Source: Echinarachnius parma
Taxonomy: Eukaryota > Echinodermata > Echinoidea > Clypeasteroida > Echinarachniidae
DNA: 64,000 nt
Direction of reading: 5' to 3'
Assembly: GCA_037951105.1 (NCBI GenBank)
Contig: JBAMJV010007438.1
Span: 1 to 64,000 of the forward strand
The position numbers and the translations under genes were made by a program. Positions 1-64,000 of this stretch are shown here, piece by piece (positions within the stretch are counted from its first letter, which is position 1; the number at the start of each line of letters is the position of its first letter). The notes beneath the pieces were generated by a model. The model ran no database searches and was not told the DNA's origin. It saw only the letters and a list, made by a program, of their open reading frames with translations.

Positions 1-9
1 TTTCCTTTC

Positions 10-600
10 TAAACCGAACACAAAAAGTAACTTACTCCCCAAGCAATTGCCCATAATTTCATAACCAAGAATCGTATCAAGATTTCGTCTTGCCAAGATA
101 TCCTTATGGTAGTTAGGAAAATAATGTGTAAAAAAAAAGGTAACCATTAATCCATGGTTGAGTGAGCACACATTACAGAAAAAATAGTCATATTTCAAAA
201 TATGCAAAAGTATTATCATCATTACAAATAATTGAGAATTTGAAAATTAAAAAATGCACTGTTTTACAATTGCAATTTTACCACATGTGCCATGAAAAAA
301 TAAAAATGAATGGAATATCAAACAGCATTGTTTCATAAACCATAATCAATGCATTCCGCCACATGTGCTGATTCACAACAATGTACAGGCACACGCAATA
401 CCTTGTGACTTTTGAATTGGGCCATTTTGTCTTTAATCTGTGCTCATTCAGCCATAAAGTGATGAATATCTCTGACTTTCGCACATACCGAACATAACAA
501 CTGTGCCAATATAGTGGTAAGATGACATCTTGAAACGATTATCGGTTATGAAATTATGGGCAATTGCTTAGGGGGTAAGTTACTTTTTGTGTTCGGTTTA
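10..600. mobile_element. Foldback element, family A
   Basis: The left end TAAACCGAACACAAAAAGTA is mirrored at the right end, and the similarity continues inward over most of both arms, so the whole element is one imperfect palindrome of about 590 bp centred near 305. It carries no gene. The ends and the internal GAGTGAGCACACATTA are shared with the large palindrome at 25933-27401. Confidence 0.8.
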
Positions 601-1018
601 TAACATCATCATTAAGAATCTTACAACGATGCCGGTGGGGTTGCTGAATACTAGTAGGGGACATGCCACCCTGGGGTACTTGCCTTATATGCTTCGCCCC
701 TCCAATGACATACATCCCTTTCTCACGTGTGTCAATTGTAGGACATGCTTGATCATGTTGATGCTTCATTAAAATGGATATAACTTGGTTGATGGGACAT
801 TAAACATCACAACCGACAACCTACTCATTTCTTCTCCCTGATTGTTTGAACGGGATTATAGAATATTCTAAAATTAAACGGTGCTCGTTGAAATCTAACA
901 ATTAATTACTTATTTTGTTACGGGCAAGTGTGTGCATATAAATGAGTAGTAATCGCTTCCCAATTATCTAAATGAGAAATCTTTTAAATCAGATATTAAT
1001 AAGGCAATATGACACTTA

Positions 1019-1776
1019 AGGGCCGGTCATACTTGCGGTAGTGGACGTAGTTGAACGTAATGGTGGCTAACGTTGTTGATCGTAGTTGAACGAAGTTGAA
1101 GGTAGTTGAACGTACTAGCATCCGTATCGTACCGTAGTTGTACGTGATGCTAACTTGGTATTAACTCGAGGGAGCCGTGATCTTCGATTTAATTTTTGAA
1201 CATGTTCAAAAGAGCGGTACGTTAAAGGCATCCGTAGTAATAACGTACTAAACCGAAGTTCAACGTAGTCTAACGAAGTCTAGCGTAGTCTAACGTACTT
1301 TACCGTGTACAACACCAGCATCGACAGTCTTGATCCAGACATGTTTGGGCAAAAATATAGACAAATTTCACAGAACTGCTATGTTTGAAAAACAAGCGCA
1401 TAATGGCCGTACGACACCACCGGCTGGCTGTTATACTCCGTGCGGGGTCGCTATTTACCGTAGTTTGACGTTCTTTAGCGTAGTCAAGCGTAGTGGCTAC
1501 CGCAGTCTCTCGTACTCAAGCGTAGTCAGACGTAACACTCCGTACCTGTCCGTGAGCAAGCTGTACCCACATTAGCGTAGTCTAGCGTAGTTGAATGTAC
1601 TTAAACGTACTTATCCGTACCCTTCCGTGGCCAACCACCGTACCTTAACGTAGTTCAACGTAGTTCCACGTAGTTTAACCTAGTTTAACCTAGTTTAACG
1701 TACTTACACCACATTTGACCCACATTAAATTACCCTACGGATCACTACGTCTATTACCGCAAGTATGACCGGCCCT
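1019..1776. mobile_element. TTA-type inverted-repeat element with an internal CGTAGTT array
   Basis: Terminal inverted repeats AGGGCCGGTCATACTTGCGG of at least 20 bp. TTA precedes the left end and a changed triplet follows the right end. The interior is a loose array of CGTAGTT/AACGTA words in both orientations rather than a gene. The ends and triplet suggest a PIF/Harbinger-type non-autonomous element; the superfamily is inferred. Confidence 0.7.
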
Positions 1777-1877
1777 TCTATAAATACTCCTCCTTTGAGT
1801 ATTTGTATTTTGGGTCATAAGCGTACCAAGGGGGTGTTTGGGGGTTTAAACACCCCCCTTTGACAAAAAAAAATGAC

Positions 1878-1883
1878 TTTATT
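1878..1883 (-). terminator. Possible polyadenylation signal for the PDE10A-like gene
   Basis: AATAAA on the minus strand, about 430 bp beyond the stop codon. It is only the hexamer. The 3' UTR would include the inverted-repeat element at 2031-2277. Weak evidence. Confidence 0.2.
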
Positions 1884-2030
1884 TTCTGTCGGTCTCGGGT
1901 CCATTATTACACAATTCTCAACCAGTGGTCTCGGCCTCGGCCTCAAAATTGTTTGCGACGGAACCCCCCTCCCCCCATCCCCGACCTAATTCCCTTCTCA
2001 CTCTCACCCGACGGTATATTGCATCCATTA

Positions 2031-2277
2031 TAGCCAAGTCCCACTACACCGTTTCTCCTTCCGTTTCCTACCCGTAACAGAATATGGCGATACGGTCAGT
2101 ATAGCAAATTTTAAAGTTTCATGACGTTTCGTTTCACGCGAAATGGAGCCGAATTAAAATTATCATCATCGTCCATTCGGAACTTGATCCACACAATTTC
2201 GTTTCCTGCTAGTACCTTCCGGGCGTCAAACGGAAAGGGAAACGGAATATGAGAAACGGTGCAGTGGGACTAAGCCA
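2031..2277. mobile_element. Small TTA-flanked inverted-repeat element
   Basis: Ends TAGCCAAGTCCCAC and GTGGGACTAAGCCA, with further paired CCGTTTC/GAAACGG blocks inside, are bounded by TTA on both sides. Non-coding. It lies just beyond the PDE10A-like stop codon, probably in the 3' UTR or 3' flank. Confidence 0.65.
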
Positions 2278-2314
2278 TTAGTTATGGGCAACATGGCAAG
2301 AACGCAGTTTCCGT

Positions 2315-2411
2315 TCAGTTGTGTTTGCCTGTAGACGCCCTCGATGAGTCAATGTTCCACATCGTTGTACATTTGCCTTCTATTTCGAGCTGCCACTGGA
2401 GTAGGTTATCC
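2315..2411 (-). CDS. PDE10A: PDE10A-like coding exon 23 (stop codon)
   Basis: Joins in phase to give [13 protein letters not shown] (human RDNLSQWEKVI) and a short divergent tail ending STGKHN, then TGA. It is too short to appear in a long-open-frame scan. The stop is about 40 bp from a small inverted-repeat element. Confidence 0.82.
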
Positions 2412-4607
2412 CTGGAAATAACGGGAAAGGAATATAACTTAATTTTATAACTAACGGGCTTTTTGAAAATTCTAATAACCAAGGGGTGTTCCACAAAGAT
2501 CCTTTAATAAATTTAACTCTCAGTCGAGACATACAAATTATGGTAGGCCATTTGTAGCCTTGGAATATAATATATTCAAAAGTAAAAATGAAAGAACTTC
2601 AGACTTTTCAAAAATGTTGATAATATACAATTTTAATGATTTAAAATTATAACATTATACCCATTAAAAAAGAACTTTTACACACACAAAATCAAAGAAA
2701 CCAACGGCTTTCCATAATCTCTAAGTCCAACAAATGGCAATTGCTGATAATGCGATAATTCAACTGAATTTCTCTCCTAATATGTTAACTTCGTTGGGCT
2801 ATATCATTAAAAATAGATTGAACTGCTGTTATACTTCAAAAATGTTATACGGAAATGTTCGCATCTCGGAAGAAGAGAGGTGAACATTTGGTGATCCCTC
2901 TTCCATAGTGTCTTATCTGAACAAGTCACAATACCCACATTATTTGTTTGTTTGTTGAATGTATTAGTTTGACAAAGTAAGAGACTTACTATAGACATTA
3001 TTGCATCTAAAAATACGAGAGATGAACCATTGGTTCTCCCGCCCTCATAATTAAAAAAAAATATTTGTTTTTGTCTAAACAAATAACAATACCATAATTA
3101 TTCAATCGTTTCTTCGTTATGTACTTGGTCGGTTGTTTATTTGTTTGTTTGTTTTGTTTGTGTACTTGATTGGTTGGCCGCTTGTTTGTTTTATTATATG
3201 ACGTAAGAGACACTATGAAGACATACTTGCATCCTGAGAGCATCGGGGCAGATTCAGGGATCATTTCCACCAGGGAGGAGAAGCAAGGTACGCAGATATT
3301 ACTCAGGAAAGTCACCTGGATGAGAATATAAAATGAAGTAAATTTGCAACGATGCAAAACTAATAGTCACATGGAAAAACTGATAAATTTCGTGTCAAAG
3401 TTACACAATTATAATCGCAGGCTTTATAAACATCAAAGGTATCACGTTCGTGTTTTGAATGCGAAGCAAAGAAAGACTCGGGGAAAGTCCCCTGGAAAGG
3501 AATACAACATCAAAGGGATCTAATAACTTTGTTGACATGTGCAAAAAGTGATGAATGGTTGATGCAATGTATATTATTGTTATCTCATATGTCCACAGGG
3601 TATTGTGTGCAAATTTCAAGTCAAATGGACATTGCATGGCCAAGTAATGAGCGAAAATGCAAAATGATATTCAATAACTCACTGCACTCACTTTGTACAC
3701 AGAAGAAAAAACTCGCCCGGAGTTTTTTTTATCTGAATACTTCGATCGTACATATCTTTGTAACAAAAGGGAAATTTGAAAAACCGAACCTGTCCCATGA
3801 TTTTATTGTTAATACGAATACAACAAGATATGAGGGAACCGCTAGAATGAAAAATTTATTTTGAGGATTTGGACAATGTCCCTTTAAGTAAATTCGAGAA
3901 ATACGAGACATAACTAGTAACATGAACATTGATAAATTTTGTGTCAAAGTTACACAATTGTAACCGTACGCGTTATACTAATATCAAAGGTATCAAGTTC
4001 TTGTTTTGAATGCGAAGCAATGATATATCTCAGGAGAGTCCCCTGGAAGTTCAACATACAAATAAAATACATTCGAAGTATGTGGAACTAATACTATAGT
4101 TATATGAAAGCTGCTCAATTTAGTGTCATATAATTACACATGTTTTAACCATACACATTACAAACACCAGAGGCGTAAACCCGGTAGAATTGAAAGGCAG
4201 GGGAGGCCTATGGTACTCATAAGCGTCACCTGAATAGGAATTTGTACAATGAAGGAAAATATGCCTACCGCGAACACAACATTCACATTGATATGACACA
4301 GCTGCTAGAAAAGTAATTAAATATTTGATACTGACTTAAACAAAAAATAAACATAATACTTACAAATGAATTATGATATGGTTGATTAGAAGATATTTTT
4401 TGTTTTAGCATTGTAATGCATTCACACAGATGCAGCTGGTAGAAAAGTTATCAATTGAAATTCGGATACTGTTATCAAATGTAACAATAATATTCTGCAA
4501 ATAATGACCTACATCATTGTAACCCATATATCGGACGAGTAATACAAATTATAATTTAATATATTACTACGACCAATACTACTACTACTACGACGACGAC
4601 GACGACG

Positions 4608-4668
<61 letters not shown>

Positions 4669-4733
4669 GTAGTAGTACTACTCCTACTACTACTACTACT
4701 ACTACTACTGCTACTACTAATAATAATAATACG

Positions 4734-4812
<79 letters not shown>

Positions 4813-7800
4813 ATACTACTACTACTCCGCGGCCCAAACAACAAAAATGTAAATGCTAGCGGGGGGAAAATGACGAAAGAAATAGCCAAAAAATTATGAT
4901 ATTCCATGGAAAATCTTCATTTTTGGCCGGGCACCTTGGAATGGTAATGAGAAAACGAGTGCCTCCTCATAACAAAATTAGGCTTAGTGCTTCCTGAGCT
5001 ACGCCAAATTTTGCTTGTATGTTTTGGCTATATATAGGTTTGAAGTGTTGGTATTTGCAATATCTCTGTGTAGCTATTTTGCTCACAAGATACACATCGG
5101 CTGATGACCATAACATAAAGAGTAGTCATGTAGAAAGCTGTGCCCCCCTCCCCCCCCCCCCCCCCCCCATCAAAATGCAAAGGCCCCTGGTACACTCGGG
5201 GCTACACCACTTGTCTATTTGATTTCCAATTATTGTGCTAGGTTTGGAAGGTTTGTAGCTATTTTGCTCACAAGATACATAATAATGTATAAAAACGATC
5301 CTTGTTGCTATGGTTACCTGTTCTTGCGCGAGGTTCGGGAGGTTGTCCCTGTCCAGCATGATGAGAGGGACTTCTCCTCTCGCCTTCTCCTCATCGCCCT
5401 GCAAATAATGGCATATAAATTTAACATGATATAAACCATTTGATGGAAATGCAACATCATAAAATCAATACTAAGATCAACATAAGATGTGAACGTAGTT
5501 ACCATTAATAATACCGCCATATACATCATCTATATAGGGTATAATATGAATAAAATAAAGCAACTGTTTTTCGCTAAAAACAAACAACTTTTTGGGGGTG
5601 GTCATTGCTTAGGAATGGACCAAAACGTATAATTATGTATTTTGTATATATATATGACAATATAAAGGAAAAGTACAAAGGAAACAAACACAAACTGTCA
5701 GACAAGTTGACTCAAACAGCACAATCAATACCAGTTATGGAAGGGTCAAAATATGTGTGTGTGTGTTTTTGTTAACTTAAACATGAACCTTTCCTTTTTT
5801 ATTTTGTTTGTTATTCGCGATGAAAATATATGCAATTTGGGGCCAATCTCCAAGAAAAAGCATTCAATTAAATGCAATTTACTAATTTTCTCTGTAAATT
5901 TCTCTTTATTATGTTTATACTCAATACAACAACTTACTCAATCTAACAATTGTGCGAAAATTATTATAAGGATTGCTTTCTATGAATTAAAGGCATGCCT
6001 GTAAAGTGTCTAACTCCACGATTTTTTTTGGAGCTTCCTTGTTTCTCTTCTACCGTGTTGTTTAGCTTATGGTAAGAGAAGAATAAAATAGGGTTAGATT
6101 TTTTCAAATGTCCCTTTAGTATGAAGATAATTATCATTGAAATCTTTTATTTGAAAAGCGTTAGCAAACGCTTTTCAAATAAAGTACAATTGTCGTAGCT
6201 GAACACGTCCAGCCAGCGCGCGTGGGAAACCTTCCCGACCCGACTGAACTTTGAGCCGAGCGCGCGCAACTTCCATGAATTCTGTACCGTCTGTAAACAT
6301 ACACGGGTGCGGATATCGTCAAACGAATGATTATTACTGCAACAAATCTACGGCAGGCCATCAGTATTCGGTGATAAAATATGAACTCAATATTTTTTGT
6401 TTTCACTAGGTAAACAGTGATCGTTTTCTTTCAAACTTTCACAAATCTTTCAATTGTGTTTTACAATGATATTGATATAGGAATGAAGTCTCAAATGTCA
6501 TTTTGTGCAATATCTGACACTTTACAGGTATCACTTTAAAGGGGTAGTTTAGTTTTGGTAAGACTGAATTTTAGTAGCCAAAACCTGCACAGTAACCTTA
6601 TAAACTAATAGTTATAACTCCACCATGCTCAAAAGGTATACAAAATTACAAATGACTAAGTAAAAAGCCATTAAAACACAAGAGGGCGCTTTTTAAAAAG
6701 GCATTGGTTTCAACCATTTTTCATACAAAATTATGCATGTGATGTTTTATTAATATAATGATTAGATAGAGACATCATCAACAACTATTGCAAAAAAGCT
6801 TTTGAAAATTTTTGAAAAAGTGCAAGCATTTTTTTATTTTTTTCTAAAAATCATCTAATTATTTGGGCCCCAAATAATTATAAGATCAGATATATTTATT
6901 GATATTTCAGCCGTTTCTGGGTCGATTTTGACCAAATAAAGTTTATTCTGCCATTAAAATTGCATGTTCTCTCAAATTCGACACTCAGTTTTTCATTACC
7001 TCACAACAAAATTGTGATGTGCAGCTAAACTAAACTACCCCTTTAATATCGACCTTAAATTGATCTTAACATCGATTTCAAAAAAATAAAAAATTCTTAG
7101 TCTGATTTGATCCACCTTGTCAAATTCAACCAACTCAAGTTACACACTTTATCCCCGACTCTGTCAAATTCTAACAAATCACTTAAAACAAATGTAAAAC
7201 GTTCACATTTATCTTGTACCTTGTTGCTTAGCTTAGGGTAACCATGGTAACGGGAGATGAACTGGTTTTTTTCTCCTCTCAAATGTCTCCCAAATTTATG
7301 GACATTTATGCTTGAATTAAAAAGCGTTCTGGAATGCTTTTCGAATGTAGTTCAATTCAATGGACAGTACGTGATAAATTCTGACATAACATTGTACCCC
7401 TTTCACTAGATAACAGGCGTTCCTTTTCTATGAAACTATCACATATCATTCAGAAGACTGTTACAATCATTTATTATAATGATTGGAATCTAACATATTT
7501 GATGGGAAAACTCATGAAGTTGATAGATCCATTTAATAATAATATACCTGTGTATAGAACTCCTCGTAGAGACAATCGACAATCTCTTGTTGGACCGACC
7601 ACAGCTTCATTGTCGCACACAGGTCACAGGTCGTCATCAGGATCGACCGAACGCTGCTCCTGATCACAGGAAAGATGTTATACAATATTATCATCATGTG
7701 TTACCCATCTTTCGACATAACAGACAACGACATTTTTTAGAAATGACAACAAATGTGTAGTATCGTATAGTTGACGTTTTTGTTTCAAGTGACGGGTTGC

Positions 7801-10800
7801 ACAAATTTGGTGCTGACACTGCAATAGGTAATAGGTGATCATCATTATAAACCGAAAGCTGTTCTAATCACGGAAAAGACAACATCTTATAAATGCGACT
7901 CATACTAGATATAAAAAAGGAGTGCTCGTAATTATTTGTCGTTCTTAATCTTAATTGACCAAATCTTGGTGGTGGCACACGAGCCTCGCGTATTTATCAT
8001 TTTAGACCGTATGCGGCTACGAACTACATTTATTTTTTGGAGACCAAACATGTATTTGCTTCAGGCGATTGGTACTTTCTTTACCACATCGTAAAAAAGA
8101 TTGAGTATTTCAAAAAACCCATTGGTTAGCTTTATCATAATAGTTTAGCAAACCTTGGTGATAACATGCCATTTTACAATGACTATTGTAGGACAGTGGT
8201 AATGGGTTTAGACTCTAAGCTCAATTTAAAGTATAAACTAATTAACAGTAAGTTTTTACTTTTTATTGGGCTTTAACTGTCCCTAATTATAATCTAATAA
8301 TGCATTTATAGTGCGCCATGTATCTAGGTGCCCTATATAGTCAGAGGCGCATTATTACCCTTGGTCAACAGGTACAGTTCAAACCCGCACAATTATCTTG
8401 TGCACCATCTCAACTCCCAGGGGAGCATACTAGTAAAAATACAAACCTGTGTTTCTCGTTGGTCCAGTCTAGACTGTTGGAGACCAGGAGCTTGGAAAGC
8501 TCTTGGTGGGTGGAGAAGTAGAGGGCGAGATCCGTGGCCATGATCAGTTCCTCCATTATACTTGTCAACTATTTGTACAGAGAGGAGAAATTTAATCAAA
8601 TCAATAATCCGATGCATTTGAGTAATTTCATTAAATTATATCAGACTTGGTACACACCCTTTTCCCCTTGAATTTGGTTTAATGAAAAGATAATCAAATG
8701 GATCGCAACTAAAGAGTAAACAAATATAATCCATTCAAAGCTGAGTTCGCACATGAGCGAATGTTCGCAGCGTTTATGCCCATTAGTACGTAGTTTAAAA
8801 AAAAAGTCACTTAGTGGAGCGATTTTACAGATTTTTTGCGATTTTCGAGCTAGAGCAAGCGGATTACCGCTACATAAATATGAACGGTCTAAATATGAAT
8901 TACCACTAATCTGGTTTGTGTCACAAAAATTCGCTCATAATTATGTTTAGCTATCGTACACTTGTAATCATAAAATCGACGACTTGCTCCTTTAGTTGTC
9001 TCCCCGAAGATGGGAGGAGATGCTTTATCCGTCATGGGGGGGGGGGGGGGGGGGTGTTGCATAAAGAGTTGCGATTAAACGCAAGTCAGAAAATGCGCCT
9101 AAATTCGCAAATCTAATTAGCTAAAGTGCGCGTGTTTTCTCTTAATCAGAGACTATAGACTATTAAGCGCCTTTGTCTTAATGCAACACCCCCTGGTTGG
9201 CTATATTTTCTCCACAAAAAAGCGACTTACTTCCTTGAAGGAGTCCTCCGGGAGGTTTGAGAAGATGTTATGGCCATCTCGATTCAGGATATCCATGGTA
9301 ACGTTGATGTGATGCTTCTCCATCGTGGAGGAGGGGTACAGGACGCCCAGCGGTGTGGCGAACTTCTGGTGGAAGCTGTTGGTGATGGCCCGGTGGTCGA
9401 TGTCGTGGCAGATGCACGAGAAGAAGAGGGCTAGCATCTGGATTTCGAAATCAGGGTTAGGAAAAGTCATTCATTCAACCAAAGAGCATTGATACAGGAT
9501 TGTATAGGAATAATATGATAGAATGGTTTGTAAGAACAACTGATTAACTCTAGGATACCGTATCCTATATAGATTAAGCAGGGTAACAAAACAAAAACGG
9601 TATGTTTTAGGGGTCTATATAGTTAGGTGGTTGTGATATCGTCTATTGTCCACTAAACCAATGAACAACAGTAACGTCTAAAACAATAACACATGTCCGT
9701 CCATAATAACAAAAAATCAAATCAAATATTGACATCTACATCAGATGTGAACGTAGTGGGCGATATTGCATGCATAATAATAATGGTACACTACACCTTT
9801 GAGTAGGGACATACTACACGTCTCGATGGCATTTGCGTGGTAAACAAAGAGAAGAGAGAGGTGTACGCCTTCGATCCATAGTAGGGATTTCGGGGTATTA
9901 AAAACAGGTTTTAGAACGTTAAAGAAAACAGCTCATAAGCCCCCCACCCCATCTTTACACAAGTTGACGATGTCAAATGTTGCTTTTCGGCGCTTATCCC
10001 GTTCTTATCCCCTTATAATGTCAAATAAAACATGACTATTTTAAACAAAAGTGAAATGGAAACTACCGGGCAATTTAACAGATGGTTTTCCAGATCTTTC
10101 TATAATATTTCTGTTTTAAATCATATTATATTACAACATACCTCTATCTCCGTAAATTTCCCCTCGCTCCGCATAAGCAGCATGTACATGCAGTGAGCGA
10201 CATCGAATGCGTGACAGAAGTTGTGGAACGGGATGAGGCGGTAGTTCCTGCGCACTGTCAGAATAAACCTGGCCAGGGTGGGTAGGTCAAAGCTATAACA
10301 GAAGAAAAACAAAAGCGATTTCTCGTCGTTCATTTGTATTTCAAACGCACTCGACAAGAAATGACAGTGCGTAACACATGGCGTTTGTGGAATGGGATAA
10401 GGCGGTAGTTCTTGCGCACTGTCAGGATAAACCTGGCCAGGGTGGGTAGGTCAAAGCTAGAACAGAAGAAGAACAAAAGCGATTTCTCGTCGTTCATTTG
10501 TATTTAAAATGCACTCGACAAGAAATGGCAGTGCGTAACACATGGCCAGTTGTGTAATGAGATAAGGCGGTAGTTCTTGCGCACTGTCAGGATAAACCTG
10601 GCCAGGGTGGGTGAACGGGTCAAAGCTAAACAAGAAGAAGAACAAAAACGATTTATCGTCGTTCATTTGTATTTAAAACGCACACAACAAACCTGGCAGT
10701 GGGTTTTCATGGTCGTGGAATGGGATAAGCCGGAGTACTGTCAGGATATACCTGGCCAGGGTGGGGAGATCGAAGCTTGAAAAGAGAGACGGAATTATGA

Positions 10801-13800
10801 ATTATTTTCTCTATTTTGTAGTATTTAGCATTGAAAGCTTTGGAACAGACTAAACATGCAATGCAAGACATTGTTAACGTGACCAAATTTGTAAAACGGG
10901 ATGAAGCGGCACTTGACACGACGGGGAGGTCAAAGCTAGATCATATTTTTTTTGTTGTGTTATAAATTTGAATTAAAGTTCAGAAACCATGTTTTAAGCA
11001 TTATGTAGTAGTAATATTAATAATTTTGAATTTGACTTGTCAAAGATTGAATTTTGTAGACTTACAAGTTTGGCCCGAAGAGATTTTCTGCCATGTGCAT
11101 GAAGAGTTCACACAGAGATGTGATGTACGGTCGGCTCACGAACTCGAAGCTGAATTTTAGTGTGAAACAGGAGAGGAAGAAGAAACATACATTTTTTTTT
11201 GTAATTGTGAACGGAATATAAATCATTAGCAAAAAAAAAGAAGTAATTTTATCAATACTGAAGTTGAATAATCAACAGAATGAACAAATGCAAATCAAAC
11301 AATCTTATTGTATTGGTAGTAATACAATTCTCAACATAGGCGCCGGAAGTGGGGGAGGGGCAGGGGGGCGGCCGCCCCCCCCCCCCCCCAATCCAAAAAG
11401 TGGGGGGCAAAACCCCCCTCCCACACCCTCCCCCCGCTCAGTCGCTTCACTCCCTCGCAATGTCTCACTCTCACATCTGGCTCAAAGTTGGCAACCCAGA
11501 GTGTGGTTGGGCATGAGCCCCTACACACAAAAATTGTGAGCCCCCTTGGGGTTTTGCCCCCCCAAATCCAAAACTGCTTCCGGCGCGCCTGATTCTCAAT
11601 GATTTTCTAAATCATAATCATTATGAATGATTACTGTGTTCTGCAAGATGATTAACTTTAGAATTATATTTATATGAATAGGCCTTTGGAAATATTTACT
11701 AATCTCTCTTTAGACCAATTTCAATATAATGAAGTGGTTTTCACATCTTGGGTTGTTCATGTGTTGTGTCAAGGTTTTTCGAGAAACCCTAGCTTAAAGG
11801 AAACGTGCCTCTGAATCCCGGACTGGAATAAGACTCATTTCAAGTTTGGTAGTAAGGCTGGTGTTTATTTAGTGTGTATTAAACGCTAACAATGTTCAGG
11901 GTTATAAACACCGAACTTGAAATCACTCAATGTATACTATGGTTACCTCTCAAGCTCTGGGGGCAGAGTGAAGGCCTTGGAGTGCCAGTTGTTGAGAAGC
12001 CTGTTGACTTGTTGCTCACTGCAAGACGTGTAGTGCGTCAACTGCTCCCTGGCCACAGCTAGCTGTCTCTCGCACAGTTGATTCTCACTGTATATCTACG
12101 ATAGATAACGGACATATTTTTTTTTTATAAAGATCGTGATTTCAAAAATAGTATCAAACGCAACCTGTATTATGTACTGCTAAAGTACTCCTTCTTGACT
12201 TTGGACTTTGGACTTTGGAGAATATGTTAACACCTTGCCCAAGTTGAACTCGTCGGCGATATCGAAGGCGAAGCTCTGGGTGTCTCGCCTCGTCTTACTT
12301 CGTCCCTATACTCTGATACTACACTATAATATAGGCCTATCTCTAATCAAATCACACCACACTCACAAAGTGATTCCTTTGGGGTGATATAAAGATCATT
12401 ATGGGTGTGAGTTATAGTGTCATATGGGGATGAGGTCAGCCCCAAATGAACATTTCACAAGACCTCAAAGACAGCCTCCGAAACTGGAAAGACATCAGCA
12501 CACTAACCTAACTGCTGACCGACCCAACAAGAAAGACAGTGATGACCCCCTTATGCGTCGGACGAGGCGGTATCTTAAGTCTAAGTATGTCATGAATACC
12601 TTTGAGTAATGCAGGGCTAATGCACAGTAGCTGGAGAACATCTTGAAGTTGGACTCGTCGGCGATGTCGAAGGCCAAGCTCTGTCCGTCCGCTCCCATCT
12701 TGTTGACCATCTGGACGACACCGATGACGAGACTGTGGCTGATGATGGGCATGCACAGGATGCTGCGCGTCTCATAGCCCGTCAACGCATCGATCTCCCT
12801 GCATGCGTTCGAACACACATTCGATATAAAGGACGGGATATCAACGTATTAATCAACATATTAAGGGAACTGCCCAACATCGCTCTCGTGACAAAACAAT
12901 AGCCTTAAATACATACAAATATCGTAATCATGTGTAAGTGAGACAACAATTGAACAAAATTAAATGGCATATTACATATCAGTGTAACCAAGAATTATTT
13001 GGACACCTTGAAAAAATCACTTTAATTTAAATGATGCTAGAAACAATTTTGAAGAAAATGCTGCCTAAAATTCATTGTATGTGTTTATAAGATGCTGCTT
13101 TGTTGAAATCAAGATAAAATATCAGACCATTTTTGAAAAATTATCAAAATAGTTAGTTTCCTATTTTTCAGGGTGTCCAAATAATTGTTGGTCACACTGT
13201 AGGTATGACTGTTACAAATTATGCAATCATACAATGGTAAAAGAAACCTAATTACATGAATGTGGAGCTTATTCTCAATATTTATTATATAAAATTTGTT
13301 TTATATGCCTATTAAAAGCGTACCTATTGAACCTCGAGTCCTTGTACGCATCCAATATGTTGACCACCTCTCCCGTCCTTGCGACATGGCCCGCGATTCC
13401 CTTGTCCAACGGGATCCTGATCGGATTCCGCTTGACGTAGAGCGGGTTGCCGTCATCATCCACACCATCGTCGAAGAGATCGGTGTGGAGTTCGTTTGTG
13501 TCGTGGTCGACCATGAATAGAGCACAGCGGTCTGCGTTCACGAGGCTCTTCGCAAACATCTGAAGTAACCAACAGTCAGAGATTATCATACATTATCATT
13601 AATAAATATGGAGAATATAAAACAAGAGTTGTATAGAATTTAATTGTCAATTCTTCTATTGTATTATTAATTTCAAGATGTATTATTAATCTGTAATATG
13701 AATATATATATATATTTATTGTAAATTGTAAATATTGAACTGATTATTATTGACAATAAACAAATATCATTTCATTTCATTTCATTTCATTTCATTTCAT

Positions 13801-16800
13801 TTCATAACGTATTTTTGTTGTTGACACAGTCATGGCACAAAATCGTAACAAGTATACATTATTTACGTCAGGTGACCCAGAAAGAATCCACATATAATTT
13901 GTGTTTGTAAGTTGTCAAAAGAATGGAAAATGACCAAGGAAAACTAACATAATTAGGAACGATGAGATTCTGGAAAGGAGTATTAAACTGGGATTGGAGA
14001 GATCTTTAAAAGATGTTTCATTGTCCAAAGAAAGATAACTACCAGAAAAGTGGGTTCTTGGGAAAGATAATCCTTGTACAAATAATAATATACTTGACAG
14101 GAGGATTCTTACCATAATGTGCTCGCTAAGAGTATCAATGGAGATGATGTTATCGAAGATGACCCTGCAAACCAGATTGAAACAAAGTTGGTCCGTAATA
14201 ACCGGTGAACGTATATAACCAACGAAATCCCACGGAGAAAATGTAATAAAATACTACTGCATATGCTCGAATTACCTTGGTCTGTTGGAAATCTCTTATT
14301 AGAAACATACAAAAAAGGGAAGCCTTGTAAAGTAAAACATGAAAAAGGAAAAATATATAGGCACAATTTAAGAAAATTGAAATTACAATGAATAATATCA
14401 TAGCAAAAATTAATGTAATTAACGTTTAGTCTTTTTCTATCATCTTGAACCAAATTGACCAAAATGTAATTGAATTAAAGCGTTCAACGAAAATAAAAAC
14501 AAATCAGAAAGTAATTCCGGCCTAGTTGTCCTCAAACATTATTGGAACAGAATAATCTTCACTTGTTTGTTTGATTTGTTTGTTTTTTCCGAAATCACAT
14601 AAGTAAATACAACAATATAGTGAATTGACCTAATTCAGCAGAATTGCAAGAAACCCGCTGTTCTTCCTTGGGGTCCCACAATTTTATGAATTCGAAATAT
14701 GTGAATTAAACATGTTCTGTCCATCAGTCCACAATTTGTATTCATTTTTTTTACCCTTTATCTTTTTTAAAGATAATAAAATAGTAATGGGTGGGTAAAA
14801 GAATTACGCTCTATTTGAAGAAGACAAATTCACCTATATTTAGCAATATGGATGGTAAAGTTTGATTAAAGACAAAATACTGAACTTGAAGAAAATACAA
14901 GCACACAAAGTGTATGTATCAAATTGAAGAACATGTTCATGTTCAAGAAAATGTGAAGGTAATAATGTAATACTGTGAAGTAAGTTGTATACAAACAAGA
15001 AATGTTCATATAATAATGAAAATATATATCTATTACGAGTTACGTTGATTATTATTACCTGGACACTTCGAGAAGAAAGTCACTGAAATCTCTTTGCTTC
15101 ATGAGTCCATTACAAACCTGTTCATAAATAGATTGGTCTAAATTAGTGTGTTTTCTTTACCACATGTCACACTTAAAGGGGACCACCAGGCAAAGAACAA
15201 TACATTATTAACTGTTTTGGTAACTCTGTGTGATTTTAAAAAGATGTCCAACACTTTGCAAAGGGTTGTGTAATTACCACCACTTATGGAACCAATATGG
15301 CATCATGGTTCCGTTTGCGCCAGACGTCTGGGAGTGCGTCAGTTATATTCAAGCGTACGGTTAGGAGACAACAGAATCACGAACGATGCGGTCTTCCTAG
15401 TCTTCGTATGCAGACTCATGAACACATGCTTTGGTATGGTGATGCGTTTTCCAATAATACTTTTTTTGGAAACATATTTTTCTGAACTTTTTGGTGTTAT
15501 TTTTGGGTGGTGGTACCCTTTAAGCCACACATTAATCACAAAATTGTAAATCAAAAAGGGATCAATTTGTATGTTGGTTACAAATCATTACTAGTACTTT
15601 TAATCGTAATTTATAAAAATTAAAAAAAAAATGTATAAATAACTTTTTATAACGATCCTCATTCTGACGTCGTATTTAGCCACGCGACAGAATACGGACA
15701 ATTGTACTGTTCTGCTATGATGCATTGATTTCATTTTGATTTTGATTTTATTTCCACAATTCTTTTCAGACACAACAATTGGTATACCAAATGACATAAT
15801 AAAGTAACATAGTCAACAATCATAAAACACACAAACTATTGTGTTAAAATATTGATCATCGAGATACAGGTGTGTAATTTGATACATGTACAGCATAGAC
15901 TTGATTTGCTTTGGATTTGGGATATATTCGATGGACCGTACCTGCACTTTGTCCAGGGCGATTCCAACCCATGTGAAATAGGTTGCAGCAATCTAGCAAC
16001 AACAATAAAGAAATACGGAAATTAAGGTACAATTAGTTGAAAAATGAAAACAATAGTATAACAATACAGAAAAAGTTTATATATGAAGGCTCGTGATTAA
16101 CAAATACCTTTCTCACATTTTCGTCATTCAAATAACCGCTTTGTGAAGTAATTAATAGGATGGTTTTTTGTTCATTAAAAAATAAATCCAATTTTTTAAT
16201 TTCCAATAATTCATTTTGAAAATTCTGACCATTACCTTTCGTTCCATATCGGTGAAGGGTGTGTTGCCAATATGCCTACTCAATTCCATGACAGCTAGAA
16301 TAATAAGAAACAAGAAATAAGAAACATCATTACGACTTATTTGGACCTCAAACTTAGGGCAAAATAATATTACACAATACCATATTAGTGACTTAATATA
16401 AGGAGAAGATGGAAAATCTAGATTTTCAAAAAAGGTTAGAAACTAATTACATTGTCAGCAAGAATATAAAATACGGTACCACTTGAATTAAGAAGAAAAT
16501 CTTACTAAGGACAAATCTTAGAATACAGTCAAACTTGTCTTAATGGCCACCTGTCTATAGCAGCCAACCTGCCCAAAATGGCTACTAAAAGTAATTATAT
16601 GCGAAGAAAACAATGCCACAAATTATGTCTATACAGGGTGGCCCCCCAAAAACGGAACGGGGCACTTCCCAAAATATAGTAACAAATGTATTATGTCCAT
16701 CGGATAGGGTGTCTTTTCAAATGAACAACGATACCAAGAACAGTCAATTTGGTCATGTAGTTTTGTTTTAGGGCGCTGTGAGTGACACCATGTCAGGTTT

Positions 16801-19800
16801 TCTTTTTTGTCAATTTTTACCGAGCCTGTGCTTGATAGATCGCACGTACCGCCTTTCATAGCGTTGAACAAAGCGCGCCATTGTTAGTGTGCACTCAGCC
16901 GTATGCCGAGAGAATGGGCATGTTCGTTGAATGGTATTACGGGCAGGGGGTACAATTTAACTGGCATTGACTAGGGAAAAATTGACAAAAATAGGCACCT
17001 GACATGGTCTCCCTCACAGCGTCCTAAAACAAAAAAACTACACGACCAAAATTACTGTTCTTGGTATCGTTTTTCATTTGGAAAAGACACCATGCATATC
17101 CAATGGACATAAATATGTTGGTACTATATTTTGGGAAGTGCCCCGTTCCGGGCCACTCTGTATAGAGATCGCCTGTCAACAGTGGTCACTTCTCTTGGTT
17201 TCAGTTGGTGTTCACTAATTAAAAAAAACACAGGTTTGACTGTACCACCCTTGTTTTTTTTTTTGTATGTTTGTTTGTATAAAATGTTGGAGTTCATTGA
17301 CTTACCTACTATTTCTCCGTTGGGTTGTATGAGGGGCAGGCAGAGGACAGACTGGGCAAGACTCCCGTCTCGTCCGGTTCCTTGTGGGAATCGCTCGTCC
17401 TTAGTTAGATCAAACAGACAATTAAAACAAATACAAAAATACAAATATTGTTTATTTAAGTTTGAAGTTTGATACCAACAAAAATCACAGCGTAATAGTT
17501 ATATAATGTAAAAATGTGCTAAACATTTGATATATTTTTCTCAAATACCAACATGACCAATGGGTAAAATATTGAAAAGAATAGTGAGTAATGCAATGCT
17601 TTAGCAAGCAGAATAAATCAGCTATTTACATGGCATAACAAAACCGAAGTCGTATACAAGATGATGATATTTGGGACGAAAAATAGATTCAAGTCGGTGA
17701 TTCTTATTGACAACCCTTTCTAGTAATTTTCCCCGACTTTTTAATTTCCTTGCTTTGGTTTTATATAATTATACCGATATCGATCTACGTTATTCTGAAT
17801 TTTAGCTCTCTCAGTCAGAGCAAACGTCGATAATCGAAGAATTAAGTCGGGAATTTAGTGTCAACATTCGCTGGATATTTCATTACCAACGCACGATCGA
17901 AATAATATTCAGATTATCCTTGTTGAAACTAATTGCGTGCCATAGCCACCACCTACCCCTAGGATATCATGTGAGAAGACTGGTCTGAGACTGTGAGCCA
18001 CGTGGGCTGCTATGATGGTCTCCGGAACGATTGGAGCAAACGGGATCAACTGCAAACTGCAATCATCGAAAGAGAATACAATTTGAATGTTGGCTAGCAT
18101 GCTCCCTGGGTTGTTGAAAAGGTGCACAACATAATATGCTGGTCGGAATATGGACACACATGTTCGTTATCATGGTTATAATATTTATCAATATGTCCAA
18201 CATAAAACAAGACAAGCATTCAAATGATCTAATTTTGGTACTATGCATGTGAGCATGTAAAACTTACGATTATTAATAAATGATTTATGAAATGAAACTC
18301 ACCTGCGATCTATTTCAATGCACATGTAGAGGCTCTGAAATGAAACGAAACAAAATACAACAATAACGAAACAAGTTGTGGGTGTCTTACTTTTGTGTTT
18401 TAACTTCCCCGATTGTAAATTGTTAATATTTCTAAACAAAGACAACGAATAGGTTTTTTTTTCTCATAAAAACAACAATTGTTTCACCAGAAGGCGATTA
18501 TATGCAGTCCTAAAAGAGAAGAACAGAATTATTTTATATATGCACATAAATTATGATTTATGATATAGGCAATCTGACACATTGGTCCGTATTCTTAGGT
18601 CGTGTTGACTTTGTGACATTTTGATTTTAGTGACAACATTATTATTACTAAAAAGTAACAGCTAAAAAAACAGTGGAGTAGCATATTAGAGGACTTGTGG
18701 ATGTTGGTAGGGGTGGGATTGGGATGCAGTTATGCCACTGACTAAAGAGTACAGGGCCAGGCTGTTGTACATTATACTCACCGCATCTTGTGCTCCGACC
18801 ATAAAGAGAAAGGCCTCGTCTGCCTGTACAGCTATTTTAAGCAGAGGTGATTTTGAAAAAAAAAGTAAGTTAAATGGATTTTGTCGGCATTGTTATGAAC
18901 ATACTTATCTGTTTATCTAAATAATCATTCATAAATCATCATAACTAAGATTTAATCTAGATGTTATCATCGGTATTATGGCCATTAGCGTAGTATGATA
19001 TTTTTTGTTTTGTTTGCTTGTTTGTTTGTTGTAGTTTATGTTGTAACTGTTGGTGTTGTTAAAGGGATGGTTGCGTTTTGGTATAGAGGGCGCTACACAA
19101 AATAATTTGTTGGTGAGATAATGAAAAACTGAGTGCCGAATTTGAAAGAGCATACAATTTTAATGACAGAATAAACTTTATTTGATCAAAATCGTTTCAG
19201 AATTGGCTGAAATATCAATAAACATAACCATTTGTATTAATTGTGTTTTTTTTTAAATAGTTGTTGATTATCTCTACAAAACATCACATGCACAATATGT
19301 TATTTAAAATGGTTGAAACCAATGAGTTTTTAGAGAGCGCCCTCTTGAGTTTTAAAGCTCTTTTTGAATGATAACAGGCTGTTTACTTAGTCGTTTGTAA
19401 TTGTTGTATTCCTTTTGAGCATGACGGAGTTATAATTATTAGTTTGTAATGTAATGGTGCATGTTTTAGTTACTAAAATTCAGTTTGACTAAAACTGTAC
19501 TCTCTTTACCAGAACTCAACTATCCCTTTAATGGATCGAATCGACTGAGACGGAGGGGATAGGTGTAAAATAATCGGAAAGCACGATCGTATTAATAATC
19601 TTAAGGCAAAAGCTAACCATTTTTATTTGATGCGTTATGTTTGTACATTTATTTCTTAATGTATTTATTACGCTTTTCCTTTTCATCTATTTATTATTTG
19701 TTTATTTATTTACTTATTTATCGTTATGTTTTAGTTATTTATTCATTTAGTGTATCTTGATTGTATTCATGGGGGGGGGGGGGGGGGGGGGGTACAGCTG

Positions 19801-20962
19801 CACCCCAATGTGTATACACCAATTTGTATTTGGTACTTATTAACACCAACCTGTGGAGATGTTTTTGCTGAGATGATAGAGAACATCCGGGATGTTCTCC
19901 TGGTCTTCCAATCTCTCCACCATGTCGACCAGAAATGTCTTGACATCGTCTTCCTCGCTCGGACACTTGAGAAATAAAACATGAATTGCAAACCAAATGA
20001 AACATTAATGCCGTTTAACTTCAAATGATACAGGGATGGGATGGGGATAGGGAGAGGGTGGGGATCGAGGGAGAGGGTGGGGATCGAGGGAGAGAGAGGG
20101 GAGAGAGTGTGGCTGTGGAAAAGCACCGCGGGGACTAAATCGATTTAAATTTAATTTATTTCTTGATATAATCTGTTGTGTGCGCCACATGAATAAAGAT
20201 ATCTATTGCCATATATAGAGTAGGAGAATATGGATGAATAAATAAGTAGATATACGAGATACCATTTTAGATGGGGGCAATGTTATTTGTACCTGTAACC
20301 AATGCATGTAATCACAGCCAAATATACCAAATCTTTTACATGTACTTCATTCTTTTTTTTTAATAACATAAATTATACGTCTTAAGTGAAAACGAGAATT
20401 AAAATCATATTTGGCTAGTTTTACTTGCATGATAAATACACACAATTCTGTTTGTATCATTTTATTTTAACACAATATTATAAATAGACAATAGACTCCT
20501 TTGCAACAGTTACATATTTCTCAAAAGCTTTGAGATTAGCATTAATTGGTCATGTTCGTAAAAATGCTTACCAGAATATTACCGTTCTTGAAAGAAGATG
20601 GCCGTTGTTTAGCTTGTTTAGCCCCTGATTTAGATAACTGCACTGCAAAATTAAAGTTGAAAGAAAATATATTCAGATATAAATATTTCTGGGTTAACAA
20701 GGAAACAATAACAATAACAATAATAACAATAAGAATCACCATAATCATAGTCGTTACCACAATCCATTATAATATAGCCATCAGCGTTATCATATTTAAA
20801 CCCCGTCATTCATTCACTGCAGTTTATCATCATTATCATCACCAATATCATCTTAATCATCATCACCATCATCATCACAGCCGATACCAACAACCATCAT
20901 CACTTTCACCACTGGTCATCATTATTATCATCATCACTGTCATCATCATCATCGTCATCGTT

Positions 20963-21005
<43 letters not shown>

Positions 21006-22127
21006 CCACCACCACCATCATTACCATCACCACGACCACCATCATCAGAACAACGCCATTAAAACGATATTTATCACCAATATCATGATCATAATCATAA
21101 TCATGATGATCATCAAGAATCATCATCATCATTATAATCTTCATCATCATCATCAATTATCGTTAAACAACCCTAGTTTTTCCCGCGTCCTTTCGCTGTA
21201 ACTAGTGTATGTTTGCACAACTCACACTCTTCTCCTTGATTGCCGGATGACCCTTTGTTGAGGAACCACTTATGGACCTCCTCCTCTGAGCAGTGTTGCC
21301 TCACGTACTCCTCGACCAGCCAGGGGTTATCCCGCAGGTACCGGTTCACTTCTCTCGGGGTGCTAAGGATTCCTGATGGGATAGAAGAAAGCATGACTTC
21401 AGATGAAATTATTACTATTTGGGTAGAGTTTAGATTTTACTATATTCTAACCAGTGATGCTCACTCTGAATCAATTTATTTAAGCTATTGCCTATTTTCC
21501 CCAGGGATAAGATCAATTTCTACTTATTTCTTCATGGTGGTGGTGGTGGTGGTGCATGGTGATGATGATGATGATGATGATGATGATGAGGATGATGAGT
21601 AGGAGGAGGAGGAGGTGGATAATGATGGTGGTGATGATGATGATGACGATGAGGAGAAGGAGGAGGAGGAGGAGGTGGATGATGATGATGATGATCATGA
21701 TGATGGTGGTGGTGGTCCTGCTGCTGCTGCGTATGACGATGATGAAGATGATGGAGGTGGTGATGGTGGAGATGGTGGTTTTGCTGTTGTAAGCAAGCAG
21801 TCCACTTGTGTGGCACCATATCATGTTGTTTATTCACGTTGTCATGAAAAATTCCCCGTTAATTTTGTTTAATAATTTATTTTTTTTAATAAAAAAAAGC
21901 CTACCTGTGCCAGCCGCGGATGCCATCGAATGATCGGGAATTCGAGACTGGCGGGTTGAGTGCGGTCTGTCGTCGTAGGCGTGGGTGTGCTGCTCGGTTT
22001 GTTGGCACTGTGCAGTCGTGGGTCTGGAGTTAACTATCTCACTTAAGTTGCCCGAGAAAACCGACTGAGAGGAATACCCGGGCAAGGGTGGAAGACGGCG
22101 TTCCAATTGCTTCCATGGGGAAGACAT
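2315..22127 (-). CDS. PDE10A: PDE10A-like cyclic nucleotide phosphodiesterase, complete gene of 23 coding exons
   Basis: The product should hydrolyse cAMP and cGMP to 5'-nucleotides in the cytosol or at membranes. The joined exons total 2,580 nt: 859 residues plus stop, against just under 800 for the human enzyme. Residues 80-112 form a helical segment like vertebrate PDE10 N-termini. GAF-A is about 160-314 (DERFPQGTG near 247) and GAF-B about 345-500 ([29 protein letters not shown]). The catalytic domain is about 550-830. It has the proton-donor His597, metal ligands His601, His635, Asp636 and Asp746, the signature [12 protein letters not shown], and invariant Gln798 with clamp Phe801. Exon order, phases and residue-by-residue resemblance to PDE10A (rather than PDE2, 5 or 11) support the call. 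The start is the first in-frame ATG of exon 1. The extra length is mostly an unconserved 75-residue N-terminus. Homology is recalled from memory, not searched. Confidence 0.95.
3227..3315 (-). CDS. PDE10A: PDE10A-like coding exon 22
   Basis: Encodes [20 protein letters not shown] and then ESAPMLSGC. It contains clamp residue Phe801 and aligns with [20 protein letters not shown]. Donor GTATGT. Confidence 0.9.
3511..3888. mobile_element. Family C MITE-like element (copy 1)
   Basis: About 380 bp, from AAAGGGATCTAATAACTTTG to GGATTTGGACAATGTCCCTT before TTAA. The same sequence recurs at 45311-45690 and 52331-52680, with fragments at 27520-27735, 50330-50520 and 51530-51695. It sits in the intron between exons 21 and 22 of the PDE10A-like gene. 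No coding content. Confidence 0.7.
4566..4826. repeat. Trinucleotide microsatellite (TAC/CTA)n
   Basis: About 260 bp of TAC units with GAC interruptions near 4590-4610 and a GTAGTAGTA inversion near 4669. The apparent poly-serine reading frame on the minus strand is a by-product of the repeat. Confidence 0.95.
5144..5168. repeat. Poly-C tract
   Basis: A C homopolymer with one T interruption, followed by GGGGCTACACCAC, a phrase that recurs near other G/C tracts in the window. It probably belongs to a dispersed repeat. Confidence 0.85.
5318..5398 (-). CDS. PDE10A: PDE10A-like coding exon 21 (substrate pocket)
   Basis: Encodes [18 protein letters not shown] and then NLPNLAQEQ. It ends on invariant Gln798, which grips the purine ring in this family. 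Donor GTAACC. Confidence 0.93.
6030..7470. repeat. Diverged duplication of an intron segment split by a mobile element
   Basis: The blocks at about 6030-6470 and 7190-7470 share ordered words (TTGTTTAGCTTATGGTAA versus TTGCTTAGCTTAGGGTAA, then AAAAGCGTT, then ACTAG.TAACAG and TCTTTCAAACT-like words). The element at 6540-7042 lies between them. The first block also holds a 17-bp-arm perfect hairpin at 6146-6183. Confidence 0.5.
6540..7042. mobile_element. Family B TTAA-flanked element (copy 1)
   Basis: TTAA on both sides of AGGGGTAGTTTAGTTTTGG and its mirror at the right end; 503 bp, non-coding. Other copies lie at 19063-19527, 25530-27480 (split) and 57127-58011 (with an insertion). TTAA duplications fit piggyBac- or Kolobok-type elements; which one is not decidable here. 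Confidence 0.75.
7548..7659 (-). CDS. PDE10A: PDE10A-like coding exon 20 (catalytic domain)
   Basis: Encodes [16 protein letters not shown] and then [11 protein letters not shown]. Asp746 in TTCDL is the fourth metal ligand. Donor GTATAT. Confidence 0.93.
8447..8568 (-). CDS. PDE10A: PDE10A-like coding exon 19 (catalytic domain)
   Basis: Encodes [18 protein letters not shown] and then [28 protein letters not shown] is identical to vertebrate PDE10A. Donor GTTTGT. Confidence 0.93.
9037..9055. repeat. Poly-G tract
   Basis: A run of about 18 G in a PDE10A-like intron, near a CATAAAGAGTTGCG segment. It is an assembly- and polymerase-prone site. Confidence 0.9.
9231..9437 (-). CDS. PDE10A: PDE10A-like coding exon 18 (catalytic core)
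   Basis: Encodes residues 625-693: [18 protein letters not shown], then STMEKHH and DGHNIFSNL. It carries metal ligands His635 and Asp636 and the class I PDE signature. Donor GTAAGT. Confidence 0.96.
10142..10292 (-). CDS. PDE10A: PDE10A-like coding exon 17 (catalytic histidines)
   Basis: Encodes [20 protein letters not shown] and then [19 protein letters not shown]. It supplies the proton-donor His597 and metal ligand His601. This is the only complete copy of five tandem exon-17-like sequences; the other four lie upstream in the gene's direction. Donor GTATGT. Confidence 0.95.
10385..10935 (-). pseudogene. Array of four clipped exon-17 copies in a PDE10A-like intron
   Basis: Exon-like starts AG|CTTTGACC or close variants recur at 10456, 10625, 10775 and 10935, spaced 150-169 bp from each other and from functional exon 17 (10292). 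Each keeps a pyrimidine tract, the acceptor and up to about 70 bp of exon, and ends before the catalytic histidines with no donor. The 10625 copy has a four-base insertion that shifts the frame; the 10935 copy is only about 45 bp. Confidence 0.85.
11066..11149 (-). CDS. PDE10A: PDE10A-like coding exon 16 (catalytic domain)
   Basis: Encodes [20 protein letters not shown] and then ENLFGPN. It corresponds to the helix before the first catalytic histidines. Donor GTAAGT. Confidence 0.85.
11336..11592. mobile_element. Small inverted-repeat element rich in G/C tracts
   Basis: Ends AGGCGCCGGAAG and CTTCCGGCGCGCCT pair, and the interior has matching GGGGGG/CCCCCC and TTTTGCCCCC blocks. About 257 bp, non-coding, in the intron between exons 15 and 16 of the PDE10A-like gene. 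Confidence 0.6.
11947..12095 (-). CDS. PDE10A: PDE10A-like coding exon 15 (linker to catalytic domain)
   Basis: Encodes [20 protein letters not shown] and then [17 protein letters not shown]. It is the helical linker and first catalytic helices, similar in layout to IYRVTMEKLSYHS of human PDE10A. Donor GTAACC. Confidence 0.88.
12225..12300 (-). pseudogene. Decayed fragment of PDE10A-like exon 14
   Basis: Reads [12 protein letters not shown], matching [12 protein letters not shown] of exon 14 (12600-12798), and the DNA matches over the AACTCGTCGGCGAT core. No splice sites or flanking exon sequence remain. It lies about 300 bp downstream of its source in the gene's direction. Confidence 0.8.
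12600..12798 (-). CDS. PDE10A: PDE10A-like coding exon 14 (GAF-B)
   Basis: Encodes [18 protein letters not shown] and then IGVVQMVNK and [16 protein letters not shown], the C-terminal half of GAF-B. Donor GTATTC. A decayed piece of this exon lies about 300 bp further on in the next intron. Confidence 0.93.
12980..13199. mobile_element. Mariner-like MITE
   Basis: About 220 bp with inverted ends CAGTGTAACCAAGAATTATT and a matching CAATAATT...CACACTG right end, both running into TTTGGACACC. The CAG...CTG ends and TA-rich flanks suit a Tc1/mariner-derived element. No coding content. Confidence 0.65.
13324..13559 (-). CDS. PDE10A: PDE10A-like coding exon 13 (GAF-B)
   Basis: Encodes residues 352-430, with [30 protein letters not shown] and [14 protein letters not shown] of PDE10 is known to bind cAMP, and this exon carries much of that pocket. 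Donor GTACGC. Confidence 0.93.
13771..13805. repeat. (ATTTC)n microsatellite
   Basis: Seven consecutive ATTTC-type units in the intron between exons 12 and 13 of the PDE10A-like gene. Confidence 0.9.
14113..14164 (-). CDS. PDE10A: PDE10A-like coding exon 12 (start of GAF-B)
   Basis: Encodes [17 protein letters not shown], matching YFDNIVAIDSLLEHIM of PDE10A. The 52-nt exon is fixed by phase and by its GTAAGA donor. Confidence 0.88.
15059..15117 (-). CDS. PDE10A: PDE10A-like coding exon 11 (inter-GAF helix)
   Basis: Encodes [19 protein letters not shown], the connecting helix between the GAF domains (human VCRGLAKQTELNDFLLDVS). Donor GTAATA. Confidence 0.88.
15177..15519. mobile_element. TTAA-flanked MITE-like element
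   Basis: TTAA bounds AGGGGACCACC on the left and GGTGGTACCCT on the right; about 343 bp, non-coding. It begins about 60 bp upstream of PDE10A-like exon 11, inside the intron. Confidence 0.6.
15942..15992 (-). CDS. PDE10A: PDE10A-like coding exon 10 (end of GAF-A)
   Basis: A 51-nt, phase 0/0 exon encoding [17 protein letters not shown]. It aligns with the last GAF-A helix (VATANLAWASVAIHQVQ). Donor GTACGG. Confidence 0.85.
16236..16294 (-). CDS. PDE10A: PDE10A-like coding exon 9 (GAF-A)
   Basis: Encodes [20 protein letters not shown], aligned with ILELYRHWGKEAF of human PDE10A. The exon lies between two mobile-element insertions. Donor GTAATG. Confidence 0.85.
16527..17252. mobile_element. 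Tigger/pogo-like MITE interrupted by a foldback element
   Basis: Outer ends ACAGTCAAACTTGTCTTAAT and CAGGTTTGACTGTA belong to a family seen intact at 51284-51466. A Tc1-like foldback (16634-17160) is inserted within it. The outer family has CAG...CTG ends with TA flanks, as in pogo/Tigger elements; the superfamily is inferred. Confidence 0.7.
16634..17160. mobile_element. Tc1/mariner-like foldback element
   Basis: Begins CAGGGTGGCCCC and ends GGGCCACTCTG, with TA on both sides. Paired arms of roughly 200 bp hold TCTTGGTATCGTT and TTGTCAATTTTTACC-type blocks in opposite order. Non-autonomous. A one-armed relative lies at 57540-57875. Open frames inside it are not a real gene. Confidence 0.75.
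17306..17399 (-). CDS. PDE10A: PDE10A-like coding exon 8 (GAF-A core)
   Basis: Encodes [20 protein letters not shown] and then [11 protein letters not shown]. This is the most conserved GAF-A stretch and nearly matches DERFPRGTG and SVLCLPI of PDE10A. Donor GTAAGT. Confidence 0.92.
17957..18056 (-). CDS. PDE10A: PDE10A-like coding exon 7 (GAF-A)
   Basis: Encodes [20 protein letters not shown] and then [13 protein letters not shown], aligned with the RLIPAGPI to LLVEDILG stretch of GAF-A. Donor GTAGGT. Confidence 0.9.
18303..18334 (-). CDS. PDE10A: PDE10A-like coding exon 6 (GAF-A, 32 nt)
   Basis: Very short exon encoding [10 protein letters not shown], matching SLCIFTPPG of human PDE10A. 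It is recognised by phase (0 to 2), a pyrimidine-rich acceptor and a GTGAGT donor. Simple open-frame searches miss it. Confidence 0.8.
18782..18831 (-). CDS. PDE10A: PDE10A-like coding exon 5 (GAF-A)
   Basis: A 50-nt exon encoding [17 protein letters not shown], aligned with the first strands of GAF-A (KIATKADGFALYFLGE in human PDE10A). Donor GTGAGT. Confidence 0.85.
19063..19527. mobile_element. Family B TTAA-flanked element (copy 2)
   Basis: TTAA at 19059-19062 and 19528-19531 flank AGGGATGGTTGCG and AACTCAACTATCCCT. It shares ordered interior words (GAGGGCGCT, AATAAACTTTATTTGATCAA) with the copy at 6540-7042, in opposite orientation. Confidence 0.75.
19771..19792. repeat. Poly-G tract
   Basis: About 22 G in a row, 60 bp from PDE10A-like exon 4. 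Confidence 0.9.
19851..19965 (-). CDS. PDE10A: PDE10A-like coding exon 4 (start of GAF-A)
   Basis: Encodes [20 protein letters not shown] and then [11 protein letters not shown], which matches the entry helix of GAF-A in PDE10. Phase 0 in, phase 1 out, donor GTTGGT. A poly-G tract lies about 60 bp downstream in the intron. Confidence 0.88.
20572..20642 (-). CDS. PDE10A: PDE10A-like coding exon 3
   Basis: Encodes a basic Ser/Lys linker ([19 protein letters not shown]). Two AG acceptors lie 5 nt apart. Only the upstream one (exon start 20642) keeps the reading phase with exon 2. Donor GTAAGC. Confidence 0.75.
20698..21170. repeat. ATC/CAT-rich microsatellite block
   Basis: Long stretches of ATC, ACC and ATA triplets in the intron between exons 2 and 3 of the PDE10A-like gene. 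The long Ile/Thr and Met/Val reading frames across it are repeat artefacts. Confidence 0.92.
21226..21372 (-). CDS. PDE10A: PDE10A-like coding exon 2
   Basis: Encodes residues 75-123, including [18 protein letters not shown] and SEEEVHKWF. This is the amphipathic N-terminal segment shared by PDE10 and its relatives. The donor is a strong GTGAGT inside a longer open frame, so the open frame overshoots the true exon end. Confidence 0.85.
21534..21792. repeat. GAT/GGA/GGT microsatellite block
   Basis: Triplet repeats of GGT, GAT and GGA, ending in GCTGCTGCTGC, in the first intron of the PDE10A-like gene. Open in five frames because stops are excluded by the repeat; not coding. Confidence 0.92.
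21905..22127 (-). CDS. PDE10A: PDE10A-like coding exon 1 (start codon)
   Basis: Begins [11 protein letters not shown] and encodes residues 1-74, a Pro/Ser/Gln/His-rich stretch with no domain I recognise. It ends in phase 1 before GTAGGC. The first ATG of the open frame lies at its 5' end, downstream of a GC-rich promoter-like region. Confidence 0.85.
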
Positions 22128-22199
22128 GATCACAGTGATTGATATCGAAACATATCAAAAAGTCATCAAAATAAGCAGTGACATGATTTAAAAAGAAAA

Positions 22200-22350
22200 A
22201 TAAATGAGAAATTGAATAAGCGCGCCATAAAATACCCGCGCAAACTGTCTCTATATTCGCGTATCAATCGCATTACTGAATCACTGATTGGCTCAAAGTT
22301 AGGAAACGCGCATGCGCAATACGCACGATTACATCCGGTCTGCGCGACAT
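22200..22350 (-). promoter_or_regulatory. Promoter-like GC-rich region of the PDE10A-like gene (NRF-1 motif, CCAAT box)
   Basis: A CpG-rich island in an AT-rich setting. It contains the palindrome GCGCATGCGC (22308-22317, a match to the NRF-1 consensus) and ATTGG (22287-22291, CCAAT on the minus strand), about 160-190 bp upstream of the start codon. Motif identity is known biology; promoter activity is inferred. Confidence 0.5.
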
Positions 22351-22679
22351 GTGATTTTGACCTGGCACAATTTCTTCTTGTTTTACAAACCAAAAAATAC
22401 GTCTGTGACCTCTGACGCCCGAGACATTTTTTTATTTTTTATTTTTTTTAATTGAAAACTATTACTAATCACAATGCAACATGATAACATATTTTCAATA
22501 AAATGTTTACAACAGAAGTGAGTAAGATAATCCGATACATTTTATGTAGGAAGAAGGTCAACCAAATTACTGACAATGACCCGAAGGGGCCATTCTCTAC
22601 AGTATCAACAGCAACACACAAACTCTGAGGCGTTCGCAAATTCATTTTTCGTCCGTACAACCACTGAATGAAATAAGCT

Positions 22680-23190
22680 ACTTCTTCTTCTTCTTGGTAC
22701 TGCAAACAAACTCCGCATGATGCGGATATACAGTTGCAGGCACTTGGTGGGTTTAGGTGTGCGCGCCTAATTGGGGAGCCCGTGGTGGGCCCTCCTAGTG
22801 AAATCTAGCATATTCATCTTACTCAAATGTCCTTGAAATGAATGCAACGATGTGGCTTGTCGTGCGTTATTTGGTAAGAGATTCCACTCCGCCAGAGTTC
22901 TTGGTATAAATGAATATTTATAGCAGTCCTTCTTGGTTGTGAGTCGTTTGAACGAAAGAGCAGATGACTTTCTTGTTTGGATTCCCCCTGATGAGTCTTG
23001 CCGGTATTTGTCTGAGTCAATTTCAGCAGTGTGCTGTATTGATTTGTATAATAGATTGAGTCTGGAGGTAGCCCGGCGATCTTCCAGGGGTTTCCAACCC
23101 AGTGTTGATAGCATATTGGAGACGCTACTGGTTCTTCTCCAGTCCTTGTATACGAATCTGGCACTATTACTAATCTGGCACTATTACTTC
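22680..23190 (-). mobile_element. 3' end of a non-LTR retrotransposon (LINE), 5'-truncated
   Basis: The minus strand reads SARFVYKDWRRTSSVSNMLS, LGWKPLEDRRATSRLNLLYK and YKYSFIPRTLAEWNLLPNNA up to a stop at 22767. This is the C-terminal tail found after the reverse transcriptase in many LINEs. The 3' UTR ends in a short AAG repeat at about 22680-22695. No reverse transcriptase core is present, so it is a dead 5'-truncated insertion. The exact clade is not decidable. Confidence 0.8.
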
Positions 23191-23206
23191 AATCTAGAGT
23201 AAACCA

Positions 23207-23772
23207 GTCCTCACGTCATACATTCCAGAATGCGCTTGCTAAGGACCCTTCTGTCCTTAGGGGCTAACCACTCTCTCGGACCCATCTCCAGTTAAAACTC
23301 CTATGGAGTGTTTTGGAGGAATAAACTACCAAGTACCAAGTACCCGACATAGGTTTCCTAAATATTTTCAGGTTAAGCAATGTCGGGAAAATCTGTTTTT
23401 CTTGTGGTATAGGACATATTTGTTTGCGTTTTTCGCATATAGGCGTAGAAGGCGAGGGTTGGGGTCTGCAGCCCCCCCCCCCCCCCCCCCCCCCCCCTCC
23501 CTCCATGGAGTTTTGAAAACGGCCATATTCGGGCAAAAATACCAAACATTCGGGCAAAAGCATGTCATATTCGGGAAAAGTTTTATAAAGGTGAGAATGG
23601 AGAAGATGGTATTCGGGCAAAAGACCATGAGCAGCCCCCTGCAAAAATATATAATTGTGCCCGTACGTTTATGGTTTTAGGTGGTGTGTCCAAGAGAGTG
23701 GTTAGATCATAAATGGGAAGACTGTGTCTTATATAGCGAGCACATTCTGGAATTTATGAAGTGGTGGCTGGT
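23207..23772. mobile_element. Possible inverted-repeat element with a central poly-C tract
   Basis: CATTCCAGAATGCGCT, GGCTAACCACTCTCT and GGACCCAT on the left recur inverted as AGCGAGCACATTCTGGAAT, AGAGAGTGGTTAG and GTGTCC on the right. The middle holds a C tract (about 23472-23497). Termini not clearly defined. Confidence 0.45.
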
Positions 23773-24627
23773 TGACATTATGCCATTAGATTTGAGTAGT
23801 ATGTTCCATTCTGTAGTGGAATTACGAAGGAAAAATGAATTTTCGAAGGTCTCACGGGTCTGATTATAATTATAGTGTATTGTAGAGATGGCACGTTTAA
23901 TTTCTAGTTAATACAAATTATTTGTATTTAATTTTTTTTGTTTGCATAAAAGGTTACCCATGTGTTGTCAACACTAAACGTTTTGGGAATAATTGATAAT
24001 AAACCGATGCTCTCCTGTATTTTGTTGTATTTTTGAGTTTTATTTATTAGGAGCTGTCAAGACATACACTAAGACAGCTGCAAAGGAAAGACAGTATCGC
24101 CCACACTGTGCTGCTTATTCAAATAGATGGCGCTATGCTAGAATCGATACAATTATGGTTATTTGAATTGTTCGATCTGCGATGTCGCATGCAAAGTATC
24201 ATTATTATTTGACATTTCAATATCCATAATAGGCTAATACAACAAAATAATGTTTCTGAATATTAGTTTGTGAATGTTTCATGGTAATATTGGTAAACTT
24301 AATTGCACGCTGTCGAATGGAAAATGAAGGCATAATCAATCACCATCATTTTATTTAGAAAAGAATTATATACATTATTACATTTTCTCGCGCTTTTGTC
24401 AGCCATAAAATGATATACTCTATAGGATCAATAATATTTCGTGGTTTTATGACGTTCTTCAAATTGAGTTTAGTTCCATTACCCAGTCGATGGCAATGCA
24501 TGGCGGCGCCAAAGTTTTGGAGTGTGTAGTGGTGGAGCGCAGAAAATAGTCATCGCCTAAGCAGGGGGGAAATACCACCTCCCTTGTCTAAGTATGCCTA
24601 TAGCTTGAGTGCCGTGTTTGGATTGTT

Positions 24628-24632
24628 TGTTG

Positions 24633-24681
<49 letters not shown>

Positions 24682-24756
24682 GGTGTGTTTGTGTGTGTGT
24701 GTGGTGTGTGTGTGTGTGTGTGGTGTGTGTTTTTGTGTTGGGGGGGGGGGGGGGGG
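24628..24756. repeat. (TTG)n, (GT)n and poly-G composite microsatellite
   Basis: About 17 TTG units, then GT-rich sequence, then about 19 G. Apparent poly-Leu, poly-Cys and poly-Asn frames arise from the repeat. Confidence 0.95.
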
Positions 24757-25046
24757 TGGGGTGGCGGCGTACAACAAAAATAAAATCGCATTACACTGGG
24801 GAGAACACAACCTCCAACTATATAGGGTGACTTTCCTCCATGTCTCTTGGCACCGCCACTGGTATAGGGTATGGGGGAAACTTCCCCCCCCCCCCGGACC
24901 CCCACCGCCTAGCTATGCCACAGGGGAGGATGGGGATGTAGGACTGGAAGCGATTGTTTTACTCCCACTTCCCTGGTTTATACATGCACAATGTCTGCCT
25001 AAATATTGCTGGTGGTTGGACTAATTGGGAGTGGGGCATGTAAATG

Positions 25047-25155
25047 AATGGGGGGGGGGGGGGGGGGGGGCACACCATGTATTTTTTAATTTAATTTAAT
25101 TTGTTTTGTTTTATTGTTTTAGGCAAATTATTTGGGGCACGTGCCACCCCTAGGC

Positions 25156-25193
<38 letters not shown>

Positions 25194-25210
25194 GCTACAC
25201 CACTGCATGC
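25047..25210. repeat. Facing poly-G and poly-C tracts
   Basis: A run of about 20 G (25051-25070) and a run of more than 30 C (about 25158-25190) flank TTATTTGGGGCACGTGCCAC and end in GGTAGCTACACCACTG. A similar layout occurs at 42663-42830, so this is a dispersed repeat with an unstable core. Confidence 0.7.
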
Positions 25211-25529
25211 ATGCGATGGCGGGGTGCACACTACACACATCGCGGCGTTGAAATGTATACACACAGACTGTACGACCGAGTGTGTAAAATAATGTTGCAA
25301 AGGAATGTATGAAAGGCGATTCATGTCAAAATTCTAGCTGGATTTTTTTAAGTCACTCTCAACATGACTGGCTACGCACACGTTTCCTAAAAAGGGATGG
25401 TTTTCATCCCTTCAAAATAAATACACAAATCACAACAAAGTACATGCTTTGTAGTAGAATGATGTTGATTTATAAAAAATCTAAAATAAAAAAAGCCAGT
25501 TTAATGGGATCTAGTAACTTTGACATGTG

Positions 25530-27480
25530 CACATTCAGTTTTGGTATAGAGGGCGCTTCAAGAAAATTTGTTTTGGTGAGGTAATGAAAAATTGTGTTTC
25601 AAATTTGATAGATCATACACTGTATTTTGATCATCATCGGTTCAGAAACAGCTGAAATATCAATAAATACGGCCTATCCAATCGAAATAAACCCTGTTGG
25701 GTCACAAGTTTATTCGATGATTTAAAAGAAATGTATATAACATGCTTACATTTTTTCAAAAATGGTCAAAAGAGTTGTTGATGATTTCTCTATTTAATCA
25801 TTATTTTAACAAAACATCATATTATATGCACAATTTTGTATGGAAAATGGTTGAAACCAATGCGCCCTCTTATGTTTTAACGACTCTTTTTGAATGATAA
25901 CAGGCTTTTTTCTTAGTCGTTTGTAATTTGTTATAAACACAACAAAAAAAGTAACTCCCCCCCTAAGCAAAATGGCGTAACTTTTTAACAAATTGGGTTT
26001 GAGCAACATAACTTGGCAGGAATATTTCTAAAATGATTGGCTAACGTCTCTGTGAAAATGAATTCGATCCGCCATGCCATGCATGAGTGAGCACACATTA
26101 AAGGAAAAATGTCACTTTTCAAAAGTCACAATAGTCAGAAAGTGAAAATTCTGCCTTTGATGTGTGGTCACTCATCCATGACTCGACGGACCAATTTCAT
26201 TTTCACACATAAGTTAGTCAATAAATGTAGGAACAATCCTGCCGAGTTATTTTGCTCAAAACCTTTTCGTTAAAAAGTTATGTTATTTGATTAAGGGGGA
26301 CTTATTTTTGTGTTGAGTTTAATTGATCAGTATTGTTGGAATAAACTCAACAAAAAAGTAAGATTGTTCCTACACTTATTGACTAACTTCTGAGTGAAAA
26401 TGAAATTGGTCCATCGAGTCATGCATGAGTGAGCACACATCAAAGGAAAAATTGGCACTTTGTGTGCTCACTCATGCGTGACTCAATTGACCAACTTCAT
26501 TTTAACTCAGAAGTTAGTCACAAAGTATAGGAACAATCCTGCCGAGTTATTATGCTCAAAACAAGTTTGTCAAAAAGTGACGCCATTTTGATTAGGGGAC
26601 TCACTTTTATTGTTGTATTTATGAATCATGCACGCTTTTGTAATACACACAACAACAAAAGTAAGTCCCCTTAATCAAAATGGCGTTACTTTTTGACAAA
26701 AATGTTTTGAGCAAAATAACTCGGCAGGATTGTTCCTACACTTTGTGACTAACTTCTGAGTGAAAATAAAGTTGGTCCATTGAGTCACGCATGAGTGAGC
26801 ACACAAAGTGCCAATCTTTCCTTTGATGTGTGCTCACTCATGCATGACTCGATGGACCAATTTCATTTTCACACAGAAGTTAGTCAATAAGTGTAGGAAC
26901 AATCCTGCCGAGTTATTTTGCTCAAAACATTTTTGTTAAAAAAGTTATGTTATTCTAATCAGGAGGAGACTTACTTTTTTGTTGAGTTTATTCCAACAAT
27001 ACTGATCAATTAAACTCAACACAAAAAATAAGTCCCCCTTAATCAAATAACATAACTATTTAACGAAAAGGTTTTGAGCAAAATAACTCTGCAGGATTGT
27101 TCCTACATGTATTGACTAACTTATGTGTGAAAATGAAATTGGTCCGTCGAGTCATGGATGAGTGACCACACATCAAAGGCAGAATTTTCACTTTTTGACT
27201 CTTGTGACTTTTGAAAAGTGACATTTTTCCTTTAATGTGTGCTCACTCATGCAGGGCATTGCGGATCAAATTCATTTTCACAGAGACGTTAGCCAATCAT
27301 TTTAGAAACATTCCTGCCAAGTTATGTTGCTCAAACCCAATTCTTTAAAAAGTTACGCCATTTTGCTTAGGGGGGGAGTTACTTTTTTTGTTGTGTTTAT
27401 ATACCATCCGACTTCCGAGCATTAAGTTATTAATGTTATTGTGCATTGCTCAAAAAAGTTCAGTCTTACCAAAACGAAAC
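25530..27480. mobile_element. Family B element split by a large palindrome (copy 3)
   Basis: Left part 25530-25932 (TTTTGGTATAGAGGGCGCTT onward) and right part about 27402-27480 (AGTCTTACCAAAACGAAACT) are the two halves of a family B copy. The 1.47 kb palindrome lies between them. Confidence 0.65.
25933..27401. mobile_element. 1.47 kb nested palindromic (foldback) element related to family A
   Basis: Ends TAAACACAACAAAAAAAGTA and its mirror. The arms match over their length around a centre near 26640-26670, and inner ends (AAACTCAACAAAAAAGTAAG at about 26344, mirrored near 26990) repeat the pattern inside. GTGAGCACACAT-type words alternate in direction, so each arm contains smaller palindromes. 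No coding content. Confidence 0.8.
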
Positions 27481-28000
27481 TATGTAGGCTATTTGTTTGT
27501 GATGTGATACGTCTCTTGAGTAATATGTGAACACTTTTAATTAAATCAATGTTAAATGGCCGAGTAATGAGCGAAAATGCAACTGATATTCCTGCGGAAT
27601 TCAATTGCACTGACTTTGCAGTTATAACTTTACAGTGTTCTATGCGTCTATAATTGGTAATACGGCGCGAATACAACAAGATATGAGAGAACCAGTATCA
27701 TTATTTCTAAGTAAGTTGTGTGGAATTGGACAATGTTAGCAATTATGAGAAGAAAATGTGTTTTTCTTTGGTAGAGTAGACTGATAGTTGTAATCACAGT
27801 TTCTGAAAACAGGGCAAAGCAATGGATTTAGCATGTAGGTTTTCGAAGCATTTCGCCATTTAGGGGTATAAACTTATAAAGGTGCGATACGAAACACAAA
27901 TCATGAGATTTTTACGGTAAAAATATTTTCGACCCAATCTTAGGCCATGAGCCCATTTTTAAAATTGATTGATTGATTGATTTATTTATATATAAATATA

Positions 28001-28045
28001 TACAAGCCGGAGACCCAGGTTCGAGTCCTGGCGGAGACAGTTTTT
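28001..28045 (+). repeat. tRNA-like T-arm fragment
   Basis: CCAGGTTCGAGTCCTGG forms a T-arm with a B-box sequence, but no D-arm or anticodon arm is present. Probably the remnant of a tRNA-derived SINE. Confidence 0.4.
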
Positions 28046-28501
28046 CGACCCGTGCCTTTTTTCATTTGGAGGATAACATTGCTTATTAAGCTACGCCTAC
28101 TATTCTTCCTTTTCAATCATTTATGATTATTCTTTGCAATTTTGTTTTTGGGGGGTTGCTTGTCAGGTGAAATCATGTGCACCCTCAAGAAAATGCAAGG
28201 CCCACTGTTGCGACCCTCCATTCCTCTGGAAAAAGGGGCTACACCCTTCTCCTGTCACGAATCAACAATATAAATATGACCAAAGTGAAGTGTGACACCA
28301 CCGCACCTTACCGAAATGTACACGACATCATCAGCTGATCATATCAAGCGATCACAAAGCAATTTTGACACAAAATGCCTTTCATAACATAATCAGCCAG
28401 CCGAAGATATGTGCGAGTCGAGTGTGCGAAAATAAACAGTCAGAGATAAAAATAACTGGACTTTCGTCATGATGTAATTGTTACACCATTCCAGCTGATT
28501 A

Positions 28502-29143
28502 CTGAACCGAAAAGTTTGTCGTTTCTTCTCAATAACGTGGAGTGAAAAAATCACCCTGGAGAGGAAGGATTCTTACTATTTGGATTGCGTAGATAGAGGG
28601 GAAGCGGTGGAGTCGTTAGAAGCCCCCGATGTTATTTTGCCCGCCGCAGTTGCCGAGCCAACACCCGCTGAAGTTTGGGCAGCGGAGAATTCGGAGTTAC
28701 TGCCTGCGCCTGGTGATGTTCAAAGCAAAAAGCGGGTCAAAGTCAAACGCGGTAGCCGACGCGAACGGCAGCACAGCCAGTCAAGTTCTGATAAAGCTCA
28801 ATCTCTGCCTGATAAGTCGAAGTCTGCAAGCGCCGACAGCTTAGCAACTGTCAGCAAAGTTACTCTCCCTTCACTGCGGTCCAGCAAGGTTGGCCCAGAT
28901 CCTGACACGAGTTCTACTTCTAGCGACAGAGATAGTTCGGAACAGAACAACATCATGTCGGGTATGGACAGGAACCGGCAGGGTACAACGTTCGAGATGA
29001 AATACAAGACGGGGGATGATCGGCCGAGTGTAAAAATGCCAGAATACCGGCCGCCCTCAGTCGACGCAGAACAGTTTCAGCCTCAATTTAATGTTCTGAG
29101 GCACTGGGAAAGCACTGAAGATCTTGGAGTCACACTCCATCAG
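28502..29143 (+). CDS. TRPA1: TRPA exon 1: N-terminal region, start codon uncertain
   Basis: The first in-frame ATG is at 28955 (MSGMDRNRQGTTFEMKYKTG), giving 63 residues to the GTATGT donor. The same frame stays open back to 28499 without any ATG and reads as a Ser/charged segment (SKKRVKVKRGSRRERQ, SSSDKAQSLPDKSKS). Either translation starts at 28955, or an unseen upstream exon with its own ATG splices in. A candidate acceptor AG sits near 28590. Confidence 0.75.
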
Positions 29144-32100
29144 GTATGTTTGTATTTGTAATTGTATTTTAAGTTTAACATTTATTGTAGAAAACTACAG
29201 TACATATGATTATGTAGATCGACAAATCTATCGCTTTCATGGCCTTTTTGACATTATTATTGTTATTTTCACTGCCGACAGTGAAAATAACAATAATAAT
29301 GTCAAAAAGGCCATGAAAGCGATAGATTTGTCGATCTAATGATTATGATATATCCAATGACGTATGTATTGCCAAAAAGCATAATAAAAAACATATGTCA
29401 CAAATTAGGCATACATCATTACATGCGTATGATTTGATTTTGTTTTCATTTGACAACTTTCTTGAAGTAAATATCTTCAAACAACAATCGATAAAATCAA
29501 GAGAAAAACATGAGAACAAATGGAACAAAGTACAAACTGATGTTCATCACAATGATCAACATCTAAGAATTGACTTTTCCAATACTATTACTAGCCCATA
29601 TAGCCATGGCATGACAAATGGATCAATTCAATGGTAATTTTAAGACAAAGGGTCAATTACTGAATTAGGAATGAATGTTACCAAAAAGTATTGCGATATT
29701 GACTAAATTGTGACACATCACAGTCAGTAAAAAAAGAAAGATAGGGTCAGGGCGAATATTTAAGTCCCCCAATTCCCAAATACCAAAACAGCCTGAATAA
29801 TGAAAGATCCTCCATAAACTTGCAAAAGTAAAATGCAAAACAAATTTTTGAATACTATTTTCATGCAAAAGAGCTTGAAAAGTAGCCTTGGAAAAATAAC
29901 AACATGTAAATTGTTTTCTCCCTCGAAACAGGTTGCTCGTGATGGAGATGTGGTGACGCTCAAAAGGCTGCTGGGACAGATCTCCAGTAAGCGCAAAAAG
30001 GCCATAAATGCCCTGGACGAGAATGGATCGAGCCCATTGCACTATGCCGCCAGATATAACCATCTTCCAGTTTTAAAGGAGCTAATCCAATATGGAGCAG
30101 GTAATGTACTATTGTAGCCAAGCCTGTCCTAAGTAGTGGCCACCTGTCCATAACGGCCAACCTGCCACCAAAAGTGATCAGCATTCCAGTTATTCTCTAC
30201 CAAGACGTGCCCACGGCATGAAACAAATGGATGTTTGAGCAATGGAATTTGTTATCATGGTGGGCACGTCTTGGTAGAGAATTGCAAATTTGAGGGATCA
30301 TTTGCAGCTTGAAGAAAATTAAACCTGTCTCAAAGTCTCAAAAAAGTGTTGTTTACTGTGGCCACTTATATATTGTTGTGGTCACTAGATATTATGCAGA
30401 GTTGACTGTACTTTCAATAATGGTTTTCTTCAAACTCAAAGTTCGTAGCAATTATGTAAACAGAAAATATTTGTTGAAATTGTGTTGTTCAGAGCTTATG
30501 TGTAATAAATTGTCTTAAAATTATAACATTCATTCAATACTTCTTGGGGTGTATTCTGAAAACGATGTTAAGCGATCCACATTGTATGGCACTAACAATA
30601 TTTTAAAAATCAAATCTGTACATTATGTACATGTATTTAGTACAGTTTCAGAATACCGATTTTGGCTAAAAATATTTTAGTGACGAATATATAAATTCCA
30701 GCTTAAAATCGTTTTCAGAATACACCCCCTGAGTCCTGGCATCTTTATAAAATCACCTTTTCTCTTATTCACACCTATTCAGAGGTGAACAGGGTCGGAG
30801 AAGGAGGCCTGGTTCCACTGCACTTTGCATGCAAGTTCAAATACTCAAGGTCTTCTGCCTCCATCATATCAGACAGTGAGGTGAGTTTCCTTTATAAATT
30901 TACTAATTTTTAAATTATTGTATTATATATATGAAAAAATTTGCATCATTCTGTTAACTTTTAATTATTAGATTTTTAAAAATTGTAAGTCTGAGTATGT
31001 TGTGTAATATTTGTGCATGATTTTAATACATATTATGTATTTTTGTTCATGATAACATTAATTCTTTATCAATTATCGTGATGAAAAGAATAAATAAAAC
31101 ACAATTCATATTGTACACAAATGCAGACAATATGCTTGCACTGCATTTGGGCACTTAACCAATTCAGGATTGGTCCCCAAATCACTCTGCCTGGGGTCGA
31201 TAGAAATCTATGGAGATTTGAGATTGCATGCTACACCAACATCAAATCATCTTGAATGGGTTAAAATTGTGGTAGATGGTACTTTGTGTGTCCATATGAT
31301 GTGTATGAGTTAGTTAGACTGTTAATTGGACAAAGAATGTTTACTTTATATGTTGAATGCAAACTTAGAAGAAAGTCAATGTTTGTTTTTTACTTGAAGA
31401 TGTCAATATTTGTACTTGATGGATCATGTGATGATAATTAACCAATTAAAGGACCTATAGCGTCTAGATGGCCTAATTTTCACAATTTGGCTCTTATGTA
31501 ATTTTTCCTGAAGAAAAAGAATTTGGCAGTCATTTCTCATGAAATCAATAAATTTTGGGGTAATTAGTAAATATCTAATTGTCCTGGGAACGCCCCTTTT
31601 AAATAGCCAAAATGTGACGTCATCTAAAGTACGGACTAATGAACTAAATTATGTAGATGACGCGTCATGACGTAAGCCAATGAATTGTCAATCACATGTC
31701 AATCACGCTGCCGATTCTTGCCCTAAATGTGGGTGGGGCGTAAACTGGCTGCTAAGTGAGATTTGGCATCAGAAAACTAGTCTTAAATCACTACTGTGTT
31801 TATTTTCATGGATTTTGTTTCGGCAGACCTATTTTACAAGTCATCAACTATGGAATAAGTGTCAAAGTACGTTGTATTCTTTAGGTCCTTCAATGGTGTT
31901 TACCCATGATGAAAATAATTTCTAGAGTGGTTTACTCTTGACAAAATATGTTTTCTCAACAAGTATTTTGTAATTTATAGATCTGTGTGCATACATACAT
32001 TAAGTACTATTTATAAATTGATCATAAAAATCGATACAGTTATTAATTGAATGATAATTTAATTAAATCCATTGATAGTGACAAGTATTTATTTCTAAAG

Positions 32101-35100
32101 ATACTTCAGAATTCAGATGTAGGAAAACAAAATAATAGTGAGTTTCAAATCTCTTGGAACCATAAATGTTAGCAGATGAAATCATGAAAGGAGATCTTTA
32201 TGTATACAGGTCTGTAACCATTTTGAAAAATCTTTTATATTTATATTTAACGGAACAGCATCTTACTTTCATAATTTTGATGTATTATTTCTATACATCC
32301 TAAATCTAGAGAAGAATGTCAATGGCAATGGAGCACAGTGTAGTTCACAGCGTAAAACACAGTACCAGCTCAGTTTCATGTACTCTTTAATTTTAAAAGC
32401 ATACTTATGATAATAAGGCAGCACCCTGCCCCATAAATCTAGGGACTTGAGTCTTAACCCTCAGTAATGGAATATGCAGAGATCTGTCAGTTCTGCTCTG
32501 CGCACGTAGCATGCATTGATCAATTATACTGCTTCTCTGAGCATTCGGTTATCTAGCTGGGGGGCATACAGCATGCAAAATGAGTATATTTTGAACACTA
32601 TTACATTGTAAAGGTCTGGTTTCAGTGCGTTGCCTAGTGCGTGAAGAATCTCACATTGAGATCTAGGCTGCACTTGTGTGTTTGGATGTGTGTGTATTTA
32701 TTAATGTCATTATTGGTTGAAATGCACAGTATGATGTTGCATTGTACAAACTCAACTGTACATTTGTATTGCAATGCACAACTTATTGCATGTTTTAGGG
32801 GAAGCGGTGAAAAGAAAAAAATGGCATTTTATAATTTAAAATAAGACTGATCACTGATCAATGTAAATATGATATTTTTTATTGTAAACTAATTATGCAT
32901 AATTTTGTAAATATTGTTATAAGCAATATAAAAACACTGACTGTTACATAATTAAGTATGAATAATTGTATTATTATAATTATTGTTGTTATGATTATTG
33001 TTTTCAATGTCCTTATTATTATTAGTTAGTTGTTTTTGTTGTTGTTGTTTTGTGTTTATTGGCGTTCTTCATTCATTTTGAATATTTACGCCAAGGGTTA
33101 GTCAAAAGAAACTGTATAGGGTGACACAACAACATTCAATTTAATCCACAATTATGAAATATTTTTTAGCACATGTGCAACCCTGAACAAATCAGTAATT
33201 TGTTTATTAACAAACCAGCGTTTGGTGCACGTAATTTAAATGTTATGTCTGATGTCGTCATGGCATCATAAATGGTTCAGCAAATGTCACAACATGGTGT
33301 TACTAGGTTGTGCATTTAGTGATGTGGATTTTAGCAAGTGTTTCTTTTATAAGTTTATTTTCAGTCTGAAAGTATACATAAATCATTAAGATCATCAATT
33401 TTTTTCTTCCAATGATTCTTTGATGATGCAGATTTTAGCAAGTGTTTTTTAAAAGTTTCTTTTCAGTCTGAAAGTGTACGTACACATGTACATTGTATTA
33501 TCATTCAATGTACAATATTTAATATTTATTAAGATCATCAATTTGTCTGTTTTGAAATGATTCTTTTCCCACCATAGGAAGGAGTAACTGAAGAGGATGA
33601 GGTAACGTGTTTGTACCGTACAAATATTTTCTGATTACTATTATATTAGATTGCAATTTATCATACATACAGTGTACATGTACATGAATGTATAAAACAA
33701 CAAATCGACTTGCATGAACAGGTTATACTGAGCAGTGAGCCACTGTTAATTTACCAATAAAGAACTTCAAAATATATAAATATCAAAATAGCTTCCTTCG
33801 CTCCTTTATCTAAAAAAATATCAAGACTTTCCTTTTTAAAGTGATCCATTAACTTTATATTTCCCCCCCCCCAAAAAAAAATGTTTTAGACTTCAATCAT
33901 GTGCACATTTCATTGTAAGATTCTTAAGAATGTGAGAACATCATCTTAGAAAAGAATACAAATTTACCCAGTGAAAACAGAGAAAATCAACATGTCTGAT
34001 TTTATCCCAATCGTTTGCGTGAAAAGATACTCTTGACTACGGTCGGAAACCGTCTATAGAAGCTCTCAAATTCAATCGTAAATTTGAAAAATCTAATCCA
34101 TTCTCATTCTTCTGTTACCATTCCAGCCAAACAACAAGGTACAAGAGAATTTGGAAAGCTCCCTGGAAGTGATTTTTTTTTTAATTGTACAAAGTTAATA
34201 GATCACTTTAAGCCTCCAAAATACCTTTTCTTATTCAAACCCCACATTTATCTGAACTATGATACGATCTATGATACCTACAGGTGTTTAAAGACAATAA
34301 TAAATCATACATTTTATTTGTAGTCAATTATTTTTCAAATATTTTTATATCATAATTACTTTTTTTTATTGGTGCATGGACTTTTTAAAAAGACGTTGTA
34401 GTGGACAATTAGCATGCCACTTTCGGACATACATACTTAAGTTGGTACATGTAGCAGTAGATAGTATGATCATGTAGTGTTCACCACTGGTGGTGGATAC
34501 TTATGTACCGTAAACCGAGTGACTTTTGCCGCCGGGGTGACTTTGGCCACTTTTTGAGATGAATGTATTTCATCAAGCCTCACTTTTTAGAACTATTTTT
34601 GTATTGTTTCAATATTCTTATATAGCCTTATAGGGAAATGTATACAATCAGAAATAAGCTCTAAAGAATGAGAAGTGATGAAAATACAGCCTTCTCAAAA
34701 AGTGGCCAAAGTCACCCCAGTTTACGGTACCGGTACTCTCAACTTTCAGCACATAAGTTAGCAATTTTCAAATGTAATTATTACATCCACATGTAGTCTG
34801 TAGTGTATACAGATTTGGTAAAGTTGCCATCAAGTTTCACTTCGGTTCATAGAGTATGGGGAGTTTTTTTAAAATTACTGCATGGTTGTTATTTTTTTTC
34901 ATCATGGATTGGTACCAACAAAGAACATCAAGTTGAAATATTTTGTTGTACTGTTTTGAGTTTTAAGTTGCCGCGTATTTGAATTGATTTTTTTCTCCAA
35001 ACCTTGCATGTGGGAGGCGGGATAGTGGTGCATAGCCTAGGGCCTACTAGTACTGTGTTAAATACATTGATTTGCAATCATTCAGTTTTGAAAAAACTAA

Positions 35101-38100
35101 TTGTAATTTTAACAAAATAGAGTTTTCAGTTTATATAAATGTTACATGCATGAATATGATCACAATAACAGTCAAACCGGATGGACGGCTGTCTATAGTG
35201 CAGAACCTGCCTCGAGTACAAAAGTGGCCACCAATGGGACCTCCTGCAGTGAAATATAATGGAACATAATAGCTACATGTACATGTACTGTAGGTCACTT
35301 GTGTACAGAGCCCACTTTTTTTGTTTTCTTTATAGGTGACCAGTCACTACAAAATATTTATTTATTTATTTATTATTTTTTAAAACATCTTTTTGCATGA
35401 TCGGAAAGCGCCAGAAACGTACCAAACAGGGCATAATCGGATAGATCACATCATGATAATCATTTATTAGACCCTTGAGCAGTGTAAACGATGTAAAAAA
35501 AAAGAGCCCCCGTGAGCCCCAAAATAGCCCTCGTGAATAATTTCACGAGGGCGTTTTTCTCCCTCAAAATTTTCAAAATCGCCCTCGTGAAAAAAAAAGT
35601 ATTTTTTGGGTTGAGTCACTATGACTATATATGTCCACAAGTTTGACTGTAATAGAGAGCAACAAGAAGAATACAAATGGAACATTATGTTGACAGCTTG
35701 TTATGTTTCTGCAAATCCACAAAAAATGTTTTCAAAATGTTATTTGTGGCTCTGCAGAAACTGTCTATTGCACATACAAAAAAAACTTTGCTATAATATT
35801 TACTGTGTAAAGGGATTAAGCATACAACTACATGTGCACAGTTAAGTTAAATTTTATTTCTATTTAGCAAATTATTGAAGTTTACCCTTTTAAAAAATAG
35901 ATTTGTAGTAAAATGTTCGAGCATATCAATACTTTCTGTGGTATGCATCATGGGAAACGGTGGCAGTTATCAATAGAAAACCTTGTTATTTGCATGGTTG
36001 ATGGGGTTTAAAAGACTGCAAAAAAAAATTGTGCACGGCTGATTAGGATTTGCAGCACTACATTTTTTGATTTTGATAATTTATTGCAACTGGTGGGAGT
36101 TAAAATGAAGTTTGTTTGTCACAAAAAGAATTTCTTTATAGTTTGTGTTATTTATATAATAAATGCATGTAATGAAAATGAAAGCAAATTACTCAAACAT
36201 TGACATATTTGGTGTTTTCAAGGTGGATCTACAGTTAGATACAAAATATGTTTTTCCTGCAGTACAACTGTAACTGTGTGCAATGGGAATGGAGGTGGAT
36301 ATCAACATTTGAATGCTAAATCACTTTGAGATAGCTCTACAGTTTTGCCAAAAAATGTTGCATGCCTGATTATCAGAAATTGTATTTCTCGATTGTATTA
36401 TAATGATAATCAATGCAATGTTCCATGGTGGGAGTTTTTAAACAATTTAAGTTATTTGTTTGCATTTTTGTTTTGAGCTGCAAGTTTTTGTTTGCGCATT
36501 GTATAATTTATGAATACTGTAAAATGAAAGCAATAATTTAGAAATCGGTCATCATTCAGACATTCCAGATAAACACTGGTAAGTACTGTACATTGTGGAA
36601 TACATGTACATATTGTATATTGCAGGGCTCAACACTAGTGCTTGTTCTAGTGCCTGGGGCAAGTAATACTTAATAGCCCGGTCACATATCAACGGATTGC
36701 GCAAACAGATGTCAAACGGAGAGCTAAATTTTCCATCCATTCTATACGTTTCTTGTCCGTTCCTTGTCCAGTGATGTACGCTGTTCTATGTTTTGTACAT
36801 GAAGCAATGGAGACGACTTTCATCACCGGATAATTTAATTTCGCAAATTGTCTATTCGTTGGGCATACATTTCCGATATCCGTTGATATCTGACCGGGCC
36901 ATTATGCCTGACAAGTAATCTTTCAAAAATGGTCTCATTTGGTTGCCCGATCAGGCAACAAAAAATTGCTCCAAGCCTCCTACTACAGGAAAAAAATTGT
37001 ATTTATGTGCAAATACATGTAGGCCTACAATTTTTTGTATGTGTAAATACTGTAAGTACATGACAACAAAAAATTGCTCCAACTACAGGAGAAAATTGTT
37101 TTTATGTGTAAATATGTAGTACGCTAGAAGTACACGGCAAGATATTTTTCTGTTGGGGCAAATGAAATTTGAAGATTTATGATTTTACTTGCCCGAACGG
37201 GCCAGTTAAGTACAGAAGAAAGTTAGTGTCGAGGCTTGTGTATAGGATAATCATTTTATTGATAATTAATTATTGCGCTAGAAGGGGGTTGGAGGTGGGG
37301 GGTTGGGGGTGGGGGTGGGGGGCATTACCTAAAACTAGAATAAAGTTAAAACTCAAAGTTCAAACATTGCTATTATGATGGTCATACCAAAGAGCTATTA
37401 TATAGATGGAGTCACAACAGATTCAAATCCTTTACTAGATGTTCGATGCCGCCACTGTAAACTATGCAGTGAATGTGCTCATTTGAATGGGACCTGAACT
37501 TAACTTGCAGCTGGAAACACAAAGACGTTTCGGTTGATTACATACGCATTGGCACATTTCAAAGAGAGGTGTGCTTTGTTATTATAATAACTTTTCGCAA
37601 ACCCGAACTCAACTAATTCGAGTACTTCTTTATTATAGATAGCAAATACGCGCGAAATAAAAAAATGTGTGGAAATTGAAATATTCATGATGAAAATTAA
37701 CGTAGTTGGCATGCGTTGGCACTATTGCGACGTATCTTATCAATTAGAGTGATATCTCAAGATTATTTTGTGTTGATGTCAATTTGTCGAAAATGATCGA
37801 AAGTTGATAAACAATGCTTCAAAGAATCATATTAATTCAAGATATATCTGGATTTTTTCTCAATTCATGTAGGAAATTATTACAATTACATCTCTATTTG
37901 ACGCGTTCATCAAGTCTACTACTAATCATGCAATAGTCACAAATAAATGAAAATTCGTTGAATTATCATGAAATTAAAAAATCGTCAGGAATTAATTAGC
38001 AAGTCGTTGGTTTCACTCGGCGGCATCGAAGATCGAACTTCAAATAAACCGCAAAGCCCCACTTCTCCTTTTGTTCGCCTTTAGAATAAAGACAGGGATT

Positions 38101-41100
38101 AGTGACAGTTGTGACTCCATCGATGGTAACTCCTTGGTCATACTAGTATACAATCCTAGACCTGTGTAGTGTATATTATCATTATTGTATTGTACAGTGT
38201 ATTTTGCTCCATGGCCATACAGTAGGATATATTGCACTTTTTACCAAATTGCTTGCAATTACCTAAAGTAAACTAGTGCTGAAATTCAACAAGGTCACAC
38301 GAAAAAGCAGTCTTTGAACTGGTAAACAAATAGAATGCGAGGGTGTGTCCTATACTTTGCATTGTGTGTCAGTAACTGGTAGCCTGTTTTTGCCTATCAG
38401 ATCAGGCTCTTTCCAATACAATGTTTTATGAAGCTTTCAAGCTTGTCATACTATTGTTCCCATATGTGTACGTGAATTCAGAAATACTGTAGTACCCCAA
38501 AAGACAAGTTTTCTTTGCAATTATTTCCACCAGAATTCTGTACTTTCTGTACATATTATTTTTCACAAATGGTGCAATCATGCGATTAGGAGTTATTGCC
38601 ATGCATGACGTTCAGGGCGTCATGTACGTGTGTATTACCCTGATATTAGTAACCAGAATGCATTCTGCAGACTTTACTACTACAAGTGCTTTTATATAAT
38701 TTACATGTATGAGTGTGCACAATTATTTTTCATAATACATGTAGGTGTTGAAAAGGGATTAATACGTACATGTAGGAACGCATTCACACGGGAGTTACTA
38801 TGTATGTGGAGTTGAGAAATGTTGGATAGGCTTTTGTCGCATCAATCATACTCGGTGCCTTTTAGCATACCATACATGAAGTCACACTGATGGGGGGAGG
38901 GGCACACTCTATAAATGTATTTCTTTATTTTATAACATATATTCTCATGCTTTAAAATTGTTTTTGTCAAATTATTGGGGGGCACATGCCCCCCTCCGTA
39001 GGGGCCATCTACAAAGTACGTACGCACAAGGGGGGGGGGGGGGAAGTCACGCTGATGCATATATGCCGCATTCAACCACATGCATACAAAGTGCGTACAG
39101 GGGGGGGGGGGGGGGGGTCAATTTCGGACAATAATTTGCGTACATTATACATGTACATACTTTGTAGATGGCCCCTTATGTGACAAGATTATTTTATAAT
39201 GGAAAAGAGGGGTCTGAATGAGTAAACTACATACCCCATAAACCTGAGATGAGGAGATGACAAGGACAGTGTTTACTCCATACAGTGACTGCACAATGTT
39301 GCTATGGCCATTTGATTGTGATACCTTTTTAGCTGTCACATGAATACATACTGGGAAATTATGAATCATTGATGGAAAGATACAGTACTCTGATCCATGC
39401 AGTGGCCTACATCCCTGTAAGTGATGCCTATTGTTCAGGGGGGATTATCTATTCATCAATCCTCCCCTGAACAAGGATGTATGCCAGTGATGATATGACC
39501 ACTAATAGCTAGTAAGCAGAGAGAAAAACGTGACTTATCAACCACATAATAGACTTTATCTCCTTGAGTGCCAAGCTCACAATTTTGCACCACACAATGC
39601 AGTGCACACAAATGCCACAACTGTAAAATCCCTGGCACTCAAATTGTGAACGAATTAATTGCTTAAATTGTTCTGGTTGAGGTTTGTAAAATTGCAAAAA
39701 TATGCTGTACAGTCTAGAATATATAAATAAATATTGTGAAAATATCAAATTTAAGAGAGAACTTTAGAGTGCAGTTGCATGATTCAGTTCGTAAATTGTG
39801 TGTCAAAAATGAAATATGTATAACTGAAACAATTCTCAATCCTAACATTGATCAGCGGAAATTACACTGCATTTATGGTGCTATAACAGTGCACACACAT
39901 TACCAGGGTAGGAAATACACAGGGATGAGGGCGACTTTCCCCCCTCTAATACTCAAAATAGCCCCCTAAAATCAGTAGGTAGCCCCTAAAATTACCATCT
40001 ATAGATAGGTATGTGAAATATTTTGTGATACCCATCGGATTGAAAAAGTAGAATATTTTTGTTTTCCCTTGCTGACATTACTATTGTGCCCATGGCTAAA
40101 CCATGTGTCACCCAATGGTGGTGGTACATGAAAGATACTGATAAGGCCCTTGAAGTTGAAGAAGCGCACAATTATTTCTAACATATTAAACAATTAAGAA
40201 TTATGCAAGCACTTGGAAGGGAATCATTCTATCACATGGATTCGAAACCAAGCAAAAGACTAAAAAAACAATTCAGAAAGAAACATTTCTCAAGTGTATG
40301 TTTAGTTTTGACTAGAGCGACCCAAATTTTGTATAGAATATCTGAAGGGTTCTGTGAGGTGTGGACATTGTGAATCATCAATGAAAAAAAATATATATTC
40401 TCATGAATCTGTTTGGATGAGTTTGGATAATATGAATTTGTGAAGTGACCTAAGTAATAGAAGAGTAACAACACAGCACGACTTGTCACCCACATGATGA
40501 ATTTAAAAGGCCCCTAATGATGTAACAAATATTATGTTAAAAGTTCTGAGGGAATTGTATCCTGGACATTTATAAAATCGAGGAATTATAATGAAGCCAT
40601 TAAGGGCCCGTTACACATTCACGGTGCCAACACAGATGACCACGGATTGACGGTCCGGGGTACTCCCAGTTGGGTCCGGGATGCTCCGTGTTGCCTCCGG
40701 CATCCTCCGTGTTGCCTCCGGCGTCATCCTTGGGCGCAGTAGAGAAAATTAACCCTGCTTAATTTTCACCGGGAGCTCCGTGTTGGGGCCAAAGCCAAAA
40801 GTATGGGCAAATGCGACGGGACGGAATTTGATAGCTATTTTGATCATACAAACAAAAATAAAGATGTGACTGGATAAAATTTGGTTGTTACATGGACAGG
40901 GTAAAGTGATGAATATTATCAAACAGAAAAATTGAAAAATTTATGAGTCTGTTGCCATGGTAACTACATGTTTTTGAAGCGCGACGGGACGGAACGATAG
41001 AATGACACAATTTTTTGTTTTGCAAACAATGTTGTTTTCTATCAAAAGTATAATCCTAGTTAAATCCTGCCATGCATCATAAGAAAGGTATGAATGTTCA

Positions 41101-44100
41101 GTCTCAACACAAGAAAATGCTAAGCTTCCGCATCAATATATTTTTTTTAAATTTAATTTTTGTAATGTGGTGTCGGCGCGACGGGACGGAAACGCGACGG
41201 GACGGAAATTTGGTCATGTACAAAACAAATGGCAAATTTTTCAATTGCAATAATTTTCAATCCCTCATGATTTTTTTTGCCATTTTAAACATTTATTTCA
41301 CCTAATGGCCAATACAAAATAGTTTTAAGCATATTTAGTATTGATATCACAGTAAAAAGAGAAAATTACAAATTTTACCCATTGGACCATGTACAAAACA
41401 AATGGCATTTTTTTTGTATACAAATTTATTTCCTTTTTTTTTAAAGATTTATAAATGTTTTAAGATAAAAATTACATACTACTAGCTAAAATAGCATTTT
41501 TTATCATTTGCTGCTTGGATTTCAAAATAAACTGAATAAAAAAAAAATCTGAAAAAATTGTTATAGTAAGTGTGGAAGCACTGCTGTACATAGCTAATGG
41601 AGGAGGGTTCCCACCCAAATAATGTGAATATTTTCCTCTCAAAATAAATTTGAGTTAATTAGCAAATTAGTTAATTTTAAAGCAAAAATACATGAAACTG
41701 TTTTTTATTCTCTTTCAACTATACAGAAGAAAGACAATTTGTGATGAAATTGCATTGAAAATAGGATTTAATCTGGATTAAATTCCGTCCCGTCGCGCAA
41801 TTTCCGTCCCGTCGCGAAAATGTCAAAGCCTCGTAGAATTTTTCTGAAAAGAGGAAATGAAATTCTAACCTCATAAAAGTGTTCGGGCATGAATTCATTG
41901 ATACTTCAGAGAAGATGGCAATAAATAACTGCTCTAATATTGAGTAACGCTAAAAAATGGATGTCAAAACGCGACGGGACGGAAAAATGTCAAAATAAGG
42001 CAATTTTTTGCCCAACTAAAGAGGGCAGTATTATACGAAATGTAGGTGGTACAATTGTCCTATGCATGAGCTATCCAAAAACACTTCTATATTTCTAGAA
42101 TGAATCTTAGTTTTTTTATAAATCAAATTTTTCAAAATTCCGTCCCGTCGCGCTGTGAGGGCGCTTTTCATTATTTAAAAGTGTATTACAGGAAATCCGA
42201 GAGACGGTATGCTTAGCCGAACACAGTTCCGGAAACTGCAGATACTCGCCTTTCCTATCATACATGAAAGAAAATGATTTTTTCAATTTGAAATTTGTAC
42301 CCTTGGGTTGACTACTTTTGGCTTTGGCCCGTTGAGACTGGCCAAAATTCTATTGTTCAGCTCATCCGTGTTGACTCCGTACACGTTGCTTCCTTGCTTA
42401 TCCGTATATACACCGTGTTCGTACCGTACTTATCCGTGTTGGCACCGTACTTGGACCGTACTGACACCGGCCCTCGATCCGTGCTGGCACCATGAATGTG
42501 TAACGGGCCCTTTAGGATCTAAAATGGACTACTGTCTGCTATTTACTAAAAGGATTATGAGTGGTCATTAATTAAATAGGGTAGGATAATCTGATCAGCC
42601 CACTGCAGTGATGTCACAGACAACCAACGAAAGATCATTTCCTTGTGCATGCTCACTCACACGGGGGGGGGGGGGGGGGGGGGGGTTCACGTGCCCCCCC
42701 CCCAAAAAAAAAACAAAAAAAAACAACCTGTCATGAACAATACAAAACATAAGGGGAAATCTTTGAAAAGGTACAGAAATACATCTATGAGTGTCCCCAA
42801 ATAATTTGCGTGCCCCCCAAAACACACGTATCCATCCACACTACTGTATGCCACTGTCTCCATTGACACAATTTCAAAACAATGTCAAGGACTGTCGACT
42901 AGGATTCTGAAACAGCTAGGTTTACAAATTTCACCACTTCCCCTTGGAAGCTTCCTCACTTTTGGTTGCCAAGTGACATGACATGTGTAAAGGAAATTGT
43001 GGAACTGTCTGTTTGCGAGCCAAATCATGGATACGGTAACTGAACTCAGTGTGATTAGTTGTACATGTGCACATGGTCACCATTAGAAGGACATGCCTTA
43101 ACATTTTACATTTTTAATTTTCAGGTCGTATTTGCTAACCAGTGCGTACATTAAACGACACCTTTTTATGGACAGAAAAGCCCACTTACAATGGGGTGCA
43201 GTTAATACAAAGAGAGAGCTTACACGGGTGCAGGAGAAGATCAGAAACACCAGTAATTTGTATTGTTTTGTGAACAGAAAGTATGTATACAAAAGTTAGG
43301 GAGAAAATCTTGGAACATTTAGTTTGACAGTTCTGTTACCCTGATCCCCAGCACAGTTAATACTGTAGATCAGTTAGAAAATGCTGGAAAAATGTTTTCC
43401 CCTTAAAATTACAACCCGAAGTCAGGGGTGCGGTTAATACACTAATGCGATTTATACACGGGCAATTACGGTATGTTTGCATAATTAGTAAAGCCCAAGA
43501 GGAAATGAAGTGACAGGAATTATGCACTAATCAGTAAAAATAAGCAACATGCCATCTGTTGGCTAATTTCCTGAAAAGTAAATAATACAAGTGTTTTGTA
43601 AACACAATAAGTGCATTTAGCATACATTTAGATAGATAGATAGATAGATAGATAAATGGTTTTATTCATATAACTGCACATCGTAGCCCGAAAGCTAAAT
43701 TGTATACAATTTTACAATCAAATAAATCATATAAAGCATAAGATACCATTACAAAACACAATTACATAATAACAATAAAGTACATTTTATAAAGACAAAT
43801 GATACATCCATTACACTGAAATAATCGGAAACGTTAGAATAAAAAGATAAAAAGTCATGGTACTACTATAAAATCATTTAGAGTGGATAAATGAATCTGG
43901 CATTTGAGTGATTACTTGGAGTATATATTTATGTTAAATAGCATATCACGATTATCGAATATTGCAACAAAATTAATAGAGTAATGAATAAATAATTCAT
44001 AAATTTATGTGTGTAACTTGAGTCCATTAAATAAAAAGTCCAATTTAAAACAAAATTTTTATTAAAGTCCTTAACAGTTTAAAATAGTGGCGTTATACTA

Positions 44101-47100
44101 AAACAATGTATCAAAGGTCGAGTAATTGTACTATTATATAAATCATTTCAATTGGCAATTAAGAATAAATCTAGTATTTAAATAAATACTGGAAGTTGAT
44201 ATTTCGTTTACAGAGTCTATTAAATAAAAAATACAATCACAAAATAAATTTGAATATTATAACATAAACCTTAAAGTTTAAATAATAGTGAGGTACTAAA
44301 ACAATAACAAGTACAATTTAAAACAAAATTTTAATATTGTATTAAAGTCCTTAAAAGTTTAAAATAGTGGCGATATACTAAAACAATGTGAATATCAAAT
44401 GTCGAGTAATCGTACTGTTATATAATATAAATCATTTCAATTGGCAGTTGAGAATAAATCTAGTATTTAAATAAATACTGGGAGTTGATATTTCATTTGC
44501 AGAGTCTAATAAATAAAAGGTACAATCCCCCCCCCCCCAAAAAAAAAAAAAATTTTGTATGATAGTCCTTAAAGTTTAAAAAATAGCGAGGTACTAAAAC
44601 AATGTGAATATCAAAGATCGAGTAATGGCACTTTAATATAAATCATTCAATTGGCAAGTGAGAATAAAATCTGGCATTTATATAAGTACTGGTAGTTAAG
44701 TTTACAGCGTATATCAGGAAATTAGAATATTGCGACAGATATAATAATAAATAATTAATACATTCATGCATATATATATTAAAAAAATATAATTTCACAA
44801 AAAAATGGCATGCTCTATTACAGTCAGTTTGAGAGCATTGTAGCAGTCCATTTAATGAGAATTCAAGAGTCTTGTCATATATGGTACCGGACTGTTTTTA
44901 TAACGGTTCGTACGGCATCTTGGTTCTTTGTATTTTTTAGTGTTTCTCAGAGTTCTTACCGGATTTAGACATATTGTTGTAAAAGAATAACAGAGTACTG
45001 TAAATGGGTGATTTAATGCGGAATGTCATATACCACACATCTACTCTTATCACTTAAACACATAATGAAAGTTTGATAATGATTATGATAAAAGATCTGC
45101 ATTCCATTTTAAATTAATTATACTATAAACCTGTCACGTGGAAGACACTTGACCCTCATATCAGGGTTGTCTAGCACTTGCCCTATTTCCCGGGGCAAGT
45201 TCAAATTGATATCGGGCAAGTGAAAAATTCTTAAATGGTCTATTTTGGTTAGCCAATTGGGCAACTAGCATTTTTGCAAGAGAAAAATGTTATCCCTGAC
45301 ATGTCACATCTTAAAGGGACTTAGTAACATTGTCCAAATCCTCAACATCCAATTGGAAGTCTAGCGGTTCCCTTTATCTTGTTGCATTCAACAATAAAAG
45401 CATGGGACAGGTTTCGTTTTTTAAAATTTCCCTTTCGTTATAAAGATATTTACGATTGAAGTGTTCAGATGTTAAATTATTCACTAGACCGTCAAAACCG
45501 TGCACAAAGTGAATGCAATGAGTTAATAATAGTGAATATCACATTGCATTTTTGCTCATAACTTAGCCTTATAACGTCCATTTAACTTGAAATTTTCACG
45601 CAACACCCAGTGGACATATCAGCTAACAATACATTGTATCAACCACTCATCACTTTTTGCACATGTCAACAAAGTTACTAGAATGAACCCTGACCCACAC
45701 ACTGCTTCTAACTATTTTCTTCTGTCTTGTAACTTGTATTTTTGTAATTTGTGCATATATAGTTGTGTTGTATTTTACATTGTATTATGCTTTTTGGTCG
45801 AATAAATAATAATAATAATAATAATAATCCCTTATAGATAAGAGAGATATTTGCCAAGCAGATCAAGCTTCCTAAATATAGCACAAGTAATTTTTCTACA
45901 TTGTCTTTTCGGGCAAGTAAATTTTCTGTTCGGTCTGGTAAAACAGAAAAATGTATGATTTTACTTGCCTGAAGGGCAAGTTGTTAAAAAAAAGTTAAGT
46001 GTGGAGGCTAACTTATATAGATTGCAAAGTTTGATATATTTCCAAAATTAAATGGTTAAAACAATGAAAACTGTATCTAAGCATCTCTATCTAAGGTCAA
46101 TTAAGTGTACACAGTAACTTAGAAACTGCATGTCACGGTCAGCCTTTTTGGCAACCGTACAACTGTTTTGTGGTGGGGCCAATTATTTTATTACACATCA
46201 ACACACTTCAATATATCTGACTGGTATTATAATTGTTTACTCAGTTCCTTGTGTCAATATGCAGAACACACACATCATACTCACTCAATGACTCTCCAAG
46301 CAAGCAGTTATGTGTGCATTGAGGATTTTTGCCTGGAGTGGATGAATAAATTAATATAGTCTTGACTGCGCCCAATAAAATGCTGACCGCTTCAGTCATA
46401 ATAGAAGTGTGTATTTTGCAGTTTTTGCCACATTTCATCTCAGTTTAGCTTGCTAATTAAAAGTACTGGATCAGAGTGTATGTAACGTTGTCTTTGTTGC
46501 TAACATACATATACATGTACATGTACATACACACACTTGCACACACACACACACACACATGCACACAAACAAACAAACAAACAAACATACAGACCGGCAC
46601 ACATAAACTGGCACAATTATGAACACACTATGACAGACAAAAAAATCCTGCACATATTAAATTGTAATTAGCATCTATCATGACGATTAAAGATTCAGAG
46701 TATAGCTCTAGGTACATCGGAAAATATCAATACATTAAAATGTACATTGTGTAGGTGAACCAGTAGCAAGTGCTGATGATTGCCATAGCAACCAAGAATG
46801 AGATGGAGACTGGGCATTTGTAAATGGTGAATGAATATAGCAAATACTTGCACAATATAATGTACCTTTAACACCTGTTGTAGACCAGCTAAGACCAGTA
46901 ATGTATGTACCGATATTGATTCCTTTGAATGCAGATTATATGTAAATGAACCTGTCTAAAGACCACTCACTAAGTACATTGATTGTACCACCTTGTAAAT
47001 GAGAATTCATGATAGTTTCTTGAAGCACATTTGATAGTGCAGTGGACATGTGCATGATGCAATTACACTACTTAGTCATTGCTATTCTCTCTCCTCTCTC

Positions 47101-50100
47101 TCTCTCTCTCTACTTAACTACAAAATATTTAACCCTCTATTTCAACCTAAAATGCTACAACTGCTATTTATTTTCCTCTAAAAAACATAATTTACTTTCC
47201 TCTAAATAACATCATTTACTTCTACTCCTACGTACACTGAATACAATTGATTATTCTGGACCAAATGCTATATAGGGTGATATTTGTTACCCAAGTTCAA
47301 ATATACTACAATGTAAATATACTGAGCTGCATGCAATGTTGCAACACAATTTGCCATTTGCCATGTTAGTTCTAGAACCACTTTTATAAATCCAAATTTT
47401 AAAAAATTCACTTGCGCAATTTAAACTCACTATGTAGGTACTAACAATCACACAAACTCCCATTTAAAATTAACTCACAATTATATGAACTACTCATTTA
47501 CCCATCTAGAGATGAATTTAAACATGTACGCAAGTTTTCTTTTTTAAAAAATTTTAAATAAATTCAAAATCGCACTCATCCCGGTTGGAAGATACAAACA
47601 ACATGTATAATAAACGTAATATGCAATCTTTCTTTTGCCTTTTTCAAATAAATTCAAACATAGGCTCCAGCCAATGGGAAGGTAACAGATGAACCAGAGA
47701 GTGTGATACTGTACCTCGAGTCCAAGGGGGCAGATGTCAACGCTAAGGACATCTATGGAGTCACACCGCTGCATATGGCAGCCATCCGGGAAAACGAGAC
47801 GGCCACTAGCGAGCTTCTCAGTATACCCGTCATCCAAGTTGATGTGAGTCTTTGTTTTTTTTATCTTAAATGCCTGTTTATGTAAGATAAATAGTCAAAA
47901 TATAATCCAACGGAGTAGATGTGAATGCTTAGGACATCTATGGATTCACACCACTGCATATGGCAGCCATCGGGGAAAATGAGGCGGCCACAAGTGAGCT
48001 ACTCAGTATACCATCATCGAAGTTGATGTGAGTCTATGTTTTTTAAATCTTAAAATGCCTGTTTATGTCAGATAAATACTAGAAATATAATGATAGTGGA
48101 AGGGAGCAGATGTCAATGCTCAGGACATCTATGGTGTCACACCGTTGCATATGGCAGCCATCGGGGAAAATGAGACGGCCACAAGTGAGCTACTCAGTAC
48201 ACCATCATTCATTAAGTTGATTGAGTCTTTGTTTTTATCTTATGATACTCTAATACTGGGAAGCTTTTTCTTTTGTTTTCCGATCCAGTAATTCAATATT
48301 TATTATATTTTGTTGTGCCTGTGCTAATTTTGACCCGAATAATGATTATACAATTGAACAAGAGGTTATTATGACAGTGTGTGTGTGCATTTTATAATTA
48401 TGACACTATCTAAAATGATGATTATTACTATTATTATCATTATTTTAGGCGTGTGACGGCCAGTTGATGACACCCCTACATATGGCGTGTACGCACGGCA
48501 GTGATGTCATCGCTAAGATGCTGATTGACAAGGGGGCGGCGCTGAGGGCCACGGACGAGGAATCAGGGACACCTCTTCATGCGGCTGCCATGGAAGGCCA
48601 CGTTGAGATCGTCAGGCTGCTGTATGAAGCTGGCGAGCAACAAGGTTGCCTTGAGCAGGTATGTAGCCCCCACAGTAACATGACATTGAAGATAATGTCC
48701 ACCTTTTGCAAGCCAAAGTGTCTTATAAATATGAAACAAAATACTAATTAAGAGCTAGTCTGAGAAGATTAGGACTTAAAAATACCTTTTTATGAGAGTG
48801 ATTCAATCAGTTTTGTGATAAAACATGGTTATTTATAACTTTGTTTAATCATACAAATATGCCAGGATACACAGGTTCAGAATAGAAAAGAAATAGGCCT
48901 AGAGTAAGACCATATTAAAGCGATTGTATTTTTTCTGGCATCATTTGAATCCTTTACCACCATGAACTTCAAAATGTCACCAACTTGATCCTTGTGGTTC
49001 ATGGAATGCCTCACTGAACTTGAAGAAAAAAATGCTCATTTGAATTTGTTTTATTTTTAAGCTGCTTTCCACAGTATTTTATTATTTTCAACAATTATTA
49101 TAATTGTACAGTTTATGTGTTTGTCCCTTCTAGATGCTGACAGACACGAACAATGATCAGAGCACTCCGCTCCATCTGGCCGTCGACAGCGGGGAGCCAG
49201 AGGTTGTCAAGATGTGTCTAGAGAGAGGTAAGTGTCTGTGCTATGAACATACCATGGAGGCGACACCTCACCATCTTCATCGAGAGAGTAGACAGTTTAG
49301 CGTGACAGGGTTTAGGGGCCTCTTCTGAGCCCATTTAAAAAATCCAAAATTGATAAACTGAATTTCTGAATGCCTTAGTTTCTCTACCTCCGCTTTATAA
49401 GTGCCTAATATTCTGATTGGCCGAGATGTAATTGTGTAAACTATTAGTGATATAATTTGTATGCACTTCTGACCACTCAGGCTAGATCTTAAATGACATT
49501 TTCTTTCATATGTGACAGTTATCTGTAGAACCTTGGGTCACAAAGGGAACATACATTGTAGTATCTTTCATAAATAAAAAACGAAAAAACATATAATACT
49601 TTACAGATGAATCATGATATCTTTTTAATTATCTCTATTCATCATTGTTTTCCCATTGTCAGGAGCCAAAGTGACCGTCTACCGAGACAATAAGAGCACC
49701 CCGCTCCATGCAGCGTGTATCGCTGGAGATGTGGACATCGTCAAACTGCTTCTGGACAAAGGAGCAAAGGTCAACAGCTACAACGCGGACCGGGCAACCC
49801 CGCTCCATCGCGCCTGCTACTTCAACAGGTTCAAGGTGGTCGAGTTTCTCCTGGAAAAGTGAGTGTCTCTTAAAGGGCATCAAGCGTGGGGATGCTACAT
49901 AGCGGGTCGCCATTTTGAACTGGGTTAGTTTGCGCGCACCGCATGACACTGAGCTAACGTGCATTACGCACCGTGCGCAACGCGTATGCAAGATGGCGCC
50001 GCGCATCTCATTTGACGAATCTGAACTACCTTTAAAAGATATCTGATTGAAAATGAGCAAAGTGAATGGGATTCCAACGGGATTCGAACCCGAGACCTCC

Positions 50101-53100
50101 GGATTGCTAGACCGGTGCTCTTACCGACTGAGCTATAGAAAACCCTATGATGGCATTCGTCCCAGAAACCCCTTAATTTTCATTGCTCGTGAGGTCAGAA
50201 GCTATTATAAACCGGTCTAGCAATCCGGAGGTCTCGGGTTCGAATCCCGTTGGAATCCCATTTACTTTGCTCTTTTTTAATCACATTATATATATTTCTG
50301 GTCAGTTTCTCTATATGTTTGAATTAAAAGATATCTAGTAACTTTGTTGGCTTACTAGGCAAGAAAGGGTCAATAGAATGTGTATTTCTGTGATCCGATG
50401 TGTCCATTGAATGATGTGTGAAAATTCCATGTTAAACTTGATATGGCCAAATAGTAAGTGATGATGCAACGTGATATTTGCTATATACAGTGTAACTAGA
50501 TCCCTTTAACCATTTCCTACAGTAGCTGAATGGAACTCATTCATGTGATGATATTTTTGCCAATAAAAATGGCCACAGATAATCCTATGTTTATAACGTG
50601 CGTGCATCTGTGAGCAAATATTCATTGGTATATTTTTTCCCAGTCATTTTAAAGTAAGTCAAAATCAGTGGAAACAAATGTTAACAATGATATAGCCAGT
50701 TCTACTTTCAACCTTCACTTTGTAAAGTAGGCTTCTGAAAACTGCTTTTGACTTTTACTATCTATCCCCTCCCTCCCCACCCCCTCCAGTTTTATTTAAG
50801 AATTTATCTCTACTTTGTTTAACTTGCACTCTCAAAACAATGTGATAAAATTACTGCTTGTCTCTAGATGAGATTTACATAAGGAATAACATTTTTCTCT
50901 CATAATTGAACAAAAATGCTAGTTGCCCAATCGGGCAATCAAAATACACCATTTATGAATTTGTACTTGCCCTGGGCAATAAGGCAAGTGCTTGTGTCGA
51001 GCCCTGAGTAATTGTTCTTTGATTCTCTCTCTTAACATTCCAGAGGTGCGTGGATAGAGGCCAAAGACAAAGATAACTTCACCCCTCTGCTCATTGCGGC
51101 CAGCGCCGGTCACAGTGCAACCATCAAAGTCTTGTTGCAGAAAAAAGCGAGCATCAATGCGATCGACAAACACGATAAGACGTCCATCTTCTGGACGGCT
51201 GAGGAGAATAAGCCAGAGGCCCTTATGGTGAGAATGATGATTATTAAGAGAATATTAAGAGAATATTGTTGTTTCATGGCACACAGTCAAACCTGTCTTA
51301 GTGGCCACCCGTCCATCGCAGTCAACCGGACTATAGTGGCCATCAAGAGTGCTACCCTGCAGGGGAAAAAACAATGTTATGTTATCTGTATATAATAGAG
51401 GTCACCTGTCTACAGTAGCCACTTTTCTTGTTTCCCTTAGGTGGTCAATATACACAGGTTTGACTGTATGCACTTCTAATCTCTAGCATTGCAATAAAAA
51501 AGTTGCATTGTGGGAGAGGTCTTGTTCATCAAGCTTAACATCTGAACACTTCAATCGTAAATATCTGCTGAACGAAATGAAACCGAAACCTGTCCCGTGC
51601 TTTTATTGTTAATATGAATATGACAAGGTATATGAGAGAACCACTAGAGTTCCAAGTAAGTGTTGAGGATTTGGACAATGTTACTACATGTAAGTCCCTT
51701 TTTTCAATTGTGAAGACTTTTCAAGACTTTTCACAATGCTGTTCTGCATCAAAGGCAATCTAAGAACATAAATATTATTTTTGTTTTTACTATAATATAA
51801 ACAATACACTTACAATAGTACATGTAGGTGATAAAAGTTAAAACTTTGTGATTATGATCATATGGTTACAATGCATACATTGAAACAATTTGATAATGAT
51901 AATTTGCCTACCACATCATGATTTTTAAACTTTATTTGCAGGCCTTGCTGGAACATCCACTAGCAAATGAGATAATGGAGCTTAGTGATCGTTATGACAA
52001 CACACCCCTTCATGTGGCTGCAGAAAAGGGCTACCTCAAAATTGTCAAGGTAAGCTTCAAAATGTATTCGCATTATCGAAAGTTCATTGTCATCATCATC
52101 ATTGTCTGTGTCATCAACATCATTATAATCAACGTCATTATCATCGTTATCATCATCATCATCATCTTCATCAACATCATCATCTTCATTGTCATCGTCA
52201 TCGTCGTCATCATCATCATTATCATTTGAGACAGCAACTTTATTATTACCTTGTTATTATTGTAGTTTTTTTTCCAAAAAAAATCAGCGACAATATATTT
52301 AACCAACAATTATGTTTGTTGAGTACTGATTTAAAGAGATTTAGTCTTTGTTGGCATGTGCAGATAGTGATGAATGGTTGGTAAAATTTGTAGTTTTGTG
52401 ATTTGATGAAAATTTCACAATGGATGTTATATGGCCGAGTAATGAGCAAAAATTCACAGTGATATTCCCTAACTCATTGCACTCACTTTGTATCCATTGG
52501 AAAGAAATCCTTACAACTTCACTTGTAAATATCTTTTAAGGAAAGGGAAATTTGGAAAACCAAAACCTGATCCATGTTTCTTTAGGTATACGGATACAAC
52601 ACGCTATGAGAGAACCTCTAGATTTCTAATTTAGTTTTGTGGATTTGGACAATGTTTATACTACATTCAGATCCCTTTAAAACAATCTACATGTTTGAGA
52701 CTATGCCCTATTACCGAATACCAATAATTTCACCGCACAAAACAAACATTCAGATGCATCAAATAAAAGTGGAAATTATACGAGCAGCTGCATAAACTGA
52801 TAAAGAATACATCTGTTGTAAAAATTCTTAAAGAATTTGCACATTTTTCTCCAAATCGACTTTCTTGTAAACCCTTCCAAAAAAGAAGCCTCTTCCCTAC
52901 GCAAAATGTTGTGTTGTATTACCGAACGTGATCGATTATCCCTGTTTTGCACGGGAATGTCATTGACATGCGCGCTGCCACAGCGGGTGCGCCGCAAAAC
53001 GCGCGTAATACGCCTCGGGACGCTTACATGTATTTTCTTCGGGAAATGATGGGAAAATTTTGCTGAACGTCCATTTATTATTCTCCGTCAATGCCGACTG

Positions 53101-56100
53101 TCAAATCCAACTTTTTTTTAAATTTAAGACATTTCTCCTATGTAAATTTGCATGTCCGGTAATACGACACGTTCGGTAATACAACACCTTGCTATACATG
53201 TACATGTAGCAATGCAGATGTGTCTGGTATGAGTCACTGCACTTTTCTTATTTTTATTTTGCATTTGTCTCCTTTTTTAGATCCTGCTTGACAACGGAGG
53301 TGACGTGGGCTGGAAGAATGAAGATGAGGAGACACCCATCCTGCTGGCAGCTAAGAACGGACACACTGGGTTAGTTAACCTATTCCCTGCTAGATGTTGT
53401 GCTTCCCATAGAGTACAGAAGCCATGACGTCATAAAAACACTTTATTAGAATTTTCAAATTTGGACTTCATTTTCAGAAAGAGCATAACAAATAATGTCC
53501 AAATACCGAAAATCAAAGGAATAGGTTACGTATTGGCTGAGATATGCCCATCCGAATGAATTTTACTTCAATAGGCAATCAGTGTTATAGTGCACTGGTT
53601 CCTAAATGTAGGAACCAGTGCACTATAACACTGATTGCCCATTGACAAACAAAAATATTTCGGATGGGCATATCTCAGCCAATACGTAACCTATTCCTTT
53701 GATTTTCGGTATTTGGACATTATTTGTTATGCTCTTTCTGAAAATGAAGTCCAAATTTGAAAATTCAAACAAAAATGTTTATGACATCATTTATGACATC
53801 ACACTTCACCACTCTATAGAGTTAATACATGGCCCACCAGGTTCTCATCTATGGCAATACTACTACTATCAAAGCACATACCAAATGTAAAATTGATGGC
53901 ATGAATTTATACATGGAACTTAAAAAATGCATTGATTATCAAGTGTATACAGTGTTTAATAAAAGTGCTGATTGAGTGAACAAAAATGTACAGAATAATT
54001 TAGCCCTCAAAATTGTTCATATAATAAAGAATAAGTTTTTATATTGATATACAACATACTTCAGAGTGCTTTTTTTAATAGAGGCAGTATGAAAAAGTAA
54101 CCTCTAAAGTACAAAAAAAGGAGGAAATTTGTTTCCCTTTGCAAATCTCACACCAATAACGGTCTGTATACATGTACATACAGATATCAGCCATTTTTCA
54201 ACTGGTATGGTATTACAAAATTAATGCTGGTACTAAATAATTTAATATCCGCATCATTAAATCTTATGATTCTGGAAATAGAGATTGATGATTGAATAGT
54301 GCTGGTATTTCTGGACCATAAAAAGTGTCATTACATTGTAGGTGACATTTATCTATGAAAAAAAGAAAGAAACATATATATTTTAGTGAAACAGATATCA
54401 AAGTTTCTCCTGGAAAAGTGAGTTTCTCTTAAAAGAGATCTAGTATTAACTTAGTTAGCTTATTACCATTGCAAGAAAGGGTCGATAAAATGTGGTATTT
54501 CTTTACAATAAAAAGTGTCATTAGGTGACATTTATCTACAAAATAAAGAAAGAAACACATATTCTATTGATGGTTACTCTCTAAATAAACTTTGTTGTTT
54601 GAGAAAGAGAAGGGTGCTACAAATGGACTTTACGCCCTTCTGTTTCTCACTTTATGACTTCCGGTTCTGATCCTACACTTGCAATACGGCAATGTAAAGT
54701 TAAAAGTTGTAGTTAAAGTCCTTCCCGTGCCAATTTGGCACATATCTCCGATTCATTAGCCCTAGACCACACGTCTACTTTTACGTAGTGAAAGTTACAG
54801 AAGGGGGCTAGTCCTCTGGTAACTTGTGTGTTTAACTTTCCATTCGTCATTCTATAAATGTCAAGCGTCTGGCTAGAAGGCAGAAGGTACCATTTGAAAA
54901 GTCTTTGGTATGACTCTGTCAGGGTTCGAACCTGGGACCTCCCGTGCATGAGGCGGACACTCTAACCGCTGAGCCGCCATGCTCGGTGAAATGAAAAGTA
55001 GCCCCCCCCCCCAAAAAAAAAAAAAGTTTTAATTTAATTTTTTTCCCCTGGCTTGCAATACCTTCATCATGCAGTAGCAATCATTTTATGGGTCTGGTAC
55101 TCGAGAGATACCAGGATTCATCCTTGTCATTAAAATGTTATGGGACATCCCATAAAGATTGATGACTAAATTGACTGGAATTACGTGGCCATTATAAAGT
55201 CACTGCAGGACATTTTTAATGTGAGGATTGAAACCAACAAATATGGATTAGGTTTAAGTATGGATAAGATTAAAGTGTGAACATAGTCTTTGTATAAAAT
55301 TCCTTTATATCAGTACAAGTGGCATTCTTAGTTTCTGAATTTATATTTTGATAATGTCACAAATTAATTTGGGAAAAGGTGAAAGACTAGTGAATGTTCC
55401 ACATTTGTGTTCTTTTTCTTATATAACATTGTTAATAGTATGTGTGGTTGCGGTTGCACCATGTGAGATGGGTGGATTGGTGAGTCCTGAAAAGGACTAT
55501 GGTAGTCCTACAAAGGACTATGGTAGTCCTAGAAAGGACTGTTGGTGTAGTCCTGAAAAGGACTGTTGGTATTCTTTCTAGGAGAGTCCTAAAATGAACT
55601 GTTGGTAGTCCTAGAAAGGACTGTTTGTAGTCCTAGAAAGGACTGTTGGGATAGTCCTGAAAAGGACTGTTGGTATTCTTTCTAGGAGAGTCCTAAAAAG
55701 GACAGTTGTTAATAGTGTGATTTTTGTTTTGTCCCTACCTTGATTTGATTAACTTCATGATAAGTATTAATTTTATAATGTCATCACTGCTCAATCTGTT
55801 TTCATCTTGATGTTCTTTAGAGTTGTGATGGAGTTTGTGAAGCATGATGATTTGACCATCCATGATGAGGATGAGAACCAAACACCAGGGCTCTACTTGG
55901 CTTCTACGACCGGTCAAGCAGTTCAATTCCGTGATTTGATTAATTTATGATGAGTATTCATTTTCCAATTGTATAATTGTTTGACCTCTCTCTGTAACTA
56001 TTTTCATCTTGATGTTCTTTAGAGTTGTGATGGAGTTTGTAAAGCACGATGACTCAACCATCCATGATGAGGATGAGAATTCTAACACGCCTCTCCATCT

Positions 56101-59100
56101 GGCCGCCACGACCGGTCAAGCAGTTAAATTCTGTGATTTGATTATTTTATGATGAGTAGTCATTTTCCAATTGTATAATTGTTTGACCTCTCTCTGTTAC
56201 TATTTTCATCTTGATGATCTTTAGGGTTGTGATGGAGTTTGTAAAGCACGATGATTCGACCATCCATGATGAGGATGAGAATTCTAACACCCCTCTCCAT
56301 CTGGCCGCCACGACCGGTCAAGCAAAGACGGTCAGGGCCTTGATAGATGCTGGTGCAGATATTGAATCAAGGTAAGTGACTCCTAAAGCAGGGCTCGACA
56401 CTAGCACTTGCCCTGTTGCCCGGGGCAAGTACAATTTCATAAATGAAAAAAGAAAAAAAAGCAAATGTAACTTCTTGTGTGTACATCTCATCTACAAACA
56501 AGAGAGAAATTTGTCAAGCAGATCGAGCTACCTAGGACTATTAATTTGTATATAATTATTTTCAATTTTTTCTGTTTGGGCAACTCAAATTTAAAAAATT
56601 CATGATTTCACTTGCCAAAATGGGCAAGTACAAATACAAGGTAGTGTGGAGGCTCGCCTAAAGAGCCATGTGGATGTGTGCACTCTTGTACTTGAGCGTA
56701 GAAAACATTGGGAACTCTTTACCACAAATCATTATTTCAATAATAATCTCAATCTTTCAATTTGTGTAAACTAAAATCACAACCAAAATATGAAGATATG
56801 TTGTAATGTGAAAAACTGCATTTTTTCAGTATTTGTATCACATTTGTTCTAATGTGAAAGACGACGATAAAAAAGATACTGTTCAAAATGTTGAGCGCTG
56901 AGTGGGTCCCCCTTATGATCATGGTCACTCTGTACCACAAACTGCCTCTTCAGATTTGTGTATTTTATTCTCATTTTATATTAGGAATCAGCAGCTGTGG
57001 ACTCCCCTGGACTGTGCAGCTCACAGTGGCTGGGTGAAGACAGCCTATGCCCTGCTCGAAAACGACAGTCCTATTGACCCTACTGATAAAGCAAAAGTAA
57101 GTCAAACACATCTTGTATTCTGTTAAAGGGATAGTTGAGGTTTGGTATAGAGAGTACAGTTTTGGTCAAACTGAATTTTAGTAACCAAAACCTGCACCAT
57201 TACATTACAAACTAATAGTTATAACTCAACCATGCTCGAAAGGTACACAAAATTACAAACTACTAAGTAAAAAGCCTGTAATCATTAAAAAAAGAGCAGT
57301 TAAAACTCAAGAGGGCGCTACCTAAAAACTCTATGGCCAGTATTCTACTAAATTTATCAACTTAGGCTAGACTAAAAACGACTTCCCAGTAACCAGTTAA
57401 ACCAGTTCAGACAAAGGGAATTTAACAATCACATTGATGGTTGTCATGCACCACTTCTGATTGTTTCTTGTCATTAGACATCCAGACAATTGGATGCTTG
57501 ACATTCCAATGGCATGCTTGAACATGTCTCTAGTTATACAGGGTGGCCCCAAAAAAATGGAACGGGGCACGTCCAAAATATACTTACAACATGAACATAT
57601 CCATCGGATAGGGTGTCCTTTCCAATTAACAACGATACCAAGAAAAGTAATCTTGGACGTGTAGTTTTTGTTTTAGGGCGCTTTGAGTGAGACCATGTCA
57701 GGTTCCTATTTTTGTCAATTTTTACCAAGTCAGTGTCTGATAAATGAGACTCACTGCCCGTCATACTATTGACCAATTATGCCTATTCTCTCGGGCACCG
57801 CTGGGCACACAGCTGAATGCACACTAACAATGGCGCACGGAATGCTCGCATGTTCAATGGTATGTCTGCAATAAGTCTCATTTATTTCTGAACCGATTTT
57901 GATCAATAAAGTTTATTCTGTCATTAAGATTGTATGCTCTTTCAAATTTGACACTCAGTTTTCATTATTATTTTGTGCAGCGCCCTCTATACCAAAACTG
58001 AACTGTCCCTTTCACCTTGTGACTTGAGTTAGGGAATTAATACGTTTAGTGGCACAGTCTCCTTTTATCCAATCTGTTCACTTTTGGGCTAATATTACTA
58101 GGATTGTATAATGAATATTTGTAATTTAAATTTTGTTCTAGGTCACTCCACTACATCTGGCTGCCACCAGTGGCCACGTAGAAATGGTAAAACACAGTTG
58201 GAGTGGCATCATGAGCTTTCTCTCACAAACGCAGAATGGAAAAATCTTTTTTTCACTTACTGCACCAAGTTCCACTCAGAAATGATTTTGGCTGTGATAT
58301 TTAATGCATTATGTTAATACTTATTATGATATAATTGTTTAAATATTTGTAATTCATTTGTTTTTAATACTAGGTCACTCCACTACATCTGGCTGCCACC
58401 AGTGGCCACGTAGAAATGGTCAATTACTTGTTGGGAGTGGCATGATGAGCTTTCTTAGTTCTAAAGGCAGAATAGATGAATATAAGAATCTTATTTTTTC
58501 GCTAATGGCACCAAGTTGAAGTTCCACTCAGAAATGATTTTGGCTGTGATATTTAATGCATTATTTTAATATTACTACAATGAAGTCCTTCCATATTTGT
58601 AATGTTTATTTTTTCTCTAGGTCACTCCGCTTCATCTGGCTGCCACCAGTGGCCACGTAGAAATGGTCAAACTCTTGTTGGAGTGGCATGCGGATTTATC
58701 CTTGGCAAACACAGAACAGAAGAACTGTCTCGACATGGCCATCGAAAATGGACACAAGTGAGTTTGTTTTACTTTCATTGGGGGAGAAATATTTTATAAG
58801 AAATGTCATCATGGTACATGTACATACATGCATCAAAGTTCATTGATAAGAAAAGTTAGAAGACTGGAGTAGTCTAGATAGTTGGACAGATACAAGCATT
58901 ATGTGTATTAAATTTAGTTTCCTTTGTATTTATAATTATAACCTGATATTGAAGTAAGTGTATGCATTGTTGTTATGCCTCCGCAACGAAGTAGCCGGAG
59001 GCATTATGTTTTCGGGTTGTCCGTCCGTCCGTACGTCCGTACGTCCGTACGTACGTCCGTACGTACGTCCCGTTCTCGTGATCGCGTTATCTCAAGAACC

Positions 59101-62100
59101 GATTGACGGATTCTCGCCAAACTTGGTTCATGTATGTATCCTGGAGTGCCAATGATCTGATTAGATTTTGGGGTCATGAGGTCAAAGGTCAAAGGTCACA
59201 GGGCTCATTATATATGCAAAAATAGCTCGTGATCGCATTATCTCAAGAACCAATGGACAGATTCTCACCAAACTTAGTCCAAGTATGTATCTTAGGGGGC
59301 CGATGAACTGATTAGCTTTTGGGGTCATGAGGTCAAAGGTCAAAGGTCACAGGGCTCATTATATATGCAAAAATAGCTCGTGATCGCGTTATCTCAAGAA
59401 CCGATTGACGGATTCTCACCAAACCTTGTCCAAGTATGTATCTTGGGGGGCCAATGAACTGATTACATTTTGGGGTCATGAGGTCAAAGGTCAAAGGTTA
59501 CAGGGCTCATTATGCAAAAATAGCTCGTGATCGCGTTATCTCAAGAACTGATTGACGGATTCTCACCAAACTTGGTTCATGTATGTATCCTGGGGTGCCA
59601 ATGATCTGATTAGATTTTGGGGTCATGAGGTCAAAGGTCAAAGGTCACATGGCTCATTATATATGCAAAAATAGAGCTTTGATCGCGTTATCTTAAGAAG
59701 TGATTGATGGATTTGCACCATACTTGGTACATGTATGTATCTTGAGGTGACTAATAACTGGTTAGATTTTTGGGTCATGAGGTCAAAGGTCAAAGGTCGC
59801 AGGGCACAATATATATGCTAAATTAGCTTGTAATTGCAAAATCTCAAGAACTGAATGTCATATTTCAATCAAACTTGGTACCTGAATGTATCACAGGAAG
59901 CCATTGTAGCCAATAGATTTTGGGGTCATAAGGTCAAAGGTCAAGGTCACATGATTCGTTATGCCAAAATACCTTATTAATTGCAATATCTCATAAACCA
60001 GTTGATAAATAACCATCAAACTTGGTACCTTCATTGTATTTGTATCTTGTAATTTTAACTATTAAAATTGAGTTGAAGAATTAATTCAGTGCATGTTGAT
60101 TTTTGGGGCTTGATATAAATCACGCAATGGCGGAGGCATCATATTCGACTGCGCGCAGTCGAAGATCCATCTAGTTTTATTCATTTGTTCAATTTGTTTA
60201 AAATGTGCATCTACCACAGTATCTGATCACAATGACAATTTTCCTGTTCAAAGACTGGTAAAGAAATATCTTCAGATCTTGGAAAGTCCAATGCATGTCA
60301 TATATCCAAATATAATTATTTATCATGAATTGAAGGTAGTCTTCCCTCAACGCCTTGCACACAATGCAAACATGTGTACTGGCTCAGTGTTATGTTCATG
60401 TAGTGCACACAGCCAATCTTATTCTGCGATGAGCAACAGTGGTAGAGATTGGTAGTATATATGTTTCCATTCTGCGATGAGCAACAGTGGTAGAGATTGG
60501 TAGTATGTTTCCATTCTGCGATGAGCAACAGTGGTAGAGATTGGTAGTATGTTTCCATTCTGCGATGAGCAACAGTGGTAGAGATTGGTAGTATATATGT
60601 TTCCATTCTGCGATGAGCAACAGTGGCAGAGATTGGTAGTATGTTTCCATTCTGCGATGAGCAACAGTGGTAGAGATTGGTAGTATGTTTCCATTCTGCG
60701 ATGAGCAACAGTGGTAGAGATTGGTAGTATATATGTTTCCATTCTGCGATGAGCAACAGTGGCAGAGATTGGTAGTATGTTTCCATTCTGCGATGAGCAA
60801 CAGTGGTAGAGATTGGTAGTATGTTTCCATTCTGGGATGAGCAACAGTGGTAGAGATTGGTAGTATGTTTCCATTCTGGGATGAGCAACAGTGGTAGAGA
60901 TTGGTAGTATGTTTCCATTCTGCGATGAGCAACAGTGGTAGAGATTGGTAGTATGTTTCCATTCTGGGATGAGCAACAGTGGTAGAGATTGGTAGTATGT
61001 TTCCATTCTGGGATGAGCAACAGTGGTAGAGATTGGTAGTATGTTTCCATTCTGGGATGAGCAACAGTGGTAGAGATTGGTAGTATGTTTCCGTCTGGGA
61101 TGAGCAACAGTGGTAGAGATTGGTAGTATGTTTCCATTCTGGGATGAGCAACAGTGGCAGAGATTGTTAGTATGTTTCCATTCTGGGATGAGCAACAGTG
61201 GTAGAGATTGGTAGTATGTTTCCATTCTGGGATGAGCAACAGTGGCAGAGATTGTTAGTATGTTTCCATTCTGGGATGAGCAACAGTGGTAGAGATTGGT
61301 AGTATGTTTCCATTCTGCGATGAGCAACAGTGGTAGAGATTGGTAGTATGTTTCCATTCTGGGATGAGCAACAGTGGTAGAGATTGGTAGTATGTTTCCA
61401 TTCTGGGATGAGCAACAGTGGTAGAGATTGGTAGTATGTTTCCATTCTGGGATGAGCAACAGTGGTAGAGATTGGTAGTATGTTTCCATTCTGGGATGAG
61501 CAACAGTGGTAGAGATTGGTAGTATGTTTCCATTCTGGGATGAGCAACAGTGGTAGAGATTGGTAGTATGTTTCCATTCTGGGATGAGCAACAGTGGTAG
61601 AGATTGGTAGTATGTTTCCATTCTGGGATGAGCAACAGTGGTATAGATTGGTAGTATGTTTCCATTCTGGAATGAGCAACAGTGGTAGAGATTGGTAGTA
61701 TGTTTCCATTCTGGGATGAGCAACAGTGGTAGAGATTGGTAGTATGTTTCCATTCTGGGATGAGCAACAGTGGTAGAGATTGGTAGTATGTTTCCATTCT
61801 GGGATGAGCAACAGTGGTAGAGATTGGTAGTATGTTTCCATTCTGGGATGAGCAACAGTGGTAGAGATTGGTAGTATGTTTCCATTCTGGGATGAGCAAC
61901 AGTGGTAGAGATTGGTAGTATGTTTCCATACTGGGATGAGCAACTGTGGTAGAGATTGGTAGTATGTTTCCATTCTGGGATGAGCAACAGTGGTAGAGAT
62001 TGGTAGTATGTTTCCATTCTGGGATGAGCAACAGTGGTAGAGATTGGTAGTATGTTTCCATCTGGGATGAGCAACAGTGGTAGAGATTGGTAGTATGTTT

Positions 62101-63509
62101 CCATTCTGGGATGAGCAACAGTGGCAGAGATTGTTAGTATGTTTCCATTCTGGGATGAGCAACAGTGGTAGAGATTGGTAGTATGTTTCCATTCTGGGAT
62201 GAGCAACAGTGGCAGAGATTGTTAGTATGTTTCCATTCTGGGATGAGCAACAGTGGTAGAGATTGGTAGTATGTTTCCATTCTGCGATGAGCAACAGTGG
62301 TAGAGATTGGTAGTATGTTTCCATTCTGGGATGAGCAACAGTGGTAGAGATTGGTAGTATGTTTCCATTCTGGGATGAGCAAAAGTGGTAGAGATTGGTA
62401 GTATGTTTCCATTCTGGGATGAGCAACAGTGGTAGAGATTGGTAGTATGTTTCCATTCTGGGATGAGCAACAGTGGTAGAGATTGGTAGTATGTTTCCAT
62501 TCCCATGCATGACAATCTTTACAAAGAGAGAGTGCAATTATCTAAATGTTGTAATTGTTGCTTTCAATTAGGGATGTTGCCATGGCGATCGTCAGTCATA
62601 GTAAGTGGAGAGAGGCCATGTACTCTGAGAGCTTGGACCAAGTCACTCTGACCAGGACTACGCCTTTGCGCAAACTCATCAAGAGAATGCCAGGTAAAGT
62701 AGAGTTTTATACAGACCTCAATATATACATGTAGCTTTAACTCCTTGAGTGCCAAGCTCGCATTTTTGCGAGTTACAATACACACAAATGCCATAGATCC
62801 CTGGCACTCACAGTGTCAAATAAACAGAGGCAAATAAAGTTGGAAATCATTTGTTTCACATCGTTTTGGGGGCAAGTAAAGTCTGAAAATGCATTATTGT
62901 TCTTGTCCCGCACGGTCCAGTAGCGCCATTTAAACATTTATTATCTATTTATTTATTTATTCTCCACTCAGGGGATGGTTGGTTTGCCCTTGTCAGCTAC
63001 AAGCTGTTTTTCAAAAGGGTCCAAGCCAAGATAAAAAATATGCAAAATTTGTAATAATCAATACATATATCAATAGACAACGAATGCACACATCAAATCG
63101 TTTGTACAATGTAATATGTTATGTGATAATTGTTGTAATAGATGTTGCTGAACAGGTATTCAACAATACATATTCATAACAATAGACAACGAATGCACAC
63201 ATCAAATCGTTTGTATAATGTAAAATATTATGTAATTGTTATTTGTTGTAATAGATGTTGCTGAACAGGTATTCAACAATCCATATTCATAACAATAGAC
63301 AACGAATGCACACATCAAATCGTTTGTATAATGTAAAATGTTATGTAATTGTTATTTGTTGTATTAAATAGATGTTGCTGAGCAGGTATTCAACAACTGC
63401 CTGAAAGAGAATGACAAGTCCAGAGAACACCCCGACTATTGTATCACGTTTGACTATGAACTCCTCGACGACATGTTTTCTCACTGGAACCAGGACTCCC
63501 AAGGCCAAG
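28502..63509 (+). CDS. TRPA1: TRPA-type ankyrin cation channel gene, 5' half (pore exons lie beyond the window)
   Basis: Sixteen GT-AG exons join in phase into 733 residues counted from the ATG at 28955. From about residue 64 they carry 16-17 ankyrin repeats (recurring TPLHLAA and related cores), as in TRPA channels. The repeats are followed by SKWREAMY, TPLRKLIKRMPDVAEQVFNN and ITFDYELLDDMF, a linker I associate with the TRPA1-like branch. Such channels are Ca2+-permeable and respond to irritants or temperature in other animals. The six membrane helices are not in the window, so channel identity rests on the repeat count, the linker and gene layout. A long ankyrin protein without a channel is the alternative. 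Introns range up to 14 kb. Confidence 0.85.
29206..29347. mobile_element. Perfect 124-bp hairpin element with 9-bp target duplication
   Basis: Arms 29215-29274 and 29279-29338 are perfect 60-bp reverse complements around a 4-nt loop (CCGA). The 9-mer ATGATTATG flanks both sides exactly (29206-29214 and 29339-29347). Perfect pairing implies a very recent insertion or strong constraint. A 9-bp duplication suits a Mutator-type element. It lies in TRPA intron 1. Confidence 0.85.
29932..30100 (+). CDS. TRPA1: TRPA exon 2: first ankyrin repeats
   Basis: Encodes VARDGDVVTLKRLLGQ and then DENGSSPLHYAARYNHLPVL. It follows a pyrimidine-rich acceptor and ends in phase 1 before GTAATG. Confidence 0.9.
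30112..30412. mobile_element. Tigger/pogo-like MITE with a nested hairpin insertion
   Basis: GTGGCCACCTGTCCATAACG and GTTGACTGTA are the ends of the family seen at 51284-51466. A 93-bp hairpin (about 30191-30283, arms ATTCTCTACCAAGACGTGCC and mirror) interrupts it. Confidence 0.6.
30546..30729. mobile_element. Small inverted-repeat element
   Basis: GGGGTGTATTCTGAAAACGA on the left is mirrored by TCGTTTTCAGAATACACCCC on the right; 184 bp, non-coding, about 50 bp before TRPA exon 3. Confidence 0.7.
30783..30880 (+). CDS. TRPA1: TRPA exon 3: ankyrin repeat
   Basis: Encodes EVNRVGEGGLVPLHFACKFK and then a Ser-rich loop ending in ISDSE. Donor GTGAGT. Confidence 0.88.
30881..33316 (+). other. First part of TRPA intron 3, no gene seen
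   Basis: AT-rich intron. Between 31450 and 31930 it holds a segment with TGACGTCATCT, GATGACGCGTCATGACG and GGGAACGCCCC that looks like a dispersed repeat, but I could not find its ends. Nothing else recognisable. Confidence 0.5.
33317..33571 (+). repeat. Two-copy tandem repeat upstream of the TRPA microexon
   Basis: GATTTTAGCAAGTGTTT, TTTTCAGTCTGAAAGT and AAGATCATCAATTT occur in the same order at about 33329-33410 and 33430-33555. The second copy runs into the acceptor of the 24-nt exon. The first ends near GATGATGCAG, a possible decoy acceptor. Confidence 0.7.
33578..33601 (+). CDS. TRPA1: TRPA exon 4: 24-nt microexon
   Basis: Eight codons, EGVTEEDE, between a good acceptor (ttcccaccatag) and GTAACG. 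It keeps phase 0 on both sides and extends an acidic loop inside an ankyrin repeat, so it could be skipped without breaking the frame. The intron just upstream is duplicated in tandem. Confidence 0.65.
34506..34730. mobile_element. Small inverted-repeat element
   Basis: TACCGTAAACCGAGTGACTT pairs with the right end (CACCCCAGTTTACGGTA), and GACTTTGGCCACTTTTTGAG is mirrored further in; 225 bp, non-coding. Confidence 0.7.
35172..35652. mobile_element. Tigger/pogo-like MITE with a nested palindrome
   Basis: ACAGTCAAACCGGATGGACG opens and AAGTTTGACTGTA closes the family. About 35495-35600 holds an insertion with paired GCCCTCGTGAA/TTTCACGAGGGC blocks. Confidence 0.55.
36625..37235. mobile_element. 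Family D element with another inverted-repeat element inside
   Basis: Family D ends resemble CAGGGCTCGACACTAG and TTAGTGTCGAGGCT and carry CTTGCCC/GGGCAAG pairs. Within it, 36673-36904 has its own ends, AGCCCGGTCACATATCAACG and mirror. Other family D copies: 45163-46012, 50915-51006 (fragment), 56390-56665 and a variant at the right edge. Confidence 0.6.
38880..39190. repeat. Repeat cluster with two poly-G tracts
   Basis: The phrases AAAGTACGTACGCACAAGGG and AAAGTGCGTACAGGGG each run into poly-G, and GTAGGGGCCATCTACAAAGT has an inverted partner, TTTGTAGATGGCCCCTTATG. A small inverted-repeat element is likely. Confidence 0.55.
40603..42511. mobile_element. 1.9 kb TTA-flanked element with dispersed GCGACGGGACGGAA motifs
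   Basis: Ends AGGGCCCGTTACACATTCA and mirror, exactly flanked by TTA at 40600-40602 and 42512-42514. This matches PIF/Harbinger target duplications. No transposase frame is present. Eight copies of GCGACGGGACGGAA lie inside: forward near 40813, 40981, 41178, 41194 and 41971, reverse near 41783, 41802 and 42138. Subterminal CCGTGTTG/CACGG words also repeat. Confidence 0.8.
42650..42840. repeat. Dispersed repeat with poly-G and poly-C core
   Basis: A G run (42663-42684), TTCACGTGCCCCCCCCC, an A-rich stretch, then CCCCAAATAATTTGCGTGCC. It mirrors the layout at 25047-25210. Confidence 0.6.
43630..44725. repeat. GATA microsatellite and a three-copy AT-rich tandem repeat
   Basis: (GATA)n at about 43632-43655 abuts AAATGGTTTTATTCATATAA, which looks like the reversed tail of a retroposon. 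From about 44050, 44330 and 44555 the ordered words TTAAAGTCCTTAA, AGTTTAAAATAGTGGCG and ATAAATCATTTCAATTGGCA repeat, giving three diverged copies. Confidence 0.65.
45163..46012. mobile_element. Family D element split by a family C element
   Basis: GCACTTGCCCTATTTCCCGG starts it and GGGCAAGTTGTT with AGTGTGGAGGCT ends it. The family C copy at 45311-45690 sits inside, followed by an AAT microsatellite at about 45805-45827. Confidence 0.6.
45311..45690. mobile_element. Family C MITE-like element (copy 2)
   Basis: TTAAAGGGACTTAGTAACAT onward, reverse orientation relative to 3511-3888, ending in CACATGTCAACAAAGTTACT. Inserted in a family D element, so it is the younger of the two. Confidence 0.7.
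47664..47843 (+). CDS. TRPA1: TRPA exon 5: ankyrin repeat
   Basis: Encodes SVILYLESKGADVNAKD and then GVTPLHMAAIRENETATSEL. Phase 0/0, donor GTGAGT, after a 14 kb intron. Two decayed copies of its 3' part lie directly downstream. Confidence 0.92.
47909..48245 (+). pseudogene. Two clipped copies of TRPA exon 5 with its donor-side intron
   Basis: Copies starting near 47909 and 48099 repeat the 3' part of exon 5 (GADVNAKD-type through LLS) plus the start of the intron, spaced about 185-190 bp. The first has an in-frame TAG where the exon has AAG but keeps GAT|GTGAGT. The second reads GADVNAQDIYGVTPLHMAAI, but its donor has become GATTGAGT. Neither has an acceptor. Confidence 0.85.
48449..48658 (+). 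CDS. TRPA1: TRPA exon 6: two ankyrin repeats
   Basis: Encodes MTPLHMACTHGSDVIAKMLI and then GTPLHAAAMEGHVEIVRLLY. Phase 0/0, donor GTATGT. Confidence 0.94.
49134..49227 (+). CDS. TRPA1: TRPA exon 7: ankyrin repeat
   Basis: Encodes MLTDTNNDQSTPLHLAVDSG and then EPEVVKMCLERG. Ends in phase 1 before GTAAGT. Confidence 0.93.
49663..49858 (+). CDS. TRPA1: TRPA exon 8: two ankyrin repeats
   Basis: Encodes STPLHAACIAGDVDIVKLLL and then ATPLHRACYFNRFKVVEFLL. Ends in phase 2 before GTGAGT. Confidence 0.94.
50068..50145 (-). tRNA. tRNA-Ala(AGC)-like sequence, probably SINE-derived
   Basis: The minus strand shows a D-arm (GCTCAGTCGGTAAGAGC), an anticodon arm CCGGT-CTAGCAA-TCCGG with anticodon AGC, and a T-arm TCGGGTTCGAATCCCG. 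The acceptor stem pairs poorly. An inverted copy of its 3' half lies 65 bp away, so a tRNA-derived repeat is more likely than a working gene. Confidence 0.45.
50200..50278 (+). repeat. Inverted copy of the tRNA-like 3' half
   Basis: From CCGGTCTAGCAATCCGGAGG to ATTTACTTTGCTC it is the near-exact reverse complement (about 65 bp) of 50049-50114. Together the two form a palindrome with a loop of about 95 bp. TRPA intron 8. Confidence 0.75.
50330..50520. repeat. Family C fragment
   Basis: AAAGATATCTAGTAACTTTG, then TGATCCGATGTGTCCATTGA and AAATAGTAAGTGATGATGCA, resemble the first half of family C. The right end is TAGATCCCTTTAA. Confidence 0.5.
50915..51006. repeat. Family D fragment
   Basis: TGCTAGTTGCCCAATCGGGC and CAAGTGCTTGTGTCGAGCCC match the left end of family D in reverse. 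Directly upstream of TRPA exon 9. Confidence 0.55.
51044..51227 (+). CDS. TRPA1: TRPA exon 9: ankyrin repeats
   Basis: Encodes FTPLLIAASAGHSATIKVLL and then a diverged repeat, DKTSIFWTAEENKPEALM. Donor GTGAGA. Confidence 0.92.
51284..51466. mobile_element. Tigger/pogo-like MITE, complete copy
   Basis: CAGTCAAACCTGTCTTAGTG and ACAGGTTTGACTG form inverted ends, with paired GGCCACC/GGTCACC words within; 183 bp, non-coding. Reference copy for the interrupted ones at 16527, 30112 and 35172. Confidence 0.7.
51942..52049 (+). CDS. TRPA1: TRPA exon 10: ankyrin repeat
   Basis: Encodes ALLEHPLANEIMELSDRYDN and then TPLHVAAEKGYLKIVK. Phase 0/0, donor GTAAGC. Confidence 0.93.
52083..52228. repeat. ATC/GTC-rich microsatellite
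   Basis: CATCATC, GTCATC and AACATC triplets directly after TRPA exon 10. They extend the exon's open frame with Ile/Val residues that are not part of the protein. Confidence 0.9.
52331..52680. mobile_element. Family C MITE-like element (copy 3)
   Basis: TTAA at both ends; TTTAGTCTTTGTTGGCATGT to ATTTGGACAATG and ATCCC. Same orientation as 3511-3888. Confidence 0.7.
53281..53369 (+). CDS. TRPA1: TRPA exon 11: ankyrin repeat
   Basis: Encodes ILLDNGGDVGWKNEDEETPI and then LLAAKNGHT. Ends in phase 2 before GTTAGT. Confidence 0.9.
53408..53821. mobile_element. Foldback element with arms of about 160-200 bp
   Basis: Nearly perfect arms meet at a 4-nt loop near 53605-53608 (GGTTCCTA/TAGGAACC). 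The pairing runs out through AATACGTAACCTATTCCTTT and GGACTTCATTTTCAGAAAGA. Outer parts with TGACGTCATAAA/TTTATGACATCA are looser. Non-coding, just after TRPA exon 11. Confidence 0.85.
54917..54986 (-). repeat. tRNA-like (CAT anticodon) SINE head
   Basis: The minus strand reads GGCTCAGCGGTTAGAGTGTC, a loop CTCATGC with anticodon CAT, and CCAGGTTCGAACCCTG as T-arm. The acceptor stem does not pair. A tRNA-derived SINE is more likely than a functional tRNA-Met. Confidence 0.5.
55483..55705. repeat. Minisatellite of AGTCCT..AAAGGACT palindromes
   Basis: About nine units such as AGTCCTAGAAAGGACT joined by ATGGT, GTTGGT or GTTGGTATTC. Two larger blocks, each ending GTATTCTTTCTAGGAG, show a second level of duplication. 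Each unit is itself a small hairpin. Confidence 0.85.
55821..56224 (+). pseudogene. Two clipped copies of TRPA exon 12
   Basis: Acceptors at 55820 and 56022 precede VVMEFVKHDDSTIHDEDEN-type sequence. Spacing is 202 bp each time up to the real exon at 56225. Both copies stop matching after ACCGGTCAAGCAG and continue into the intron sequence that precedes the next copy, losing the last part of the exon and its donor. The first copy is also altered inside (QTPGLYLAS for SNTPLHLAA). Confidence 0.88.
56225..56371 (+). CDS. TRPA1: TRPA exon 12: ankyrin repeat
   Basis: Encodes VVMEFVKHDDSTIHDEDENS, NTPLHLAATTGQAKTVRALI and GADIESR. It is the last and only complete member of three tandem copies spaced 202 bp apart. 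Donor GTAAGT. Confidence 0.93.
56390..56665. mobile_element. Family D element (copy 4)
   Basis: CAGGGCTCGACACTAGCACT to GTAGTGTGGAGGCTCGCC, with CTTGCCC/GGGCAAG pairs at both ends. About 275 bp, directly after TRPA exon 12. Confidence 0.65.
56985..57096 (+). CDS. TRPA1: TRPA exon 13: ankyrin repeat
   Basis: Encodes NQQLWTPLDCAAHSGWVKTA and then YALLENDSPIDPTDKAK. Donor GTAAGT. Confidence 0.92.
57127..58011. mobile_element. Family B element with an inserted Tc1-like half element (copy 4)
   Basis: AGGGATAGTTGAGGTTTGG follows TTAA on the left and CCAAAACTGAACTGTCCCT ends it on the right. About 57350-57875 is foreign, including one arm of the Tc1-like foldback. Confidence 0.65.
57540..57875. 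mobile_element. One-armed copy of the Tc1-like foldback
   Basis: CAGGGTGGCCCCAAAAAAAT onward matches the left arm of 16634-17160 through TCGGATAGGGTGTC and ACCATGTCAGGTT. The right arm is missing. Confidence 0.7.
58142..58456 (+). pseudogene. Two clipped copies of TRPA exon 14
   Basis: Copies start at 58142 and 58374 after intact acceptors, 232 and 247 bp before the next copy. Both read VTPLHLAATSGHVEMV and then diverge: the first runs into a shifted frame and the second reaches a stop after NYLLGVA. The real exon is at 58621. Confidence 0.88.
58621..58757 (+). CDS. TRPA1: TRPA exon 14: ankyrin repeat
   Basis: Encodes VTPLHLAATSGHVEMVKLLL, then EWHADLSLANTEQKNCLDMA and IENGH. It is the complete member of three tandem copies. 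Donor GTGAGT. Confidence 0.93.
58975..60174 (+). mobile_element. Helentron-like non-autonomous element with a tandem-repeat core
   Basis: The 5' end has TATGCCTCCGCAACG and a GCC(T)CCG/CGGAGGC stem. The 3' end has GGCGGAGGCAT, an 18-nt palindrome TCGACTGCGCGCAGTCGA (60145-60162), 8 nt, then CTAGT. The core has about five units of roughly 160-180 bp (GATCGCGTTATCTCAAGAAC, GGGGTCATGAGGTCAAAGGT) that decay rightwards. A hairpin followed by CTRRT and subterminal inverted repeats are Helitron/Helentron hallmarks; similar repeat-cored elements are known in molluscs and flies. Confidence 0.6.
60416..62506. repeat. 2.1 kb minisatellite of about 47 units of 44 bp
   Basis: Unit core GATGAGCAACAGTGGTAGAG with ATTGGTAGTATGTTTCCATT. 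The left fifth mostly has CTGCGATG and several 50-bp units with an extra TATATATG-type insert; the rest mostly has CTGGGATG. Because 44 is not a multiple of three and the unit has no minus-strand stop in any frame, long minus-strand frames (up to 595 codons) appear. They are artefacts. Lies in TRPA intron 14. Confidence 0.95.
62572..62693 (+). CDS. TRPA1: TRPA exon 15: end of ankyrin domain and linker
   Basis: Encodes DVAMAIVSHSKWREAMYSES and then LTRTTPLRKLIKRMP. Ends in phase 1 before GTAAAG. It lies just after a 2.1 kb minisatellite. Confidence 0.92.
63142..63371 (+). pseudogene. Two clipped copies of TRPA exon 16
   Basis: Acceptor plus ATGTTGCTGAACAGGTATTC occurs at 63142 and 63255, then the real exon at 63372. 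The copies keep about 26 bp of exon and then return to the intron unit (CATAACAATAGACAACGAAT). CAG|GTATTC inside each copy is a possible weak donor. Confidence 0.85.
63372..63509 (+). CDS. TRPA1: TRPA exon 16: pre-membrane linker, last exon in the window
   Basis: Encodes DVAEQVFNNCLKENDKSREH and then ITFDYELLDDMFSHWNQDSQ. Donor GTAAGA; the next exon is outside the window. It is the complete member of three tandem copies spaced 113 and 117 bp apart. Confidence 0.92.
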
Positions 63510-63819
63510 GTAAGAAAGCTGCTCTATAGATAGATAGATACATGTAGATGAATACATTTTCTCAATGAAAGTTATGAGTACACCCGTCAGTACATAACCC
63601 AAAACGTCTTATTTATCTGTCATTTGTAATACTCTAAACTTGCAGTGGATCACAACATTACAGTAATAAAACACATGTTTCATTTGATTGTGTATCACTT
63701 TTGGTTCTCCCATCTGTCAAGAGATGATACTTGTTTAGCTACTACCCCTTTACCGTCACAAACCACTTCCCTTTTCATCATCTATCCACCTTTTTTGTTT
63801 AAATTTCAAATATCCTTGG

Positions 63820-64000
63820 CTCCACACTTACCTTTTTTGTCAGTGGCCCGGTCGAGCCAGTGAAATAATTTCTTCCCCTTTTTTGGTGGCCCGAAGGAAA
63901 AATTTACTGGCCCAAAAATGTTATTTCATGAGTAAACTTTTTACTATTTCAAAATATCACCTTTTCCTGATCAAACCTGTGATAAAAGATGAAGCATGAC
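63820..64000. repeat. Family D-like variant, cut by the window edge
   Basis: GGCTCCACACTTACC, GTGGCCCGGTCGAGCCAGTG and TGGCCCGAAGGAAAAATTTA echo the ends and GGCCC/GGGCC pairs of family D but with GTGGCCCG in place of CTTGCCCG. Confidence 0.4.

Follow-up and report, generated by a model that had tools for sequence, protein, structure and literature searches.

Five coding exons of two genes in a 64,000-nucleotide stretch of DNA (the window, taken at its whole length) are flanked on one side by tandem arrays of clipped copies of their own edges, and these arrays are very probably mirage-type minisatellites, in which local duplication struck by chance and one working copy was kept. Coding exons were placed by tblastn of homologous proteins together with splice signals, and relatives were compared at the protein level only. 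A PDE10A-like gene occupies the minus strand, with about 21 exons located by tblastn of homologous proteins between 22127 and 2315, and a TRPA1-like gene on the plus strand starts near 28.5 kb and continues past the window end. The concatenated exon translations find their best matches in predicted PDE10A-like proteins of Lytechinus variegatus (64%) and Diadema setosum (68%), and for the PDE exons two sea stars come next, below the sea urchins, at 49-50%; each TRPA1-like exon has its counterpart in a Lytechinus TRPA1 homologue, with identities mostly of 63-86%. Judged from its sequence, the window is echinoid-like. The PDE10A-like and TRPA1-like proteins of Lytechinus (P0001 and P0241) are both listed with a longest contig of 66,439,262 bases, and those of Strongylocentrotus (P0008 and P0242) with one of 45,798,072 bases, so that the linkage of the two genes is probably conserved in both urchins.

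The five arrays were delimited by self-BLAST and TRF at 10219-10785, 47721-48242, 55738-56324, 58114-58690 and 63051-63396, and the similarity of their copies is beyond chance (E 4e-81 or better by self-BLAST; best pair per array, 4e-81 to 5e-131). Each crosses one edge of a coding exon, one in the PDE10A-like gene and four in the TRPA1-like gene. The initial annotation had claimed clipped neighbouring copies for at least five coding exons of two genes, spaced at about 113-247 bp, and both parts of that claim hold, with five arrays recovered and measured offsets of about 105-250 bp. The complete exons and their copies are as follows.

10141-10292, minus strand: P15, catalytic exon of the PDE10A-like gene, sole complete copy (tblastn, 79% Lytechinus, 84% Diadema)
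10386-10785, minus strand: three clipped copies of the P15 5' edge, the exon beginning at about 10456, 10625 and 10775, unit of 164 bp (self-BLAST E 2e-130, alignments)
10830-10935 (about), minus strand: an earlier, degraded copy that covers most of P15 and carries deletions, its far end being less certain (local alignment, tblastn trace)
47664-47843, plus strand: T4, TRPA1-like ankyrin exon, complete (tblastn, 81% Lytechinus TRPA1; donor GAT/GTGAGT)
47906-48242, plus strand: two clipped copies of the T4 3' edge, running on into the downstream intron, unit of 185-191 bp (self-BLAST, alignments)
55738-56114, plus strand: two clipped copies of the T11 5' edge, the exon beginning at 55821 and 56023, unit of 191-202 bp (alignments)
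56225-56371, plus strand: T11, TRPA1-like exon, complete (tblastn; donor AAG/GTAAGT)
58114-58450, plus strand: two clipped copies of the T13 5' edge, the exon beginning at 58142 and 58374, unit of 225-250 bp (alignments)
58621-58757, plus strand: T13, TRPA1-like ankyrin exon, complete (tblastn, 80% Lytechinus; donor CAA/GTGAGT)
63051-63279, plus strand: two clipped copies of the T15 5' edge, each with 25 bp of exon, unit of 105-117 bp (alignments)
63372-63509, plus strand: T15, TRPA1-like exon, complete (tblastn, 73% Lytechinus; donor AAG/GTAAGA)

P15 itself has the acceptor TATAG/C and the donor GAG/GTATGT. Four of the five arrays involve the 5' edge of the exon and have their clipped copies upstream, the unit running from the upstream intron's end through the acceptor and 25 to 92 bases into the exon; the fifth, at T4, involves the 3' edge, with copies downstream and a unit made of the last 123 exon bases, the donor and the intron start. 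This arrangement follows from tandem duplication, which leaves the complete exon at the last copy when the unit spans a 5' edge and at the first copy when it spans a 3' edge. There are two clipped copies in every TRPA1-like array and three in the P15 array, and neighbouring copies are offset by about 164 bp (P15), 185-191 bp (T4), 191-202 bp (T11), 225-250 bp (T13) and 105-117 bp (T15). The donor GT is intact in the first T4 copy and lost in the second. The older, near-whole-exon copy of P15 means that some copies are more than an edge. Weaker traces lie beside three other PDE exons.

12229-12278, minus strand: 50-bp interior fragment of P12, 86% identical, 408 bp from the exon at 12600-12800 (self-comparison)
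7821-7894, minus strand: decayed 5'-edge copy of P18, whose exon is at 7548-7659 (alignment; p 4e-7)
4179-4254, minus strand: decayed 5'-edge copy of P20, whose exon is at 3227-3318 (alignment; p 2e-4)

A fragment had previously been attributed to exon 14 of the phosphodiesterase gene; the 50-bp fragment is there, and whether P12 is that exon is uncertain.

Exons are not preferred as sites of duplication within the window. Eleven contiguous arrays were hand-picked from the self-BLAST results, leaving aside a foldback element, a 44-bp minisatellite and four spaced pairs (1241/1646, 3364/3915, 12229/12637, which involves an exon, and 51548/52516). Five of the 11 touch one of the 36 mapped exons against 3.4 expected (P=0.22), and together they contain 392 bp of exonic sequence against 411 bp expected. 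An earlier list of 35 exons, which lacked a TRPA1 exon at about 30780-30877 and differed at the first and several further exon ends, gave 3.3 expected (P=0.21; rotation test 0.22). When only the exon-dense part of the window (47.6-63.6 kb) is considered, four of seven arrays touch an exon, with 2.8 expected (P=0.28). Self-alignment of exon edges with 1 kb of flank against intron sequence, an approach put forward in the initial annotation, was run on the window with the 35-exon list, using 80 shuffles per edge and 40 per tile; exon edges were unfiltered, and intron tiles were excluded if they were of low complexity or lay in either of the two elements left aside above (foldback and 44-bp minisatellite). 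Within 1 kb, 8/70 exon edges, belonging to seven exons, and 44/317 intron tiles have a significant copy (p<0.002). Fifteen of these 44 tiles sit on clipped copies, and once they are set aside the intron rate is about 29/300 (Fisher P=0.66 against 8/70 edges); at a looser cut (p<0.01) the counts are 14/70 and 59/317. A first screen of whole exons (z>5) had scored 8/35 exons and 13/70 control segments, and was dropped for the edge test because the match of T6 was to the neighbouring T7, a repeat at the protein level, and because the foldback element and the 44-bp minisatellite accounted for nine of the 13 control matches. An excess at exons is rejected by array overlap, by exonic bases and by the tile test, although in one 64-kb window these tests would hardly reveal a modest excess. 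The initial proposal of a genome-wide tendency that strikes exons by chance is supported as far as this window goes, where the exon rate is no higher than that of introns. The form of the hits is also what blind duplication would give, since edge-only is the commonest outcome when random units touch an exon (73% one edge only, 17% the whole exon, 10% inside the exon) and five edge-only arrays out of five have P=0.21 under random placement.

Introns carry comparable arrays, which serve here as controls.

33320-33482, no strand assigned: intron-only tandem array, period 104 (self-BLAST)
44030-44714, no strand assigned: intron-only tandem array, offsets 218-273 (self-BLAST)
59075-60030, no strand assigned: intron-only array of 151-bp units, 5.8 copies, with a AGGTCAAAGGTCAAAG motif (TRF, self-BLAST)

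Among the intron pieces named in the initial annotation as behaving in the same way, 33317-33571 and 44050-44725 correspond to the first two of these arrays, and the signals in 5034-5290 and 6030-7470 are fainter (p 4e-4 for tile 5000, 7e-4 for tile 6350 and 3e-6 for tile 7400). Repeats of other kinds are also present. The 44-bp minisatellite (60421-62502; 47 copies, 96% matching) lies inside a TRPA1-like intron, and the large foldback structure at 25927-27400, whose arms reach 97% identity and which contains internal repeats, is probably a mobile element. More self-complementary stretches, at 29215-29338, 53424-53790, 34534-34718 and 50041-50286 (75-98%), are perhaps small foldback elements, and 1018-1777 holds irregular repeats of a 10-base AACGTAGT-type motif bordered by short inverted ends.

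Substitutions distinguish the complete exon from its copies. They were polarised by three-way comparison of the real exon with two copies per array (the third PDE copy being left out), and changes specific to the real exon, or common to the copies against it, were assigned to the functional-exon branch. This branch has 13 synonymous and 7 nonsynonymous changes (P=0.0008 against a neutral expectation of 0.288 synonymous), and changes found only in copies number 18 synonymous and 26 nonsynonymous, one stop included (P=0.09). The copy-only changes lean slightly towards synonymous (41% against 29%), partly because the branch common to the exon and its youngest copy is included. Unpolarised pairwise counts with the third PDE copy included give 51 synonymous to 35, the same event being counted repeatedly. 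The pattern is most simply explained if the complete exon is under purifying selection and its copies decay almost neutrally, and the contrast of 13:7 with 18:26 agrees with the earlier claim that selection keeps one complete copy. Divergence is graded: the T15 copy closest to its exon has about 1% mismatches in the intron part, a figure that rises to at least a quarter for older copies, the youngest copies being about 94-98% like the exon copy and the oldest down to about 75%. A rule by which the functional exon is always next to the newest copy finds little backing, as it fits three of the five arrays, about chance level. The closest pair includes the functional copy in the arrays at 10219, 55738 and 63051 and is ambiguous or otherwise in the other two, which, with only two to three clipped copies in each array, says little about homogenisation of inner units.

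How the copies are treated by the splicing machinery can be approached from their signals. All 12 upstream copies examined have AG at the acceptor position when read by eye, and they are without the exon's own donor. Scored with a donor matrix, the best GT that follows them reaches at most 6.1, and in 4/12 none exceeds 3. Real donors (n=19) score 4.5-12.6 on the same scale, and for five of the 12 copies the GT reaches 4.5-6.1, at least as high as the lowest-scoring real donors, so the argument from a missing partner donor is weak for those five. Taken together, these signals suggest that clipped copies may be skipped through exon definition. By eye, the duplication junctions have possible microhomology of 3-4 bp (T15 array) and possible filler (T11 array). 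In the proposed origin, tandem duplications of 100-250 bp would arise anywhere in host DNA through some replication or repair step, and repeated rounds at the same place would enlarge each array. A unit that happened to cross an exon-intron boundary would leave the exon whole at one end of the array, with the clipped copies lying to the other side of it; a clipped copy, keeping one splice site and lacking the other, would be passed over by exon definition and stay intronic, after which selection would preserve the complete exon and the clipped copies would decay.

Proteins of relatives were screened for internal repeats, with 15/20 matching residues required, which puts the 8-residue copy of the exon at 63372-63509 below reach. 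The screen flags 7/120 listed proteins, P0001 included, and four of 18 echinoderm proteins (P0001, P0003, P0243 and P0245), of which P0243 and P0245 show ankyrin periodicity only. In P0003, a predicted pde-5-like protein of Strongylocentrotus, a stretch is duplicated almost exactly with a period of 161 residues, probably through an assembly or gene-model error. P0001 is the predicted PDE10A-like protein of Lytechinus, and in it the exon homologous to P12 has its final stretch of about 30 residues repeated in frame with a 48-residue period. Its spacer resembles, by eye, the start of the following intron (GFLKTL, compared with VFMTYL after the donor in the window), and the 50-bp P12 fragment starts within a codon or two of the corresponding position. 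A repeat of this type is absent from P0002 of Diadema and from the partial P0008 of Strongylocentrotus. At the 15/20-residue threshold, no repeat was found in the TRPA1 proteins P0241 (Lytechinus) and P0242 (Strongylocentrotus), and P0243, a close TRPA1 homologue, yielded nothing matching the copies in the window. The window itself gave no sign of a duplicated segment yielding a spliced new intron or added exon sequence. Exon-edge copies may sometimes enter a protein or its annotation; the initial suggestion that they are a source of new exons and a trap for annotation gains one predicted protein, P0001, in its favour and has P0241 and P0242, without repeats in this screen, and P0243, with ankyrin periodicity only, against it. 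A broader reading, possible if doubtful, makes mirages the product of a mutational process that acts continually in the genomes of echinoids, perhaps of many deuterostomes, and would keep supplying spare splice sites and exon edges. A minority of these would become new introns or exon extensions, as suggested by P0001, in which a 3'-edge copy of the P12 homologue appears to be read through in frame, at the same exon that left a fragment in the window.

Three other explanations of the arrays have been weighed against chance duplication with one copy kept. False local duplications could be left in an assembly by merged haplotypes or repeats, and the nearest T15 copy, with one mismatch and eight gapped columns over its intron part, is as close as an allele; the duplication in P0003 itself resembles such an artefact. 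Most copies, however, are 4-25% off the exon in graded steps, with gaps and some stops, which haplotype merging would not produce, making an artefact extremely unlikely. A special proneness of exon edges to duplication, for example through splicing- or transcription-linked breaks, could be read from five strong cases among 36 mapped exons and from the preponderance of 5' edges (six of the eight significant ones, the 3' edge of P20 being among the eight). It is nonetheless highly unlikely, with no excess over introns by array overlap, exonic bases or the tile test and a 6:2 split that is within chance.

Function of the copies themselves, as alternative exons or as acceptor decoys under selection, would account for the acceptor AG retained throughout the upstream copies, and also for the exonic blocks of the T13 copies, which are near-identical while parts of the introns diverge. 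The T13 copies share near-identical intron blocks too, however, so that such blocks are not exon-specific, and the stops and gaps in the copies, their near-neutral substitution pattern and the repeat-free TRPA1 proteins of Lytechinus and Strongylocentrotus (15/20-residue screen) make a functional role exceedingly improbable. Chance duplication with retention of one working copy is the preferred reading. With several exon-edge arrays of graded age in 64 kb, early steps of intron gain would become observable, namely the birth rate of edge copies, the way splicing ignores them and the frequency of recruitment, in intermediates that are rarely seen side by side. The arrays also carry a warning for annotation, as clipped copies with an intact splice site adjoin real exons.

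Structures of this kind have been described in lancelets, where minisatellite-like tandem repeats over exon-intron boundaries were named 'mirages' in the globin genes BflGb6 and BflGb9, with Adh3 also cited (PMC3087553), and where a further case is reported in PGBD5, with globin, Adh and troponin C cited (PMC3902484). Units measure 150-160 bp in BflGb6 and 157 bp in BflGb9 (PMC3087553) and 60 and 108 bp in PGBD5 (PMC3902484), within a published range of 10-160 bp. In BflGb6 the units are 81-100% identical and number six and three in two haplotypes, and the inner units are homogenised with the boundary units left out, a feature described there for that gene only (PMC3087553). Copy number varies in the lancelet mirages, whose traits take in haplotype differences in copy number or somatic instability, and splicing is reported as undisturbed (PMC3087553; PMC3902484), and the authors of the globin study suspected that mirages are general in cephalochordates (PMC3087553). 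As far as these descriptions go, the arrays in the window agree with them in having units of comparable size and one authentic exon beside clipped copies, and in the edges involved, a 5' boundary in one lancelet gene and a 3' boundary in another corresponding to four 5' edges and one 3' edge here. They differ in that the host is echinoid-like, that five strong cases occur within 64 kb with intron arrays as controls, and that three of the five units (185-250 bp) exceed the published 10-160 bp. The lancelet cases come with haplotype copy-number and splicing data, whereas the arrays here are known from the DNA of one assembly, and it is on structure in that DNA that they are classed as mirages. 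A literature search, which was not exhaustive, brought up no recognised report of exon-edge tandem arrays in echinoderms; that these are the first in the phylum is a guess, and what is new is possibly the likely phylum and the density of cases in one window, the structure itself being already published.

Tandem genomic duplication is described in a review as the only route by which intron gain has been demonstrated in vivo (PMC3443670). In potato RdRp, a tandem duplication over intron 1 and exon 2 created a new intron (PMC4974935); according to that account a cryptic donor was used and exon sequence was added, whereas the copies in the window appear to stay intronic. The standard tandem-duplication model of intron gain likewise starts from local tandem duplication within genes, as here, and differs in that an internal AGGT site within an exon is duplicated to give a working intron.
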